Origin: Hypomesus transpacificus
Taxonomy: Eukaryota; Chordata; Actinopteri; Osmeriformes; Osmeridae
Assembly (NCBI RefSeq): GCF_021917145.1
Contig: NC_061076.1
Location: 992,344 to 1,056,343, forward strand
DNA: 64,000 nucleotides
Reading direction: 5' to 3'
In this document: positions 1 to 64,000 of the stretch, piece by piece
Layout of the letters: every line of letters begins with the position of its first letter
Position numbering within the stretch: position 1 is the stretch's first letter
Translations under genes and position numbers: made by a program
Notes under the pieces: model-generated
What the model saw: the letters and a program-made list of their open reading frames with translations, nothing else
Databases searched by the model: none
What the model was told of the DNA's origin: nothing

Positions 1-240
1 CCCTCTCTCCCTCCCCCTCTCCTCACCTCTCTCTCCTCACTCCCTCCCCCTCTCCTCTCCTCCCTCTCTCCCTCCCCCTCTCCTCACCTCTCTTTCCTCT
101 CTCCCTCCCCCTCTCCTCACCTCTCTCTCCTCACTCCCTCCCCCTCTCCTCTCCTCCCTCTCTCCCTCCCCCTCTCCTCACCTCTCTTTCCTCACTCCCT
201 CCCCCTCTCCTCTCCTCCCTCTCTCCCTCCCCCTCTACTC
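1..240. repeat. Pyrimidine-rich C/T minisatellite
   Basis: The plus strand is almost pure C and T, built from recurring blocks such as CCCTCTCTCCCTCCCCCTCT separated by CTCACCTCTC. Blocks recur at roughly 50-110 bp. It continues off the left edge. It lies 3' of caskin1 exon 1 and is probably in that gene's first intron, but no flanking exon is visible. No coding potential. Confidence 0.85.
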
Positions 241-769
241 ACCCCACAACAACTCAGGCCATACTGACACACACACACACACACAAGCACACAGACACAC
301 GTACACACTCACACACAGTCTGCACTAGCGATGAGGAGTGACTGACAGCAGCCTGGTGAAGTGTGTGTCCAGATGGCGCCAGATGTGTGTGGATCTCCAC
401 ATGGGGCCTCCTGTACGCGTTGGGGAGTGGGTGTGCGTGAGTGCGTCTGTGTCCATGTGTGTGTGTGCGTATGTATGTGTGTGTGTGTTTGCATCAGTCC
501 GAAACTGTGCTGCAGGTGAGTACGTGCAGACTGTCTGTCTAGCGAGAGTAGGAGTCATGTGGCTAGCAGCAGTGTGGAGTCTTGACCTGACACACTCACA
601 CACATCTTTCCTCCTCCTCTTCCTGTGTGTTTGCCCCATGAGCAGATGACAGCCATCCTAGAAGCAGGGCTGTGTTGACATCACAGGGGTGTAAAGCCCC
701 CGCCAGCCCCCCTGGGGCGGGGAGAGGAACCGGTCAGCTGCTCTGTGATTAGCAGGGCAGGAATTACAG

Positions 770-990
770 GGAGACGACCCAGAGAGACGACCCAGAGAAA
801 CGACCCAGAGAGACGACCCAGAGAGACGACCCAAAGAGATGACCCAGAGACGACCCAGAGAGACGACCCAGAGAGACGACCCAGAGAGACGACCCAGAGA
901 GACGACCCAAAGAGATGACCCAGAGAGACGACCCAGAGAGACAACCCAGAGAGACGACCCAGAGAGACGACCCAGAGAGACGACCCAGAA
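770..990. repeat. 13-bp minisatellite (GAGACGACCCAGA)
   Basis: About 17 tandem copies of a 13-bp unit reading GACCCAGAGAGAC, with a few A/G variants and one deletion near 845. All three frames on each strand stay open because the unit lacks stops, giving spurious repetitive translations. Confidence 0.93.
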
Positions 991-1089
991 CACTACAACA
1001 TCCAGGGAACATACTGGAACCTGGCAGTAAGGATAGATGTTATTCCCCACGGTCCCTGGGTTGCAGTATGCCTGAGATCCATTTCAGGC

Positions 1090-1168
<79 letters not shown>
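1090..1168. repeat. (CT)n microsatellite
   Basis: Nearly uninterrupted CT dinucleotides of about 78 bp, followed by a short CA run. Low complexity; no coding meaning. Confidence 0.95.
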
Positions 1169-1179
<11 letters not shown>

Positions 1180-2176
1180 GTGTACACCATTCCCTGCCAC
1201 ACAAACAAAGCCCCTTCCACACGCACGCCACTTAGCAGGCACACACAAACACTCTATAAACCTGAAACTGGCGTAGGGGCTAATTGAGCTGAGATTATAT
1301 GTGTCATTGGTGCCCTCCCCCCGCCAGCCCTCCTCCCCCCACCTCCCCGAAAATGGGACTAGATTCCTCCAGAATAGGCATAGCTACAGCTGGCTGCAGT
1401 CACCTGAGTGTGTAAGGTGATCATCACCTCACAAGCTGCCGTTGCGCAATTATATCCCAATAGCCTCCCCCACATATCACCGAAGCACGAGACGTGGGAG
1501 TAGATCTGTCACCTGCGAGCGCTCGAGCCTGAGCATTGAGATAGGTTTCTGAGGTGTTACGCATTTTGGAATAGAATAGAACATTCTGTTTTTACCTCTC
1601 AGGTAACAACACTGTGATTGACATGGCGGCCATAGGTAACAAGATGTCTCGGATCTCTCTCTCGCACACACACACACAACTGGCAGCACCTCGAAAACAT
1701 TGCCTTATTGCAATTAAGACTGAGAGCAGAGTGTTGAAAAAACGTGCGGGTGATAAGAGGATGATTGACCGCCGGCAGCAGACGATGAACCTTTGACAAC
1801 CCAGAAACTCATTATTGTCATTAACACACCGCTTGTCTCAATCACACACTAACACATCCAGCCCCAGCCCGCAGACCCCTCCTCTCCGCCGCGCTCTCCC
1901 CGCCTCTGCTGCAGTGCGCTGGGGCTGGGGGTTTAGCTTCCCCCCGGTGGGACATCATTCCGCTATCAAACCACTGAGGCACCCTGATACACCCCGGCGC
2001 ACCCCACGCACACCTACACACGCAAGCACACACACACACGCACGCACACACTCACAATTTCCCCTGTGCACCCCCGCTCCTTCAGACACAGCCAGGAAAC
2101 CATGCCGTTAGCCCGGTAAAATGTGTGAATTCCAGTTAAAGACTGGGCCTAATCCCTATTGTAATAATGTCCCTAC

Positions 2177-2270
2177 TTGCTTTCCCTGGCCGAGGCCTCT
2201 GCAGCAGCTTCTGGACAGTGAGCAGGTCCTCGGTCTTCACCGCCTGGAGCAGTTCCTGGTCCTTCCCCAT
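2177..2270 (-). CDS. caskin1: Caskin-1, first coding exon (partial gene)
   Basis: Caskins are neuronal scaffold proteins with ankyrin repeats, an SH3 domain and two SAM domains that bind the CASK presynaptic kinase scaffold. The exon begins at ATG 2270 and reads [17 protein letters not shown], then [14 protein letters not shown]. This closely matches the remembered start of CASKIN1 ([17 protein letters not shown]...) and fits CASKIN2 less well. It is the first ankyrin helix pair. The 3' boundary is ambiguous: a GT donor follows 2177 (A|GTAGGG), and a GC-type donor follows 2181 (AAA|GCAAGT). The next exon, expected to encode a KLLG motif and the second ankyrin repeat, is not seen in positions 1-2176, so the gene continues past the left edge. 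Upstream sequence (2271-2900) is GC-rich and divergent from prpsap2. The identification rests on about 31 residues of one exon. Confidence 0.75.
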
Positions 2271-4100
2271 CTTCCCGGTCCCGGTTTATATCCACAGCAT
2301 CCTCCGCTCCCAGCTAAGCTTCAACCCAGCCGCAACCGCGGGGTGGACGTGTTTAACCCGGCCAGCGCTCCGAGGTTCCTCCCTACAGCTCTGGCATATG
2401 GAGAGAGAAGGACCGACGAAGAGACGGGGGAGGGATGCTCGAGCGCGGACAAGCGGGAGGGATGAAGAACGGGGCTATTCGGTGGTACCAAAATCCCGTA
2501 ATCAAAACGGACAGATTTTCTAGGCTGCTGGTCCTTGGCGTCGCGTGTCTGCTGGACTGTTCCGTTTCCAGGGTTTCCTCGCGCTCCTCATCTGGCCGGG
2601 AGCCACGCAGCAGCTTGATGTGCCTCAGCTCAAAAACAGCGATTAACTGATGGAAGACACCGAGAGCACGGTGTCGTATCTGACTGTGAAACTGAAACTA
2701 CATAAAATAAAATAAAGACAGCTCGTTGAAATTATTTAACTGTAGGAATTACTCACATTAATATATAGCATTAGCAATACAGGGTAATGGAACGCGCGTA
2801 AATATTTGTGGGTTGAGAATCGGGTGCGCGCTGGCTCTCTGTTCCCTAGGCTTCGCTCTCGTGCTACTCGTCGTAAACAGAATCCTGCATTGCCATCTCT
2901 GCGTGCGCTCGCCCGGTTCAGCGCTCAGGCTCTCTGTTCGGTAATGGCTCTCCGCGGAGGGGGTGCACGTGCACGCGCTCACGCGCCCCTTACAGCTGGG
3001 CGAGCTCGTGCTGCTAAATGGCTCCTGCTGCATCCAGGGGGCGGGCAGCTGAAGACCTCCCCGCCCCCTCTCTCATCTCGTGTGTGTGTTTGTGTGCGCG
3101 TGTTTGTAGGCTATGTGCGTGAAAGCGATATTATACTTGTCACCACAATGTCAGATATAAACGCTCTGATGCTATCATCTCAAAACTGAAATGAAACACT
3201 TTAATTTACTGTTCACTGGACTGGGTTCAAATATGTTTTACAACGCACACACATACCTACACAGGGAAACAGCTACTTCAAACGCACACTGACGCACAAT
3301 CACACTATTACACGCAAATAGGTAATATTCAATTTGTGATGCACTTAACACTGCCCTTCTTGTGTTGCCATCTTATCACACTGTGCAGGAATCATCGTTC
3401 AGGGTCAACATGTGTCTGTGAGTGTGCTGCCTTAACCATCACTATCTCCTCTTCTCCACTCTCTTGTGTGCGTGTGTGTGTGCGCGTGGTTGTGTGTGTG
3501 CGCGTGCGTGTGTGATGGACTAGATCGGGCTATTAGTGCTGCAGTGAAGTGGAAATGTGGATGCCATGGGCTGTAAAGATCTTGTGGAGGAAAGATAGAT
3601 ATCGTCTCTAATAAGTGTATTCACATCGCAGTCTGAAAATAAAATTGCTTCATTTAATTGGACCATGAGTGTAGCCTTTATTAGACTGTCTACTCTTTAA
3701 CTAGTGAATTTAGGCTACAGATGTGGGGGAAATGGTTATTTAAAGCACACATAAACACATATATAGCCGACAATGTTTTGGGGAGGGAGACCACTATAAA
3801 ACCACTCTAAGTGGACTAGCAGAATGTTCTAGCACGAGGTAAAGGAACAGTGACATCTAGTGATTGAGCGAAAGCATGTTCTGATATTCGTCTTTCTGAA
3901 ATGGTTCGAGTATAAATTAAATGCTGGATTTTTATTGATTCAATATCCTTTTCCTATATTTTTAAGAGATATGACGTGTGGCAAATTTGTCAAAAAACTC
4001 TCATCTGAGGTCACATTTGACGCCTTGTCCAGATGACGTCACATCGTCAACAAGGAAATCTTCTAGTCGATGCACTGGTCTTTGATTGGACATTTCGAAC
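2271..4100. other. Intergenic region between divergent caskin1 and prpsap2
   Basis: No convincing exon was found. Positions 2271-3100 are GC- and CpG-richer and presumably hold the caskin1 promoter and 5' UTR. Positions 3100-4000 are AT-richer with short GT runs (about 3460-3515). The right end grades into the prpsap2 promoter. Confidence 0.5.
4030..4094 (+). promoter_or_regulatory. prpsap2 promoter elements: CRE and inverted CCAAT
   Basis: A perfect palindromic cAMP-response element TGACGTCA lies at 4034-4041, and GATTGG (inverted CCAAT, NF-Y type) at 4084-4089. They sit about 110-170 bp upstream of the GT donor that ends the likely 5' untranslated exon. The site matches are seen directly; function is inferred from spacing and from how often CRE/NF-Y pairs occur in housekeeping promoters. 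Confidence 0.5.
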
Positions 4101-4119
4101 GTCAATCATAGTTGAGAGG

Positions 4120-4769
4120 GCTTGCTGGGATTGAACAGGTTGAGGAAGGCTGCAGAAACCACCAACTAAATAAACAACGTCTTGACTAAACACGCAAACT
4201 GGTAAGTAACATAATTTCCTTTAGTATCTAAGTTTTTACTTTCGTTGTTGAAACGTGGTGCAAGTTGAGTTTGGCTACGCAAAGAAAGATGTAGCCTAAT
4301 GTTTGAAGCATAAACGATCTTGAAATCAATGGAGCAGGCGCAAATGCTGAGACTCGCGCTTTCCATTACGGGTTTCATTTATTTAAAAAGCTTGGCGCAG
4401 CTCCAGTCATGTACAGTAGGCCTATTTATCTTCTGTTGTAAGACGTATGTTTCGGTTTTATTGGTCGTTGTGAACAAGCTAGCCAACAACATCATCGTGC
4501 CATGATCTCGTGACTTTTCCCTAAACAAACAGCCATCTGGCATTCCGCTGACTGTATTTGTCAGGCCCGTTATAAGGTGTCGCTTCTAAGCTAGCTAGCT
4601 GGCCACGTGACAGTGTTTTCACACGCCCTCATCTGAACAAGCTAGGCCTGGCTATGTTTCTCACCGGCGTGTTTGTCGCTCGTCGGCGCAGGAAGGGCTC
4701 AGCGCGGTGTGGGTGCCCAGGGATCCACTGCCTGAGTGTGGGGAGCCAAGCGGACGGATACTCCCAGCC
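4120..4769 (+). other. prpsap2: prpsap2 5' UTR with one intron
   Basis: A likely untranslated first exon ends at 4201 with donor G|GTAAGTAA. The matching acceptor (CGTCGGCGCAG) ends at 4691, so the second exon carries 4692-4769 of 5' UTR and then the ATG. The transcription start is not determinable; about 4120 is a guess. A short open frame at 4320-4505 lies wholly within this intron and is not considered a gene. Confidence 0.55.
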
Positions 4770-6844
4770 ATGAACCACACCAAAGGAGGACTAGTCATCT
4801 TCAGCGCTAACTCTCATCCCTCCAGCCGAGAGTTGAGCAGAAGGATCTCCGAGTGAGTACATGCACGGATGGACAAGCAGAAAACACTTGGACATATTCG
4901 AGGTTTAGTGTCAACATGTAAACATTACGCCTTTTTCCAAACATGTATTCACACCCAACAGTCAGACTTGGTGTCTTTCTACCTGCAGTAATTATATCTA
5001 TAGTTTGTTGCAGTTTAGGGTCATAGTTCAGCTATGGATTCTGTTTCAGGAGAGGATTTAACGTTCTGCTCTTCTTGGGCATGAAAAGGTCAACACAATC
5101 TCCCACAGGAACACACTACTGTTTGTGTACTGTTTCCTTCACACACTCCCTGTTTGTGTCTTCCTTCACACACTCCCTGTTTGTGTCTCCCTTCACACAC
5201 TCCCTGTTTGTGTCTCCCTTCACACACTCCCTGTTTGTGTCTCCCTTCACACACTCCCTGTTTGTGTCTCCCTTCACACACTCCCTGTTTGTGTCTCCCT
5301 TCACACACTCCCTGTTTATGTCTCCCTTCACACACTCCCTGTTTGTGTCTTCCTTCACACACTCCCTGTTTGTGTCTCCCTTCACAGGCGGTTGGGGGTG
5401 GAACTTGGGAAGGTGCAGGTGTACCAGGAAGCTAACAGAGGTGTGCTACTGACCCCTCATGTACCCCAGCAGCTTGTTAAACTACTGGTGGTGTGTGTGT
5501 GTGTGTGTGTGTAGTGGTGTGTGTGTAGTACAGTAGAACTGCACCAGGAGCTAAGCATACCAGCTTTACCCATGCTCTCTCCCTCTTTTGCATTTTGTTT
5601 TATAATCAATGTTGCGTGGGAAGAACATTCTTGGCATGACTTGTTGTACAGTGCCTGTAGTGTGTAAGTGTGTGTGATAGGGCCAAAGTGAATGTGTGTG
5701 TGTGTGTGTGGGACAGAGAGTGTGTGTGTGTGTTGTGTGAGAGCGAGTCTATGTGAGAAATAACAGAGTAGAGCATGAGGTCTCTAATGAGGTCTCTTTA
5801 TGTGTGTGTGGAACAGAGAGAGTGTGTGTGTTAAGAAAACTCAAGCCTACTTCACACCCCCCTGTTACCATAGAGACACGTGTGCAGATCCAGGAGTCGG
5901 TGAGAGGAAAAGATGTTTTCATCATCCAGACTGTATCCAAGTATGTAAACACACACACACACTCACACACCAAGGCCCTTACACTGCTGGCTGCCACAAC
6001 TCTCACATTTGGAGAATGAAAGAGCCCCATCTCCCTCTCTCCTCCCCTCTCCCCTCCTCCCCTTTCTCCCTCTCCCTCTCTCCTCCTCCCCTCCCTCTCC
6101 CCCTCCTCCTCCCGTCTCCCTCTCTCTCCTCCTCGTCTGCCTCTCCCCTCTCCCTCTCTCTCCTCCTCCCCTGCCTCTCCCTCTCTCTCCTCCTCCCCTG
6201 CCTCTCCTCCTCTCCTCCCCTCCCTCTCCCTCTCCTCCTCCCATCTCCCTCCCTCTCTCTCCTCCTCCCCTCCCTCTCCCTCTCCTCCTCCCATCTCCCT
6301 CCCTCTCTCTCCTCCTCCCCTCCCTCTCCCTCTCCTCCTCCCATCTCCCTCCCTCTCTCTCCTCCTCCCCTGCCTCTCCCCTCCTCCCCTCTGTGCAGGG
6401 ATGTGAACACCACCATCATGGAGATGCTGATCATGGTGTACGCCTGTCGGACGTCGTGTGCCCGGAGCATCATCGGGGTTCTTCCCTACTTCCCCTACAG
6501 CAAGCAGTGCAAGATGAGGAAGAGAGGCTCCATCGTGTCCAAGCTGCTGGCCTCCATGATGTGCAAAGCAGGTGAGGGAAACACACACACCGACCCATGG
6601 AAACAGACACAAACACACTTGTGCTACACAAACTGACTCATGTACACACGCACACATGTAACTTTTCCTGCCTAGTTTATGGAGGGACAGAGATGTCTCA
6701 CTGTGTGTGTGTGTGTGTGTGTGTGTAGGTCTGACTCATCTCATCACCATGGATCTCCATCAAAAGGAGATTCAGGGCTTCTTCAACATCCCAGTGGACA
6801 ACCTGCGGGCCTCCCCCTTCCTTCTACAGTACATCCAGGAGGAG

Positions 6845-6880
<36 letters not shown>

Positions 6881-8236
6881 CAGCATGTTGTACATGTCGC
6901 AGAAGGTAAACATGATTCCTGTATTCTGTATTCATCTACAGATCCCAGACTATAGAAATGCTGTGATTGTGGCCAAATCTCCTGCCTCTGCCAAAAGGTA
7001 GTCTTTCTGCACCCCTTCACCTACCAGTGTGTTGGAGAGTGTTAGTGCGGCCTTACTGTGTGTGTGTGTGTGTGTGTGTGCGCAGGGCCCAGTCCTTTGC
7101 TGAGCGCTTGCGTCTGGGTATAGCTGTGATCCACGGGGAGGCCCAGGACGCAGAGTCAGACCTGGTGGACGGACGCCACTCCCCCCCCATGGTCAGGACC
7201 ACGGGAGCCATCCACCCCAGCCTGGAGATACCACGTAACACACACACACACACCTGTACAACACAAACACACACACACACCTGTACAACACACACACACC
7301 TGTACAACACACCTTTCTCTCTAGAACTGTACACAACCTCAAAATTCCGTCTGTCTGGAGCACAACCCCATGTCTGTCCTAAACTCCAGCTCACACACCT
7401 GTCCCTCTGTCTGTGTGTGTGTGTGTGTGGACAGTGCTGATCCCTAAAGAGAAGCCCCCCATCACCGTGGTGGGAGATGTGGGAGGGCGCATCGCCATCA
7501 TCGTGGTGAGCGTCACTCCTTCTGGGGGCGGGACACTGATGTAGTGTTGTCACGTCTGTGGAGTTCCTAATGATTGACAGCTCTCATCCGTCTGACCCCG
7601 CCCCATAGGATGACATCATCGATGATGTGGACAGTTTTGTGGCGGCGGCTGAGACGCTGAAGGAGCGCGGGGCGTACAAGATCTTTGTCATGGCAACGCA
7701 CGGCATCCTGTCCTCGGACGCACCCCGGCTCATAGAGGAGTCCGCCATCGATGAGGTGTGTGTCTGTCTGTGTGTGTGGCAGTGTGTGTGTCTCTGTGTG
7801 TGTGTGGCAGTGTGTGTCTGTGTGTTCTACTTACGCGACAGTCCGTGGGACTGTATAACATGTGTTCTGTCCAGGTGGTGCTGACGACTGTATAACATGT
7901 GTTCTGTCCAGGTGGTGCTGACGGCTGTATAACATGTGTTCTGTCCAGATGGTGCTGACGACTGTATAACATGTGTTCTGTCCAGGTGGTGCTGACGACT
8001 GTATAACATGTATAACATGTGTTCTGTCCAGGTGGTGCTGACGGCTGTATAACATGTATAACATGTGTTCTGTCCAGGTGGTGGTCACCAACACCATTCC
8101 TCATGAGCTGCAGAAGCTGCAGTGTCCTAAGATCAAGACGGTGGACATCAGCATGATCCTGGCCGAGGCCATCAGACGCATCCATAACGGGGAGTCCATG
8201 TCCTACCTGTTCAGGAACATAGGGATGGACGACTGA
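4770..8236 (+). CDS. prpsap2: Phosphoribosyl pyrophosphate synthetase-associated protein 2
   Basis: This is a regulatory, non-catalytic subunit of the cytosolic PRPP synthetase complex, which makes PRPP for nucleotide synthesis. Coding exons: 4770-4852, 5388-5440, 5874-5940, 6399-6571, 6729-6844, 6942-6997, 7086-7234, 7435-7505, 7609-7755, 8078-8236. They total 1074 nt and encode 357 residues, close to human PRPSAP2 (369). All junctions are GT..AG and phase-consistent. Recognisable blocks include [77 protein letters not shown] (the PRPP-binding-like loop) and the C-terminus [13 protein letters not shown]. The paralog-specific stretch [19 protein letters not shown] favours PRPSAP2 over PRPSAP1. 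The PAP-specific insertion ([10 protein letters not shown]) is present. The start [15 protein letters not shown] matches the family. Intron 1 ends in a 27-bp minisatellite and intron 9 holds five duplicated acceptors. Confidence 0.97.
5127..5386 (+). repeat. 27-bp minisatellite abutting prpsap2 exon 2 acceptor
   Basis: About 9.5 copies of a 27-bp unit made of TTCACACACTCCC followed by TGTTTGTGTCTCCC. The final partial copy reads CCCTTCACAG and is itself the acceptor AG of the exon starting at 5388. The array therefore supplies the polypyrimidine tract. The unit length is divisible by three, so several frames stay open; these are not genes. Confidence 0.95.
6028..6396 (+). repeat. Long polypyrimidine (C/T) tract in prpsap2 intron 3
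   Basis: About 370 bp of nearly pure C/T, with recurring CTCCTCCCATCTCCCTCCCT-type units, ends at the acceptor CTGTGCAG before the exon starting at 6399. It is an unusually long pyrimidine tract on the transcribed sense strand. Long open frames here are low-complexity shadows. Confidence 0.95.
7850..8077 (+). repeat. Tandemly duplicated splice acceptor in prpsap2 intron 9
   Basis: Six copies of a unit containing TGTTCTGTCCAG|GTGGTG. The true acceptor ends at 8077 and continues into [10 protein letters not shown]. Copies ending at 7874, 7911, 7948, 7985 and 8031 are decoys followed by GTGGTGCTGACG, or ATGGTGCTGACG at 7948. The spacing is 37, 37, 37, 46 and 46 bp; the longer units carry an extra TATAACATG. 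Using a decoy would add a few residues and then meet TAA. Confidence 0.95.
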
Positions 8237-8239
8237 ACA

Positions 8240-8892
8240 CACACACACAGGCCCACACACACAGGCCCATACACACACAGGCCCACACACACACAGGCCC
8301 ACACACACAGGCCCACACACACACAGGCCCACACACAGGCCCACACACACACAGGCCCACACACACAGGCCCACACACACACAGGCCCACACACACAGGC
8401 CCACACACACACAGGCCCACACACAGGCCCACACACACACAGGCCCACACACACAGGCCCACACACACACAGGCCCACACACAGGCCCACACACACACAG
8501 GCCCACACACACAGGCCCACACACACACAGGCCCACACACACACAGGCCCACACACAGGCCCACACACACACAGGCCCACACACACACAGGCCCACACAC
8601 ACACAGGCCCACACACACACAGGCCCACACACACACAGGCCCACACACACACAGGTCCGTACAAACACACAGGCCCACACACACACAGGCCCACACACAC
8701 ACAGGCCCACACACAGGCCCACACACACACAGGCCCACACACACACAGGCCCACACACAGGCCCACACACACACAGGCCCACACACAGGCCCACACACAC
8801 AGGCCCACACACACAGGCCCACACACACACAGGCCCACACACAGGCCCACACACACAGGCCCACACACACACAGGTCCGTACACACACACAG
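8240..8892 (+). repeat. AGGCCCACACACACAC satellite in prpsap2 3' UTR
   Basis: Around 45 units of AGGCCCACACACACAC(AC) begin four bases after the stop codon. The unit length alternates between about 12 and 18 bp. The array should lie in the 3' UTR of the mRNA. Long Cys/Val/Gly-rich open frames on the minus strand are artefacts of the repeat. Confidence 0.95.
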
Positions 8893-9933
8893 GTCCGCAC
8901 ACGCATCCTCCCTCATGAAGAACAATGTTTTCCCCTTCTTCCTGGGGTTAGAAACAGAAGCTCCTGAAGATCAAAAGCAGAGTTTGTCGCTTTCTCTTCA
9001 CTTCTTTGTTTTAGTTTATCATCTCTACCTGGACTGCTTTACCTTTTTAAAGATGACTGTGCTCCTGTTTTACTGGGTGGCTCCTTTTGACAGCCAGAAG
9101 GGGAGGGGAGGAGGGGTGGGGAGGAGGGGTGGGGATGTCAAGGTTGTCTTCAGGAAGGGTGTCCAACGTCAAGGTCTGCATGTAGAAGGAAAAATATATC
9201 TTATTTAAAATAAATGGATCTCTGATGCCAAGCACCCCCCACGGTGCCAATGCCTTCACCGCTTCCTCTCACACACACACACACACACACACTCTCACAC
9301 ACACACTGACACATACACACACTACACTCAAACTTGTGTGCTTGTTTTAAATGTTTCATTGCTCTCTAACCAGGATCTGGACGTGTGATGATGTGTGCTA
9401 GTGTTCAGAGTATGAGGGTAAAGGCTGAGCTCTGCTCTGGGTTTCCAATGACTGAACAGGGATACTGATATTTAAACCGTTCTGACAATAGTTGGCCAAC
9501 CAGTTTGTTGCCATAGCGATGTTAGACATACAGGGTTCCAGGACTGGACTAAGTTATAGCTGGGAATCAAGACTGAAGCAGGTCTTTGTTATTGGTACTC
9601 ACATGTTTTTGTACTCATATACTTCTTTATCACCGACCGAGATGAATAAATGAAGATAACTTAATTGTGTCCTGTTTTAACTACCGTTAGCGCCTAACCA
9701 CCACGTCTACCAGAATCTTCTAGCATGCATGGAATTCCTGTGACCCCTCTCTGGATCAGCAGGCTCTTAAGGACCAGAGTGTGCAGGCGAATGAAAGAAA
9801 TCTAGAATCCAGAGGACTAGCGTCCTACCTACCTGGTTTCTGGCTGTCAGAAGGAGCTAAACAGTGTTTCTTTAGTGTGGAGAACCCTTCTGAGACAGAT
9901 CAGGTCAGAGCAGGCCCCTGGCACCTCCCTCTA
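8893..9933 (+). other. prpsap2 3' UTR remainder and candidate poly(A) signals
   Basis: Unique sequence without coding potential. AATAAA hexamers on the plus strand occur at 9209-9214 and 9645-9650. The second is followed by a TG/TTTT-rich stretch (TTGTGTCCTGTTTT) typical of a cleavage region, so it is the better candidate for the prpsap2 transcript end. Confidence 0.5.
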
Positions 9934-10736
9934 GCAGACAGACAGGCTGTGTGACCAACCAAGAACCAGCACCATCACCTCTTCCTAGCAGACAGACAGG
10001 CTGTGTGACCAACCAAGAACCAGCACCATCACCTCTTCCTAGCAGACAGACAGGCTGTGTGACCAACCAAGAACCAGCACCATCACCTCTTCCTAGCAGA
10101 CAGACAGGCTGTGTGACCAACCAAGAACCAGCACCATCACCTCTTCCTAGCAGACAGACAGGCTGTGTGACCAACCAAGAACCAGCACCATCACCTCTTC
10201 CTAGCAGACAGACAGGCTGTGTGACCAACCAAGAACCAGCACCATCACCTCTTCCTAGCAGACAGACAGGCTGTGTGACCAACCAAGAACCAGCACCATC
10301 ACCTCTTCCTAGCAGACAGACAGGCTGTGTGACCAACCAAGAACCAGCACCATCACCTCTTCCTAGCAGACAGACAGGCTGTGTGACCAACCAAGAACCA
10401 GCACCATCACCTCTTCCTAGCAGACAGACAGGCTGTGTGACCAACCAAGAACCAGCACCATCACCTCTTCCTAGCAGACAGACAGGCTGTGTGACCAACC
10501 AAGAACCAGCACCATCACCTCTTCCTAGCAGACAGACAGGCTGTGTGACCAACCAAGAACCAGCACCATCACCTCTTCCTAGCAGACAGACAGGCTGTGT
10601 GACCAACCAAGAACCAGCACCATCACCTCTTCCTAGCAGACAGACAGGCTGTGTGACCAACCAAGAACCAGCACCATCACCTCTTCCTAGCAGACAGACA
10701 GGCTGTGTGACCAACCAAGAACCAGCACCATCACCT
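9934..10736. repeat. Nearly perfect 54-bp satellite, ~15 copies
   Basis: Fifteen head-to-tail copies of a 54-bp unit (beginning GCAGACAGACAGGCTGTGTG and containing CCAACCAAGAACCAGCACCA). By eye there is no internal sequence variation. Because 54 is divisible by three, both strands have a continuous open frame of about 270-280 codons. The translation is a perfect 18-residue repeat with no recognisable domain. It lies between the converging 3' ends of prpsap2 and dnaja3, so it is interpreted as a satellite and not a gene. Confidence 0.96.
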
Positions 10737-11619
10737 CCTTGCTTCATGAGGTTTTTCCTGTTACTTTTTTAACAAATTAAACAGCATTCTTTTTGGATTC
10801 TTTGGAGTTATACATCTTACCCCAAATGTAACAATGATTTCTCACACATTGGACTTTGTTCAAACTGAATCACACATTTCAATCAGACTGGAGTTTTATT
10901 ATTTATAGATGTATATTATATCTCTAGTTTCTGACACGTTGGTTTCCACAATTCCATTATGAACAGCTATCTATGTACATGTATGATGAACAAGGACAAA
11001 CATAGTTAAAGTGTGGGCGTGTCTTCTGCTCTGCGTCTGGAGAGCAGGATATATCCTGCTGTCTACTTCCTGTTCGTTCAGGGCATCTGAACTTGTTTCA
11101 ACCCTCCTTAGTGACAGCTCATGCATCATCAAAACAACTTGACTCATCACAGTTTCACCCTGGTGATCAAGTGAATATAGAGAGTGGCAGATACAAGATT
11201 GTGGTTTCCATGGTTTCTATAAAACACAGAAATTGTCCAAAACGTACAATGACCAGACAAAAACATCAGAGTGCATCTGGGGAAATTACTTATTTTCTTT
11301 CCGTGGTCTGGGATTCCGAAATCTTGTTTTTGCTGAAAACAGTCCTCCTTTATGAAGGAAGGATGCAAACACACCTTTTCTGATCAAATCCGGTGTTAAG
11401 GCCAATCACAGGCGTGAGGGTCAGAAATGTGTTGCATCACTTCCTGTTTTGGATGTTTTCTCTGTGAGGCAGGAGGATAACGGCGAGTCACTGTCCAGGG
11501 CACGCTCAGTCCAGTCCTCGTCCAACACGTCTCCGCTCCCCAGCCCCCCTCCAGCGCTCCCTGCTGACGCCCACACACCTGGCCCCATCCGACGCTCCCC
11601 AGCCCCCCAGCAGAACCTC
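10737..11619 (-). other. Likely dnaja3 3' UTR
   Basis: Unique sequence downstream of the dnaja3 stop. A minus-strand AATAAA (plus-strand TTTATT at 10895-10900) is a plausible poly(A) signal. No exon-like frame was recognised. Confidence 0.4.
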
Positions 11620-14600
11620 CTAGCTCCCCGTGGATCGTTTACCTGGTGGAGAGAAGAACCCAAGCAGCTTGAGAACGTGTCTGTGAGCGGTTTAACCGAC
11701 CACTCCCGGTGTGTTCCTCCTGCCCGGCCTGTGAGTGCCTCCCTCTGCTGCCCCCACCTGGACACACACAGGCCCTGCGAAAGCCAGGCGCTCTGGGCCA
11801 GGCTTGCCCTCCCCGCCCCCAGACACAGCCTGCTGAGGCTCTGTCCTCCAGGCTGACCCTAGGGAGAGCCATCCAGGGGCAGCTCTCTGGGAACAGGGCT
11901 GCTGGAGACTCTCTACGTGCTTAATGATCTGCATGAACCTGTAATGTGTGTGTACCTGTAGTGGTGTTGGTGACACCGTTGACGGTCCCCTCCACGTCGG
12001 TCTCGTCCTCAGCGTAGCTCATGAGCAGAGCTCTCTGTCTGTCTGTCAGCAGTCTGCACAGAGACAGAAGGACAGCACACAGGAGTCAGGGACAGCACAC
12101 AGGAGTCAGAAGGACAGCACACAGAAGGACAGCACACAGGACACAGAAGGACAGCACACAGGACACAGAAGGACAGCACACAGGAGTCAGAAGGACAGCA
12201 AAAAGGACACAGAAGGACAGCACACAGGAGTCAGGGACAGCACACAGGAGTCAGAAGGACAGCACACAGGAGTCAGAAGGACAGCACACAGGAGTCAGAA
12301 GGACAGCACAAACTGTAGGAATAATCTATTCCTTCCAACAGAGAGGAAGCCAGCATGGAGCCAGGAAGAGAACGGGAAGGAGGGATGTGATGTGTCATGT
12401 GATGTGTCATGTGACGTGTCATGTGACGTGTCATGTGATGTGTCATGTGACAGCTTGGGGTCTTACTTTGGGACTCGGATCTTGACGTGGACATAGTGAT
12501 CTCCGAAGCCGTAGCCGCTGATCCGGGCGATCCCCTTTCCTGTGAGGAGGATCCTGTGGTCAGTCTGGACCCCAGCTGGGATCTGGAGACAACCAGCCAA
12601 TCAGTGAGATGCTGTGATACTGACATAATCCTTAGTGTGCACATTTGTGTGTGTGTGTGTGTGTCTTACAGTGAGGTTGAGAGCCTCGTACAGGCCCTGA
12701 GCGCGGGCCGTGCCCCCCAGTATGGCCTGAGCCACAGAGATGAGGACGTCAGAGTGGACGTCCGCCCCATCCCTCCGGAACACCGGGCTCCTCTGGACCT
12801 GCAGGACGCACAGGGGGATATGTCAAACCACTCCTATCCTCACGGCAACGGAATGTATTTATTTAGCTGTTTTCACAAGACCAGTTACAGGGGGACGGGA
12901 ATATCGAGGGTGTCAGACCCACCCTGAACGTGATGAAGATTTCCTTGTTTCCCACTGGCATCCTGACTGTCTGGCCCTCCTCAACCCCTACACACACACA
13001 CACACACCAGGGGTATGACTTCAGACTCACACAGATGTATGTGTATGTGTGTGTGTGTGTGTGTCTCACCAGCAGGCACGGGCACCATGACGGTCCTCCT
13101 CTGCTTGGTCTGCCCCGTGCCCCGGCAGCCTCCGCAGGGGGTGGAGATGACGGAGCCCTTCCCCCCGCAGCGCCGGCAGGTGGAGCGCATCACGAACGGC
13201 CCCGTGTTCACCGTCTCCTGCAGCGGCACAGCGGCGAGCACCGTTAGGCACACACTCCAGGACGTGACATCACACACACTCCAGGACGTGACATCACACG
13301 CAACACAGGCCAAGAGAGTCTGGAGGGACTCAGTGATGCACTCTATTTATTATTACTCGCTTTGCATAAATGAATAAAGATATGAAGTGGGTGACCGTTT
13401 ATTTAAAGGGAGCCATGATGGACTCACCATGCCGGAGCCGTTGCAGTGGTGGCAGTGCTGGACCTTGGTACCAGGTTCATGGCCTTTGCCATCGCAGCGC
13501 TGGCAGCTGGCGTCCATGTTGACGGTTATCTCCTTGTTGACGCCCTTGGCAGCCTGGGTGAAGGTCAGCTCCATGATGTACTGAGGACACAGCAGGGCAC
13601 ACACCCGGATGACCACAACATACCTGGGAGAAGATGGCTCACGTCTAGGATACATCACTCCACTCACTGTCTATGTCACTTAACTCTATTCTATCAATAG
13701 ATAGACCAAGGTTCACCAATACTTCAATGTTCTCGTTTAGGGTTTTGCCTCCATTTTCTCTGCGCATCCCTGCTGACCTCTTGTGGCTGGTCGAACACAG
13801 CGTTAAAGTCTCCAAAGCCACGAGCTCCGGAGAACTCCCCGAAGATCTTGCGGAACAGTTCCTCCGGGTCCACGTGTGTGGCTTGGCCGCTCCAGTACTG
13901 CTGCTGCCCCGCCCCTCGCTGCCCCGCCCCCGCGTCGAAGCCCGCCGTCCCGTACGTGTCGTACTGTTTCCTCTTCACCTCGTCACTCAGCACCTGACCA
14001 CCAGGACACAAACACAAAGTAAACTAACCGCTCTGCACACATAGCACCTGACAGCCCTGCTGCACCAGAGGAGGGTGACAAGAGAGACCGACCAGAGGAG
14101 GGTGACAAGAGAGACCAACCAGAGGAGGGTGACGAGAGAGAGACCGACCAGAAGAGAGAGACCGATCCGGAAAAGAGTGAAGAGAGAGACCAACCAGAGG
14201 AGGGTGACAAGAGAGAGACCGACCAGAAGAGAGAGACCAACCAGAAGAGGGTGACAAGAGAGACCGACCAGAAGAGAGTGAAGAGAGAGACCGACTAGAA
14301 GAGAGTGAAGAGAGAGACCGACCAGAAGAGAGTGAAGAGAGAGATCGACCAGAAAAGAGTGAAGAGAGAGACCAACCAGAGGAGGGTGACAAGAGAGAGA
14401 CCGACCAGAAGAGAGAGACCAACCAGAAGAGGGTGACAAGAGAGACCGACCAGAAGAGAGTGAAGAGAGAGACCGACTAGAAGAGAGTGAAGAGAGAGAC
14501 CGACCAGAAGAGAGTGAAGAGAGAGACCGACCAGAAGAGAGTGAAGAGAGAGACCGACCTCGTAAGCCTCAGCTAGCTGAGCGAACTTCTCTTTGGCCTG

Positions 14601-15747
14601 AGGGTCGTCCTTGTTGGTGTCTGGGTGGTACTTCTTGGCCATCTGAAGGAGCACAGCAGACACATCAATCAATAACAGCAGAGGATCCATACCAGCCACA
14701 TGTCTACTACATACAGACTGTTCCTTGACTCTGACCACCAATATACCGTAGAACTAATACATTTTTGTTATCATCCTCAGAGTTTTAAAGCTAATGTTAC
14801 GGCGCTTCGGATAAAAGTGAATGAATACAACAACAAATGTAACCAGGACGGATCCAGGTCTAGTCCTAGGGCTAACAGAAGACAAAGACCGGTTCTGATG
14901 TGGTTCTACCCACCTGGTAGTACGCTTTCTTAATCTCCTTCTGGGTGGCTGCGCGTGGAACACCCAGAATCTGGTAGAAGTCCTGCTTGTTTGCAGCAGG
15001 GGTGCTTGTGTGGAAGGACAGCGTGCAGATGACATGAGGGGACCTGATACTCGAAACTGAAACATCAACAGAACACGGGGACACTAAGTAGCGTCCTACA
15101 GTCCTAACAAACATGCGGGCATATTAGATACCTAGAAGTCTAGTTAAAACCGTTTGTTATTGATGACAGGTTGTATGAGTTTGCTGTCGAAGAACAAAAA
15201 TAAACAACTAGGGCCTATGTTACATGGTTACAGCACCTGGTCATAGGTTGGCAAGCTCCCCTGCACAACAAAGCTAGGGTACTGCTACTTAAGTTAGCGA
15301 AATAAACTACAGGCTGTAGTTGATTACATCACTTCCATCAGGTTATCACTGTATGGTGGTATATGGAACAGCGCACCCATATGGAACAGCGCACCCCTTC
15401 ATACCAATGTCAACGACATGGTATCAGTCAGTCGCTTGCAACGCCACAACTAAGCAAAACGCTGGCTCAATGTAAGCTAGCTAGGAGGAAGCAACGAGCT
15501 AGCTAGTTTAGCTAGCTGTCTGAAGCTAGGCCCGCTCACCTGGCAGTCCGCTCAATGTCATGACGTTTCCCATCCCTCCACGTGATGATCTGCCTGCCGG
15601 CCAGATTTTCGGAGTTCCGATAGTGGAAAGACTACGGACACCCCCATGGAGAGTGGAGGCGAAGGCACACCCTGCACGCCTGTGTCCAGCGGACACGGCG
15701 ATTGTCATCCAGCGTGTGGAACAGCGAGCCGCTGAGGACGCCATCAT
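11620..15747 (-). CDS. dnaja3: Mitochondrial DnaJ/Hsp40 co-chaperone (Tid1)
   Basis: This protein stimulates mitochondrial Hsp70 ATPase in the matrix for folding, mtDNA maintenance and apoptosis control. Coding exons in transcript order: 15747-15540, 15056-14914, 14642-14559, 13993-13778, 13580-13428, 13217-13070, 12987-12923, 12798-12670, 12582-12467, 12053-11956, 11642-11620. All are phase-consistent, giving about 460 residues. The N-terminus ([13 protein letters not shown], two possible ATGs at 15747 and 15744) is basic and Ser-rich like a mitochondrial presequence. The J domain starts [11 protein letters not shown], with HPD near residue 122-124 in exon 3. A Gly-rich linker follows, then all four zinc-binding CxxCxGxG repeats ([32 protein letters not shown]), then the C-terminal substrate-binding domain. 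The last exon encodes GKRSTGS, matching the short isoform tail (KRSTGN) of human Tid1. The donor after exon 3 (GAG|GTCGGT) lies at the edge of a minisatellite. Confidence 0.94.
12062..12313 (-). repeat. 22-bp minisatellite upstream of dnaja3 exon 10 acceptor
   Basis: About eleven copies of GGACAGCACACAGGAGTCAGAA (plus strand), some truncated. On the transcribed strand the unit is pyrimidine-rich (TTCTGACTCCTGTGTGCTGTCC). The array ends eight bases before the acceptor TCTGTGCAG at 12054, so it supplies the polypyrimidine tract. Confidence 0.92.
12385..12450. repeat. 10-bp repeat GTGATGTGTCAT/GTGACGTGTCAT
   Basis: Six short tandem copies alternating TGATGTGTCA and TGACGTGTCA, located just after (on the minus strand) the donor of dnaja3 exon 9 at 12467. 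Confidence 0.85.
14055..14558 (-). repeat. Minisatellite filling dnaja3 intron 3 to its donor
   Basis: About 500 bp of AGAGAGACCGACCAGAAGAG-type units with variants (GGAGGGTGACAAGAGAG). There is also a ~280-bp higher-order duplication; for example the segment near 14155-14300 is echoed near 14335-14480. The array reaches the exon 3 donor at 14558. The donor bases GTCGGTCTCTCT are themselves a repeat unit. Confidence 0.93.
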
Positions 15748-16166
15748 TACACCACTGACAGACCGACGCTCAACTGCGCATGTCCAGACAGGCGCTCTGA
15801 ATGTTGGGCTGCGTCAAGGGTATGGAGGCAAATCAGTGACATAATGTCTGAATTTTAAAAGGCATTGAATACTTGATATTGAAATTTAAACACCTCTGAA
15901 AAATCTGAGCCGAAAACATCCAGATTGCAACATCAGGGGGTACCAAGGTATTGCTTGCCTCGAATTTGAACCTGAACAGATCTGAACCTTGAATTCAAAA
16001 CCAACAATGGTTTTTTACATTTCCATATTAAGTAGGCCTCTTCAATGCCTTTTAAAATCCAAAACATTATATCACTGATTTGCTTGCATACCAGGATCCA
16101 CATTACATTATTTCAACTGACACTTGCAAAGAGTACAGAGACAAATGTTCGCTGTGCATCTGCTGT
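15748..16166 (-). other. dnaja3 promoter and short gap to srebf2 3' end
   Basis: No coding sequence seen. Upstream of the dnaja3 ATG there is CpG-containing sequence. The poly(A) signal of srebf2, transcribed in the same direction, lies only about 420 bp upstream of the dnaja3 ATG, so the two genes are closely packed in tandem. Confidence 0.45.
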
Positions 16167-17409
16167 TTTATTAAAAACACAATTAAAATAAACAGTGACA
16201 TTTAGAAACAGCACAGACATGAGAGAACACTAAAAGCCAGTTTGTAACATTTTAACAGCAACCATTCCATTCAGCAACCATTACAGTGTATTATTGGTTA
16301 AGCAGAGTACACACATACCCATGACAAGCGGTAGGCCTACTCTACATTGTGAAAGAACGGAGAAATAAAAGTTATGGTTGTGACAGGTCAGGAATTGGGG
16401 CTATGCAAATTGCTGCGATGCGTATTGCTACTTTTGTCTTGTACTCTAATAAAAAAAAATATTGTTCTCTCAGTTTACATCCCTGGGTTGCGATGACAGT
16501 ATAAAATGACAAATTGCTTTCCGAAAAACTGCGCTTGCTTGTATAATATCAAATCCATAAAATTATAAAACCAGAACACAGTGAAAACGACAGGGATGAC
16601 GTAGCCTGCTATAGGCGCCAAAAGACGAAACATTTAAAAGCAATTGGACTTAAGAGATTCAACCATGACAGCTGTTTAAGCATCGAAAATACATCGTAAT
16701 AAAATAACTGTGAACTTCATCAAGGCCATTATGCTTGAGATTACCCTCCTGCTCCGATCGATGATAGAGACTACACATTTAGGGAGACAGAATTCCCGGA
16801 CATCATATATTTTAAATGTTCAGGAATCTTTAAACTGTGATTCCAAACCTAAAGTCCCTCTAACTCCTTGATCGGGTTTTATTTGTGTGGGAAACCATCT
16901 TTAGTTTTAATCTGTGACCGGTCCCTTCTAGAAACCGCGGTCAGCCCTCCACACCTCCGTCCACCTTCTCTGCCCCGTGGATGAGTCACCTTCATGTTAG
17001 GCTACCGCGCTTCTTTTTGAATCAGTCCCGTCCTCCTTCTCCACCATCCATCTTTCTTTTTTATCTCGAGCATATCCAAGGACTTCCTGCCCTCCTCTTA
17101 AGACTGACGACCACACCTTTATACAACTTATATACAATTATATGACTGTTTATGTGTGTTGTGTTACAAAATGATCTGCTTTCTGTATCATCTTTTTTAT
17201 TCAAGTGAGGGTCCTCTCTCAAAAATCTCTCTCCTACTGGTTCGTACACGTTCCTATTCTCCCGACTCCACGGCATCTCATTCGTCTGAACTACAGTGCA
17301 CTGGCCAAGCACAGTCAGTGAGGTAGATAGATATGGACACTCCCATACTCTGTGCTGAGAGAAGCCAGCTACCTGTGTTCCTCCAGGCCTGGCCACGTCA
17401 CACACTGCC

Positions 17410-17530
17410 AGCCCCTCAAGTCAGTCCCCCTGCCTTGAGTCAGTCCCCCTGCCTCGAGTCAGTCCCCCTGCCTCGAGACAGTCCCCCTGCCTCGAGACAG
17501 TCCCCCTGCCTCGAGTCAGTCCCCCTGCCA
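17410..17530. repeat. ~20-bp minisatellite CCCCCTGCCTCGAGTCAGTC
   Basis: Six to seven tandem copies with single-base variation (GAGT/GAGA), in the probable srebf2 3' UTR. Confidence 0.9.
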
Positions 17531-17936
17531 GCCATCTGGTGATGTTGAGCCAGCTGTATACTGGTTGTATCAGTTGGGATTCACTGCTGCCTGCCCACAA
17601 CATGAGCAGCTTCCTATACGTCACGCATGCTTTAGGCCCCTCCTGGAGACTGACCATGCATGGTTTCATCAAAACAGACTCCGAAAAAAGACTACCATTC
17701 AGTATAACCTTTAGCTACCAGATTAAGTTAATAAAAGGACTGTGGATGTAGGAGTCGATCCTTATTTCCTGGGTGTCTTTCACTGCCTGGTCCTCGCTAC
17801 TGCCCTAATGCAGTTAGCTTAGCTCTCAGCCGGGGCAGGAGCAGTAGTCCTGGAGGAAGACCAGCTGTCCAGCCTGTCATCATGGGGTCACAGCTCCAGG
17901 CTTCTCCAGCACCTCTACAGACACTACTGCAGGGCT

Positions 17937-18175
17937 TCTAGACAAGTCTATGGGTTCTAGAGAAGTCTATGGGTTCTAGAGAAGTATATGGGTTCTAGAG
18001 ATGCATTTGGGTTCTAGAGAAGTCTATGGGTTCTAGAGATGCATTTGGGTTCTAGAGAACTCTATGGGTTCTAGAGATGCATTTGGGTTCTAGAGAAGTC
18101 TATGGGTTCTAGAGATGCATTTGGGGTCTAGAGAAGTCTATGGGTTCTAGAGATGCATTTGGGGTCTACGGAAGA
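17937..18175. repeat. Dimeric ~20-bp minisatellite GGGTTCTAGAGA...
   Basis: Alternating units GGTTCTAGAGAAGTCTATGG and GGTTCTAGAGATGCATTTGG, about 12 monomers forming a ~40-bp dimer repeat. It lies in the probable srebf2 3' UTR. Confidence 0.9.
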
Positions 18176-18262
18176 GTGTACATATCAACAAATAGAACAT
18201 CTGTAGCAGAAACCAGGGTGGAGATTGGCAGTGAGTGTAGGTCCCTTTTGTTATCTCTTATG

Positions 18263-18300
<38 letters not shown>

Positions 18301-18459
18301 ATGCGCATGTTAAACATTAATGGTACACCTAAAGCATTTTGAATGGTCAATGATCCATGATGCATCACGGACCACTTCTCTGTTCGAGTTCTTTGAGATG
18401 CGTGTCTGACAGGTACCTGGTGTGCACTTGTGTGTGTGTGTGCTTGTGTGTGTGTGTCA

Positions 18460-21400
18460 TCAGGAGGCAGCGATGGTGGTGCCTCCACTGAGCCTCAGCA
18501 GGATGTGCTGACAGTCCTGCAGAGAGCGCCGATCCCCCACGCGCTCCAGGGTGCGCTTGGCCTCCGCCAGCAGACGGGCCCGGTGCCCAGGCGGGGTCAG
18601 CAGGGGGAGGGGCAGGTGGCGACACGCCAGCAGGATGGCATGAGCCCTCTCCCTCTCACCCAGGACACAGTCCCCATCAGCTGCAGGGAGGAGGAGGAAG
18701 AGGAAGGGTTGAGAGAAAATGGATCAGTTTTGGGATAAACTAGAGGCCTGTGTGTGGTTTGTGTGTGTATGTACTGTGTGTGTGTATGTACTGTGTGTGT
18801 GTATGTACTTTGTGTGTGTATGTACTGTGTGTGTGTGTCCCACCTGAGCTGTCTCCGGGGCTGCTGGGTCGGCGCCGCAGGCTGTGCTCCAGCAGCTGGT
18901 GAGTGCGTGTGGGACTGGCTCCAGCCATCAGCCTCACAGTGGTCTCATGGAGGAACACCTGCACAGGAACACTCGTTAGCACACCTGGACTGTACATTAC
19001 TTCCAAAAAGCCCCCGGCCCCGGCCCAGCCCCCGGCCCAGCCCCCGGCCCCCTGCCCCAGCCCCCCGGCCCCCAGCCCTGCACCTTGTGCTGTGCTTGTC
19101 TGTAGCTCTGGCCCAGCCTCCTCAAGGCGCTCAGGTCTCTCTGGAAGCCGGCCAGCTGGGCTCCCTGGGCGGGGCCTGGCTCCCCGTTGCTGCTGCCTCC
19201 TCTCTGCCATAGGCTGGTTCTCAGGGTCAACAGAAGGTCACACACCAGAAGCTCCACCCCCTAGGTACAGGAAGAACACCCTGGTCAGACACAACACTAT
19301 GTACATAACATACCTTTTACTCACAAATATCTGAACATGAATAAAATACGTGCAGTGCTGTGTATTGGCCTGTAGGGGGTGGTGTGGTGTGTGTGTGCTG
19401 GGCAGACTGAAGGGGCCTCTGAGCTGCACTGCAGACACATTGCACCGGGAAGCAGGATCATGCAATGCAACTACAATGCACCTCAGCCACCCCCTACCAC
19501 CCGCTACCACCCCCACACTCTCTGCTGTCAGGTGCTCCTGTGTGTGTGGCTGTGTGTGTGTGGCAGTGTGTGTGTGGCTGTGTGTGTGTGGCAGTGTGTG
19601 TGGCTGTGTGTGTGTGTGGCATTGTGTGTGTGGCAGTGTGTGTGTGGCTGTGTGTCAGTGTGTGTGTGTGGCAGTGTGTGTGTGGCAGTGTGTGTGTGGC
19701 TGTGTGTCAGTGTGTGTGTGTGTGGCTGTGTGTGTGTGTGGCTGTGTGTGTGTGGCTGTGTGTGTGTGGCAGTGTGTGTGTGTGTGTGTGTGTGGCAGTG
19801 TGTGTGTGTGGCAGTGTGTGTACCTGGTTGAGCCAGCTGGCAGAGGGGGGCAGAGAGATGCTGGATCTCAGGAAGCTGCTGGCTCTGTCACAGTGAGACA
19901 GGCAGCCCACAGTGCCCTCCCCCTTCAGGGGGGACAGGCTCATCTGCACAGCCTTGCACAGCAGCAGCACAGCTTTGGGCAGGGGGTGGCTGTAACACAG
20001 CAGAGGAAGACACACACAGACACACACACACAGACGTTAAACTGGAATTTGTTGCCTACTGAAGCACAAACAGCCCCACACCCCCACTGTCACACACTGT
20101 AAAGATCCCTCCCCCCTCTCTGTCTCTCTCTCTCTCTCCTTACTTCAGTGTGTGCAGAGCCCTAGGCATGCGCTCAGTTTCAGCCAGCAGTGACTTCACA
20201 GTGACATCATCACCCTGCAGCCAATGAACCGCCGCTTTCAGGACCAGCGCCCACCAGCGACTCACTGGGTCTGCAACTGTGAGGAAGAGGGAAAAGAAGA
20301 TTCTGAGAATACTGTGTGTGTGTGTGTCAGACACACGGGAGTGGAGGGCGTGGTGTGTGCGTCACTCTCTCAGACACACACACACACAGGGCTGTGGAGG
20401 GCGTGGTGTGTGTCACTCTCTCAGACACACACACACACACAAACACAGGGCTGTGGAGGGTGTGGTGAGTGTGTCATACCTGGCATGGTGGTGTGACAGG
20501 GCTGGGCAGGGAAGGGAGGGGAGGGAGACAGAGACTCCTCAGTGCTGCTGTTCAACAGGTGCAGGAAGTCCAGAGCACTGGAGAACTCCCTGAGGATGAG
20601 AGACAGAGAGAGGGAGGGAGGGAGACAGAATGTAAGTGAAGCATGTGTCGACACGGTGCTAGCGAGGCAGGGAGCTGGCAGTGAGTCCTGTACCCTGAGT
20701 CCTTGTGTCTCCCTGCCTCGCTCTCTGCCTGGGGCTGCAGCAGGGAGTGCACTGCTCTCTCCAGAAGCTTCTCACAGAAACAACGGTGCAGCTGGGCAAT
20801 AGGGTCAGCTGGAGAGAGAGAGACAGAGAGAGAGACAGAGAGAGAGAGACAGAGACAGAAATAGAGAGAGAGAGAGCGAGCGAGCAAGGGAGACAGAGAT
20901 CAAAACAATCAAAATTACAAGAATGATAACCCCCCAAAAAAACATGTGGTTATTGTTTCAAATAATGTTTTTTTTGTTGTTGCTCCTTCAGGGATTTTGG
21001 GGTCCTTACCTGGGTCTCTCTGGGAGGTGTACACCCCCTCTCCAATGTCTGACCTCACCGACCAATCACAGCTCAGGAAGAACTGCCTACCCAATGGGGT
21101 GAAGAGCCAGCGCAAGCAGTCAGGAACGGGCTTGGACTCTGACTGGCTGGCCACGCTCTCGGCACCGCTCAGCAGGTAACCCTGGGAGACGGAAACAGGA
21201 AGCACGAGGAGGAAGAGGAGGACAGTGAGGATGAAGAAGCTCTAAACAGTAAGAGTAGAGAGGAGGAGGGAGGTGGAGGGAGGAGAGGTGGAGGAGGGAG
21301 GAGGAGGACGGAGGAAGAGGGAGGAGGAGAGATGGAGGGAGGGTGGTGGAGGAGAGGTGGAGGGAGGAGGGAGGGTGGTGGAGGAGAGGTGGAGGGTGGT

Positions 21401-22860
21401 GGAGGAAGGGTGGTGGAGGAGGGTAGAGGGAGGGTGGAGGACAGGTGACGGAGCAGACACTCACGGGCAGGAAGGAGAGGTGGTGGCCCAGCACGGTGCG
21501 AAGGGCGGTTGCCGCGGTGACGTAGATCTGGGCGAGGTGAGCGGCTGCCATCTTTCCCTGGGCGCTCTCGCTGAGGGTGAGAGCGCTGAGAGACAGAGAG
21601 AGAGACCACAGAGCCCCGCGCTGGGGGAGCTTCCCTACAGGGGACAGGGGGAGGGAGGGAGGGGGGGAGGGAGACAGAGAGAGAGAGAGGGAGAGAGAGA
21701 GAGGGAGTTAGACAACAGAGCTTAACCTTCAGGTCAGGTTTCAACACAGAGGCTACAGTCATGACCGACATGACTTCAGTAACACAACTCATCTTGACCA
21801 AGGCTGGCTGTCCAATCACCTGTGAGCTGCAGCTGGCTCAGCTTATGGTACACCAGCGCTGCGTCCCGTGAGCTGGTCTTTGACTCCTCCCCCTCATGCT
21901 TTCCTCCAACCTGATGCACCAGCCAGCCCAGCGGGGTGGGACGATGCAGGCAGTAGCGAATCAGGTTCCAGGAGAGAGAGAAGAGCAGGTCCAGATTGGT
22001 GGAGGGCAGAGCTCTTCTCAGGACTGACAGGCAGGTCTCCAGACTGGTCACTGCTGCCGCATAGTCACCCTGGAGACGGGGGAGGGGGGGAGGGAGAGAG
22101 GGAGGGAGGGAGGGAGGGAGAAGGGGAGGGAGGGAGTCACCACTGATAGTATCTCTAAAATAGTTTGCTAAGAAAAATACTTGACACACAACGCAAATAC
22201 AACATTCAGAAACTAGTCAACAACTAAAAAGATAAATATGATAAAATCCTCAGACAAGGACAATGTGCAGGGATCTCACCCTGCTGAGGTGGAGGTCGGC
22301 CTGCTTGCGATGCCTCCAGAAGGACACTGACTTGGGGGAGTGGAGGAGGGTGACTGGTTCCCAGAGACGCAGCACCCTCACACACCCCCACACCGCGCCC
22401 ACGCCACTCAGCACCCACACACTCACCCACGGCAACAGACACCACAGCCACGACGCTGGGGGGAGGAGCCAGGCCGGGGGGGAGGGGTCAGTATGCAAAT
22501 GAGTTACACATTTCAATGACATCACCAAATCGTCCATTCACACTACTCCTGGATCAGAACACTAGTCCTGAATGTTAGAACACTAGTCCTGGATGTTAGA
22601 ACACTAGTCCTGGATGTTAGAACACTAGTCCTCCACCTAAAGGAGATGTTCTCACCAAAGTTCTGCGTCTGGCTGGGGAACCAGACCAGGGTCCTGGAGG
22701 GCCCGTGTCCTGGGGCCAGGCCGGGGCTGCCCGGGGGCTCAGGCCCCAGGAGGGAGGGCAGGGGGTTCAGGGACAGGCAGAGGAAGGTCAGGGCACACAG
22801 CAGCAGACGAGACCGATCCATCACTCCCACTGAGGGGGGCGAGTCAGGCTCACACTTAAC

Positions 22861-22936
<76 letters not shown>

Positions 22937-23457
22937 AAGAGAGAGAGAGAAAGAGAGAGACATTATGTAAATGGGGGAGGCGGGTTGCAGAATGTTGGTG
23001 TGTGTGTTCACATGCAGTGTCACATGCAGTGTCACATGCAGTGTGAAGCTCACCAGCTCGTGGTCCAGCAGAGGGCTGGCAGGTTCTGAGTCGATGCAGT
23101 AGGGAGAGAACTGAGGAGAGCTGGAGCCCGACTCTGACTCTGAGGCAGGAGGAGACAGCATCACTACCTCCGCCTTCATCTCCACGTCCTCCGACAGACA
23201 TACCACGGACTCTGGGAGAGGGAGGGAGGGGTGGAGAGGGAGGGAGGGGTGGAGAGGGAGGGAGGGGTGGAGAGGGGGGGAGGGGTGGAGGGGGTAAAGA
23301 AAGCAGAGGATTGAGAGAGGAATAGATGAAGGTACGGATGGAGGGGAAGAAAGAAAGAGCAAGACAGGTCAACATTGTGTTTGGAGACTTGAGATTTGTA
23401 CTCTCTCCCTATAGTCCCATCCCCCCACCCCTGAATCCATAACGTCTACCCTCAGAC

Positions 23458-23514
<57 letters not shown>

Positions 23515-26500
23515 TGTTCTTCATCTTCAGGGTCAGGTTTTCCTGCCTCAGCTTGCGGTTGACCTGCTGTAGGTACTTGATGTAGTCGATGGCTTTCTTC
23601 AGCACGCCTGACTTGTGCATCTGCAAACAGGATTTAGAGTCATCATGTTAGCCTGGGCCCTGGTCAGACTAACCATGAAGTCATAATGTTAGCATGTTAG
23701 CTTGGGCCCTGGTCAGACTAACCATGAAGTCATACTGTTAGCATGTTAGCCTGGGCCCTGGTCAGACTAACCATGAAGTCATAATGTTAGCATGTTAGCC
23801 TGGGCCCTGGTCAGACTAACCATGAAGTCATAATGTTAGCATGTTAGCCTGGGCCCTGGTCAGACTAACCATGAAGTCATAATGTTAGCATGTTAGCCTG
23901 GGCCCTGGTCAGACTAACCATGAAGTCATAATGTTAGCATGTTAGCTTGGGCCCTGGTCAGACTAACCATGAAGTCATAATGTTAGCATGTTAGCCTGGG
24001 CCCTGGTCAGACTAACCATGAAGTCATAATGTTAGCATGTTAGCCTGGGCCCTGGTCAGACTAACCATGAAGTCATAATGTTAGCATGTTAGCCTGTGCC
24101 CTGGTCAGACTAACCATTAAGTCATAATGTTAGCATGTTAGCTTGGGCCCTGGTCAGACTAACCATGAAGTCATAATGTTAGCATGTTAGACTTGGCCCT
24201 GGTCAGACTAACCATGAAGTCATAATGTTAGCATGTTAGCCTGTGCCCTGGTCAGACTAACCATGAAGTCATAATGTTAGCATGTTAGCCTGGGCCCTGG
24301 TCAGACTAACCATGAAGTCATAATGTTAGCATGTTAGCCTGGGCCCTGGTCAGACTAACCATGAAGTCATAATGTTAGCATGTTAGCCTGTGCCCTGGTC
24401 AGACTAACCATGAAGTCATAATGTTAGCATGTTAGCCTGGGCCCTGGTCAGACTAACCATGAAGTCATAATGTTAGCATGTTAGCCTGTGCCCTGGTCAG
24501 ACTAACCATGAAGTCATAATGTTAGCATGTTAGCCTGTGCCCTGGTCAGACTAACCATGAAGTCATAATGTTAGCATGTTAGCCTGTGCCCTGGTCAGAC
24601 TAACCATGAAGTCATAATGTTAGCATGTTAGCCTGTGCCCTGGTCAGACTAACCATGAAGTCATAATGTTAGCATGTTAGCCTGGGCCCTGGTCATACTA
24701 ACCTTGGCGTCGTTGCCCATCACCAGGTCTCTGAGCTCCAGGATCTTGTCGTTGATGGACGACCTGTACCGTTTCTCAATGATGTTGTGAGTGGTCCTCT
24801 TCTCCCCCTCCTTCACCACGCCCCCTGGCCCCACCCCCATCATCTGGCTCTGGTCCATTATTTGTCTGATCCCGCCTCCACACTGGGCGTTACCCGACTG
24901 CAGCTGTTTGATTGGTAGTTTGTCACCGCCCATCATGACGGGCACGGTGGTCAGGATGTTGCTGCTCATCAGAGTCTGAGTGAGAGGGAGGAGGAGAGTG
25001 GAAGACAGGAAGGTAAAGTTAGTGAAGAGGGAGGCATGATGACAGGAAGTTAATAGAGGAGGAGGACAGGAAGTGAGGTCAGGATCTGCCTCCTGAAGAC
25101 ACCGTCTGATCAGAGGGGAAGACTCACAGGAACCTGCAGAGCGGTGGTCTGGATGGGCGTGGTCAGGGTGGTGATTGGGTTCTGCATGGTGGACAGAACC
25201 TGGGTCCCATCTGGCTTCAGAGTGGTCAGAACCAGAGAGTCTGTCTTCAGAATCTGAGGCTGGTGAACCAGGAGCTGAGGGAGGGAGCACAATGGTTGAG
25301 TTAATTTAAATCATTTCAAGTTATTCCTCCCCTCAAAATAATATTTGTTGTCAGGAAAGTAGAAAAGGCTAAAGATCCTTGTGTGTTGTCAGTGTTTTTA
25401 TTGAGAGCCATTTCCTAAATAAGTGAAGCCTTGAAGTGTCCAGATCCCTCACCTGCTGCATCTGCGGCTGCATGGTGTGAACTGTAGTGGGCGTCTGGAT
25501 GGTCTGAATGGTCTGGCCATTCTGTGTCAGGACACGCTGGTGCTGGATGGTCATTGGCTGGACCTGCTGTGATGTCATAATGCTCTGCATCTGTGGTTGG
25601 AGGACTGCGGGCAGATGAAAAAAAAAAAAGAGAATAACTCAGTAACATCATCTAACCTATTCTAAATGATTATATTAAGTGTTTTAATGAGACACCCCTT
25701 CCTAGAACAAAAGCGTGGTCCCTCCGCCCCTCTCCCCCCCTCCCTCCCTCCCCCTCCCTCCGCCCCCTTCCCCCTCCCCCCCTCCCTCCCCCCTGACCTT
25801 GGAAGCCCGTGGTGGGGCTCTGGTGGCAGATGACCGGGTTCTGGATGAAGCGGGACTGGCCCCCGTTGGAGGTGATCATGACCGTCTGGGCCTGGGTCTG
25901 GATGGGCATGGTCTGGTTGTGTGTCTGGACCAGGGTGTGGACTGGGAATGTCTGGGTCTGCAGGGGGAGGCCCTGGGTGTGGACCTGGATAGTGGGCTGG
26001 GCTTGGGGCTGGGGATGGGGCTGGATGTGTTGGGGCTGAGGCTGGGGCCGGGGCTGGAGCAGAGGAGGGGTACGGGTCACATGGTGCTGCCCAGCCGAGA
26101 TGGTCTGGATGGGGGTCTGGGGCGGGGTGAGGGGCATGGACTGGGGGGTCAGCATCCCTGAGGGCACGAGGGTGCCCTTGCTGGGCTGGTAGACGGGGGA
26201 GGTAGTGGGGGTGCTGGGGGTCTGGGGGGGGGCTGGGTTGGAGGACGCTGGCCCAGACTGGAGGGAGCCCGCGGAGGGCATCTGGTCATCAAAGAGGTCC
26301 GGAAAATCCCCCACCTGGTTACTGATGAACTGGACCATCTCTGTAGGAAGAGAGAGAGGGAGGGAGAGGGAGGGAGGACCAAAGAGGGATGGTGTTGAGT
26401 CTAAAGAAGCTTTTCACACATATTAATTGACGTTTAATTATTATAAAAATAATAAATGAATAAAGTTATAAATATGGAAAGCAAAGTGAGAAAAAAAAAG

Positions 26501-29500
26501 AGAAGCATAAAACGACATAATTCTACTATGTTTCCCTGAGTTTGTTTGATGTTTCTTATCAGAGGAAAAACCCCAGTGCTTCATGAAGTCCAATAAAGAC
26601 ATAAACGTGTCCTAGTTCCTTAAGCTGTCACTGTGTCACTGCACGGGTGAGCATCCCTGAGGAGCGTGGTTAATGCTTAATGCTTCCTCACACACTGAAC
26701 ATGACAGATCGATCACTAGGATACTGGATCCCCTCCCCAGACCCCTGAGACACCTGAGGCTCAGGTACTGCAGGTTAGTCCACCTTACACCCACTCGCTG
26801 CCTACTGACTCAGGAATGATCCGCTACTTACTACTTGTTCATGACTAAGTCACTGTTAACTCTAATGACTAGAAGCATGATCTGGTCACACCAACATGAT
26901 CTGGTCACACCAACATGATCTGGTCACACCAACATGATCTGGTCACACCAACATGTCCTTGACTGACGAGATCTCAGACTGAGCCAGATTGTTGCCAAGG
27001 ACAAGCTAATGGTGACTAACTCAAGGTTCCTGGCCCAGGCCTTGACTTGCAATACGGCTACTGTTCTGACCCAGAGTCAGGGGGGAGAGATAGGGAAATA
27101 AGCCATTACTGTGTATGGTGGAGATGTTGTATAGCTAGCCTTGAGAAAGGCCAAGGTTACCTAGCAGCTGATGAATGCAGAAAGACTAAGATAATCTAAC
27201 ACAGATAACCTGGGTGACAATAGAAAGTAGGTGAAAGAGGAAGTCAGATAAAGTCCTGGCTCTAGTAATGTACACATGATCACTTCTCTACAACGGCAGC
27301 TGGCAGCAGATGTGAAGCCAGTCTGGCTCAGACCACTGGAGAGATTCACAACCCATCAGGACACTTTGTTTGGAACATGTCCGTGACGTTTTGCCATGAT
27401 GGTTTCCTAACTGTTCTTCCTTGTATTGTACCTAGTTAAGCCACTGCATTCCTAGAGTAACAAACGGGCATTGTTTTGTTTCAATGGTTACACAACACCA
27501 GACATGATATTATCATGTAAAGTTACACAACACTGGACATGATATTATCATGGGAGGGGTCAGATGGCCGGACGGTCAGATGGCTGAGCGGTTAGGGAAT
27601 CAGGTTATTAATCAGAAAGTTGCCGGTTCGATTCCCGGCTGTGCAAAATTACGTTGTGTCCTTGGGCAAGGCACTTCACCCTACTTGTCCCGGGGGGAAT
27701 GTCCCTGTACTTACTGTAAGTCGCTCTGGATAAGAGCGTCTGCTAAACGTGTCCCTGAAGAGTCCACATCAAGAGAAACATCTCTGTGGACTTTGGAGTG
27801 ACTTGACTGTGAAGTGGATGGACTTTCAGCAAGCAGCAGGCAATCGGGATTAGACCACCACTGAGCTCTAAGTGGCCTTGACCTCACTATACTGTAGTCA
27901 CAGATTGGAGAGACTATGATTGGAGAGACTATGATTGGAGAGACTATGGTAGTCAAGGCAAGCCCTTCTTGGCCTTCAGACACACAGGTGAGGTATTGAA
28001 GGGACTGCATGGTTGGTCCATACAGAATCACCTGAGCCTGTCCCAACACTCACCCCCCACACTGCACTCTCTCTCTTTCACTCGCTCTCAAAAATGTGGA
28101 CACACAGAGACAGAAATGCATGCACACACACACACACACTCTCCACAGGGAGTTAGCTTTCAGCAGAAGGACAGAACAAAACCCTGCCCCCCGCCCCCCT
28201 CCTCCACTGCCCCCCCTGCCCCCCTCCTCCCCTGCCCCCCCTGACCCGAGGACAAGAGAGATACAAAGAAATAAAGCCGTCAGAGGGAGAGGCTCTCCTT
28301 GGTTTCTCAGCAGAGAGACATGTTCTGTAATGAGAGCAGTGGCAGGAGAACATGAAGGAGAACCTTCTAGACTGCCGGCGCTACGGGACCAGACAGACAG
28401 GCAGACAGGCAGTAAGGCAGACAGGCAGACAGACAGGCAGGCAGGCACACTCCCTCCCTCCTTGTCATCACTCCATCCATGCCTCTCTCTCTGTCTGTAT
28501 CTGGTAACTTGGCATTCAGTGAAATTCCGCTCTAATTGAAATCCGGTGACGCCTGCAGGCTGCAGTCCCCTCGTTTCACAGAGAGACTAAAGGGATCAAC
28601 CTTGTTTTGAACTGGACAGGATGTGATCTAGCTGCTGAGCTTTGGGGACAGTGCACACTCAGCTGGGCCTGGACGCTGGTGCGAGAGGGGGGCCTGAGAG
28701 GGGGGCCTGGACGCTGGTGCGAGAGGGGGGCCTGAGAGGGGGGCCTGGACGCTGGTGCGAGAGGGGGGCCTGAGAGGGGGGCCTGAGAGGGGGCCTGGAC
28801 ACTGGTGCGAGAGGGGGGCCTGAGAGGGGGGCCTGAGAGGGGGGCCTGGACACTGGTGCGAGAGGGGGGCCTGAGAGGGGGGCCTGAGAGGGGGGCCTGG
28901 ACGCTGGTGCGAGAGGGGGGCCATGGGGTCTTTGTCACCAATCACGGTTGACAGTCACGGTTGTTTTGACAGTGCTCCATTATAAAGACTGTTTTTCATG
29001 TCTGAAAAAGTGCATCTATTATATAATATATATATATATATATATATTTGGGCTGGTTGATGAATAATAGATTTCCAGGTACTGTTTATAATTGTATTTT
29101 TCATTTGATGAGTGCAGGAATGAGAGTCTGCAGATCTAGTTTTTTTCATTATTTTAAGATTAGTTGTAAATGAATTCTCACTCTTAGATTCCACAACCAT
29201 GCCTTGTTTTGTCATTCCGTTCTATTCTTGTATTCTATTCTGTTAAGTCACGCTCTTCTGGAAAGTTTGACAACCACCCACGCGAAAACATAGCTATTCA
29301 GCTATGCAATGAACCCTTCTGGAAGGCTAGACGGAAAATATGCATAATTTACGAGAAACTTTCCCAAACTTTTGATTTCACCTGTTTAACGCAGAATATT
29401 TTGGAATTTTCTAAACTGATGACAGGTATCACGGCACCACAAGCACGTTAATCTGAATAGCATTTGTATTTCCGTATTTTTCGTTCCACAAACAACAGTT

Positions 29501-29785
29501 TTTCAACAATTTTATATACCCAAGTATCACATTATAATTGGACTACTGCGCATCTAGGTTAAACCCTGGATTTGACACATGATGCTCATCTATATGACTT
29601 GTGAGGTCCGCAATAACAAGGTAGCGCTCGGGACTGAGCGGAAACAAGAGTTGTAACTGCAGAAACACAACAATAACCCAAACGACTTTCTTACCATCGA
29701 TATCCCCCAGAGTAAATTCATTGCCCAGTTCTGACAGCGTAGGGTCCATGTTTTCCAGAGACGGGATGTGCTGCCCGCTGTCCAT
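18460..29785 (-). CDS. srebf2: Sterol regulatory element-binding protein 2
   Basis: This is an ER-membrane-bound bHLH-zip factor. Its N-terminal half is released by S1P/S2P when sterols are low and activates cholesterol genes. Exons in transcript order: 29785-29695, 26340-25798, 25604-25453, 25274-25128, 24975-24703, 23620-23515, 23211-23054, 22860-22656, 22455-22280, 22069-21820, 21634-21465, 21181-21010, 20808-20694, 20589-20480, 20276-20144, 19989-19824, 19260-19084, 18958-18844, 18680-18460. They total 3480 nt, 1159 residues (human 1141). The N-terminus is acidic ([20 protein letters not shown]). A Gln/Pro-rich region follows, then the bHLH at about 369-420 with [15 protein letters not shown] (SREBP-type Tyr about 381), then the zipper. 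TM1 contains [14 protein letters not shown], with the S2P site about L511-C512. TM2 follows, and the SCAP-binding tail contains [10 protein letters not shown] and [29 protein letters not shown] and KMHKSGVL favour SREBP-2 over SREBP-1. An upstream in-frame ATG at 29845 would add 20 residues. Confidence 0.97.
19419..19486 (-). ncRNA. mir33: mir-33 precursor hairpin
   Basis: The minus strand at 19481-19461 carries a 21-nt sequence beginning GTGCATTG that is identical to mature miR-33a as I remember it. The opposite arm contains CAATGTGTCTGCAGTGCAGC, similar to the 3p strand. The arms close with CTGAG at 19486 and CTCAG at 19419-19423, giving a ~68-nt hairpin with a CATGATCCTGCTTCCCGG-like loop. 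It lies in the srebf2 intron between exons 16 and 17, the conserved vertebrate host position, in the sense orientation. miR-33 represses ABCA1-type sterol efflux genes while its host gene promotes sterol synthesis. Confidence 0.96.
19535..19822 (-). repeat. GTGTGTGTGGCAGT/GGCTGT minisatellite at srebf2 exon 16 donor
   Basis: About 20 units of a GT run ending GGCAGT or GGCTGT. The array runs directly up to the exon 16 donor (19823). On the transcribed strand the intron begins GTACACACACTGCCACACAC, the first repeat unit. Confidence 0.9.
21245..21440 (-). repeat. Purine-rich GGAGGTGGAGGGAGGAGAGG repeat, srebf2 intron
   Basis: Degenerate G/A-rich units on the plus strand (C/T on the transcribed strand) between srebf2 exons 11 and 12. 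Long open frames are low-complexity shadows. Confidence 0.85.
22862..22963 (-). repeat. (GA)n microsatellite at srebf2 exon 8 acceptor
   Basis: About 100 bp of GA on the plus strand, i.e. CT on the transcribed strand. It runs directly into the acceptor TCTCTCAG before exon 8 (22860). Confidence 0.95.
23460..23512 (-). repeat. (CA)n microsatellite at srebf2 exon 6 donor
   Basis: About 50 bp of CA. On the transcribed strand the intron begins GTATGTGTGTGTG immediately after exon 6 (23515), so the GT repeat starts at donor position +5. Confidence 0.95.
23636..24700 (-). repeat. 49-bp minisatellite starting at srebf2 exon 5 donor
   Basis: About 21 copies of a 49-bp unit (plus strand begins GTCATAATGTTAGCATGTTA and ends GACTAACCATGAA), with G/T and C/T variants at fixed positions. 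On the transcribed strand each unit begins GTTAGTCTGACCAGGG. The true donor is AAG|GTTAGTATGACCAGGG at 24702. Thus the array looks seeded from the donor region, and every unit displays a donor-like GTTAGT. Confidence 0.96.
26876..26955. repeat. Four-copy 19-bp repeat CATGATCTGGTCACACCAA
   Basis: Four perfect tandem copies of a 19-bp unit in srebf2 intron 1, which otherwise consists of unique sequence, one SINE and short repeats. Confidence 0.9.
27574..27748 (+). mobile_element. tRNA-headed SINE, copy 1 (srebf2 intron 1)
   Basis: The head contains a pol III A box (TGGCTGAGCGGTT) and B box (GGTTCGATTCC). The body contains TTGTGTCCTTGGGCAAGGCA, and the tail GTAAGTCGCTCTGGATAAGA then GCGTCTGCTAAA, shared with other teleost SINE/LINE 3' ends. 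It is inserted antisense to srebf2. The poly(A)/tandem tail is short or lost, and this copy has diverged slightly (CTTGTCCC for CTTGCCTC). Confidence 0.9.
28675..28925. repeat. GC-rich minisatellite GGCCTGGACGCTGGTGCGAG
   Basis: Units of GGGGGGCCTGAGAG and GGCCTGGACGCTGGTGCGAG in an irregular alternation of about 15 elements, with an A/G variant (GACACTGG). Located in srebf2 intron 1. Confidence 0.9.
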
Positions 29786-30180
29786 CCTGTAACTGAGGCT
29801 CGCCTCCCCGGTCTTTACCGGAGCCGGGTTGTCGAAGAGAACCAATGAAGGGAGAGCTGTTTGGGCGTCACTAACGTCAACCGAGGCTTTATCTTATCTG
29901 TTAGAATATAAATTTATTATCTGATAAAATGATACAATTCACGAGCGCCTCGGAGAGGCGGACTTCTGTACAAATGAATACATTTTCAATATTGAAGACG
30001 CCATCTTCTTGTTTTCCCCTCCTTTACGTCATTCACAAACACAGCCTGTATAAGCATGAGACCAGGCACCACTAACCAATCAAATAGCCACATTCGCCGT
30101 GGCCTGATAGTACCACAGCGCCTATAGGGCCGGCTGGCTAGACTCCGCCCATTACAGTCGACGTTTCAACACAGTACCTG
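29786..30180 (-). promoter_or_regulatory. srebf2 5' UTR/promoter with CCAAT boxes
   Basis: CCAAT motifs occur at 29842-29846 and 30075-30079, upstream of the srebf2 ATG (29785), in moderately CpG-containing sequence. Vertebrate SREBF2 promoters use NF-Y together with an SRE; I did not find a convincing SRE. The region is inferred from position. Confidence 0.35.
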
Positions 30181-31295
30181 TGTATATCCGCCACTTCGGG
30201 GCATGTAGTGTGTAGGCTATAATACATACAATAAATGTATTATTATCCCATTATAATAATTTGCACTATTGTACTGTACTCCACTTAGGTTAAAATAGGT
30301 TATAGGGTTGAAACAGGTTTTATGTGCATTTAGGGTTAGTATAGTGTACTATTTATTGTTATCTGTAATTTAGGAAGTTTTAGCATTAGGGTTAGTATAG
30401 TCGATTATTTATTGCTATCTGTATATTTAGGAAGTTTCACTTATTTAAGCTCAGCATAGATGTAAATTATGTTCCGTGTACTTATATGTTATGCCAGGTG
30501 CTTGCGTTGTCTTGTCTTAAGAATTTCAGTGCCCAGTCTAACCTTGTGTTGTTCTGTGTACCTGACAAATAAAAGACTTGAACTTGAACTATACATTACG
30601 CAATAGTGGTAATATGTAAATCAATCAGAACAATTACTTGCACCTGTGACTGGACGAGTTCATGCAATTTTACATAATAAAAAACAACAAACCATTTGAG
30701 ATTCCTGCGAAACTTGTTTATCTTTTGATTCCATCCAAAAAAGCAAAAAAGGCAACTGTCACAACTGTCTGACAGCTAGGGATGTCATAACAACAAAAGT
30801 CATGACAACCATTACAATTCAGTCTCAGTTTATAAATAACTGCAATTCCTGCTAAATAAGTTTCCTAAGTTGCTATCATACATTTTTGTTAATATAATAA
30901 AAAATGCATCAATATTAAAATAGCTCTGAAAATCCATTCTATAAATACTGTTCGTGAACACCAAAAAATACAAATATTGTAAGTGCACATTATTTAACTT
31001 CATTTCCAAAACTGTGAATTGTGCTTTTACTGCATAAATACTTCACTTTCTAGGTAAATCCTTGTCTATGGATCATTAATAACCCCAAAACAGATATACT
31101 TAACACTGTCAGTTATGTGTGCAGGAGTGTAAGAAGTAGATAGCCAAGCGCTATAATAAAGTCTGATTGGGATAAGGTGCTAAGACATAAACCAGTTTCA
31201 ACCAGAATCCAAACTTTGAAAGTTGTGTAGAGATGGAGCCGTCCTGTGAAGGATCTTCCAGCTCTTCTTCCAGCTCTTGCCGTTCTGATTGTCCC
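30180..31295. other. AT-rich spacer between srebf2 and the GIMAP gene
   Basis: No exon-like frame. The stretch 30470-30595 ending GACAAATAAAAGACTTGAAC followed by TTGAAC resembles a 3' tail common to teleost interspersed repeats, so a degraded retroelement end is likely. The remainder is the probable 3' UTR of the GIMAP gene. No clear minus-strand AATAAA was found. Confidence 0.4.
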
Positions 31296-33284
31296 TCATT
31301 TGTTCCAGTAGATCTCGTAGGACCTCCTCTCAGAGTGGTTGTTGTCCATGGTGGACCTGACCTTCTCCCTCACCACCTTGACCACCAGGCCTCCCGTCAG
31401 AGCCATGCCCGCCGCAGCCTTCCCGATCTCTGCCACCGCCGTCAGGATGCGTGCCGTGGCCCCCATGGTGCCCACGGCGTCCGACATGACCCCCCCGGCC
31501 ACCACCGCCTCCCCCACAGTGGCCCCAGCCGACCCAGCCCCTGCACACTGGACGGCTCCAGCAGCAACACTGCCCCCGGTGGTGACAGCATGCTGCCCCG
31601 CTAGGGCAGCTACCTGTCCCGCCCCCTGTGCTACAGTAGAGTTAGCTACACCGACCGCCCCCACAGCAGCTGTTCCAGCCCCGTTCAGGGCAGTGACGCC
31701 GACAGTGGCCCCCTCTAGGGCCGCCCCCAGGGCTGCCCCCGCCCCCACAGCGCCCCCCACCCCGGCTGCCACCCCCACTGCCGCCACCCCCATCAGGCTC
31801 ACCTGCCCCAGGGCATCCAGGGCCGCCTCCCCTGGCCCGGCAGCCTCCGCCCCGGCCAGGGCGCCCACGGACCCCCCCAGCAGCCCCCCAGTTGCCGCCC
31901 CCAGCGCCACAGCTGTCTTCCCGGCCGCTGCTGCCACTATGGCCCCCACAGCCTTCCCCATCCCGGCACCCCCTGCCACTGACATACCGGCCAGCTGTCC
32001 TGCTGCTAAGCCTACCGTGTTCCCCAGAGCCGCTGCCCCTGCCGCCGCTGCTAGCGGGGCTGCTGCCCCGAACACCGCCCCCACAGCCATGCCCGTGGCC
32101 CCGGCCGCCACCAGGATCTTCACCCTTTCCAGAACCTTCCCGGAGAGGGCCGCCTCCCTCCGGAAGCGAGACAGAGCTGAGCGGAAAGACGGGATCCTGC
32201 TGTGACTCACCACCCCGCCACGCCTGCCTTCAAACTGGCTCCACCCCCTCTCTGCCCTGTCACTCAGGAGGCTGAGGTCACTCCCTCCCCTCTCCTCCGT
32301 CCACCTCTCCAGCCTCCGCTCCTCCCTCCCTTCTCCCCTAGACCCTCCCCTCTCCAGGCCTCTCATCCTCACCCCTCCTCCTGAGCCGCCCTCCCCTCCC
32401 CCTCCTCTCAGCCCCTCCCAATCGAGATCACACTTCCTTCTTTTAGAAACTTTGGCCTCCTCCTCTCCCTCCCCCTGGCCGCTCTCCATCGCCAACACCA
32501 TCCTCACCTGCTCTTCTCTAATGGCAGCCTCTGCCTCCAGGAACATAGCGTTGGTGTAGAAGCCTCCTTCGTTCCCCTCCACCATGCTCTCCACCTTCCT
32601 CAGCAGCTCTCTGACCTGCTGGACATCTCCAGGGTCTCTGTTGTTCAGGACGTGGTACCTCCCCCCACACCTGTCTACCAGACCCCTCAGCTCCTCCTGG
32701 GGCGCCTTCCTCAGGTACCCCTCCATCCCCCTCCCCTCCAGGTCATCGCCATGGGTGAACAGGACCAGGGTGTGGTCACGCACCGCACCCTCCCCGAATA
32801 TCTGCGACATCTCGCGGACGGCCCGCGCCTCGTCCTGGGTGTAGCGGCCCAGCGGGATGACCAGGAGGAAGGCGTGGGGGCCAGGGGCAGAGAGGGTCAC
32901 ACATTTGGCTATCTCAGCGTGGGTCTCCTCCTCCTGCAGATGCGTGTCTCCGAACCCAGGCATGTCTACCACCACCACCCTTCTCTTCCTCCCCGCTCCC
33001 CCCCCTTCCTCCTCCAGATCGGCACTGCCCTGCTCACACACCTGTGTGACGGACCGGGCGCTCAGCTCAGACAGGAAGTGCTTGTGGCCCAGGATGGTGT
33101 TACCTGAGGCACTTTTCCCTGACCCGGTTTTACCGATCAGAACGAGCCTGAGTTCTTCTGTCCCTCTGGTTGTTGTGTCATCCTCTTCCTCGGCCTGGAC
33201 ATCCCGGTCTGGGCCCCTCCCCCCTCCTCCTCTCCCTCCTGGGGGAAAGACAACAATGTGTGTTGGGTTGACAGATGACAACAT
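31296..33284 (-). CDS. GIMAP/AIG1-type GTPase with long Gly/Ala/Val-rich tail
   Basis: A single uninterrupted 662-codon frame. Residues 45-260 form an AIG1 (GTPase of immunity-associated protein) domain. The P-loop GKTGSGKS lies at 51-58, the switch region with DMPGFGD starts at 107, the G4-like THGDDL at 177-182, and LNNRD near 213. The GIMAP-specific helix region (LLRKVESMVEGN) follows. Residues 260-385 are charged and Gly/Arg/Glu-rich. Residues 388-637 are about 250 residues almost entirely Ala, Gly, Val, Leu and Thr, in runs resembling glycine zippers (GAVFGAAAPLAAAAGAAALG), presumably membrane-interacting. The C-terminus is basic. GIMAPs act on intracellular membranes in lymphocyte survival and defence; the role of this fish member is unknown. 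A strong acceptor motif (CTTTCCCCCAG, ending 33239) lies inside the first 16 codons, so the true N-terminus may come from an upstream exon. A donor at 33408 (AAAG|GTGAGTAG) supports a 5' exon. Confidence 0.88.
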   Translation of the reverse strand: MLSSVNPTHIVVFPPGGRGGGGRGPDRDVQAEEEDDTTTRGTEELRLVLIGKTGSGKSASGNTILGHKHFLSELSARSVTQVCEQGSADLEEEGGGAGRKRRVVVVDMPGFGDTHLQEEETHAEIAKCVTLSAPGPHAFLLVIPLGRYTQDEARAVREMSQIFGEGAVRDHTLVLFTHGDDLEGRGMEGYLRKAPQEELRGLVDRCGGRYHVLNNRDPGDVQQVRELLRKVESMVEGNEGGFYTNAMFLEAEAAIREEQVRMVLAMESGQGEGEEEAKVSKRRKCDLDWEGLRGGGGEGGSGGGVRMRGLERGGSRGEGREERRLERWTEERGGSDLSLLSDRAERGWSQFEGRRGGVVSHSRIPSFRSALSRFRREAALSGKVLERVKILVAAGATGMAVGAVFGAAAPLAAAAGAAALGNTVGLAAGQLAGMSVAGGAGMGKAVGAIVAAAAGKTAVALGAATGGLLGGSVGALAGAEAAGPGEAALDALGQVSLMGVAAVGVAAGVGGAVGAGAALGAALEGATVGVTALNGAGTAAVGAVGVANSTVAQGAGQVAALAGQHAVTTGGSVAAGAVQCAGAGSAGATVGEAVVAGGVMSDAVGTMGATARILTAVAEIGKAAAGMALTGGLVVKVVREKVRSTMDNNHSERRSYEIYWNK

Positions 33285-35147
33285 TGAGCCGAACTAACAA
33301 AGCCCCTTTATACGGCTAGTGTGGCGTATCTTACTCTTAACTCAACACATACAAAATTACGGTAACAGTAGTTTTGGGTTGCTAAAGTTAGCAGTCAGTC
33401 CTACTCACCTTTCTGCTTTTGAAATCCCACGGCTGAGTAACACAATCATTGTTATGAAAGCCATAGAACGTTCCCCGCAATTTGCTGCGCACAACACTTT
33501 TGTTCGTAATTTTTTATTAGTCAGGTAGCACTATCGTTAGCTTCGATTAGCTTGTTCCAATCTATCTCGTAACATCAAAGATCAAACATTAGAAAATTAT
33601 CAAGAGATCAATGATCACACGGGGATTTAAGGGTATAACTTAGATTGTTGGCAAGTTTAATGGTTGTTAGGATAGCAGTAGTCGTGGACAGTAGCTTAGC
33701 GTATTTGCTGTTGACAGCTAAACAGCTAGCTACTATTGTTAGCTGACTAGATAGTTTGTTGTTCAGATTAATTTCCAGTCTGCTTTTTGAAGTCTGAAAC
33801 ACCTGTTATTAGTTTGTTCATGACGATTTGCATACCTGATTCTTTGGAAAGAGACATCCTTGTCTTCTAAAAGCTTTTAAGCCAGCTACATTCAGTCTTT
33901 CTTTAGTCTGTTCGGCAACTACAGTAGTTCAAGTCAAAAGTAAATTAGATTCGAATAAAGAGGACGTTAACAAGGCGCCCCCCTTGGGTTTCTCTGTGAA
34001 GTGCAGTTAACACATTTTCTTAGGATAATTACATAATATTTAATCAAATGTAATAAAACGACAATAGGCGTGTTTATTATCATGTGATAACATCTCAGCA
34101 ATTATAATTTCTTTAAATATACAAATAACAGTCGCATTTACAAAACTGTCTCAAATATCGCCACCATTTCTTTAAATGCAATATATCGTTACCTTTGAAA
34201 TACGGATTTGCTGCACCATGAATGACAAGGACATCTTAAAACCAATTCATTAACATGAGGGGATCATCTACATTAGGCTTATTTGATGCCTGAATTAAGA
34301 CAGGATAATTCGACAACACTTAAATGTTCTAATGAAGATAGATGTTGACAGGCAGTTAGACTTACAGTAGCTCGTGATACAGTCACGCTCTCCCTTCTCA
34401 GCTTTGGTAAAACATGTTTAATTCTTTAATACAGACTTAAAGAACGAACACACACACACTGTCATCCACACCCAGCTGCCAGATAAACCACCTTTTCAGA
34501 CACACAACAAGGTGTTTTGAAGTCTACCTCAGAGAAGGACGGGACCTTGCGCACACTGTCAGGCACAGATCGCACACCGGACCATCGATCACAGCAAAAT
34601 ATCATAATTACAACTAACAACTGACAGAAAGGGGACAAAAATATGAATGAATTCAGCAAAAATACCTATTTCCAAGCATTGTATTTTAAGCTTGGCTGTA
34701 TGGGTAAACCAAATACATTCTTCTGTACAAATTGAGGCTATATTGAATTAAGTCAGTGCTTGTTTGTAGTGTATGATAATACAGTGTATTGTAAAGTTTA
34801 AACATCATAACACATAGCAATCTGTATTTGAAGTTGTTCTTGTAAATTCATCATATTCAAATGAATTATATTACAAAGTACATTTATTTGTAATCAAGTT
34901 ATCAAAATGTTTTTCCCTTTTCATGACTTCTACAGAAGGCTCCTAGACTATATTCATTCCTGTGTCCTGCTATTTTATACCCGGACAGAGCTCATTAGTT
35001 AACTCTCCCCCCTCTGCCTCTCAAGGCTATTCCTTCAAACGTTTTCTCCTCCCCCCTTCCTCTCCACTCCTCTGCTCCTCCTCCTCCTCTCCTTCCCCCT
35101 TCCTCTCCTCTCCTCCTCCCATGCTCCCAAGATGCTGAGGTACAGTC
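33285..35147 (-). other. Spacer with probable 5' exon of the GIMAP gene and ccdc134 3' end
   Basis: AT-rich unique sequence. A donor AAAG|GTGAGTAG on the minus strand (exon ends at 33409) suggests a 5' untranslated exon for the GIMAP gene. Joining it to the internal acceptor does not preserve frame from its own ATGs. Nothing else coding was recognised. The right part would hold the ccdc134 3' UTR. Confidence 0.4.
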
Positions 35148-35983
35148 TCATAGCTCAGTGCGGGAGCGAGAGATGCGTGGGCCTTTTCTGATCTCTTTCC
35201 TCTTCTCCTCCTTCCTCCTCCTCTTTTCCTCCTCTCTCAGGATCTTCTGAAAGGCCTCCGCAGTGTGAAGCACCTAGAACAGGGAGACGGAGGAAGTTGG
35301 AGTGTGTGTGAGAGTTAGAGATAGTGTTTCCGTGTAGGTACATGCGCCTGAGCGTAGTGAATCAGGTGGCTTAGCGGTTAGGGAATTGGGCTAGCAATCT
35401 GAAGGTCGCCTGTTCGATTCCCGGCTGCGCAAAATGATGTTGTGTCCTTGGGCAAGGCACTTCAACCTACTTGCCTCGGGGGGAATGTCCCTGTACTTAC
35501 TGTAAGTCGCTCTGGATAAGAGCGTCTGCTAAATGACTAAATGTGTGTGTGTGTGCCGTCAGGGGCAGGATCTGGAACAGCCAGAGAGGAGCTCGGTGAA
35601 GCTGAGAGCTACTCAGAGCAGGACTCACATCGTCTCTCTCCGTGCGGTAGGGGTTGGTGAAGTCAGGTGATTTCTCTGCTATTCCCAGCTCCTGCGACAT
35701 CTGACACAGATGAGGGAGGAAAGAGAGGGAGGAAGGGAGGAAAGAGAGGGGTAGAAGAGGGAGGAAAGAGAGGAAGGGGGAGGAAGGGAGGAAAGAGAGG
35801 GGTAGAAGAGGGAGGAAAGAGAGAGAGAGGAAGGGGGAGGAAGGGAGGAAAGAGAGGGGTAGAAGATATACATAAGCAGGAGTAGAAGGAGGTACCCCAT
35901 GTCCTGTGTTACGCTCACATATTAAGGTTAGTAGTATGCAACAAAGTTTTGGGTCCACTGAATAGACTGTATTCCTGTGCAAC

Positions 35984-36014
<31 letters not shown>

Positions 36015-37376
36015 TGTGCAACCCCCCCCCCCTCCCCTTCTCACCAGTGTGAGCACGTGCTGGTGTGCCCCCCCAGTGAATACCCCCGTGAGGTTACAGA
36101 AGCGCAGCCCCCAACGCAGCAGCCCCCCCCACTCAGAGTTGCGGTCGTAGTAATGGTGGACGATGCGGGGGAACCGCAACGCAACATCTCCGAAGAACGC
36201 CGTGTTCTCCACCACATGGGAGTAGGCTAGAGAGGGCCGGAGGAGGGGGGGGAGACACGGGGGGGGGGGGAGATAAAGATAGGTGGCCATGGGAGATAGA
36301 GAGGGAGAGAGGTGGGGAAGGGAGAGAAAGAGAGAGGTGGGGAAGGGAGAGAAAGAGAGAGGTGGGGAAGGGAGAGAAAGAGAGAGGTGGGGAAGGGAGA
36401 GAAAGAGAGAGGTGGGGAAGGGAGAGAAAGAGAGAGGTGGGGAAGGGAGAGAAAGAGAGAGGTGGGGAAGGGAGAGAAAGAGAGAGGTGGGGAAGGGAGA
36501 GAAAGAGAGAGGTGGGGAAGGGAGAGAAAGAGAGAGGTGGGGAAGGGAGAGAAAGAGAGAGGTGGGGAAGGGAGAGAAAGAGAGAGGTGGGGAAGGGAGA
36601 GAAAGAGAGAGGTGGGGAAGGGAGAGAAAGAGAGAGGTGGGGAAGGGAGAGAAAGAGAGAGGTGGGGAAGGAAGAGAAAGAGAGAGGTGGGGAAGGGAGA
36701 GAAAGAGAGAGGTGGGGAAGGGAGAGAAAGAGAGAGGTGGGGAAGGGAGAGAAAGAGAGAGGTGGGGAAGGGAGAGAAAGAGAAGGGGATTAATGATTTG
36801 CAGCAGTGAGAAGGAATCTGCAAAACATGTTATACACATGAATAGACACAATCCTGAACCTTAGAAGCTGCCAGGCTAAAATGAGAACTAGAGATGGAGG
36901 GAGATGAGAGAGAGAGAGACAGAGAGAGAGAGACACAGAGAGAGAGAGAGAGAGTGGTGAGGGGGAAGGGAGGGAAGGCGGGGTGGATGGATGGAATAAG
37001 GTTGAAATCATATGGGAGCAGGCTCGGACACTTTGACACAACAGAGAGGATGGGGGGGCTGTGTCAGAGACGACACACTGGAGGAAAGGACTTAATAGAG
37101 AGAGAGAGAGACAATGATCAAGGGGACGGAGGGAGATGGGGATGTGAGCCAGGCGCAGGAACAGGCAGAAGACAAACTGCATTAGTATCGAGTGAGAGAA
37201 GGAGGGGAGGAAAGGAGAGGACAGGCGTGGAGAGGAAAGGAAGGAGGAGGTGAGGAAAGTGAGGAGAGGATAGGAGAGGAAGCATCCTGACCTTCTTTGA
37301 TCTTGTCGTCCATGGGGAATGGGTCATCAGGCTGCATGTTGGCTGCAATTAGGATCGCTCTGGAATCCTCCAGCAC

Positions 37377-37409
<33 letters not shown>

Positions 37410-38066
37410 CTGCCGCTGAGGGTGGCTTGATACTGGGTGTACTGCAGGTCGTCCATGAGGGCTGAACAGACCTGGAGGACAGCAGTCTCCAGCAGTGCTA
37501 CTCCAGCATCAACACACAACAATATAATCATCATGTCAATAACCGTCAGAGCTCATCAACCACAGCCTCAATCAGAAGGATGTTCTGTACCTAACAATGG
37601 GATTCTACTCATGCAATCACAAAAGACAAACTTCCAATGAACGTTCAGACGTTATAGGTTTCTAGTGTAAATGATGGTACCGTTTTCCCTAATCAGCCCC
37701 ATTGTTACAATCTACACTGAGGAAGGCCTGCCAGTGACAACCCTGGTCCACAGCCCTGTGTGTGTGTGTCCAGGCCTGAGGCAGGGCCCAGCCCAGCCAG
37801 TACCTTGAACAAGCCTTTGAGCATGATGTCTATGATCTTGTACTGCTGGTTGATGTCATTCAGCTCCACCAAGTTCTTCAGGGCGTTCAGCTGATCCTTC
37901 CTCTTTGTCTCAAACAGGCGCTTGTCTGGGAGGAGGCGGTAAGGATGACAGTAACACACACAGGACTGTGCACACACACACACTCACACACACACTCATA
38001 CACAGGGTAACACACACACAGCCCAACACATACACAAGGAACCACAGCTAGTAGTTGTAGATTGGC

Positions 38067-38110
<44 letters not shown>

Positions 38111-38263
38111 GTGTAAGAGGATACAGATCTCCAGGTTGGAGTCATGTCTGTGTGTGTCTGGATCTGCAGAGGCTGAGGCTGTGGCCGCCACCAGCAGGAA
38201 CACAGAGCATACACTCAGCATGGCCAGCAGGGGGCGACAGAGAGGCACTCTGCTAACACACAT
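35148..38263 (-). CDS. ccdc134: Coiled-coil domain-containing protein 134
   Basis: CCDC134 is a secretory-pathway protein linked in mammals to MAPK signalling and to osteogenesis imperfecta. Exons in transcript order: 38263-38125, 37925-37804, 37376-37292, 36226-36045, 35700-35629, 35273-35148. They total 726 nt, 241 residues (human 229), all GT..AG and in phase. The N-terminus has a signal peptide (hydrophobic [20 protein letters not shown], residues about 12-31; a second ATG at 38221 is possible). Conserved blocks are [40 protein letters not shown] and SQELGIAEK. The basic coiled-coil tail reads [20 protein letters not shown]. The protein ends RTEL, a KDEL-like signal comparable to QSEL in the human protein, suggesting ER retention. 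The C-rich tracts beside exon 4 and the minisatellite in intron 3 do not disturb the frame. The ortholog sits next to SREBF2 in human too. Confidence 0.95.
35358..35542 (+). mobile_element. tRNA-headed SINE, copy 2 (ccdc134 intron 5)
   Basis: Same family as the copies at 27.57 and 46.10 kb. It has the A box TGGCTTAGCGGTTA, the B box GTTCGATTCCC, the central TGTCCTTGGGCAAGGCACTT, and the tail TAAGAGCGTCTGCTAAATGA then CTAAATG. It is inserted antisense to ccdc134 between exons 5 and 6. Confidence 0.92.
35986..36032. repeat. Poly(C) tracts next to ccdc134 exon 4 donor
   Basis: A run of about 28 C (35986-36013), interrupted by ATGTGCAA, and a second C run immediately beside the donor at 36044. 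On the transcribed strand this is a poly(G) tract starting about 8-10 nt into the intron, which could form a G-quadruplex in the pre-mRNA. Run lengths in the assembly are unreliable. Confidence 0.85.
36290..36785 (-). repeat. 25-bp purine minisatellite in ccdc134 intron 3
   Basis: About 19 almost perfect copies of a 25-bp unit (GAGAGGTGGGGAAGGGAGAG then AAAGA) with one G-to-A variant near 36670. Pyrimidine-rich on the transcribed strand. It opens long spurious frames on both strands. Confidence 0.96.
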
Positions 38264-41200
38264 GGTAGAGAGGGCAAGGTTAACTGTCAATTTCAGTTTC
38301 AGGTACAATGTGTCTTTGAGCCGCTGCACCGCACACTGTAGACCTGACAGTGACCAATCTCTCTCTCTCCTTCAAAACCCTGATGCATCGAAACACCCCC
38401 AGATAACCTTTTCAACTCTGTCACCATCGCTTTTCTCGATCTTGTACTTCCACGTGCCCTCTCCCTCCCTCCCTCCCTCCACGTGCCCTCTCCCTCCCTC
38501 CCTCCCTCCCTCCGGTCTCTCACACACTCACTCCATCCTCTCCCAGCTTTGGGACTGGGACGCCTCGGCATTCTCCAAGTTCCTCTCTCCTACCCCCCCC
38601 CCCCCCTTACTCCCCGAGCTTGTTAATACATTTGAACCAGATGGAAGGGGAGAAGATAAATAAAAGCCCTAAAAATAGCCCCCCCCCCCCCCGCCAGATG
38701 AATATTGGATGAGAGGCGGTTTCAAAGAAAACGTTAGTCAAAAAGCGATGTGTGGAGAGGAGAAAACCATGTCGATAAAACATACAAGATATGCATAATT
38801 CAGCTAGGCCTCCATCAATGGTACTGGCCAACCCAAGGAACAATGAGAGAGAATGAGAGACACGAGGAGAGGGCGAATGAGAGGGGGAGACAGAATAATG
38901 AAAGTGAGTGAGGAAAGAGGGGGAGCAGAGAGATGGACGAACGAGAGAAAGAATGAGAGGATGGAGGAAGAGGGAGTCTGGCCAGGCCCCGAAGGCGCTA
39001 GCAGGGTTCCTGGTGAACGTCACTTGGATTGGCCAAGGACAAGCCAAGGGTGAATGAAAGACACGGGCAACAGCTGGGAAGAGACAGAATAGTCTGAAAA
39101 AACGAATCAGAAACTGAATGATCACCAGTGATGCTTGATGTCCACTGTTAAGATTCCTCTCACTATCCTGCTGACAGGGCAGCGATATCTGAGCTTCAGC
39201 ACCACAGCAACACTGTCTGAAGTCATACATACTGATGTATAGACCAGCAGGCTAGCACTGTCTGAAGTCATACATACTGATGTATAGACAAGCAGGCTAG
39301 CACTGTCTGAAGTCATACTGATGTATAGACCAGCAGTCTAGCACTGTCTGAAGTCATACTGAAGTATAGACCAGCAGGCTAGCCTCACCACCACAGGAAC
39401 ACCTTGTCTCAAGTCATAGACTGGCAGGTTAGGCTTTGCTGCATAATAACGTAACCTACCTGGTCTAAAGGACGGCTGCATCTCTGAGTAAAAGTACTGA
39501 TCTGGGAGCAGGCCCTGGTGTTTGTTTCTCTAGAAGAAGACTCCTTTTGTATTTGAGCAGAAGTACAGACCTGGTAAAGGTCCTGGTGGTCCAGGTGGGC
39601 GAAAGGAGCTACATGTTTTGTATTGATTCAGTTAGAAGGCTTGAAGGAAATTAAATCTGGGATCAGATCACCATTCTTCCAATCCCCAGACACTCCCGCC
39701 GAAGTCTCGAGGATAATATGCCACTCATCTCCACCGCACACTCCACAGGTTTAAAACGGCCCCCGCTCCCCTTGTAACATGCATTATTTGTACGTCGCTT
39801 GGGATAAAAGCGTCCGCTATATGTATAAACTGTGAGTGTAACCCGCTCCAACCTTTCATCACCGGCACTGGAGAAGTTTTCCAAGGATATTCGTCTGCAA
39901 AAACAAGAAGCCATGAAGAGAGCTGGCTGTATCAGAGTAGTAGGCCTACCGACAACACATCTGAAGCTGCTTTTTCCTCAGACAAGTATCTCTACTTAAA
40001 AACGATCAAGTAAATGATGTGAAAGCTCCCAGTAACCTCCAACTATAGGGAAAAACACCGGCAGAGAACATCATTTCATTCATATGCTAATTCAGTCGGT
40101 GTGTAATAGGCCTACAGCACATTTGGTTGGAGCCGGTTGCGAGAAGCAAGGTCATCAACTTACTGTTGAACCCAAGCAACAGGCCGACAGCACAGATTGT
40201 CCACCCCTGGAAGTCAGGTTTAAGAGGGTTGTGTGTGTGTGTGTGAGGGGCAGCCAGAAGGAAAATCAATAACGTGGAATAAGACCCTAAACTCGACCGT
40301 TTACAGTCATCAATTAGCATCACAATCCATGAAGTTATTATTTCAAATATTACGGAGTAAATGACTTTGTTACGGCCTCCGAATCCCATCAGCGGGCGGT
40401 GTAAAACAGACGAATGAAACCGTTACGGATTGGAGTAATCCACGGTAGAGCACTGATCACACTGAAGATCCGTTCAGCCATAACCACACTGGCCTTGAGA
40501 CACAAATATAGGAACTGTAGTGTGTCAAGGCTATTAGCACAAACCTGCCTGTAACAACTGCATCTCCAACGCCGACTCCAAAATGAAACGACCTCTAGCT
40601 TCATTGCATTAGACCCCTTCTCCTGCAGTTACAGCCCAGGTAAACGCGAACCTAATGGAAGAACATCACACAGAGCAACAATAAACTACGTGATCCTATA
40701 TCCTCCCCCTAGCCTGGTGTGGGAATCAGGCTGTCAGGTTTGACACATCATCGGTCTCCAGCGGTGGAGTCGACCTCCTCATCTTATGGTACTGGGCACC
40801 CGCAATTTGATACATTCCATATCCAACCAATGTGAATGATTGACCATGCCCAACTCTGACCCCTCTCCACAGCCCTGCTGCATGCTTTAGTGTTTGCCTA
40901 GTGGATGAGGTTAGGGGCATCCACACTGCTTACCCTCACATCTACAAAACACAGGCTACTTTTGATACTAAAGAGGAAATTCACACGACAGAACTGTTTA
41001 CAAAGACGTTATGTAGGCTATACCTAAAGATTCAACAGATCTGTTCGTCGATCACGAAACATTGCACCAACTAGTTAGGGAATTGATTACTACTTTGAGA
41101 TTTGAATTCGATTGATTTTAAAGTTACTCATCTTAAATTGATTTGCAATATCAACGCTTCTATTTAGCATCGGTGATGGCCAGACATGCGATGGATAGGG

Positions 41201-42252
41201 TCAGCTTGTGGCGAGGCATTTGACAAAAACTCATCACTCACCGTTAAGTAAAAAAAATCTAATAAAAATAAATCAACCCACGGAACGTTAACGATCACTT
41301 CCTCAATACGATAAGCGATTTGTCGCGCTTTTACTTTTCTCATTGAGATAAAAAATTTACGTAGCCGAACATTTGATTGCTTGTTACAATCCTCAAGTGA
41401 CGATGTAGCATTTGAATCGTTAATTTACGTACACTACTCGTTTGCTCCAGTCCTTGTGCGCCACGGGTCATACCGGCTACTGACTTGGCCAAATGACAGC
41501 AAGCGATATGGGAGGAAGGATGACGTGATTTCCGCACGGAATATTTAGAGAGACACACAGCCTCGTCATAGCGGTAAATCACTTCCCTACAAACTCGAGT
41601 CCACCGGCGTAACGTACCGTAACATATAAGACTATAAAAACATGTTATAAAAATAACTTTATATATAAATATATTTCTCAAATACGTTTTAATGATTTAT
41701 TCATTCATTTGAGAGATAATACGTTGCTGTGCTAGACTACTTGTACAATATAAATAGTCTTCTATGCCAAGTCTTCAGAAAAGGCTTCTTGAGAGCAAAA
41801 TCAAGACAAATAAATGAATAACATCGCAGTGTGAAATAATGTGTAAATGATTTGATTCCATCCAAACTGTACGCCAGTTCATCCTCTTGCAGTAGAAGTG
41901 TTCATCCTCACAGTGAAAGCAGACAGACAGATGGACAGCTCTTCAGTTTGCCTGTGCTGCAGGGTTAAAGATTCTGGATATGAGACAGCTTCTATAGAGG
42001 CTGTGGCTGTGAGTGTGTGTGTGTGTGTGTATATAAAACGGTCTACAACTCAGAAAGACGACAGAGAGATGTTGTGAGGCAAAGTAAATATTATTTTCTG
42101 AGGGATGAACAGATTGATTCAGATTAGATCCATGGTCTGTAATCAGTAAAGACTGATAAGTGGTGCTAGCACTTCTAATATATATATCACTTCAGTGATC
42201 TTGATACCTCTCTCTCATCTACTATTGATCCCTCTCTTGTTACCTCTCTCTC
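38264..42252. other. Intergenic region between mei1 3' end and ccdc134 5' end
   Basis: No convincing exon. Contents: CCCTCCCTCCCTCCACGTG repeats (38456-38515), two poly(C) runs (38587, 38681), an ~39-bp CTGAAGTCATACTGATGTAT-type repeat of about five copies (39205-39390), and a short retroelement-tail-like piece (39785-39835, GTCGCTTGGGATAAAAGCGT). About 1.8 kb of unique sequence follows with a CRE-like TGACGTGA near 41521, possibly the ccdc134 promoter or upstream exon. The assignment of the last part is a guess. Confidence 0.4.
39205..39390. repeat. ~39-bp minisatellite, five copies
   Basis: Units containing CACTGTCTGAAGTCATACTG and ATGTATAGACCAGCAGGCTA, with variable duplication of the CATA segment. 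Confidence 0.88.
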
Positions 42253-42290
42253 TCACACTACCTCGCTCTCTCTCTCTTGCTTTCTTCCAC

Positions 42291-42331
<41 letters not shown>

Positions 42332-42699
42332 TGTGTGTGTGTGTGTGAGTGTGTGTGTGAAGGATACAGAAAGCTGGTGGTCAGCAGATGGAGGTGAGTG
42401 GGGGGCAGTGGGGGCAGGGACTCCATTAGAGCGTCAGCCCGGACTCTCTGCTCCTCAGATGGAGGGGGGTGGAGGACACTGCTCTGGAGCTGGGAAAGAA
42501 AGGAAGAGGAGATGGGGAGGAGAGGGAGAGGAGAGGAAGAGGAGAGGAGAAGGAGAGGGGGAGGAGAGGAAGAGGACAGGGGGAGAGGAAGAGGAAAACC
42601 AATTGAGTAGTGAGAGAGAACGGTGTAGGGTTAACCAAGAGAGAGAGAGACAGAGAGACAGAGAGAGGGGACGACAGGGAGAGAGAGACACAGAGAGAG

Positions 42700-42737
<38 letters not shown>

Positions 42738-42757
42738 GGGACGACAGGGAGAGAGAC

Positions 42758-42809
<52 letters not shown>

Positions 42810-43505
42810 GACTACAGGGAGAGAGAGACACAGAAAGAGAGAGAGAGAGAGAGGACGACAGGGAGAGAGACACACACAGAGAGAGAGAGAGAGAGGACGA
42901 CAGAGAGATGACAGACAGCAGCTTGGTGGTGATAGAAGCTGTGAGAGGTTTAAATAAGAACAATCTCCCATGAGATCATCTTTGATCCAACAACCCCTCT
43001 CACTCTCACATCTAGTCTCTATGTCTCTCCCTCTCAAACACACACACACATCACAGCCCTGTCTGTGAGGCACAAAGGAAACGCAGCAAACAGCAGAAGA
43101 TGGTGAGGAGGGAGAGAAAACGTTCCAGAACACTGTCACTTCCTGTCCAGAACACCGTCACTTCCTGTCACTCTGAAGACAGGCAGTGAGAGGGACTTAA
43201 TGAAGCACTGTTTCCTGTCTGGACACACTGTGGAAGATACTGCGTGTGTACTGTATGTGTGTGTATACCTGTGTGAGCAGCAGTGTGTGTGTGTGTGTGT
43301 GTACCTGTGTGAGCAGCTGTGTGTGTGTGTGTACCTGTGTGAGCAGCAGTGTGTGTGTGTGTGTGTACCTGTGTGAGCAGCAGAGAGAGGGCCTGTGTGC
43401 TCTGCTCCTCCAGCTCCTCCAGTCCTCTCGTCTCCACAGCGTCCAGCACCTTCCTCAGGTGTGGCTCCCACATCACCACACTGCTGCCTGCTGCCACCAG
43501 CTGCA

Positions 43506-43540
<35 letters not shown>

Positions 43541-44563
43541 CCTGCTCAGCCTGGTAACATTGCTGTGTATGTGGTGTGTATGTGGTGTGTGTGTGTGTTA
43601 CCAGGCTTAGCAGGGTGAGACTGGCAGGGTGTAGCAGGCAGGTTTCTCCAGAGTGGAGGAGAGAGTGGAGGAGGAGACGACACCAGGGCTGACTCGCCAC
43701 ATGCTGGGCTAGAGACGGGCGGAGGAGGACAAGGAGACAGAGGGAGGGGGAGAGGGAGAGAGACATAGGGAGACAGAGGGATAGAGAAGGAGAGAGAGGG
43801 AGGGAGAGAGGGAGAGAGACATAGGGAGACAGAGGGAGAGAGAAGGAGAGAGGGAGAGAGAGACAGAGGGAGAGACAGAGGGAAAGGAGAAATTGAAAGA
43901 GTGAATTAAACTGACAGAGACAAAGAAAAGTCTCAGCCAGTCTAAGATCATCAGTGCTCCTTTTTTCTCACCTCTATAGACAAGCCTACATCCCTGTCAG
44001 ACAAAGTTAGGTACCTGTGAGAGGACTCCTCCTCTGCAGGTAGGCCAGTAGAGAACCCAGACAGCTCACAGACACCCTGAGCACCACATGCTGCTTCTGA
44101 GGGGGGAGGGGGGGAGAGGGGAGAGAGAGGGAGGTCAGAGAGAGGAGGTGTTGACAGTTATATTCAGTTATATAAGGAAACAAAAGTGTGAGTGTGTTTG
44201 ATGGAGAAAGAGAGAGGAAGCCAAGACATACAAACCTACTTAGACCGACATGAGTGAGAAACATATATATGCACATAACCATAGAGTCAAAAGTGGGAGT
44301 GATGACAGGAACAGTGTGAGGAGATAAAGGGAGGGAGGAATAAAAATAGAGAGATGAGAGAGAAGGCACACTGATGTGGAGAGGTACTGAACAGAGAAAG
44401 AGACAGAGAGAAAGGAGAGAGAGAGGACAGAGAGAGGACAGAGAAGAGAGAGGGGAGAGAGAGAAAGGAGAGGAGAGAGGAGAGACAGAGAGAGAGGGAG
44501 AGAAAGAGACAGAGAGAAAGGAGAGAGAGAGGACAGAGAAGAGAGAGGGGAGAGAGAGAGGGG

Positions 44564-44603
<40 letters not shown>

Positions 44604-47600
44604 GAGAGAGAGAGAGGAGAGAGGAGAGAGGAGAGAGAGAGGAGAGAGAGAGGAGAGAGAGAGAGGAGAGAGAGAGGAGAGACAGAGGAGAGAGGAGAAA
44701 GAGGAGAGGAGGTTAATAATGTGTTGCCCACCCCTAACAGGCCACACTGAGCACACCAGAAATAGTCTGCTGGGCCAGACAGCTGTATAGCAGAGGGCCA
44801 GAGAGAGAGAAGATTAGGAGAAGACATGAGAGAGAGAGGGATAAGGGGATGACATGGACAGGAGAGGAGTGGAGGATGGAGAGGAGAGAGGGAAGAGGAG
44901 GCTTATAGCACTGGGTGCTCTGTGACCTCAGATCTCTGGACACATTAGAACATCTCTCCCTCCTCCTCTCCCTCCTCCTCTCCCTCCTCCTCTCTTCTCT
45001 GTAGCTACAGATCTCTGAAGCCAGTAGAGCAGTGGTATGTATGTGCATGTTTGTGTGTATGTGTGCATGAGCATCTGCACTTGTGTCTCTCTCCCCCGTA
45101 GCCTTGTGTGTGTGTGCGCATACATAAATACATATGCATGTGTGAAGCATGCTTGTCTGTATGAATGTGTGTCTAAGTGTGTCTATGAGTGTGTGTGTGT
45201 GTATGAGTGTGTGTGTGTGGAGTACCTGCAGCAGCAGGCTGTAGAGAGCAGTGGCCAGGCGCAGGGCCCCAGAGGAGCCCAGGGGGTAGAGACAGCTGTC
45301 AGCGCCCCCTACGGGCCTGGAGCCAGACCCAGGGCCCACAGCCACACACAGCAGCTCTGAGGACACATCCACATCCAGCACCGCCTGCAGCAGCTTCAGA
45401 GAGCTGGCTGGGGGAGAGGAGAAGGAGATGAGAGGAGAAGGAGGAGGAGGAGGGATGAGAGGAGAAGGGGGAGGGATGAGAGAAGGGAGGAGGAGGGATG
45501 AGAGGAGAAGGAGATGAGAGGAGAAGGAGGGATGAGAGGAGAAGGAGATGAGAAGAGAAGGAGATGAGAGGAGAAGGAGATGAGAAGGAGATGAGAGGAG
45601 AAGGAGATGAGAGGAGAAGGAGATGAGAGGAGAAGGAGGGATGAGAGGAGAAGGAGATGAGAGGAGAAGGAGATGAGAAGGAGATGAGAGGAGAAGGAGG
45701 AGGGATGAGAGGAGAAGGAGATGAGAGGAGAAGGAGGGATGAGAGGAGAAGGAGATGAGAGGAGAAGGAGATGAGAGGAGAAGGAGATGAGAGGAGAAGG
45801 AGGAGGGATGAGAGGAGAAGGAGATGAGAGGAGAAGGAGATGAGAGGAGAAGGAGGAGGGATGAGAGGAGAAGGAGGAGGGATGAGAGGAGAAGGAGGAG
45901 GGATGAGAGGAGAAGGAGATGAGAAGGAGGAGGGATGAGAGGAGAAGGAGGGATGAGAGGAGAAGGAGGAGGGATGAGAGGAGAAGGAGGAGGGATGAGA
46001 GGAGAAGGAGGAGGGATGAGAGGAGAAGGAGGGATGAGAGGAGAAGGAGGAGGGATGAGAGGAGAAGGAGGAGGGATGAGAGGAGAAGGAGGGATGGGGA
46101 GTCAGATGGCTGAGCGGTGAGGAAGTCGGGCTAGTAATCAGAAGGTTGCCGGATCGATTCCCCGCCGTGCCTTATGACGTTGTGTCCTTGGGCAAGGCAA
46201 TTCACCCTACTTGCCTCGGGGGGAATGTCCCTGTACTTACTGTAAGTCGCTCTGGATAAGAGCGTCTGCTAAATGACTAAATGAGAGGAGACTGGAGAAG
46301 AGAAGACAGAAGGAGGAGAAAGGAGGGTAGTGTAGAAGGGTCAGACGAAGATGAGATCAGATAAAGAGAGAAGGATGGACAGACTGTAAAGAGGAAGAAG
46401 GACTAGTTACACCCAGAGAGACCTGGAGGTCAGTAGCTAAACTCTTCACTCACACTCACTGACACACTGCAGCTCCCAGGGGGTGCAGAGAGTCAAAGAT
46501 GTGAGAGACAGTGTGTGTGAGAGTGTGTGTGAGAGTGTGTGTGTGTCTCCAAAAGAGTGATAGAAGAGCTGTAAGAGGACAGAGGAAAAGGAAAGGGTGA
46601 GAGGGAGATAAATGAAGTGACAGTTTGAAAGAAGAGAGAGACAGATTGGAGAGACAGAGAGCCAGAGAGAGAGAGGAGAGACAGAGAGAGGAGAGACAGA
46701 GAGCCAGAGAGAGGAGAGGAGAGAGGAGACATAGAGAGGAGAGCTCCTATCTCAGGTCCTGCACCAGTTAAAACACTGCTCACATGGCAGTGAAGCAATA
46801 GAGATACTCACCCAATAGGAGTTGAGTTGGGCTATGTAGTTAGAAATGATCCAGTGGTTAGTTAAGATAGTTAGCCAGTGGATGTTTAACAAGTTGTGTA
46901 GTTGTAGACCCAGTAGTAGTTGTGTAGTTACCCAGCAGCAGAGTGTGTGTGTGGGTCTTCCTGCAGAGTAGAGTCTGAACCATACTCTCCAGGTTCAGAC
47001 TGATTCTCGTGTGGACCTGAACAACACAATAACAACACAATAACTCAACAACACAGAACACAATGCCCAACACCACAACCTAATACTGTACATAACGCAA
47101 CACCGTCACCACAGCAACGGCACAGAACACAACAGACTCTAGGGACGCACCAAAATATTTTGTTACAAAAATGGCCACGCGGCAAAGAGACACTTTGTAT
47201 GAGTCATGCCTGAGGGTGAGCAGAGATCTATATAAGACACCGTGTCTGAGAAGTCTGGGTTCTGTCTTCCAGTCAGTAGGAGAACACGCTGGGTTCTGTC
47301 TTCCAGTCAGTAGGAGAACGAGAAGACATTGCTTCAAAACTGATATAGAATCATTTCAAATGAGTGTTGCTCAGTCGATCGGGCCCCACAGAACCAATGA
47401 CAGAACCCCTAACTTTGTGATCTGCTTCATTATCTTCCAGGCTGGCGTCAATCCAAACCCAGATCAGAGGATCTGGGAGAGCTGTGAGAGAGGAGCTGGG
47501 CTGTGGAGACTGGGCCCTGAGTGAGTTTGGAAATGAGGGTTTTAGCTGAGACCCTAGACACTGGAGAGATCTGCCAGTATCCATGACGATATGGCTTTCT

Positions 47601-50600
47601 TGTGCTGCAGCCTGGAACACTCCTCTGTGTGTGTGTGTGTGTGTGTGCAGTCTGTTAAAGCAGTGTGTGTGTGGAGCATCCAAGCTTCCTGTGATGATTG
47701 TGTGGTGTGTAGCGTGCAGTCTGTGTGTGTGTAGCGTGCAGTCTCTGTGTGTGTAGCATGCAGTCTGTGTGTGTGTAGCATGCAGTCTGTGTGTGTGTAG
47801 CGTGCAGTCTGTGTGTGTGTAGCGTGCAGTCTGTGTGTGTGTAGCATGCAGTCTGTGTGTGTGTAGCGTGCAGTCTGTGTGTGTGTAGCGTGCAGTCTGT
47901 GTGTGTGTAGCGTGCAGTCTGTGTGTGTGTAGCATGCAGTCTGTGTGTGTGTAGCGTGCAGTCTGTGTGTGTGTAGCGTGCAGTCTGTGTGTGTGTAGCG
48001 TGCAGTCTGTGTGTGTGTAGCATGCAGTCTGTGTTTGTGTAGCATGCAGTCTGTGTGTGTGTAGCGTGCAGTCTGTGTGTGTGTAGCGTGCAGTCTGTGT
48101 GTAGCGTGCAGTCTGTGTGTAGCGTGCAGTCTGTGTGTGTGTAGCGTGCAGTCTGTGTGTGTGTAGCATGCAGTCTGTGTGTGTGTAGCGTGCAGTCTGT
48201 GTGTGTGTAGCGTGCAGTCTGTGTGTGTGTAGCATGCAGTCTGTGTGTGTGTAGCATGCAGTCTGTGTGTGTGTAGCGTGCAGTCTGTGTGTGTGTAGCA
48301 TGCAGTCTGTGTGTGTGTAGCGTGCAGTCTGTGTGTGTGTAGCGTGCAGTCTGTGTGTGTGTAGCGTGCAGTCTGTGTGTGTGTAGCGTGCAGTCTGTGT
48401 GTGTGTAGCTGTACCTGGCTGGAGAGTGTGTGTTGCAGGGTGACCAGGGAGGACAGGAGCAGGCGAGCACGACATAGCAGGGCGCAGGACGGAGAGAGGG
48501 AGGGAGAGAGGGAGGGAGAGAGGGAGGGAGAGAGGGTGGAGGAGGAGAGGATGGCTTGTAGTTGATTCATTAGTCCAGTGTTGCTCAGCAACATGGACAC
48601 AGCTGAGGAGAGAAGGACAGACAGACAGTATACCATCAGTGTGTCCATGTGTGTGTGCAGGGTTTTCCTGCATAGAGAACATTTGGGCGCGTGCCTAAGC
48701 CAGTTTCCCGAGCGCCTATGCCAAATCCAGAGCGCCTAAGGCAACAAAAAAGCTGTGTTCATCACGTGTGCAGTGCATGTCAGCGAATATGTTCTCAATA
48801 GTATGTTTCAAGTAGGCTACAGCCGAACCCTCGTTCTGTTTTGATCAATAGTAATCGAGTTGATCTTGTCTGATCAATAAGCAACTGTGAGGTGTGCGAA
48901 TGGACAGAGCGGCCAGTGAACTGTCGCTCCGCTGCGAGGGCCAGCCCGACGTGCACGAACACACCTGAACAAATGCTAATGACATTTCCACTCAAAATGC
49001 TCAAATGTAGTTTGCATATACTGTATATGTAAAGAGGTCAACCTTTATAATCTTTGAACCATACATAATAGCACCATGGGCTTTGGACTATTGTCAATCT
49101 ATAAGCTTATCTATTTTAGTCTAAAGTGGAAGCAAAATGATTTCCTCAAGGATAGCCTCCATTATTTATGAAATGGTAAAAAAATTAAAATAGATGTCTG
49201 CTAATAAGGTGACCCGGTGTGCGTGTGTGTGTGTCTACGTGTGTGTGCGTATGCGTGTGTCCACGTGTGTGTGTGTGCGTGTGTCCATGTGTGTGTGTCC
49301 ATGTGTGTGTGTGTGTGTGTGTGTGTCCACGTGTGTGTGTGTGCGTGTGTCCATGTGTGTGTGTCCATGTGTGTGTGTGTGTCCATGTGTGTCCATGTGT
49401 GTGTGTGTGTGTGTGTGTGGGTGCGTGTGTCTATGTGTGTGTGTGTCCTTGTGTGTGTGTGTGTCCATGTGTGTGTCCGTGTGTGTGTGTCCGTGTGTGT
49501 GTGTGTGTCCATGTGTGTGTGTGTGTCAGGGTTCTTGCAGGTTTCAGTAAGTCAAATTTAAGACCTTTTTAAGACATTTTAAGACCATAGAGATTTAAAT
49601 TTAAGACCTACACAACGCATTACCCGAAAAATATTTAAATCAAAAGACTGAAAAAAACATGTAATTTCTATGAATGGAATTCATTTAAATTAAAAGAAGC
49701 ATACATTTAATTTACAGATAAAGCAATCACATTAGTAACCAAATTGAATATTTTTGGGGCAAAGTTTGCAGCGAGCCTGGAGCTGGGTAGTGCTTGTAAC
49801 CAACAGCGGAAATCGCTGTGATCTCTAACCATAGGTGCGTTCGACTTCATGCAGCGCCGGCGTCGTCTGCAGCCGGCTGTGCCGCTGCATGAATTCAGTC
49901 CATGTCGAATGCAACTCATGTCTCGTTGAAAGTACACTTTCCCATTTTCCACACGTCACCGAATTTTAACAAACTCTGAGGAAGCGCAGACGTATTTCGC
50001 ATGCAGGTATTGCAGTTATCACAGGATTTGTAGTTTTATCCCCGCGTACGGCTATCCTCCAGAAAGAAATACAACACACCAAACCAACGTTTGGACGGCA
50101 GCGTTCTGCTGGTTTTGTTTGTAGCAAAGACTCGCTTTGTAGGCTACGACTCAATACTTTTTTGCTACCTTGTAATAACTTTCTGCAGCCTGCGTGTCTG
50201 GAAATTAACGAGGGTAATACCTTTTTAAGACATGACAAAATGAAATTTAAGACCTCGGATGAAAATAGGGACGCTTTTAAGACTCTTTAAGGCCTTAAAT
50301 TTAAAGTTACGAATTTAAGACTTTTTAAAACTTTTTAAGACCCCACGGGAACCCTGGTGTGTGTGTCACCTCCATCACCACAGTGAGCTGGAGGCAGGCT
50401 GAGGCAGTGTGTGTGTGTGTGTCACCTCCATCACCACAGTGAACTGGAGGCAGGCTGAGGCAGTGTGTGTGTGTGTCACCTCCATCACCACAGTGAGCTG
50501 GAGGCAGGCTGAGGCAGTGTGTGTGTGTGTGTCACCTCCATCACCACAGTGAGCCGGAGGCAGGCTGAGGCAGTGTGTGTGTGTGTCACCTCCATCACCA

Positions 50601-53600
50601 CAGTGAGCTGGAGGCAGGCTGAGGCAGTGTGTGTGTGTGTCACCTCCATCACCACAGTGAGCTGGAGGCAGGCTGAGGCAGTGTGTGTGTGTGTCACCTC
50701 CATCACCACAGTGAGCTGGAGGCAGGCTGAGGCAGTGTGTGTGTGTGTCACCTCCATCACCACAGTGAGCTGGAGGCAGGCTGAGGCAGTGTGTGTGTGT
50801 GTCACCTCCATCACCACAGTGAGCTGGAGGCAGGCTGAGGCAGTGTGTGTGTGTGTGTCACCTCCATCACCACAGTGAGCTGGAGGCAGGCTGAGGCAGT
50901 GTGTGTGTGTGTCACCTCCATCACCACAGTGAGCTGGAGGCAGGCTGAGGCAGTGTGTGTGTGTGTCACCTCCATCACCACAGTGAGCTGGAGGCAGGCT
51001 GAGGCAGTGTGTGTGTGTGTCACCTCCATCACCACAGTGAGCTGGAGGCAGGCTGAGGCAGTGTGTGTGTGTGTCACCTCCATCACCACAGTGAGCTGGA
51101 GGCAGGCTGAGGCAGTGTGTGTGTGTGTGTCACCTCCATCACCACAGTGAGCTGGAGGCAGGCTGAGGCAGTGTGTGTGTGTGTGTCACCTCCATCACCA
51201 CAGTGAGCTGGAGGCAGGCTGAGGCAGTGTGTGTGTGTGTCACCTCCATCACCACAGTGAGCTGGAGGCAGGCTGAGGCAGTGTGTGTGTGTGTGTCACC
51301 TCCATCACCACAGTGAGCTGGAGGCAGGCTGAGGCAGTGTGTGTGTGTGTGTCACCTCCATCACCACAGTGAGCCGGAGGCAGGCTGAGGCAGTGTGTGT
51401 GTGTGTCACCTCCATCACCACAGTGAGCTGGAGGCAGGCTGAGGCAGTGTGTGTGTGTGTCACCTCCATCACCACAGTGAGCTGGAGGCAGGCTGAGGCA
51501 GTGTGTGTGTGTGTCACCTCCATCACCACAGTGAGCTGGAGGCAGGCTGAGGCAGTGTGTGTGTGTGTCACCTCCATCACCACAGTGAGCTGGAGGCAGG
51601 CTGAGGCAGTGTGTGTGTGTGTCACCTCCATCACCACAGTGAGCTGGAGGCAGGCTGAGGCAGTGTGTGTGTGTGTGTCACCTCCATCACCACAGTGAGC
51701 TGGAGGCAGGCTGAGGCAGTGTGTGTGTGTGTCACCTCCATCACCACAGTGAGCTGGAGGCAGGCTGAGGCAGTGTGTGTGTGTGTCACCTCCATCACCA
51801 CAGTGAGCTGGAGGCAGGCTGAGGCAGTGTGTGTGTGTGTCACCTCCATCACCACAGTGAGCTGGAGGCAGGCTGAGGCAGTGTGTGTGTGTGTCACCTC
51901 CATCACCACAGTGAGCTGGAGGCAGGCTGAGGCAGTGTGTGTGTGTGTGTCACCTCCATCACCACAGTGAGCTGGAGGCAGGCTGAGGCAGTGTGTGTGT
52001 GTGTGTCACCTCCATCACCACAGTGAGCTGGAGGCAGGCTGAGGCAGTGTGTGTGTGTGTCACCTCCATCACCACAGTGAGCTGGAGGCAGGCTGAGGCA
52101 GTGTGTGTGTGTGTGTCACCTCCATCACCACAGTGAGCTGGAGGCAGGCTGAGGCAGTGTGTGTGTGTGTGTCACCTCCATCACCACAGTGAGCTGGAGG
52201 CAGGCTGAGGCAGTGTGTGTGTGTGTCACCTCCATCACCACAGTGAGCTGGAGGCAGGCTGAGGCAGTGTGTGTGTGTGTGTCACCTCCATCACCACAGT
52301 GAGCTGGAGGCAGGCTGAGGCAGTGTGTGTGTGTGTGTCACCTCCATCACCACAGTGAGCTGGAGGCAGGCTGAGGCAGTGTGTGTGTGTGTCACCTCCA
52401 TCACCACAGTGAGCTGGAGGCAGGCTGAGGCAGTGTGTGTGTGTGTCACCTCCATCACCACAGTGAGCTGGAGGCAGGCTGAGGCAGTGTGTGTGTGTGT
52501 CACCTCCATCACCACAGTGAGCTGGAGGCAGGCTGAGGCAGTGTGTGTGTGTGTGTCACCTCCATCACCACAGTGAGCTGGAGGCAGGCTGAGGCAGTGT
52601 GTGTGTGTGTGTCACCTCCATCACCACAGTGAGCTGGAGGCAGGCTGAGGCAGTGTGTGTGTGTGTCACCTCCATCACCACAGTGAGCTGGAGGCAGGCT
52701 GAGGCAGTGTGTGTGTGTGTCACCTCCATCACCACAGTGAGCTGGAGGCAGGCTGAGGCAGTGTGTGTGTGTGTGTCACCTCCATCACCACAGTGAGCTG
52801 GAGGCAGGCTGAGGCAGTGTGTGTGTGTGTCACCTCCATCACCACAGTGAGCTGGAGGCAGGCTGAGGCAGTGTGTGTGTGTGTGTCACCTCCATCACCA
52901 CAGTGAGCTGGAGGCAGGCTGAGGCAGTGTGTGTGTGTGTGTCACCTCCATCACCACAGTGAGCTGGAGGCAGGCTGAGGCAGTGTGTGTGTGTGTGTCA
53001 CCTCCATCACCACAGTGAGCTGGAGGCAGGCTGAGGCAGTGTGTGTGTGTGTGTCACCTCCATCACCACAGTGAGCTGGAGGCAGGCTGAGGCAGTGTGT
53101 GTGTGTGTGTCACCTCCATCACCACAGTGAGCTGGAGGCAGGCTGAGGCAGTGTGTGTGTGTGTGTCACCTCCATCACCACAGTGAGCTGGAGGCAGGCT
53201 GAGGCAGTGTGTGTGTGTGTGTCACCTCCATCACCACAGTGAGCTGGAGGCAGGCTGAGGCAGTGTGTGTGTGTGTCACCTCCATCACCACAGTGAGCTG
53301 GAGGCAGGCTGAGGCAGTGTGTGTGTGTGTCACCTCCATCACCACAGTGAGCTGGAGGCAGGCTGAGGCAGTTTGTGTGTGTGTGTCACCTCCATCACCA
53401 CAGTGAGCTGGAGGCAGGCTGAGGCAGTGTGTGTGTGTGTGTCACCTCCATCACCACAGTGAGCTGGAGGCAGGCTGAGGCAGGTCACCTCCATCACCAC
53501 AGCTGGAGGCAGGCTGTGTGTGTGTGTGTGTCACCTCCATCACCACAGTGAGCTGGAGGCAGGCTGAGGCAGTGTGTGTGTGTCCCCTCCATCACCACAG

Positions 53601-56600
53601 TGAGCTGGAGGCAGGCTGAGGCAGTGTGTGTGTGTGTGTCACCTCCATCACCACAGTGAGCTGGAGGCAGGCTGAGGCAGTGTGTGTGTGTGTGTCACCT
53701 CCATCACCACAGTGAGCTGGAGGCAGGCTGAGGCAGTGTGTGTGTGTGTGTCACCTCCATCACCACAGTGAGCTGGAGGCAGGCTGAGGCAGTGTGTGTG
53801 TGTGTGTCACCTCCATCACCACAGTGAGCTGGAGGCAGGCTGAGGCAGTGTGTGTGTGTGTGTCACCTCCATCACCACAGTGAGCTGGAGGCAGGCTGAG
53901 GCAGTGTGTGTGTGTGTGTGTCACCTCCATCACCACAGTGAGCTGGAGGCAGGCTGAGGCAGTGTGTGTGTGTGTGTGTCACCTCCATCACCACAGTGAG
54001 CTGGAGGCAGGCTGAGGCAGCAGTGCAGGAAGGTGAAGGCCGGCAGCAGAGACTCTGTGTTGGTGGGCTGCAACTTCCCTGCCAAGGTACTGACTGTACA
54101 CACACGCACACGCACGCGCACACACGCACGCACACACACACACACACACACACAAGCACACGGACATGAGAAAGACCAAGAGAGTGAAATAGTGAAAGAG
54201 GAAGAAAGTGAAACAGAAGAGAGAGGCACATAGCAAGAACAGAGAGGAACAGAGAGTATCTGTGGAGCCTATACCTCCATCCTGTCCCAGCCTGCAGGGG
54301 ACCTGTCATACAGGCTGCTAAGGTGGGGTGGTGGGGGGGCAGGGTGGTGGGGGGGCAGGGTGGTGGTGGACTGGCTGGGGCAGGGTGGTGTGGGGGCAGG
54401 GGCAGGGTGGTGGTGGACTGGCTGGGGCAGGGTGGTGGGGGGGCAGGGGCAGGGTGGTGGTGGACTGGCTGGGGCAGGGTGGTGGTGGACTGGCTGGGGC
54501 AGGGTGGTGGACTGGCTGGGGCAGGGTGGTGGTGGACTGGCTGGGGCAGGGTGGTGGGGGGGGCAGGGGCAGGGTGGTGGTGGACTGGCTGGGGCAGGGT
54601 GGTGGGGGGGCAGGGTGGTGGTGGACTGGCTGGGGCAGGGTGGTGGTGGACTGGCTGGGGCAGGGTGGTGGGGGGGCAGGGGCAGGGTGGTGGTGGACTG
54701 GCTGGGGCAGGGTAGTGGGGGGGCAGGGTGGTGGTGGACTGGCTGGGGCAGGGTGGTGGTGGACTGGCTGGGGCATGGTGGTGGGGGGGCAGGGGCAGGG
54801 TGGTGGTGGACTGGCTGGGGCAGGGTGGTGGTGGACTGGCTGGGGCAGGGTGGTGGACTGGCTGGGGCAGGGTGGTGGTGGACTGGCTGGGGCAGGGTGG
54901 TGGTGGACTGGCTGGGGCAGGGTGGTGGACTGGCTGGGGCAGGGTGGTGGTGGACTGGCTGGGGCAGGGTGGTGGTGGACTGGCTGGGGCAGGGTGGTGG
55001 ACTGGCTGGGGCAGGGTGGTGGTGGACTGGCTGGGGCAGGGTGGTGGTGGACTGGCTGGGGTAGGGTGGTGGTGGAATAGCTGGGGCAGGGTGGTGGGGC
55101 AGGGTGGTGGGGCAGGGTGGTGGTGGTGGGGATTCATTTCCTGTTAGTTTCACGTATAGCTACAACAAGAGCTTGTTCCTCTGCAGCGAGGTAGAGAACT
55201 GTCACTGAGCTGACAAGTAAGGAAGTGCAGCACCGACACTGACTGAAGATCAGTGTGTTTGACCCCTGGGACGAGCCTGTGACCTCCGACCCTGTGCCCT
55301 GACCGTGGTAGAGCAGCTTGAAGTGGGTTCCGTCCGTGTCACTGTCAGCCGGAGCCCGTCTGGTCTGGGTCACACACAGCAGCCTCAGGACCAGGGAGAG
55401 AGAGTCCACACCTAGAGGAGAGAGGGGAGAAGCAGAGAGAGAGAAAGGGAGAGGGAGGAGAGAGCAGGGTGAGAGAGAGCAGGGAGGGAGAGGGAGGAGA
55501 GAGCAGGGAGAGAGGGAGGAGAGAGCAGGGAGGGAGAGGGAGGAGAGAGCAGGGAGAGAGGGAGGAGAGAGCAGGGAGGGAGAGAGCAGGGAGGGAGAGA
55601 GGAGAGAGCAGGGAGGGAGAGAGCAGGGAGGGAGAGAGGAGGGAGGGAGAGAGGAGAGAGCAGGGTGGGAGAGAGCAGGGAGGGAGAGAGCAGGGAGGGA
55701 GAGAGGAGAGAGCAGGGAAGGAGAGGAGAGAGCAGGGAAGGAGAGGAGAGAGCAGGGAAGGAGAGGAGAGAGCAGGGAAGGAGAGGAGAGAGCAGGGAAG
55801 GAGAGGAGAGAGCAGAGAAGGAGAGGAGAGAGCAGGGAGGGAGAGGGAGAAAGAAAATTACATTAAAGCAGAAGTATGTAAAAGAAAAAGTGGAGGGAAT
55901 ATGAAGAGAAGGCAGGCAGACAGGATGAACCCGTGGCGAGGGAGGATTAAAGCAGACCCTCATCTACATTTTCTCCTCCACTCCATCACCCCCAGGAATA
56001 CTTCTCTAAAGGGTAGCTCATATAAAGTATATATGAATGATAATTCCTCATATGGTGTAGGCAAGGAGGAGCAGAGAAGAGGAGACAGGAGGAGAGGGTA
56101 GAGGACAAAGTGGATGGGTGTGTGTGTGTGAGTGTGTGTGTGCGTGCGTGCGTGTGTGTGTGCGTGTGTGCGTGTGTGTGTGTGTGACTCACCCTGGCCT
56201 GGCCCCTCCAGGGTGAGTCTCTGCAGCACCTGGAGCAGGGTGGGGGGGAGGAGGGCGGCCAGGCTGGCATCACAGCTTCCCCTGCTCTGCAGGAACACCT
56301 CCAGCAGGGCCAAGGCCCGCTCTGCCAGGGGCCCCTCCCTGGTACACACCAGGCCCTGGTACAAAGACAGCAGGATGGAAGTGGACCTGGATAGTGTGTG
56401 GAGGACAGTGGAGGGGAGGGAGGTGAGCAGGGTCTCACCAGCATGGTCAGGATGACTGAGGGGTTCTTCTCCATCAGAGCCAGCAGGACAGCGCTCTCCT
56501 GGTCCTGGGCCTGGTCCTGGTCAACAGTTTGGGTCGATCACATTTTAATCAGGTCAAAGTTTCGGTCAAAAAAATACTAGTTTTTCCAACATTTTACAAA

Positions 56601-59600
56601 AACACGTTTCTTATCACCCACTTAAGGGGAAAAGCATAGAGCAAATGTGAGCACCCTCCACATTCTAGACAGCCTGTCTGTGTCTATGACAGCTCCCAGA
56701 CTCTCCCAGACTCTCCCAGACTCTCCCAGACTCTCCCAGAATCTCCCAGACTCTCCCAGACGCTCCCAGACACTCCCAGACTCTCCCAGACTCTCCCAGA
56801 CTCTCCAGACTCTCCCAGACTCTCCCAGACTCTCCCAGACTCTCCCAGAATCTCCCAGACTCTCCCAGACTCTCCCAGACTCTCCCAGACTCTCCCAGAC
56901 GCTCCCAGACTCTCCCAGACGCACCCTGCCCTCGGGCTGCTCTGGAGCCACGTCTGGCTCCCTGGTCTGGTGGCTCAGCCACAGCTCCAGGATCTGGGCT
57001 CCAAAGCCCTGGGCCAGCTCAGGGTAGCGGTACAGGAAGTGGAGGAGGGGGGCGTGGTGGATGTAGAGGGAGGAGAGGCAGGGGCTGGAGGCCAGGGTCT
57101 TACTGATGCTGTTCAGAGGAGCCTGGAGGGAGGAGGGGGGGAGGGAAGAGGAGAGGGGGGAGGAGAGAGATAGAGATGAACAGAGGTTGGGAGAGGAAGA
57201 GGGGGAGGAGAGAGATAGAGATGAACAGAGGTTGGGAGAGGAAGAGGGGGAGGAGAGAGATAGAGATGAACAGAGGTTGGGAGAGGAAGAGGGGGGAGGA
57301 AAGAGATAGAGATGAACAGAGGTTGGGAGAGGAAGAGGGGGAGGATGAGTGGCAGTAACAGAGAGAGCTTATGAATTGATCTGATTTCATACTACAAAGG
57401 GATTCATTTAATCTTCCAGTCAGAGAGAGCGAGAAAACAAGCAAGGAGGAGGAGAGAGAGAGCGAGCGAGGGGGAGGAGAGAGAGAGCGAGCGAGGGGGA
57501 GGAGAGAGAGAGCGCGCGAGGGGGAGGAGAGAGAGAGCGAGGGGGAGGAGAGAGCGAGCGAGGGGGAGGAGAGAGAGCGAGCGAGGGGGAGGAGAGAGAG
57601 ACTGTGTGTGTGTGAGCAGCGTTACCCAGGCGAGAGGGGGGCTGCGGTCCTGAGTGGCAGCCAGCAGGTAGAGGGCAGCTCTGAGCACCCAGGGGGGCGG
57701 GGGGGGGGCCGTGCCCCTGCTGCTGGACTGAACACAGCAGCCCACACACACTGGAGAACACTGTGGAGTCAGGAAGCAGCCTGCAACACACACACAGAGG
57801 TACACACACACACACACAGACAGACAGCCTGTATGTATGGGCCTGAGGGGGATTGTGTGTGTTTACGTATCTCATAGTGTGTGAAGCTGTCTCCATGCTG
57901 CAGTGCTGGGTTGCTCTGGGTCCTCAGTGTGTGTGTGTGTGTGTGTGTGTGTACCTGTCTCCATGCTGCAGGGCCAGCTGCAGCATCAGGAGCAGGCAGT
58001 GCTGGGTGGCCCTGGGGCCAGCAGAGGGGGGGTGTGTCCCCGGGGCCTCAGCCAGCAGAGAGGGCCAGTCTGACACACGCACACACAGAGCAGGCAGCAC
58101 GCACCCCAACACACTGTCCACCTCCTCCTGGTCTGGGAGCACACACAGGGGGTGAGTCAGTACCTGTCTGTGCTGTGTGGGTGAGTCAGTACCTGTGTGT
58201 GTGTGCTGTCTGAGTGAGTCAGTACCTGTGTGTGTGTGCTGTGTGGGTGAGTCAGTACCTGTGTGTGTGTGGTGTCTGGGTGAGTCAGTACCTGTGTGTG
58301 TGCTGTCTGAGTGAGTCAGTACCTGTGTGTGCTGTGTGGGTGAGTCAGTACCTGTGTGTGTGTGTGCTGTCTGGGTGAGTCAGTACCTGTGTGTGGTGTG
58401 TGCTGTGTGGGTGAGTCAGTACCTGTGTGTGTGTGTGCTGTCTGGGTGAGTCAGTACCTGTGTGTGTGTGTGCTGTGTGGGTGAGTCAGTACCTGTGTGT
58501 GGTGTGTGCTGTCTGGGTGAGTCAGTACCTGTGTGTGTGTGTGCTGTGTGGGTGAGTCAGTACCTGTCTGTGTGCTGTCTGGGTGAGTCAGTACCTGTCT
58601 GTGTGCTGTCTGGGTGAGTCAGTACCTGTGTGTGGTGTGTGCTGTGTGGGTGAGTCAGTACCTGTGTGTGTGTGTGCTGTCTGGGTGAGTCAGTACCTGT
58701 GTGTGTGTGTGCTGTGTGGGTGAGTCAGTACCTGTGTGTGTGCTGTGTGGGTGAGTCAGTACCTGTGTGTGCTGTGTGGGTGAGTCAGTACCTGTGTGTG
58801 TGCTGTGTGGGTGAGTCAGTACCTGTGTGTGCTGTGTGGGTGAGTCAGTACCTGTGTGTGTGTGTGCTGTGTGGGTGAGTCAGTACCTGTGTGTGTGCTG
58901 TGTGGGTGAGTCAGTACCTGTGTGTGCTGTGTGGGTGAGTCAGTAATGTACCTTGCTGCGGGGAGATCTGGGACAGCAGACACACACTGAGCTTCTGAAT
59001 AAACACACTGCACGACACATTCAGAGAAGAGTTCCTGAGAGAGAGAGAAAGAGAGAGGTGGAGGAGAGAGAGAAAGAGAGAGATGGAGGAGAGAGAGGAT
59101 AGAACACCATCATGATTTGTACGAGGTGAGCTTGTAAAAGTGAAAGAGAACAGAGTGGTTGTGTTATAAAGACAGCATTTCACTTCAGGTAAGAGCTCTG
59201 GGGATTCAGTTTCATTCCAGCTCACACACCAAAAGAACTCCCACACACACATACACACAGTCCCACACATACACACAGTCCCACACATACACACAGTCCC
59301 ACACATACACACAGTCCCACACATACACACATGCGTTTACCAGACACGGGGAGAGAGATGTAGCTTGCCGACCACGAGGAGCCAGAAGTGACAGTAAAAG
59401 AATGGAGATCTAAGGCTTCATTGCTTGGTTATGCTCTGTTAGCCTGTGTGTGTGTGTGTGTGTGTGTGTTCTTCTGTTACCTGCCTCCTACACAGAGGAG
59501 AGCTTTGTGCTCCAGTGCCAGCCTGTAGAAACCAGAAGAGGCTGGAGAGAGGGAGGAAGAGGAGGAGAGGGAGGAGGAGGAGGAAGAGGAGGAGGAGGAG

Positions 59601-59956
59601 AGGAGGAGGAGGAAGAGAGGAGAGGAGGAGAGGGAGGAGGAAGAGGAGGAGGAGGAGAGGGAGGAGGAGGAGAGGGAGGAGGAGGGATATGGAGGAAAGA
59701 ATGGGGAATAAATGGTAAGAGGAAGAGGTGATGAGTGACAAGGTAAACAAGGTTCTTGCATTGTCAAGTGCTATCTCATGTAGTCATGACATTACCCTGT
59801 GACCCCTGACCCTAGTGAACCTTTCTCGACCTCTGAGCTCACCCAGTTTGGCAGCGAAGCGGGGCATGAGCGTGGGCAGCAGGGAGAACTGGGACAGCAG
59901 GATGGAGTAGAAGTACTGCAGAACCTGAGGACTGGGAGAACTCTCACACTGCTTCT

Positions 59957-59987
<31 letters not shown>

Positions 59988-62900
59988 TACACGCACACAC
60001 ACACACACACACACACGCACTGAGTCAACACAACCAACTATGAGTATAAATGTACTGTATGTGTGTGTGGAGTAGCAGCTCTCACAGTGACTGTGGGGAT
60101 GCAGACAGAGTCACAGCTGTGCAGAAGACACACACACAGAGACTGGAGCGGGTCCTGACTCTGACTTTGACTCGAGGGAGCGGTGAACACGTTCTCCTTC
60201 AGCCCGGGCTCTGACGCACACTGCTCCGCAAGCCTGACACACACACACACATGCAGAGAGACACACACACTACTGAAAAGGACACATAACGTACAGTGAG
60301 TTGAGGTTCTTACTGTGTGCAGCCTACCTGCAAGCAGCCTGCAGGCAGACCAGGGCCTGAAGTAGAAAGCCCCCTGCCCTGGAGGCCTGGCTGTGGGCCT
60401 CACTGACCTTCACACTCCCCTGGAGACACAGGAGCGGGGAGGAGAACGCTTACAGAACAGGAGGAGCAGGAGAGAGGAGGAGAGAGAGAGGAGAGGGAGG
60501 AGAGGGAGGAGAGGAAGGAGAGGGAGGAGGAGAGGGAGGAGGAGAGGGAGGAGGAGAGGTAGGAGGAGAGGGAGGAGGAGAGATAGGAGGAGGAGACTCA
60601 CAGGGCCTGGGCGGTGAGAGGAGGATGGTAGTGGCAGCTCAGCACACCTGGCTGTGATGGCCTCCACCAGCTTCTCCACAGCCTGGTGCTGCACCGGGCT
60701 GGACTGGTGCTGAAGCCTGCACACACACACAGGACTGAGTAGGAGAAAGTGTGTGTGTGTCACTGTGTGTGAGTGTCACTTTGTGTGTGTGTCACTGTGT
60801 GTGTGTGTGTACCTGAGCAGGGTGGCGGCAGTGCGTGCTGCCTGAGTGGCCACCTGCAGACTGGAGGAGGCCACGCCCCCTAACACCACCTCTGCCACCG
60901 CCAGGAACGCAGAGCCGCTGGGGAACAGACACACTCCTACGGGCTGTCTGCTCACACACACACACACACAGTGACTCACACACACACACAGTGACTCACA
61001 CACACACACAGTGACTCACACACACACACACACACAGTGACTCACACACACACACTCAGACACACACACAGTGACTCACACACACACACACTCAGACACA
61101 CACACACACACACTCACACACACACACAGTGACTCACACACACACACTCAGACACACACACAGTGACTCACACACACACACACACAGTGACTCACACACA
61201 CACACAGTGACTCACACACACACACAGTGACTCACACACACACACACACACAGTGACTCACACACACACACACACACACACACACAGTGACTCACACACA
61301 CACACTCAGACACACACACAGTGACTCACACACACACACACACAGTGACTCACACACACACACTCAGACACACACACACACTCACACACACACACAGTGA
61401 CTCACACACACACACACACACACACACACAGTGACTCACACACACACACACACACAGTGACTCACACACACACACTCAGACACACACACAGTGACTCACA
61501 CACACACACACACAGTGACTCACACACACACACTCAGACACACACACACACACACTCACACACACACACAGTGACTCACACACACACACTCAGACACACA
61601 CACACACACACTCACACACACACACAGTGACTCACACACACACACTCAGACACACACACACACACACTCACACACACACACAGTGACTCACACACACACA
61701 CTCAGACACACACACAGTGACTCACACACACACTCAGACACACACACTCACACACACACACAGTGACTCACACACACACACTCAGACACACACACACACA
61801 CACTCACACACACACACAGTGACTCACACACACACACTCAGACACACACACACACACACACACTCACACACACACACAGTGACTCACACACACACACACA
61901 CACAGTGACTCACACACACACACACACACACACACACAGTGACTCACACACACACACTCAGACACACACACAGTGACTCACACACACACACACACAGTGA
62001 CTCACACACACACACTCAGACACACACACACACTCACACACACACACAGTGACTCACACACACACACACACACACACACACAGTGACTCACACACACACA
62101 CACACACAGTGACTCACACACACACACTCAGACACACACACAGTGACTCACACACACACACACACAGTGACTCACACACACACACTCAGACACACACACA
62201 CACACACTCACACACACACACAGTGACTCACACACACACACTCAGACACACACACACACACACTCACACACACACACAGTGACTCACACACACACACTCA
62301 GACACACACACACACACACTCACACACACACACAGTGACTCACACACACACACTCAGACACACACACAGTGACTCACACACACACTCAGACACACACACT
62401 CACACACACACACAGTGACTCACACACACACACTCAGACACACACACACACACACTCACACACACACACAGTGACTCACACACACACACTCAGACACACA
62501 CACACACACACACACTCACACACACACACAGTGACTCACACACACACACACACACACGGGCTAAGGCTGACCTACATGCGGTTGGTACCTGCGTGTGTGT
62601 GCTGATGCTGCAACATGTGTGAGTACCCGTGTTGCCCCAACAACACCCTTGAAGCCAGACTGTTCACACACCTGCATACAGACTGTTCACACATCTGCAT
62701 ACAGCGTGTGTGTTTCTGTGTGTTTTAGGGATGCCACAATTCTCAATATAATATTGAACTTTTTGTTATGCGCTTGTGAAAAGCATTTCTTTATTTTTTG
62801 GTTTGATTTTAGCATTTAAATCTTTTCTCTGCGTTTTCTTCTCCCTGAATTCTCTCTAGCACTAAATTGGCAACACGATTCTACGCACTGAGGAAACGCC

Positions 62901-63882
62901 TTCACACAACTAGATATCCAATCACAGCTCTGTTCCATCCTGGGGCGGAGCCAGACGTCGTAAACGTCCCACATTTTTACCTGAAAGATTCAAGTCTTCT
63001 GAGAAACTTTAGTATTTTTATTTAAGATCTGTATATGTTTATTGTATGCACCTTCCTGCCACAGTCAATTCTGTGATTGTGTAAACTTACATGGCACATA
63101 AACCAAATTGTGATGTGTGTGTGGACCTCACCTCTCCAGTACCTCAGGGGTGATGTGTGTGTGTGTGTGTGGACCTCACCTCTCCAGGACCTCAGTGAGC
63201 AGCAGCAGGCCCTGTGTCTGCACCTCCAGGTTGGTCATCCTCAGAACCTGCTTCAGACTACACACCAGGGACTCAATACCTGACACACACACACATAAAC
63301 ACACACACACACAGACAGAGAGAGAGAGGGAAAGGAAGGGAGGGAGACAGATTGAATGAAGTGGAGCAGAAGGTGAGTGAGATTGTTTCTGGATGTGCTG
63401 GTGGCGACAACCTTTACCTCTATCAGCAGACACCGTGTATGAGTGTGTGTGTGTGTGTGATTGTGTGGGTGTGTGTGATTGTGTGATTATGTGGGTGTGA
63501 GAGATGTGTCTCACCATAAACAGAGTGACACTGGGAGAAGAAGAGCGGATCTTCAGTCAGCAGGAGCAGACTGCTGTGAACAGAGCACAGCAGAACCTCA
63601 CTGGTGGTACACAGACACTCAAACAGGAACTCTGGACCAGGGACGAAGAGAGGGGAGGGGGAGGAGAGAGGGGGCAGGTAGAGGGGCAGGTTGAGGAGAG
63701 GGCCATGAGAGGGAGGAAGGAGTAGAGGAGCAGGGAGGACAAAGTAGGGTGTGTGTGTGTCGCCCACCAGGTACGTCTGCCAGGATGAAAGGGGAACAGT
63801 ACTGAGTCGGGGAGTGAACCAGGATGGCCACCATACACTGGGCACTGGCAACCTGCAACACCTCATCCCCACTCAGCAGCAG
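42253..63882 (-). CDS. mei1: Meiotic double-strand break formation protein 1, C-terminal ~950 residues
   Basis: MEI1 is an armadillo-like scaffold that works with the REC114-MEI4 machinery to allow SPO11/TOPOVIBL breaks in meiosis. Exons in transcript order: 63882-63768, 63631-63515, 63279-63180, 60947-60813, 60716-60602, 60419-60328, 60233-60086, 59954-59843, 59541-59481, 59034-58952, 58132-57955, 57780-57626, 57122-56925, 56516-56439, 56355-56193, 55411-55304, 54093-53983, 48602-48415, 47016-46932, 45407-45226, 44096-44015, 43708-43602, 43500-43369, then a probable last exon 42489-42253. Exon ends are phase-matched throughout, except one base too many in a homopolymer of exon 57780-57626. 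Family blocks: [67 protein letters not shown]. The last exon ([20 protein letters not shown]) is tentative; its frame runs through a CA repeat to TGA at 42255. The gene's 5' part is beyond the right edge. Order and orientation match MEI1-CCDC134-SREBF2 in human. Confidence 0.92.
42500..42905 (-). repeat. GA-rich low-complexity tract near mei1 3' end
   Basis: Mostly GAGAGA with GGACGACAGGGAGAGAGACA-type units recurring about five times (42665-42905). Pyrimidine-rich on the mei1 sense strand; it lies just upstream of the acceptor of the probable last exon at 42489. Confidence 0.9.
43263..43390 (-). repeat. Four-copy duplication of a mei1 exon end plus donor
   Basis: On the mei1 strand CTGCTGCTCACACAG|GTACACACAC occurs four times, with junctions near 43369 (true), 43334, 43304 and 43268; the last has GTATAC. 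Spacing is about 30-36 bp, separated by CA runs. Each copy retains 12-15 nt of exon and a usable donor. Confidence 0.92.
44370..44712 (-). repeat. (GA/GGA)n polypurine tract in mei1 intron
   Basis: Irregular GAGAGAGGAGAGACAGAGAG sequence, almost pure purine on the plus strand, between mei1 exons at 45226 and 44096. Long apparent frames on both strands are low-complexity shadows. Confidence 0.9.
45420..46095 (-). repeat. GGAGAAGGAGATGAGA polypurine minisatellite in mei1 intron
   Basis: About 675 bp of purine units (GAGGAGAAGGAGATGA, GAGGAGAAGGAGGAGGGATGA) on the plus strand. The array begins about 12 bp from the exon acceptor at 45407, providing a very long pyrimidine tract on the transcribed strand. 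A SINE is inserted at its far edge. Confidence 0.94.
46100..46284 (+). mobile_element. tRNA-headed SINE, copy 3 (mei1 intron)
   Basis: A box TGGCTGAGCGGTGA, B box GGATCGATTCC, central TGTCCTTGGGCAAGGCAATT, tail TAAGAGCGTCTGCTAAATGA then CTAAATGAGAGG. It is flanked on both sides by the GA-rich minisatellite, so it inserted into or beside that array. Confidence 0.92.
47705..48412 (-). repeat. 22-bp minisatellite beginning at a mei1 donor
   Basis: About 32 copies of GTGTGTGTGTAGCGTGCAGTCT (plus strand), with C/T alternation (GCGTGC/GCATGC) and two shorter units near 48095-48120. The true donor at 48414 reads CAG|GTACAGCTACACACACACAG, so the array starts about 10 bp into the intron. Long Thr/His/Leu-rich minus-strand frames are repeat artefacts. 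Confidence 0.96.
48603..49214. other. Unique intronic sequence, possible truncated DNA transposon
   Basis: Within the large mei1 intron between exons 54093-53983 and 48602-48415. At 48658 the sequence CAGGGTTTTCCTGCAT resembles a hAT-type terminal repeat, but no matching right end was found. No coding potential. Confidence 0.35.
49215..49526. repeat. GT-rich microsatellite with TCCATGTG/TCCACGTG spacers
   Basis: About 310 bp of GT repeats interspersed with CC(A/G)TG, giving TGTGTGTCCATGTGTGTGTG units. Open in all frames by composition. Confidence 0.93.
49527..50356. mobile_element. Non-autonomous hAT-like element (MITE)
   Basis: The left end is CAGGGTTCTTGCAGG (49527) and the right end CCACGGGAACCCTG (to 50356), giving inverted CAGGGTTC termini. 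Subterminal sequence on both sides contains repeated AAGACCTTTTTAAGAC-type motifs in inverted arrangement (49556-49610 and 50218-50345). No transposase frame is present. Both flanks are GTGTGTGT, consistent with but not proof of an 8-bp target-site duplication in a GT repeat. It sits exactly at the outer edge of the mei1 exon-end satellite. Confidence 0.72.
50357..53982 (-). repeat. ~66-copy satellite of a mei1 exon end plus its 5' splice site
   Basis: Units of 54-56 bp. On the mei1 strand each reads CCTCAGCCTGCCTCCAGCTC, then ACTGTGGTGATGGAG|GTGACACACACAC. The exon at 54093-53983 ends with the same 37 nt and the same donor (GGAG|GTGACA at 53982), so the array is a tandem amplification of that exon-intron junction running into the intron. 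Variation is mostly the GT-run length, with a rare T-to-C change (GAGCCGG at 50551 and 51371). An irregular copy lies near 53480-53520. Blocks repeat with an ~820-bp higher-order period. Confidence 0.97.
54325..55130 (-). repeat. G-rich 24-27-bp minisatellite in mei1 intron
   Basis: About 32 units of GGTGGTGGACTGGCTGGGGCAG, with GGTGGGGGGGCAGGGGCAG variants, on the plus strand. This is C-rich on the transcribed sense strand and G-rich on the template. Proline-rich minus-strand and Gly/Trp-rich plus-strand frames of 130-420 codons are repeat artefacts. Confidence 0.95.
55412..55855 (-). repeat. GGGAGAGAGGAGAGAGCA polypurine satellite at mei1 acceptor
   Basis: Units such as GAGAGAGCAGGGAGGGAGAG and GAGAGCAGGGAAGGAGAGGA fill about 440 bp. 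The array ends at the acceptor CTCTCCTCTAG before the exon starting at 55411, providing the pyrimidine tract on the transcribed strand. Confidence 0.93.
56690..56922 (-). repeat. 10-bp satellite TCTCCCAGAC at a mei1 donor
   Basis: About 23 copies of a decamer CTCCCAGACT, with AATCTC and CGCTCC variants. It reaches the donor of the exon 57122-56925; the intron begins GTGCGTCTGGGAGAGTCTGG, i.e. the repeat starts at about donor position +5. Confidence 0.95.
57125..57350 (-). repeat. ~43-bp purine minisatellite, four copies
   Basis: Copies of AGAGATAGAGATGAACAGAG followed by GTTGGGAGAGGAAGAGGGGG. It lies immediately upstream (on the mei1 strand) of the acceptor for the exon starting at 57122. 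Confidence 0.92.
58140..58945 (-). repeat. ~31-36-bp satellite starting at a mei1 donor
   Basis: About 24 units of GGTGAGTCAGTACCTGTGTG followed by TGTGTGCTGTGTG (plus strand). On the mei1 strand each unit reads CACACAG|GTACTGACTCACCC; the true donor of exon 59034-58952 is AAG|GTACATTACTGACTCACCC. Every unit carries an AG/GTACTGA junction that resembles a donor or an acceptor. Confidence 0.94.
59535..59695 (-). repeat. (GAG/GGA)n tract at a mei1 acceptor
   Basis: Purine-only GGAGGAGGAAGAGGAGGAGG sequence on the plus strand, reaching the acceptor CTCTCTCCAG of the exon starting at 59541. Confidence 0.92.
60455..60598 (-). repeat. GGAGAGGGAGGA purine tract at a mei1 donor
   Basis: About twelve GAGAGGGAGGAG units next to the donor at 60601. 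The intron begins GTGAGTCTCCTCCTCC on the transcribed strand. Confidence 0.9.
60955..62560. repeat. Compound CA satellite with GTGACTCA and ACTCAGAC spacers, 1.6 kb
   Basis: CA runs are punctuated by CAGTGACTCAC and CACTCAGACAC. The stretch 61397-61908 is repeated almost unchanged at 62049-62560 (offset 652 bp), so the array has a higher-order duplication. It occupies the mei1 intron between exons 63279-63180 and 60947-60813. Thr/His frames are artefacts. Confidence 0.95.
62600..63110. other. Unique intronic sequence in mei1
   Basis: AT-richer sequence between the CA satellite and the exon ending at 63180. No exon signal or mobile-element termini were recognised. Confidence 0.5.
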
Positions 63883-64000
63883 CTACACACACACACGGGG
63901 AACACACACGGACGAGCACACACACAGACAAGCACACACGTTGTGTAATCATTACTCAACAGGTAATTTCATGACAGCCTCTGGTTAGGATCAGCTCTTC
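63883..64000. other. mei1 intron at right edge
   Basis: The acceptor TGTGTGTAG ends at 63883. The rest is a short CA run and unique sequence with no recognisable exon. The mei1 gene continues beyond the window. Confidence 0.5.

Follow-up and report, generated by a model that had tools for sequence, protein, structure and literature searches.

Why do tandem repeats in one fish locus begin or end so often at splice sites? The locus is a 64-kb stretch of Hypomesus transpacificus (NC_061076.1, positions 992,344 to 1,056,343), here called the window, and all positions below are counted from its first base. A sequence-only reading of the window had proposed that minisatellites in four genes are anchored on splice junctions, that random placement within introns would not give this pattern, and that tandem duplication around AGGT-like junctions may be seeding new splice sites and introns. 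These proposals concern three separable matters, namely, where the arrays lie, what sequence they carry, and how they arose.

Gene models and placement of arrays

Exon models built from open reading frames, phase, and GT/AG boundaries cover five genes, with 66 exons and 61 introns; some first and last exons were not found. prpsap2 is on the plus strand, and dnaja3, srebf2, ccdc134, and mei1 are all on the minus strand. The joined prpsap2 exons encode 329 residues that align without gaps to human PRPSAP2 (2ji4), and this alignment also backs the junction at 8077. dnaja3 matches DnaJ domains (Pfam), with a 2dn9 match over 71 residues that lies on both sides of junction 14558. srebf2 aligns without gaps to 1am9 across junction 24702, and its model is further supported by a mir-33 hairpin (Rfam) inside an intron at 19419-19486. 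ccdc134 matches PF15002 (Pfam). In the fifth gene, exons 1 to 12 are open in one frame, as are exons 13 to 24. We take this gene to be mei1 on the basis of the label given in the sequence-only reading, human synteny, and frame continuity; exons 1 to 11 had no Pfam match and exons 13 to 24 had no PDB match. In exon 12 (57626-57780), which contains a run of C, a one-base shift seems to be needed for a better-looking frame, and the assembly may contain a homopolymer error at this run. A coding minisatellite (48487-48536) within the mei1 exon at 48415-48602 gives repeated SLSP residues. Between srebf2 and ccdc134 lies a large, putatively GIMAP-like GTPase reading frame (31296-33293, minus strand).

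TRF arrays make up 33.9% of the window (21,708 of 64,000 bases, in 111 merged clusters) and cover 54.7% of the modeled introns, 2.7% of the modeled exons, and 16.9% of the rest. The junctions named in the sequence-only reading agree with the gene models: 11 of the 12 are modeled junctions, and prpsap2 5386 is 1 bp off. There, a 27-bp array (5136-5386, plus strand) stops 1 bp before the intron end at 5387; this array is outside the permutation described below because the upstream exon was left out of the model. Arrays hug the named junctions as described, with an edge 1 to 5 bp away at 6 of the 12 and an array spanning the junction at 5 (by 1 bp at 14558 and 24702, 6 bp at 8077, 15 bp at 43368, and 38 bp at 53982); the array at 58951 is 18 bp off.

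Placement was tested by shuffling the arrays 20,000 times, without overlap, within their own introns, a null model that assumes uniform and independent placement. The set comprised 94 intron ends, from the 47 array-bearing introns of the 61. An array edge lay within 6 bp of the exon, or inside it, at 38 of the 94 ends, compared with 8.63 expected (P = 5e-5, the floor of the test), and the largest count in any shuffle was 20. At a limit of 2 bp (or beyond the junction), 17 ends were scored versus 3.8 expected, and at 12 bp, 47 versus 15.5. The excess within 6 bp was present for minisatellites only (arrays with a period of >6 and weak dinucleotide periodicity; 20 of 68 ends versus 4.25), for the more complex minisatellites (11 of 38 versus 2.25), for micro-like arrays (18 of 52 versus 2.98), and for arrays dominated by simple sequence (32 of 84 versus 5.7). 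By gene, it amounted to 19 ends versus 3.3 expected in mei1, 10 versus 2.6 in srebf2, and 6 versus 1.6 in prpsap2, and it was not significant in dnaja3 (2 versus 0.6; P = 0.10) or ccdc134 (1 versus 0.5; P = 0.44).

The sequence-only reading had allowed that short, repeat-dense introns might by themselves bring arrays next to exons. This property is insufficient alone, because the excess was seen in a permutation confined to each intron, and it was rejected as the sole cause. Among introns at most half covered by arrays, an edge within 6 bp was found at 13 of 42 ends versus 2.4 expected for all arrays and at 3 of 20 versus 0.82 for minisatellites (P = 0.04); for minisatellites within 12 bp, the excess in these introns was not significant (3 versus 1.5; P = 0.18). 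TRF settings were also rejected as the source of the adjacency, five settings being in agreement. Array placement is nonrandom and tied to exon borders, and the evidence against random placement within introns is stronger than had been claimed.

Strand-specific sequence at intron ends

Arrays no more than 15 bp from a donor or acceptor were assigned to strand-bias classes read in sense orientation. CA was the leading class in 16 of the 25 donor-side arrays (CT in 5, GT in 2, and AG in 2) and in 0 of the 23 acceptor-side arrays (CT in 14 and GT in 9), a difference with a Fisher P value of 5e-7 that includes one tied lead and some weak ones. When a clear lead was demanded, the donor side had 13 CA, 4 CT, 2 GT, and 6 unclear arrays of 25 and the acceptor side had 14 CT, 7 GT, and 2 unclear arrays of 23 (P = 2e-6). 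The 32 mid-intron arrays were led by CT in 12, GT in 11, CA in 6, and AG in 3. Among the arrays flush with junctions named in the sequence-only reading, all on the minus strand, are CA-rich arrays near donors (a 22-bp mei1 array at 47699-48409, 5 bp from donor 48414, and an srebf2 array at 19539-19821, 2 bp from donor 19823) and a CT-rich mei1 array 2 bp from an acceptor (55414-55850; acceptor 55412), together with a 10-bp mei1 array at 56693-56920, 4 bp from donor 56924, and a 22-bp dnaja3 array at 12057-12310, 3 bp from acceptor 12054. A GT-rich mei1 array (60952-62557, minus strand) is 4 bp from acceptor 60948, and the partner donor of that intron, 63179, is followed by a CA tract.

Simple runs within the introns have the same orientation. 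Near the donor (within 100 nt or the first half of the intron), 25 of the 61 introns have a CA/AC run of at least 10 and 5 have a GT run, while the 3' end has a GT run in 16 and a CA run in 4. A minority of introns carry both, with AC at the 5' end and GT at the 3' end in 10 of 61 and the reverse in 1 of 61. Fourteen introns are free of arrays; of these, 3 have a CA run of at least 8 at the donor end and 4 have a GT run of at least 8 at the acceptor end, so that 6 have a CA-donor or GT-acceptor tract, 0 are reversed, and 8 have neither. The clearest case is an array-free dnaja3 intron (12988-13069, minus strand) of the form GTGAG(AC)n...(GT)nAG, which we propose as the seed state. Three AC/GT introns were folded, and the minimum-energy helix joined the ends of 12988-13069 (z, -2.0), 60717-60812 (z, -1.4), and 59955-60085 (z, -0.4); the end-joining helix was present in the centroid for 60717-60812 only. 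A GT-only intron that was folded had no end-joining helix.

AC/GT bridging introns of fish were reportedly described by Lin et al. in Genome Research in 2016. In two reviews, AC- and GT-rich tracts are said to form a stable structure across an intron class in fish and lamprey (PMC7404189), and dinucleotide repeats at opposite intron boundaries are said to mediate U2AF2-free splicing in zebrafish (PMC9198270). Such introns and those of the window are alike in having an AC tract near the donor and a GT tract near the acceptor, in the same orientation; they differ in that many of the end tracts here are arrays, some of kilobase size, and in that the acceptor arrays here favor CT over GT. The strand bias fits the known AC/GT ends of fish introns plus the polypyrimidine tract, and the bulk of the flush arrays looks like an expansion of these known intron-end tracts.

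Exon sequence and decoy splice sites in mei1 and prpsap2 arrays

Exon tails, taken as the final 50 bp of the exon upstream of each intron, were compared by alignment with that intron and with every other one. A score of at least 13 was reached by 5 of 61 own introns versus 21 of 3,660 cross pairs (P = 5e-5), and in a wrong-side control, in which the exon tail was compared with the upstream intron, a score of 13 was reached in 1 of 56. One of the five, mei1 46931 (score of 14), was rejected as a junction copy, since the CA sequence that it shares lies off the junction; without it, 4 of 61 own introns carry exon-tail copies (P = 6e-4). These four are all at mei1 donors (4 of 23 versus 0 of 38 in the other genes; P = 0.017).

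The largest case is the array at 50357-54020 (minus strand), which includes the authentic donor 53982 and whose unit consists of 38 bp of exon tail, the donor GTGACA, and (CA)n. The unit is mostly 54 to 58 bp long and is present in about 66 copies including the authentic one (66.9 copies by TRF), with 63 exact 38-mers and 65 occurrences of GAGGTGACA, authentic included, in 3.66 kb. At donor 43368 (43252-43383, minus strand), 15 bp of exon tail is followed by GTACAC and (CA)n in four copies including the authentic one, and one copy has GTATAC instead of GTACAC. Donor 63179 has a two-copy duplication (63132-63195, minus strand) that falls outside the TRF calls and comprises 16 bp of exon tail (15 of 16 identical), GTGAGGTCC, and a CA tract. 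At donor 57954 (57887-57971, minus strand), a (CA)n tract is followed, 51 nt from the start of the intron, by a copy of 17 bp of exon tail, and the copy is of exon tail only, without the donor GT. In-phase exon bases recur at 9 of 10 positions at 63179 and at 10 of 10 at both 53982 and 43368, and in each case 0 of 60 other exons did as well. A CA tract lies between junction and copy in 4 of 4 mei1 cases, which is weak evidence for a breakpoint because CA tracts are common at these donors.

Two further observations concern the mei1 copies. Autocorrelation of the 50357-54020 array ranks 820 bp, or about 15 units, fourth among its peaks (behind 56, 54, and 110), and a block duplication is possible; because a direct comparison of blocks 820 bp apart gave 184 of 217 in one register, the 820-bp period is taken from the autocorrelation peak alone. 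All four copied exon tails start with CTG (43383, 54020, 57971, and 63195), a pattern of four cases noticed post hoc; within the final 60 bp of mei1 exons, CTG occurs at 7.6% of positions.

On the acceptor side, the prpsap2 array at 7849-8083 (plus strand) has units of TATAAC, a pyrimidine stretch, CAG, and the first 6 bp of the exon, the intron ending at 8077. The units carry GTGGTG, which resembles the authentic exon start, and 5 decoy acceptors precede the authentic one. Eight of 10 exon bases match, and 0 of 60 other exon heads were equally good; the copy is too short to reach a score of 13. Acceptor heads reached that score in 1 of 61 own introns versus 19 of 3,660 cross pairs, indicating no general copying of exon heads, and the exon copies are for this reason placed at donors, prpsap2 8077 apart.

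Other arrays that start at donors carry less of the exon or none. A 49-bp srebf2 array (23644-24703, minus strand) runs from donor 24702, where the authentic AAG/GTTAGT (the slash marking the junction) is followed by 21 further GTTAGT copies; it has no clear simple tract, and its exon similarity is borderline (6 of 10 in phase, with 1 of 60 other exons as good). A 27-bp CT-rich dnaja3 array (14064-14559, minus strand) runs from donor 14558 with 11 further exact GTCGGT copies and includes the GT with no exon copy (4 of 10 in phase, with 38 of 60 other exons equal). A 35-bp mei1 array (58165-58933, minus strand) has units with CAG/GTACTGACTCACC; donor 58951, 18 bp upstream, has related sequence, and the unit aligns by eye back to that junction with a 5-nt indel. 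Exon copies considered at dnaja3 14558, prpsap2 7756, and mei1 56924 were rejected, the in-phase match being no better than that of other exons, and a 9-bp match at srebf2 24976, which is off the junction, was taken as chance (40 random controls per end, with no fixed seed). The earlier claim that several arrays contain the junction itself therefore holds in its full sense, with exon bases and a splice site in a unit that spans the boundary, at mei1 53982, 43368, and 63179 and at prpsap2 8077; srebf2 24702 is borderline, and dnaja3 14558 contributes the GT only.

Units of this form characterize the mirage minisatellites of lancelet (globin, Adh3, TnC, and PGBD5), in which the unit spans an intron/exon boundary and the copies are reported to leave regular splicing undisturbed (PMC3087553, PMC3902484). 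The lancelet mirages and the mei1 and prpsap2 arrays have in common exon bases plus a splice site in each unit and an occurrence on both donor and acceptor sides. The present cases differ in being in a fish locus, in reaching about 66 copies at one junction, in occurring several times in one gene, in having a mei1 donor unit of exon tail, donor, and CA tract, and in being known here from one sequence. A striking minority of the arrays resembles lancelet mirages in form and may share their mechanism. In the listed entries for 62 of 210 literature matches, drawn from a collection thin in subscription journals, no fish case of junction copying was seen; two fish papers on repeats (PMC3045353 and PMC2688266) ranked high there.

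Use of a decoy would lead to a premature stop at 73 of 73 sites, comprising 64 of 64 donors at mei1 53982 (those keeping the motif GGAGGTGACA), 3 of 3 donors at 43368, 1 of 1 at 63179, and 5 of 5 acceptors at prpsap2 8077; none of the copied splice sites tested at these four junctions would be usable in the open reading frame. Because all of these decoys would give stops, we infer that the authentic junctions are probably spliced correctly or that other products are removed. At prpsap2 8077, the decoy stop would lie in the final coding exon and so might escape decay. The suggestion that repeats here seed new introns fared poorly: nothing in the window shows a new intron, and the idea of intron birth is not supported. 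In human, variable internal tandem repeats at exon-intron boundaries, with units averaging 30 bp, can yield new introns (PMC2812944). They are like the window arrays in being minisatellites at such boundaries, but the human cases lie in segmental duplications and have transcript support, whereas here DNA is the only source and decoy use would lead to stops. Intron gain by tandem duplication likewise copies splice sites in tandem, unlike the present locus in that no new intron or used decoy is shown here.

Origin of the flush arrays

We hold with moderate confidence to a two-layer explanation, in which tract expansion accounts for most flush arrays and copying of exon junctions for a few. In the first layer, simple tracts would occupy set positions in teleost introns according to strand, with AC directly downstream of the 5' splice site and GT or CT directly upstream of the 3' splice site, and these tracts would expand, presumably by slippage and unequal exchange, into arrays that abut the junctions. 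The second layer would comprise five junctions, perhaps six, including the four mei1 donors and the prpsap2 acceptor. At the mei1 donors, a duplication would start in the exon end and finish in or after the CA tract, the putative breakpoint, copying the exon tail, mostly with the donor and the CA tract; at the prpsap2 acceptor, the 3' splice site and exon head would be copied. Unequal exchange would then amplify the copies into a mirage-like minisatellite. Such an array may be tolerated because the authentic junction stays at its outer edge, and the spliceosome would have to pass over the decoy sites or their products be removed. Against the two layers stand the 9 of 25 donor-side arrays led by CT, GT, or AG, the 8 of 14 array-free introns with neither tract, and the prpsap2 acceptor array, which does not fit a CA-tract route. 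Folding support is weak, and arrays next to stop codons, considered below, point to a wider edge effect.

The AGGT-like junction itself might instead be the seed, with duplications nucleating there independently of CA, CT, or GT tracts, an explanation that we consider improbable. Enrichment persists among arrays in which neither a dinucleotide class nor purine/pyrimidine bias dominates (6 of 28 ends within 6 bp versus 1.6 expected; P = 0.001), and the srebf2 24702 and dnaja3 14558 arrays begin G/GT and repeat the exact donor hexamer; both observations favor a junction seed and count against the two layers, and the exon copies at four mei1 donors and one prpsap2 acceptor are also in its favor. 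However, arrays without simple-sequence dominance contribute 6 ends to the 38 that are flush within 6 bp, a copy of the first 12 intron bases (at least 11 of 12) is present within the intron at 9 of 61 donors, with exon bases clearly recurring in 3 of those 9, and the strand bias is not predicted. Junction duplication as proposed in the sequence-only reading thus survives at the few junctions where the splice site plus exon sequence forms the unit; the data do not show AGGT to be the seed, the other flush ends following the strand-specific CA, CT, or GT sequence.

An edge effect, in which arrays grow and unconstrained flank is lost until constrained sequence such as exons or stop codons is met, is similarly unlikely. 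Arrays begin 2 to 3 bp downstream of the stop codons of prpsap2 and srebf2 (at 8236-8238 and 18457-18460), which are both of the stop codons in the modeled genes, and the spacing is as tight as at splice sites; therefore, coding-sequence edges in general may be favored. Donor strength is lower within 6 bp of an array than elsewhere (1.61 versus 3.11 bits by matrix score; n = 19 and 42; P = 0.006), as if overwritten up to the GT, and the higher array coverage of introns than of sequence outside the modeled genes points the same way. On the other hand, both ends are flush within 12 bp in 8 of 61 introns, versus one or more ends in 39 of 61, and array-flush introns often retain a long free flank on the opposite side. 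The GIMAP-like frame has its stop at 31296, 18 bp from the nearest array, and the mir-33 hairpin is 53 bp from the array closest to it; neither the strand bias nor the exon copies are predicted.

Selection for repeats that aid splice-site pairing by RNA bridging, with arrays elsewhere lost, is less likely again: the preponderance of AC-5'/GT-3' introns over the reverse and the AC/GT introns reported in fish (PMC7404189 and PMC9198270) are in its favor, but folding is weak, a bridge accounts for neither the large complex arrays nor the CT arrays, and arrays with dozens of decoys look harmful or neutral.

Within the two-layer explanation, a more tentative step, which we rather doubt, would link the layers. 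Donor AC tracts, kept as splicing aids, may serve in the DNA as sites of breakage or slippage at which the adjoining exon end and donor are copied; a splicing element would then drive decoy output and intron growth in teleosts, and mei1, with 2 to about 66 copies, would have been caught in the act. Fish AC/GT introns and lancelet mirage minisatellites, which had been described separately, meet here in one vertebrate locus, where short tracts, a two-copy duplication, and a 66-copy array form a graded series. With such a locus, one could study how a single site is chosen by the spliceosome when dozens of identical ones lie nearby, and whether the places at which introns grow are influenced by a splicing element. 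Repeats of another kind are also present in the window, where two UnaL2 LINE 3' elements (Rfam; 35489-35542 and 46229-46282) mark the ends of dispersed repeats.
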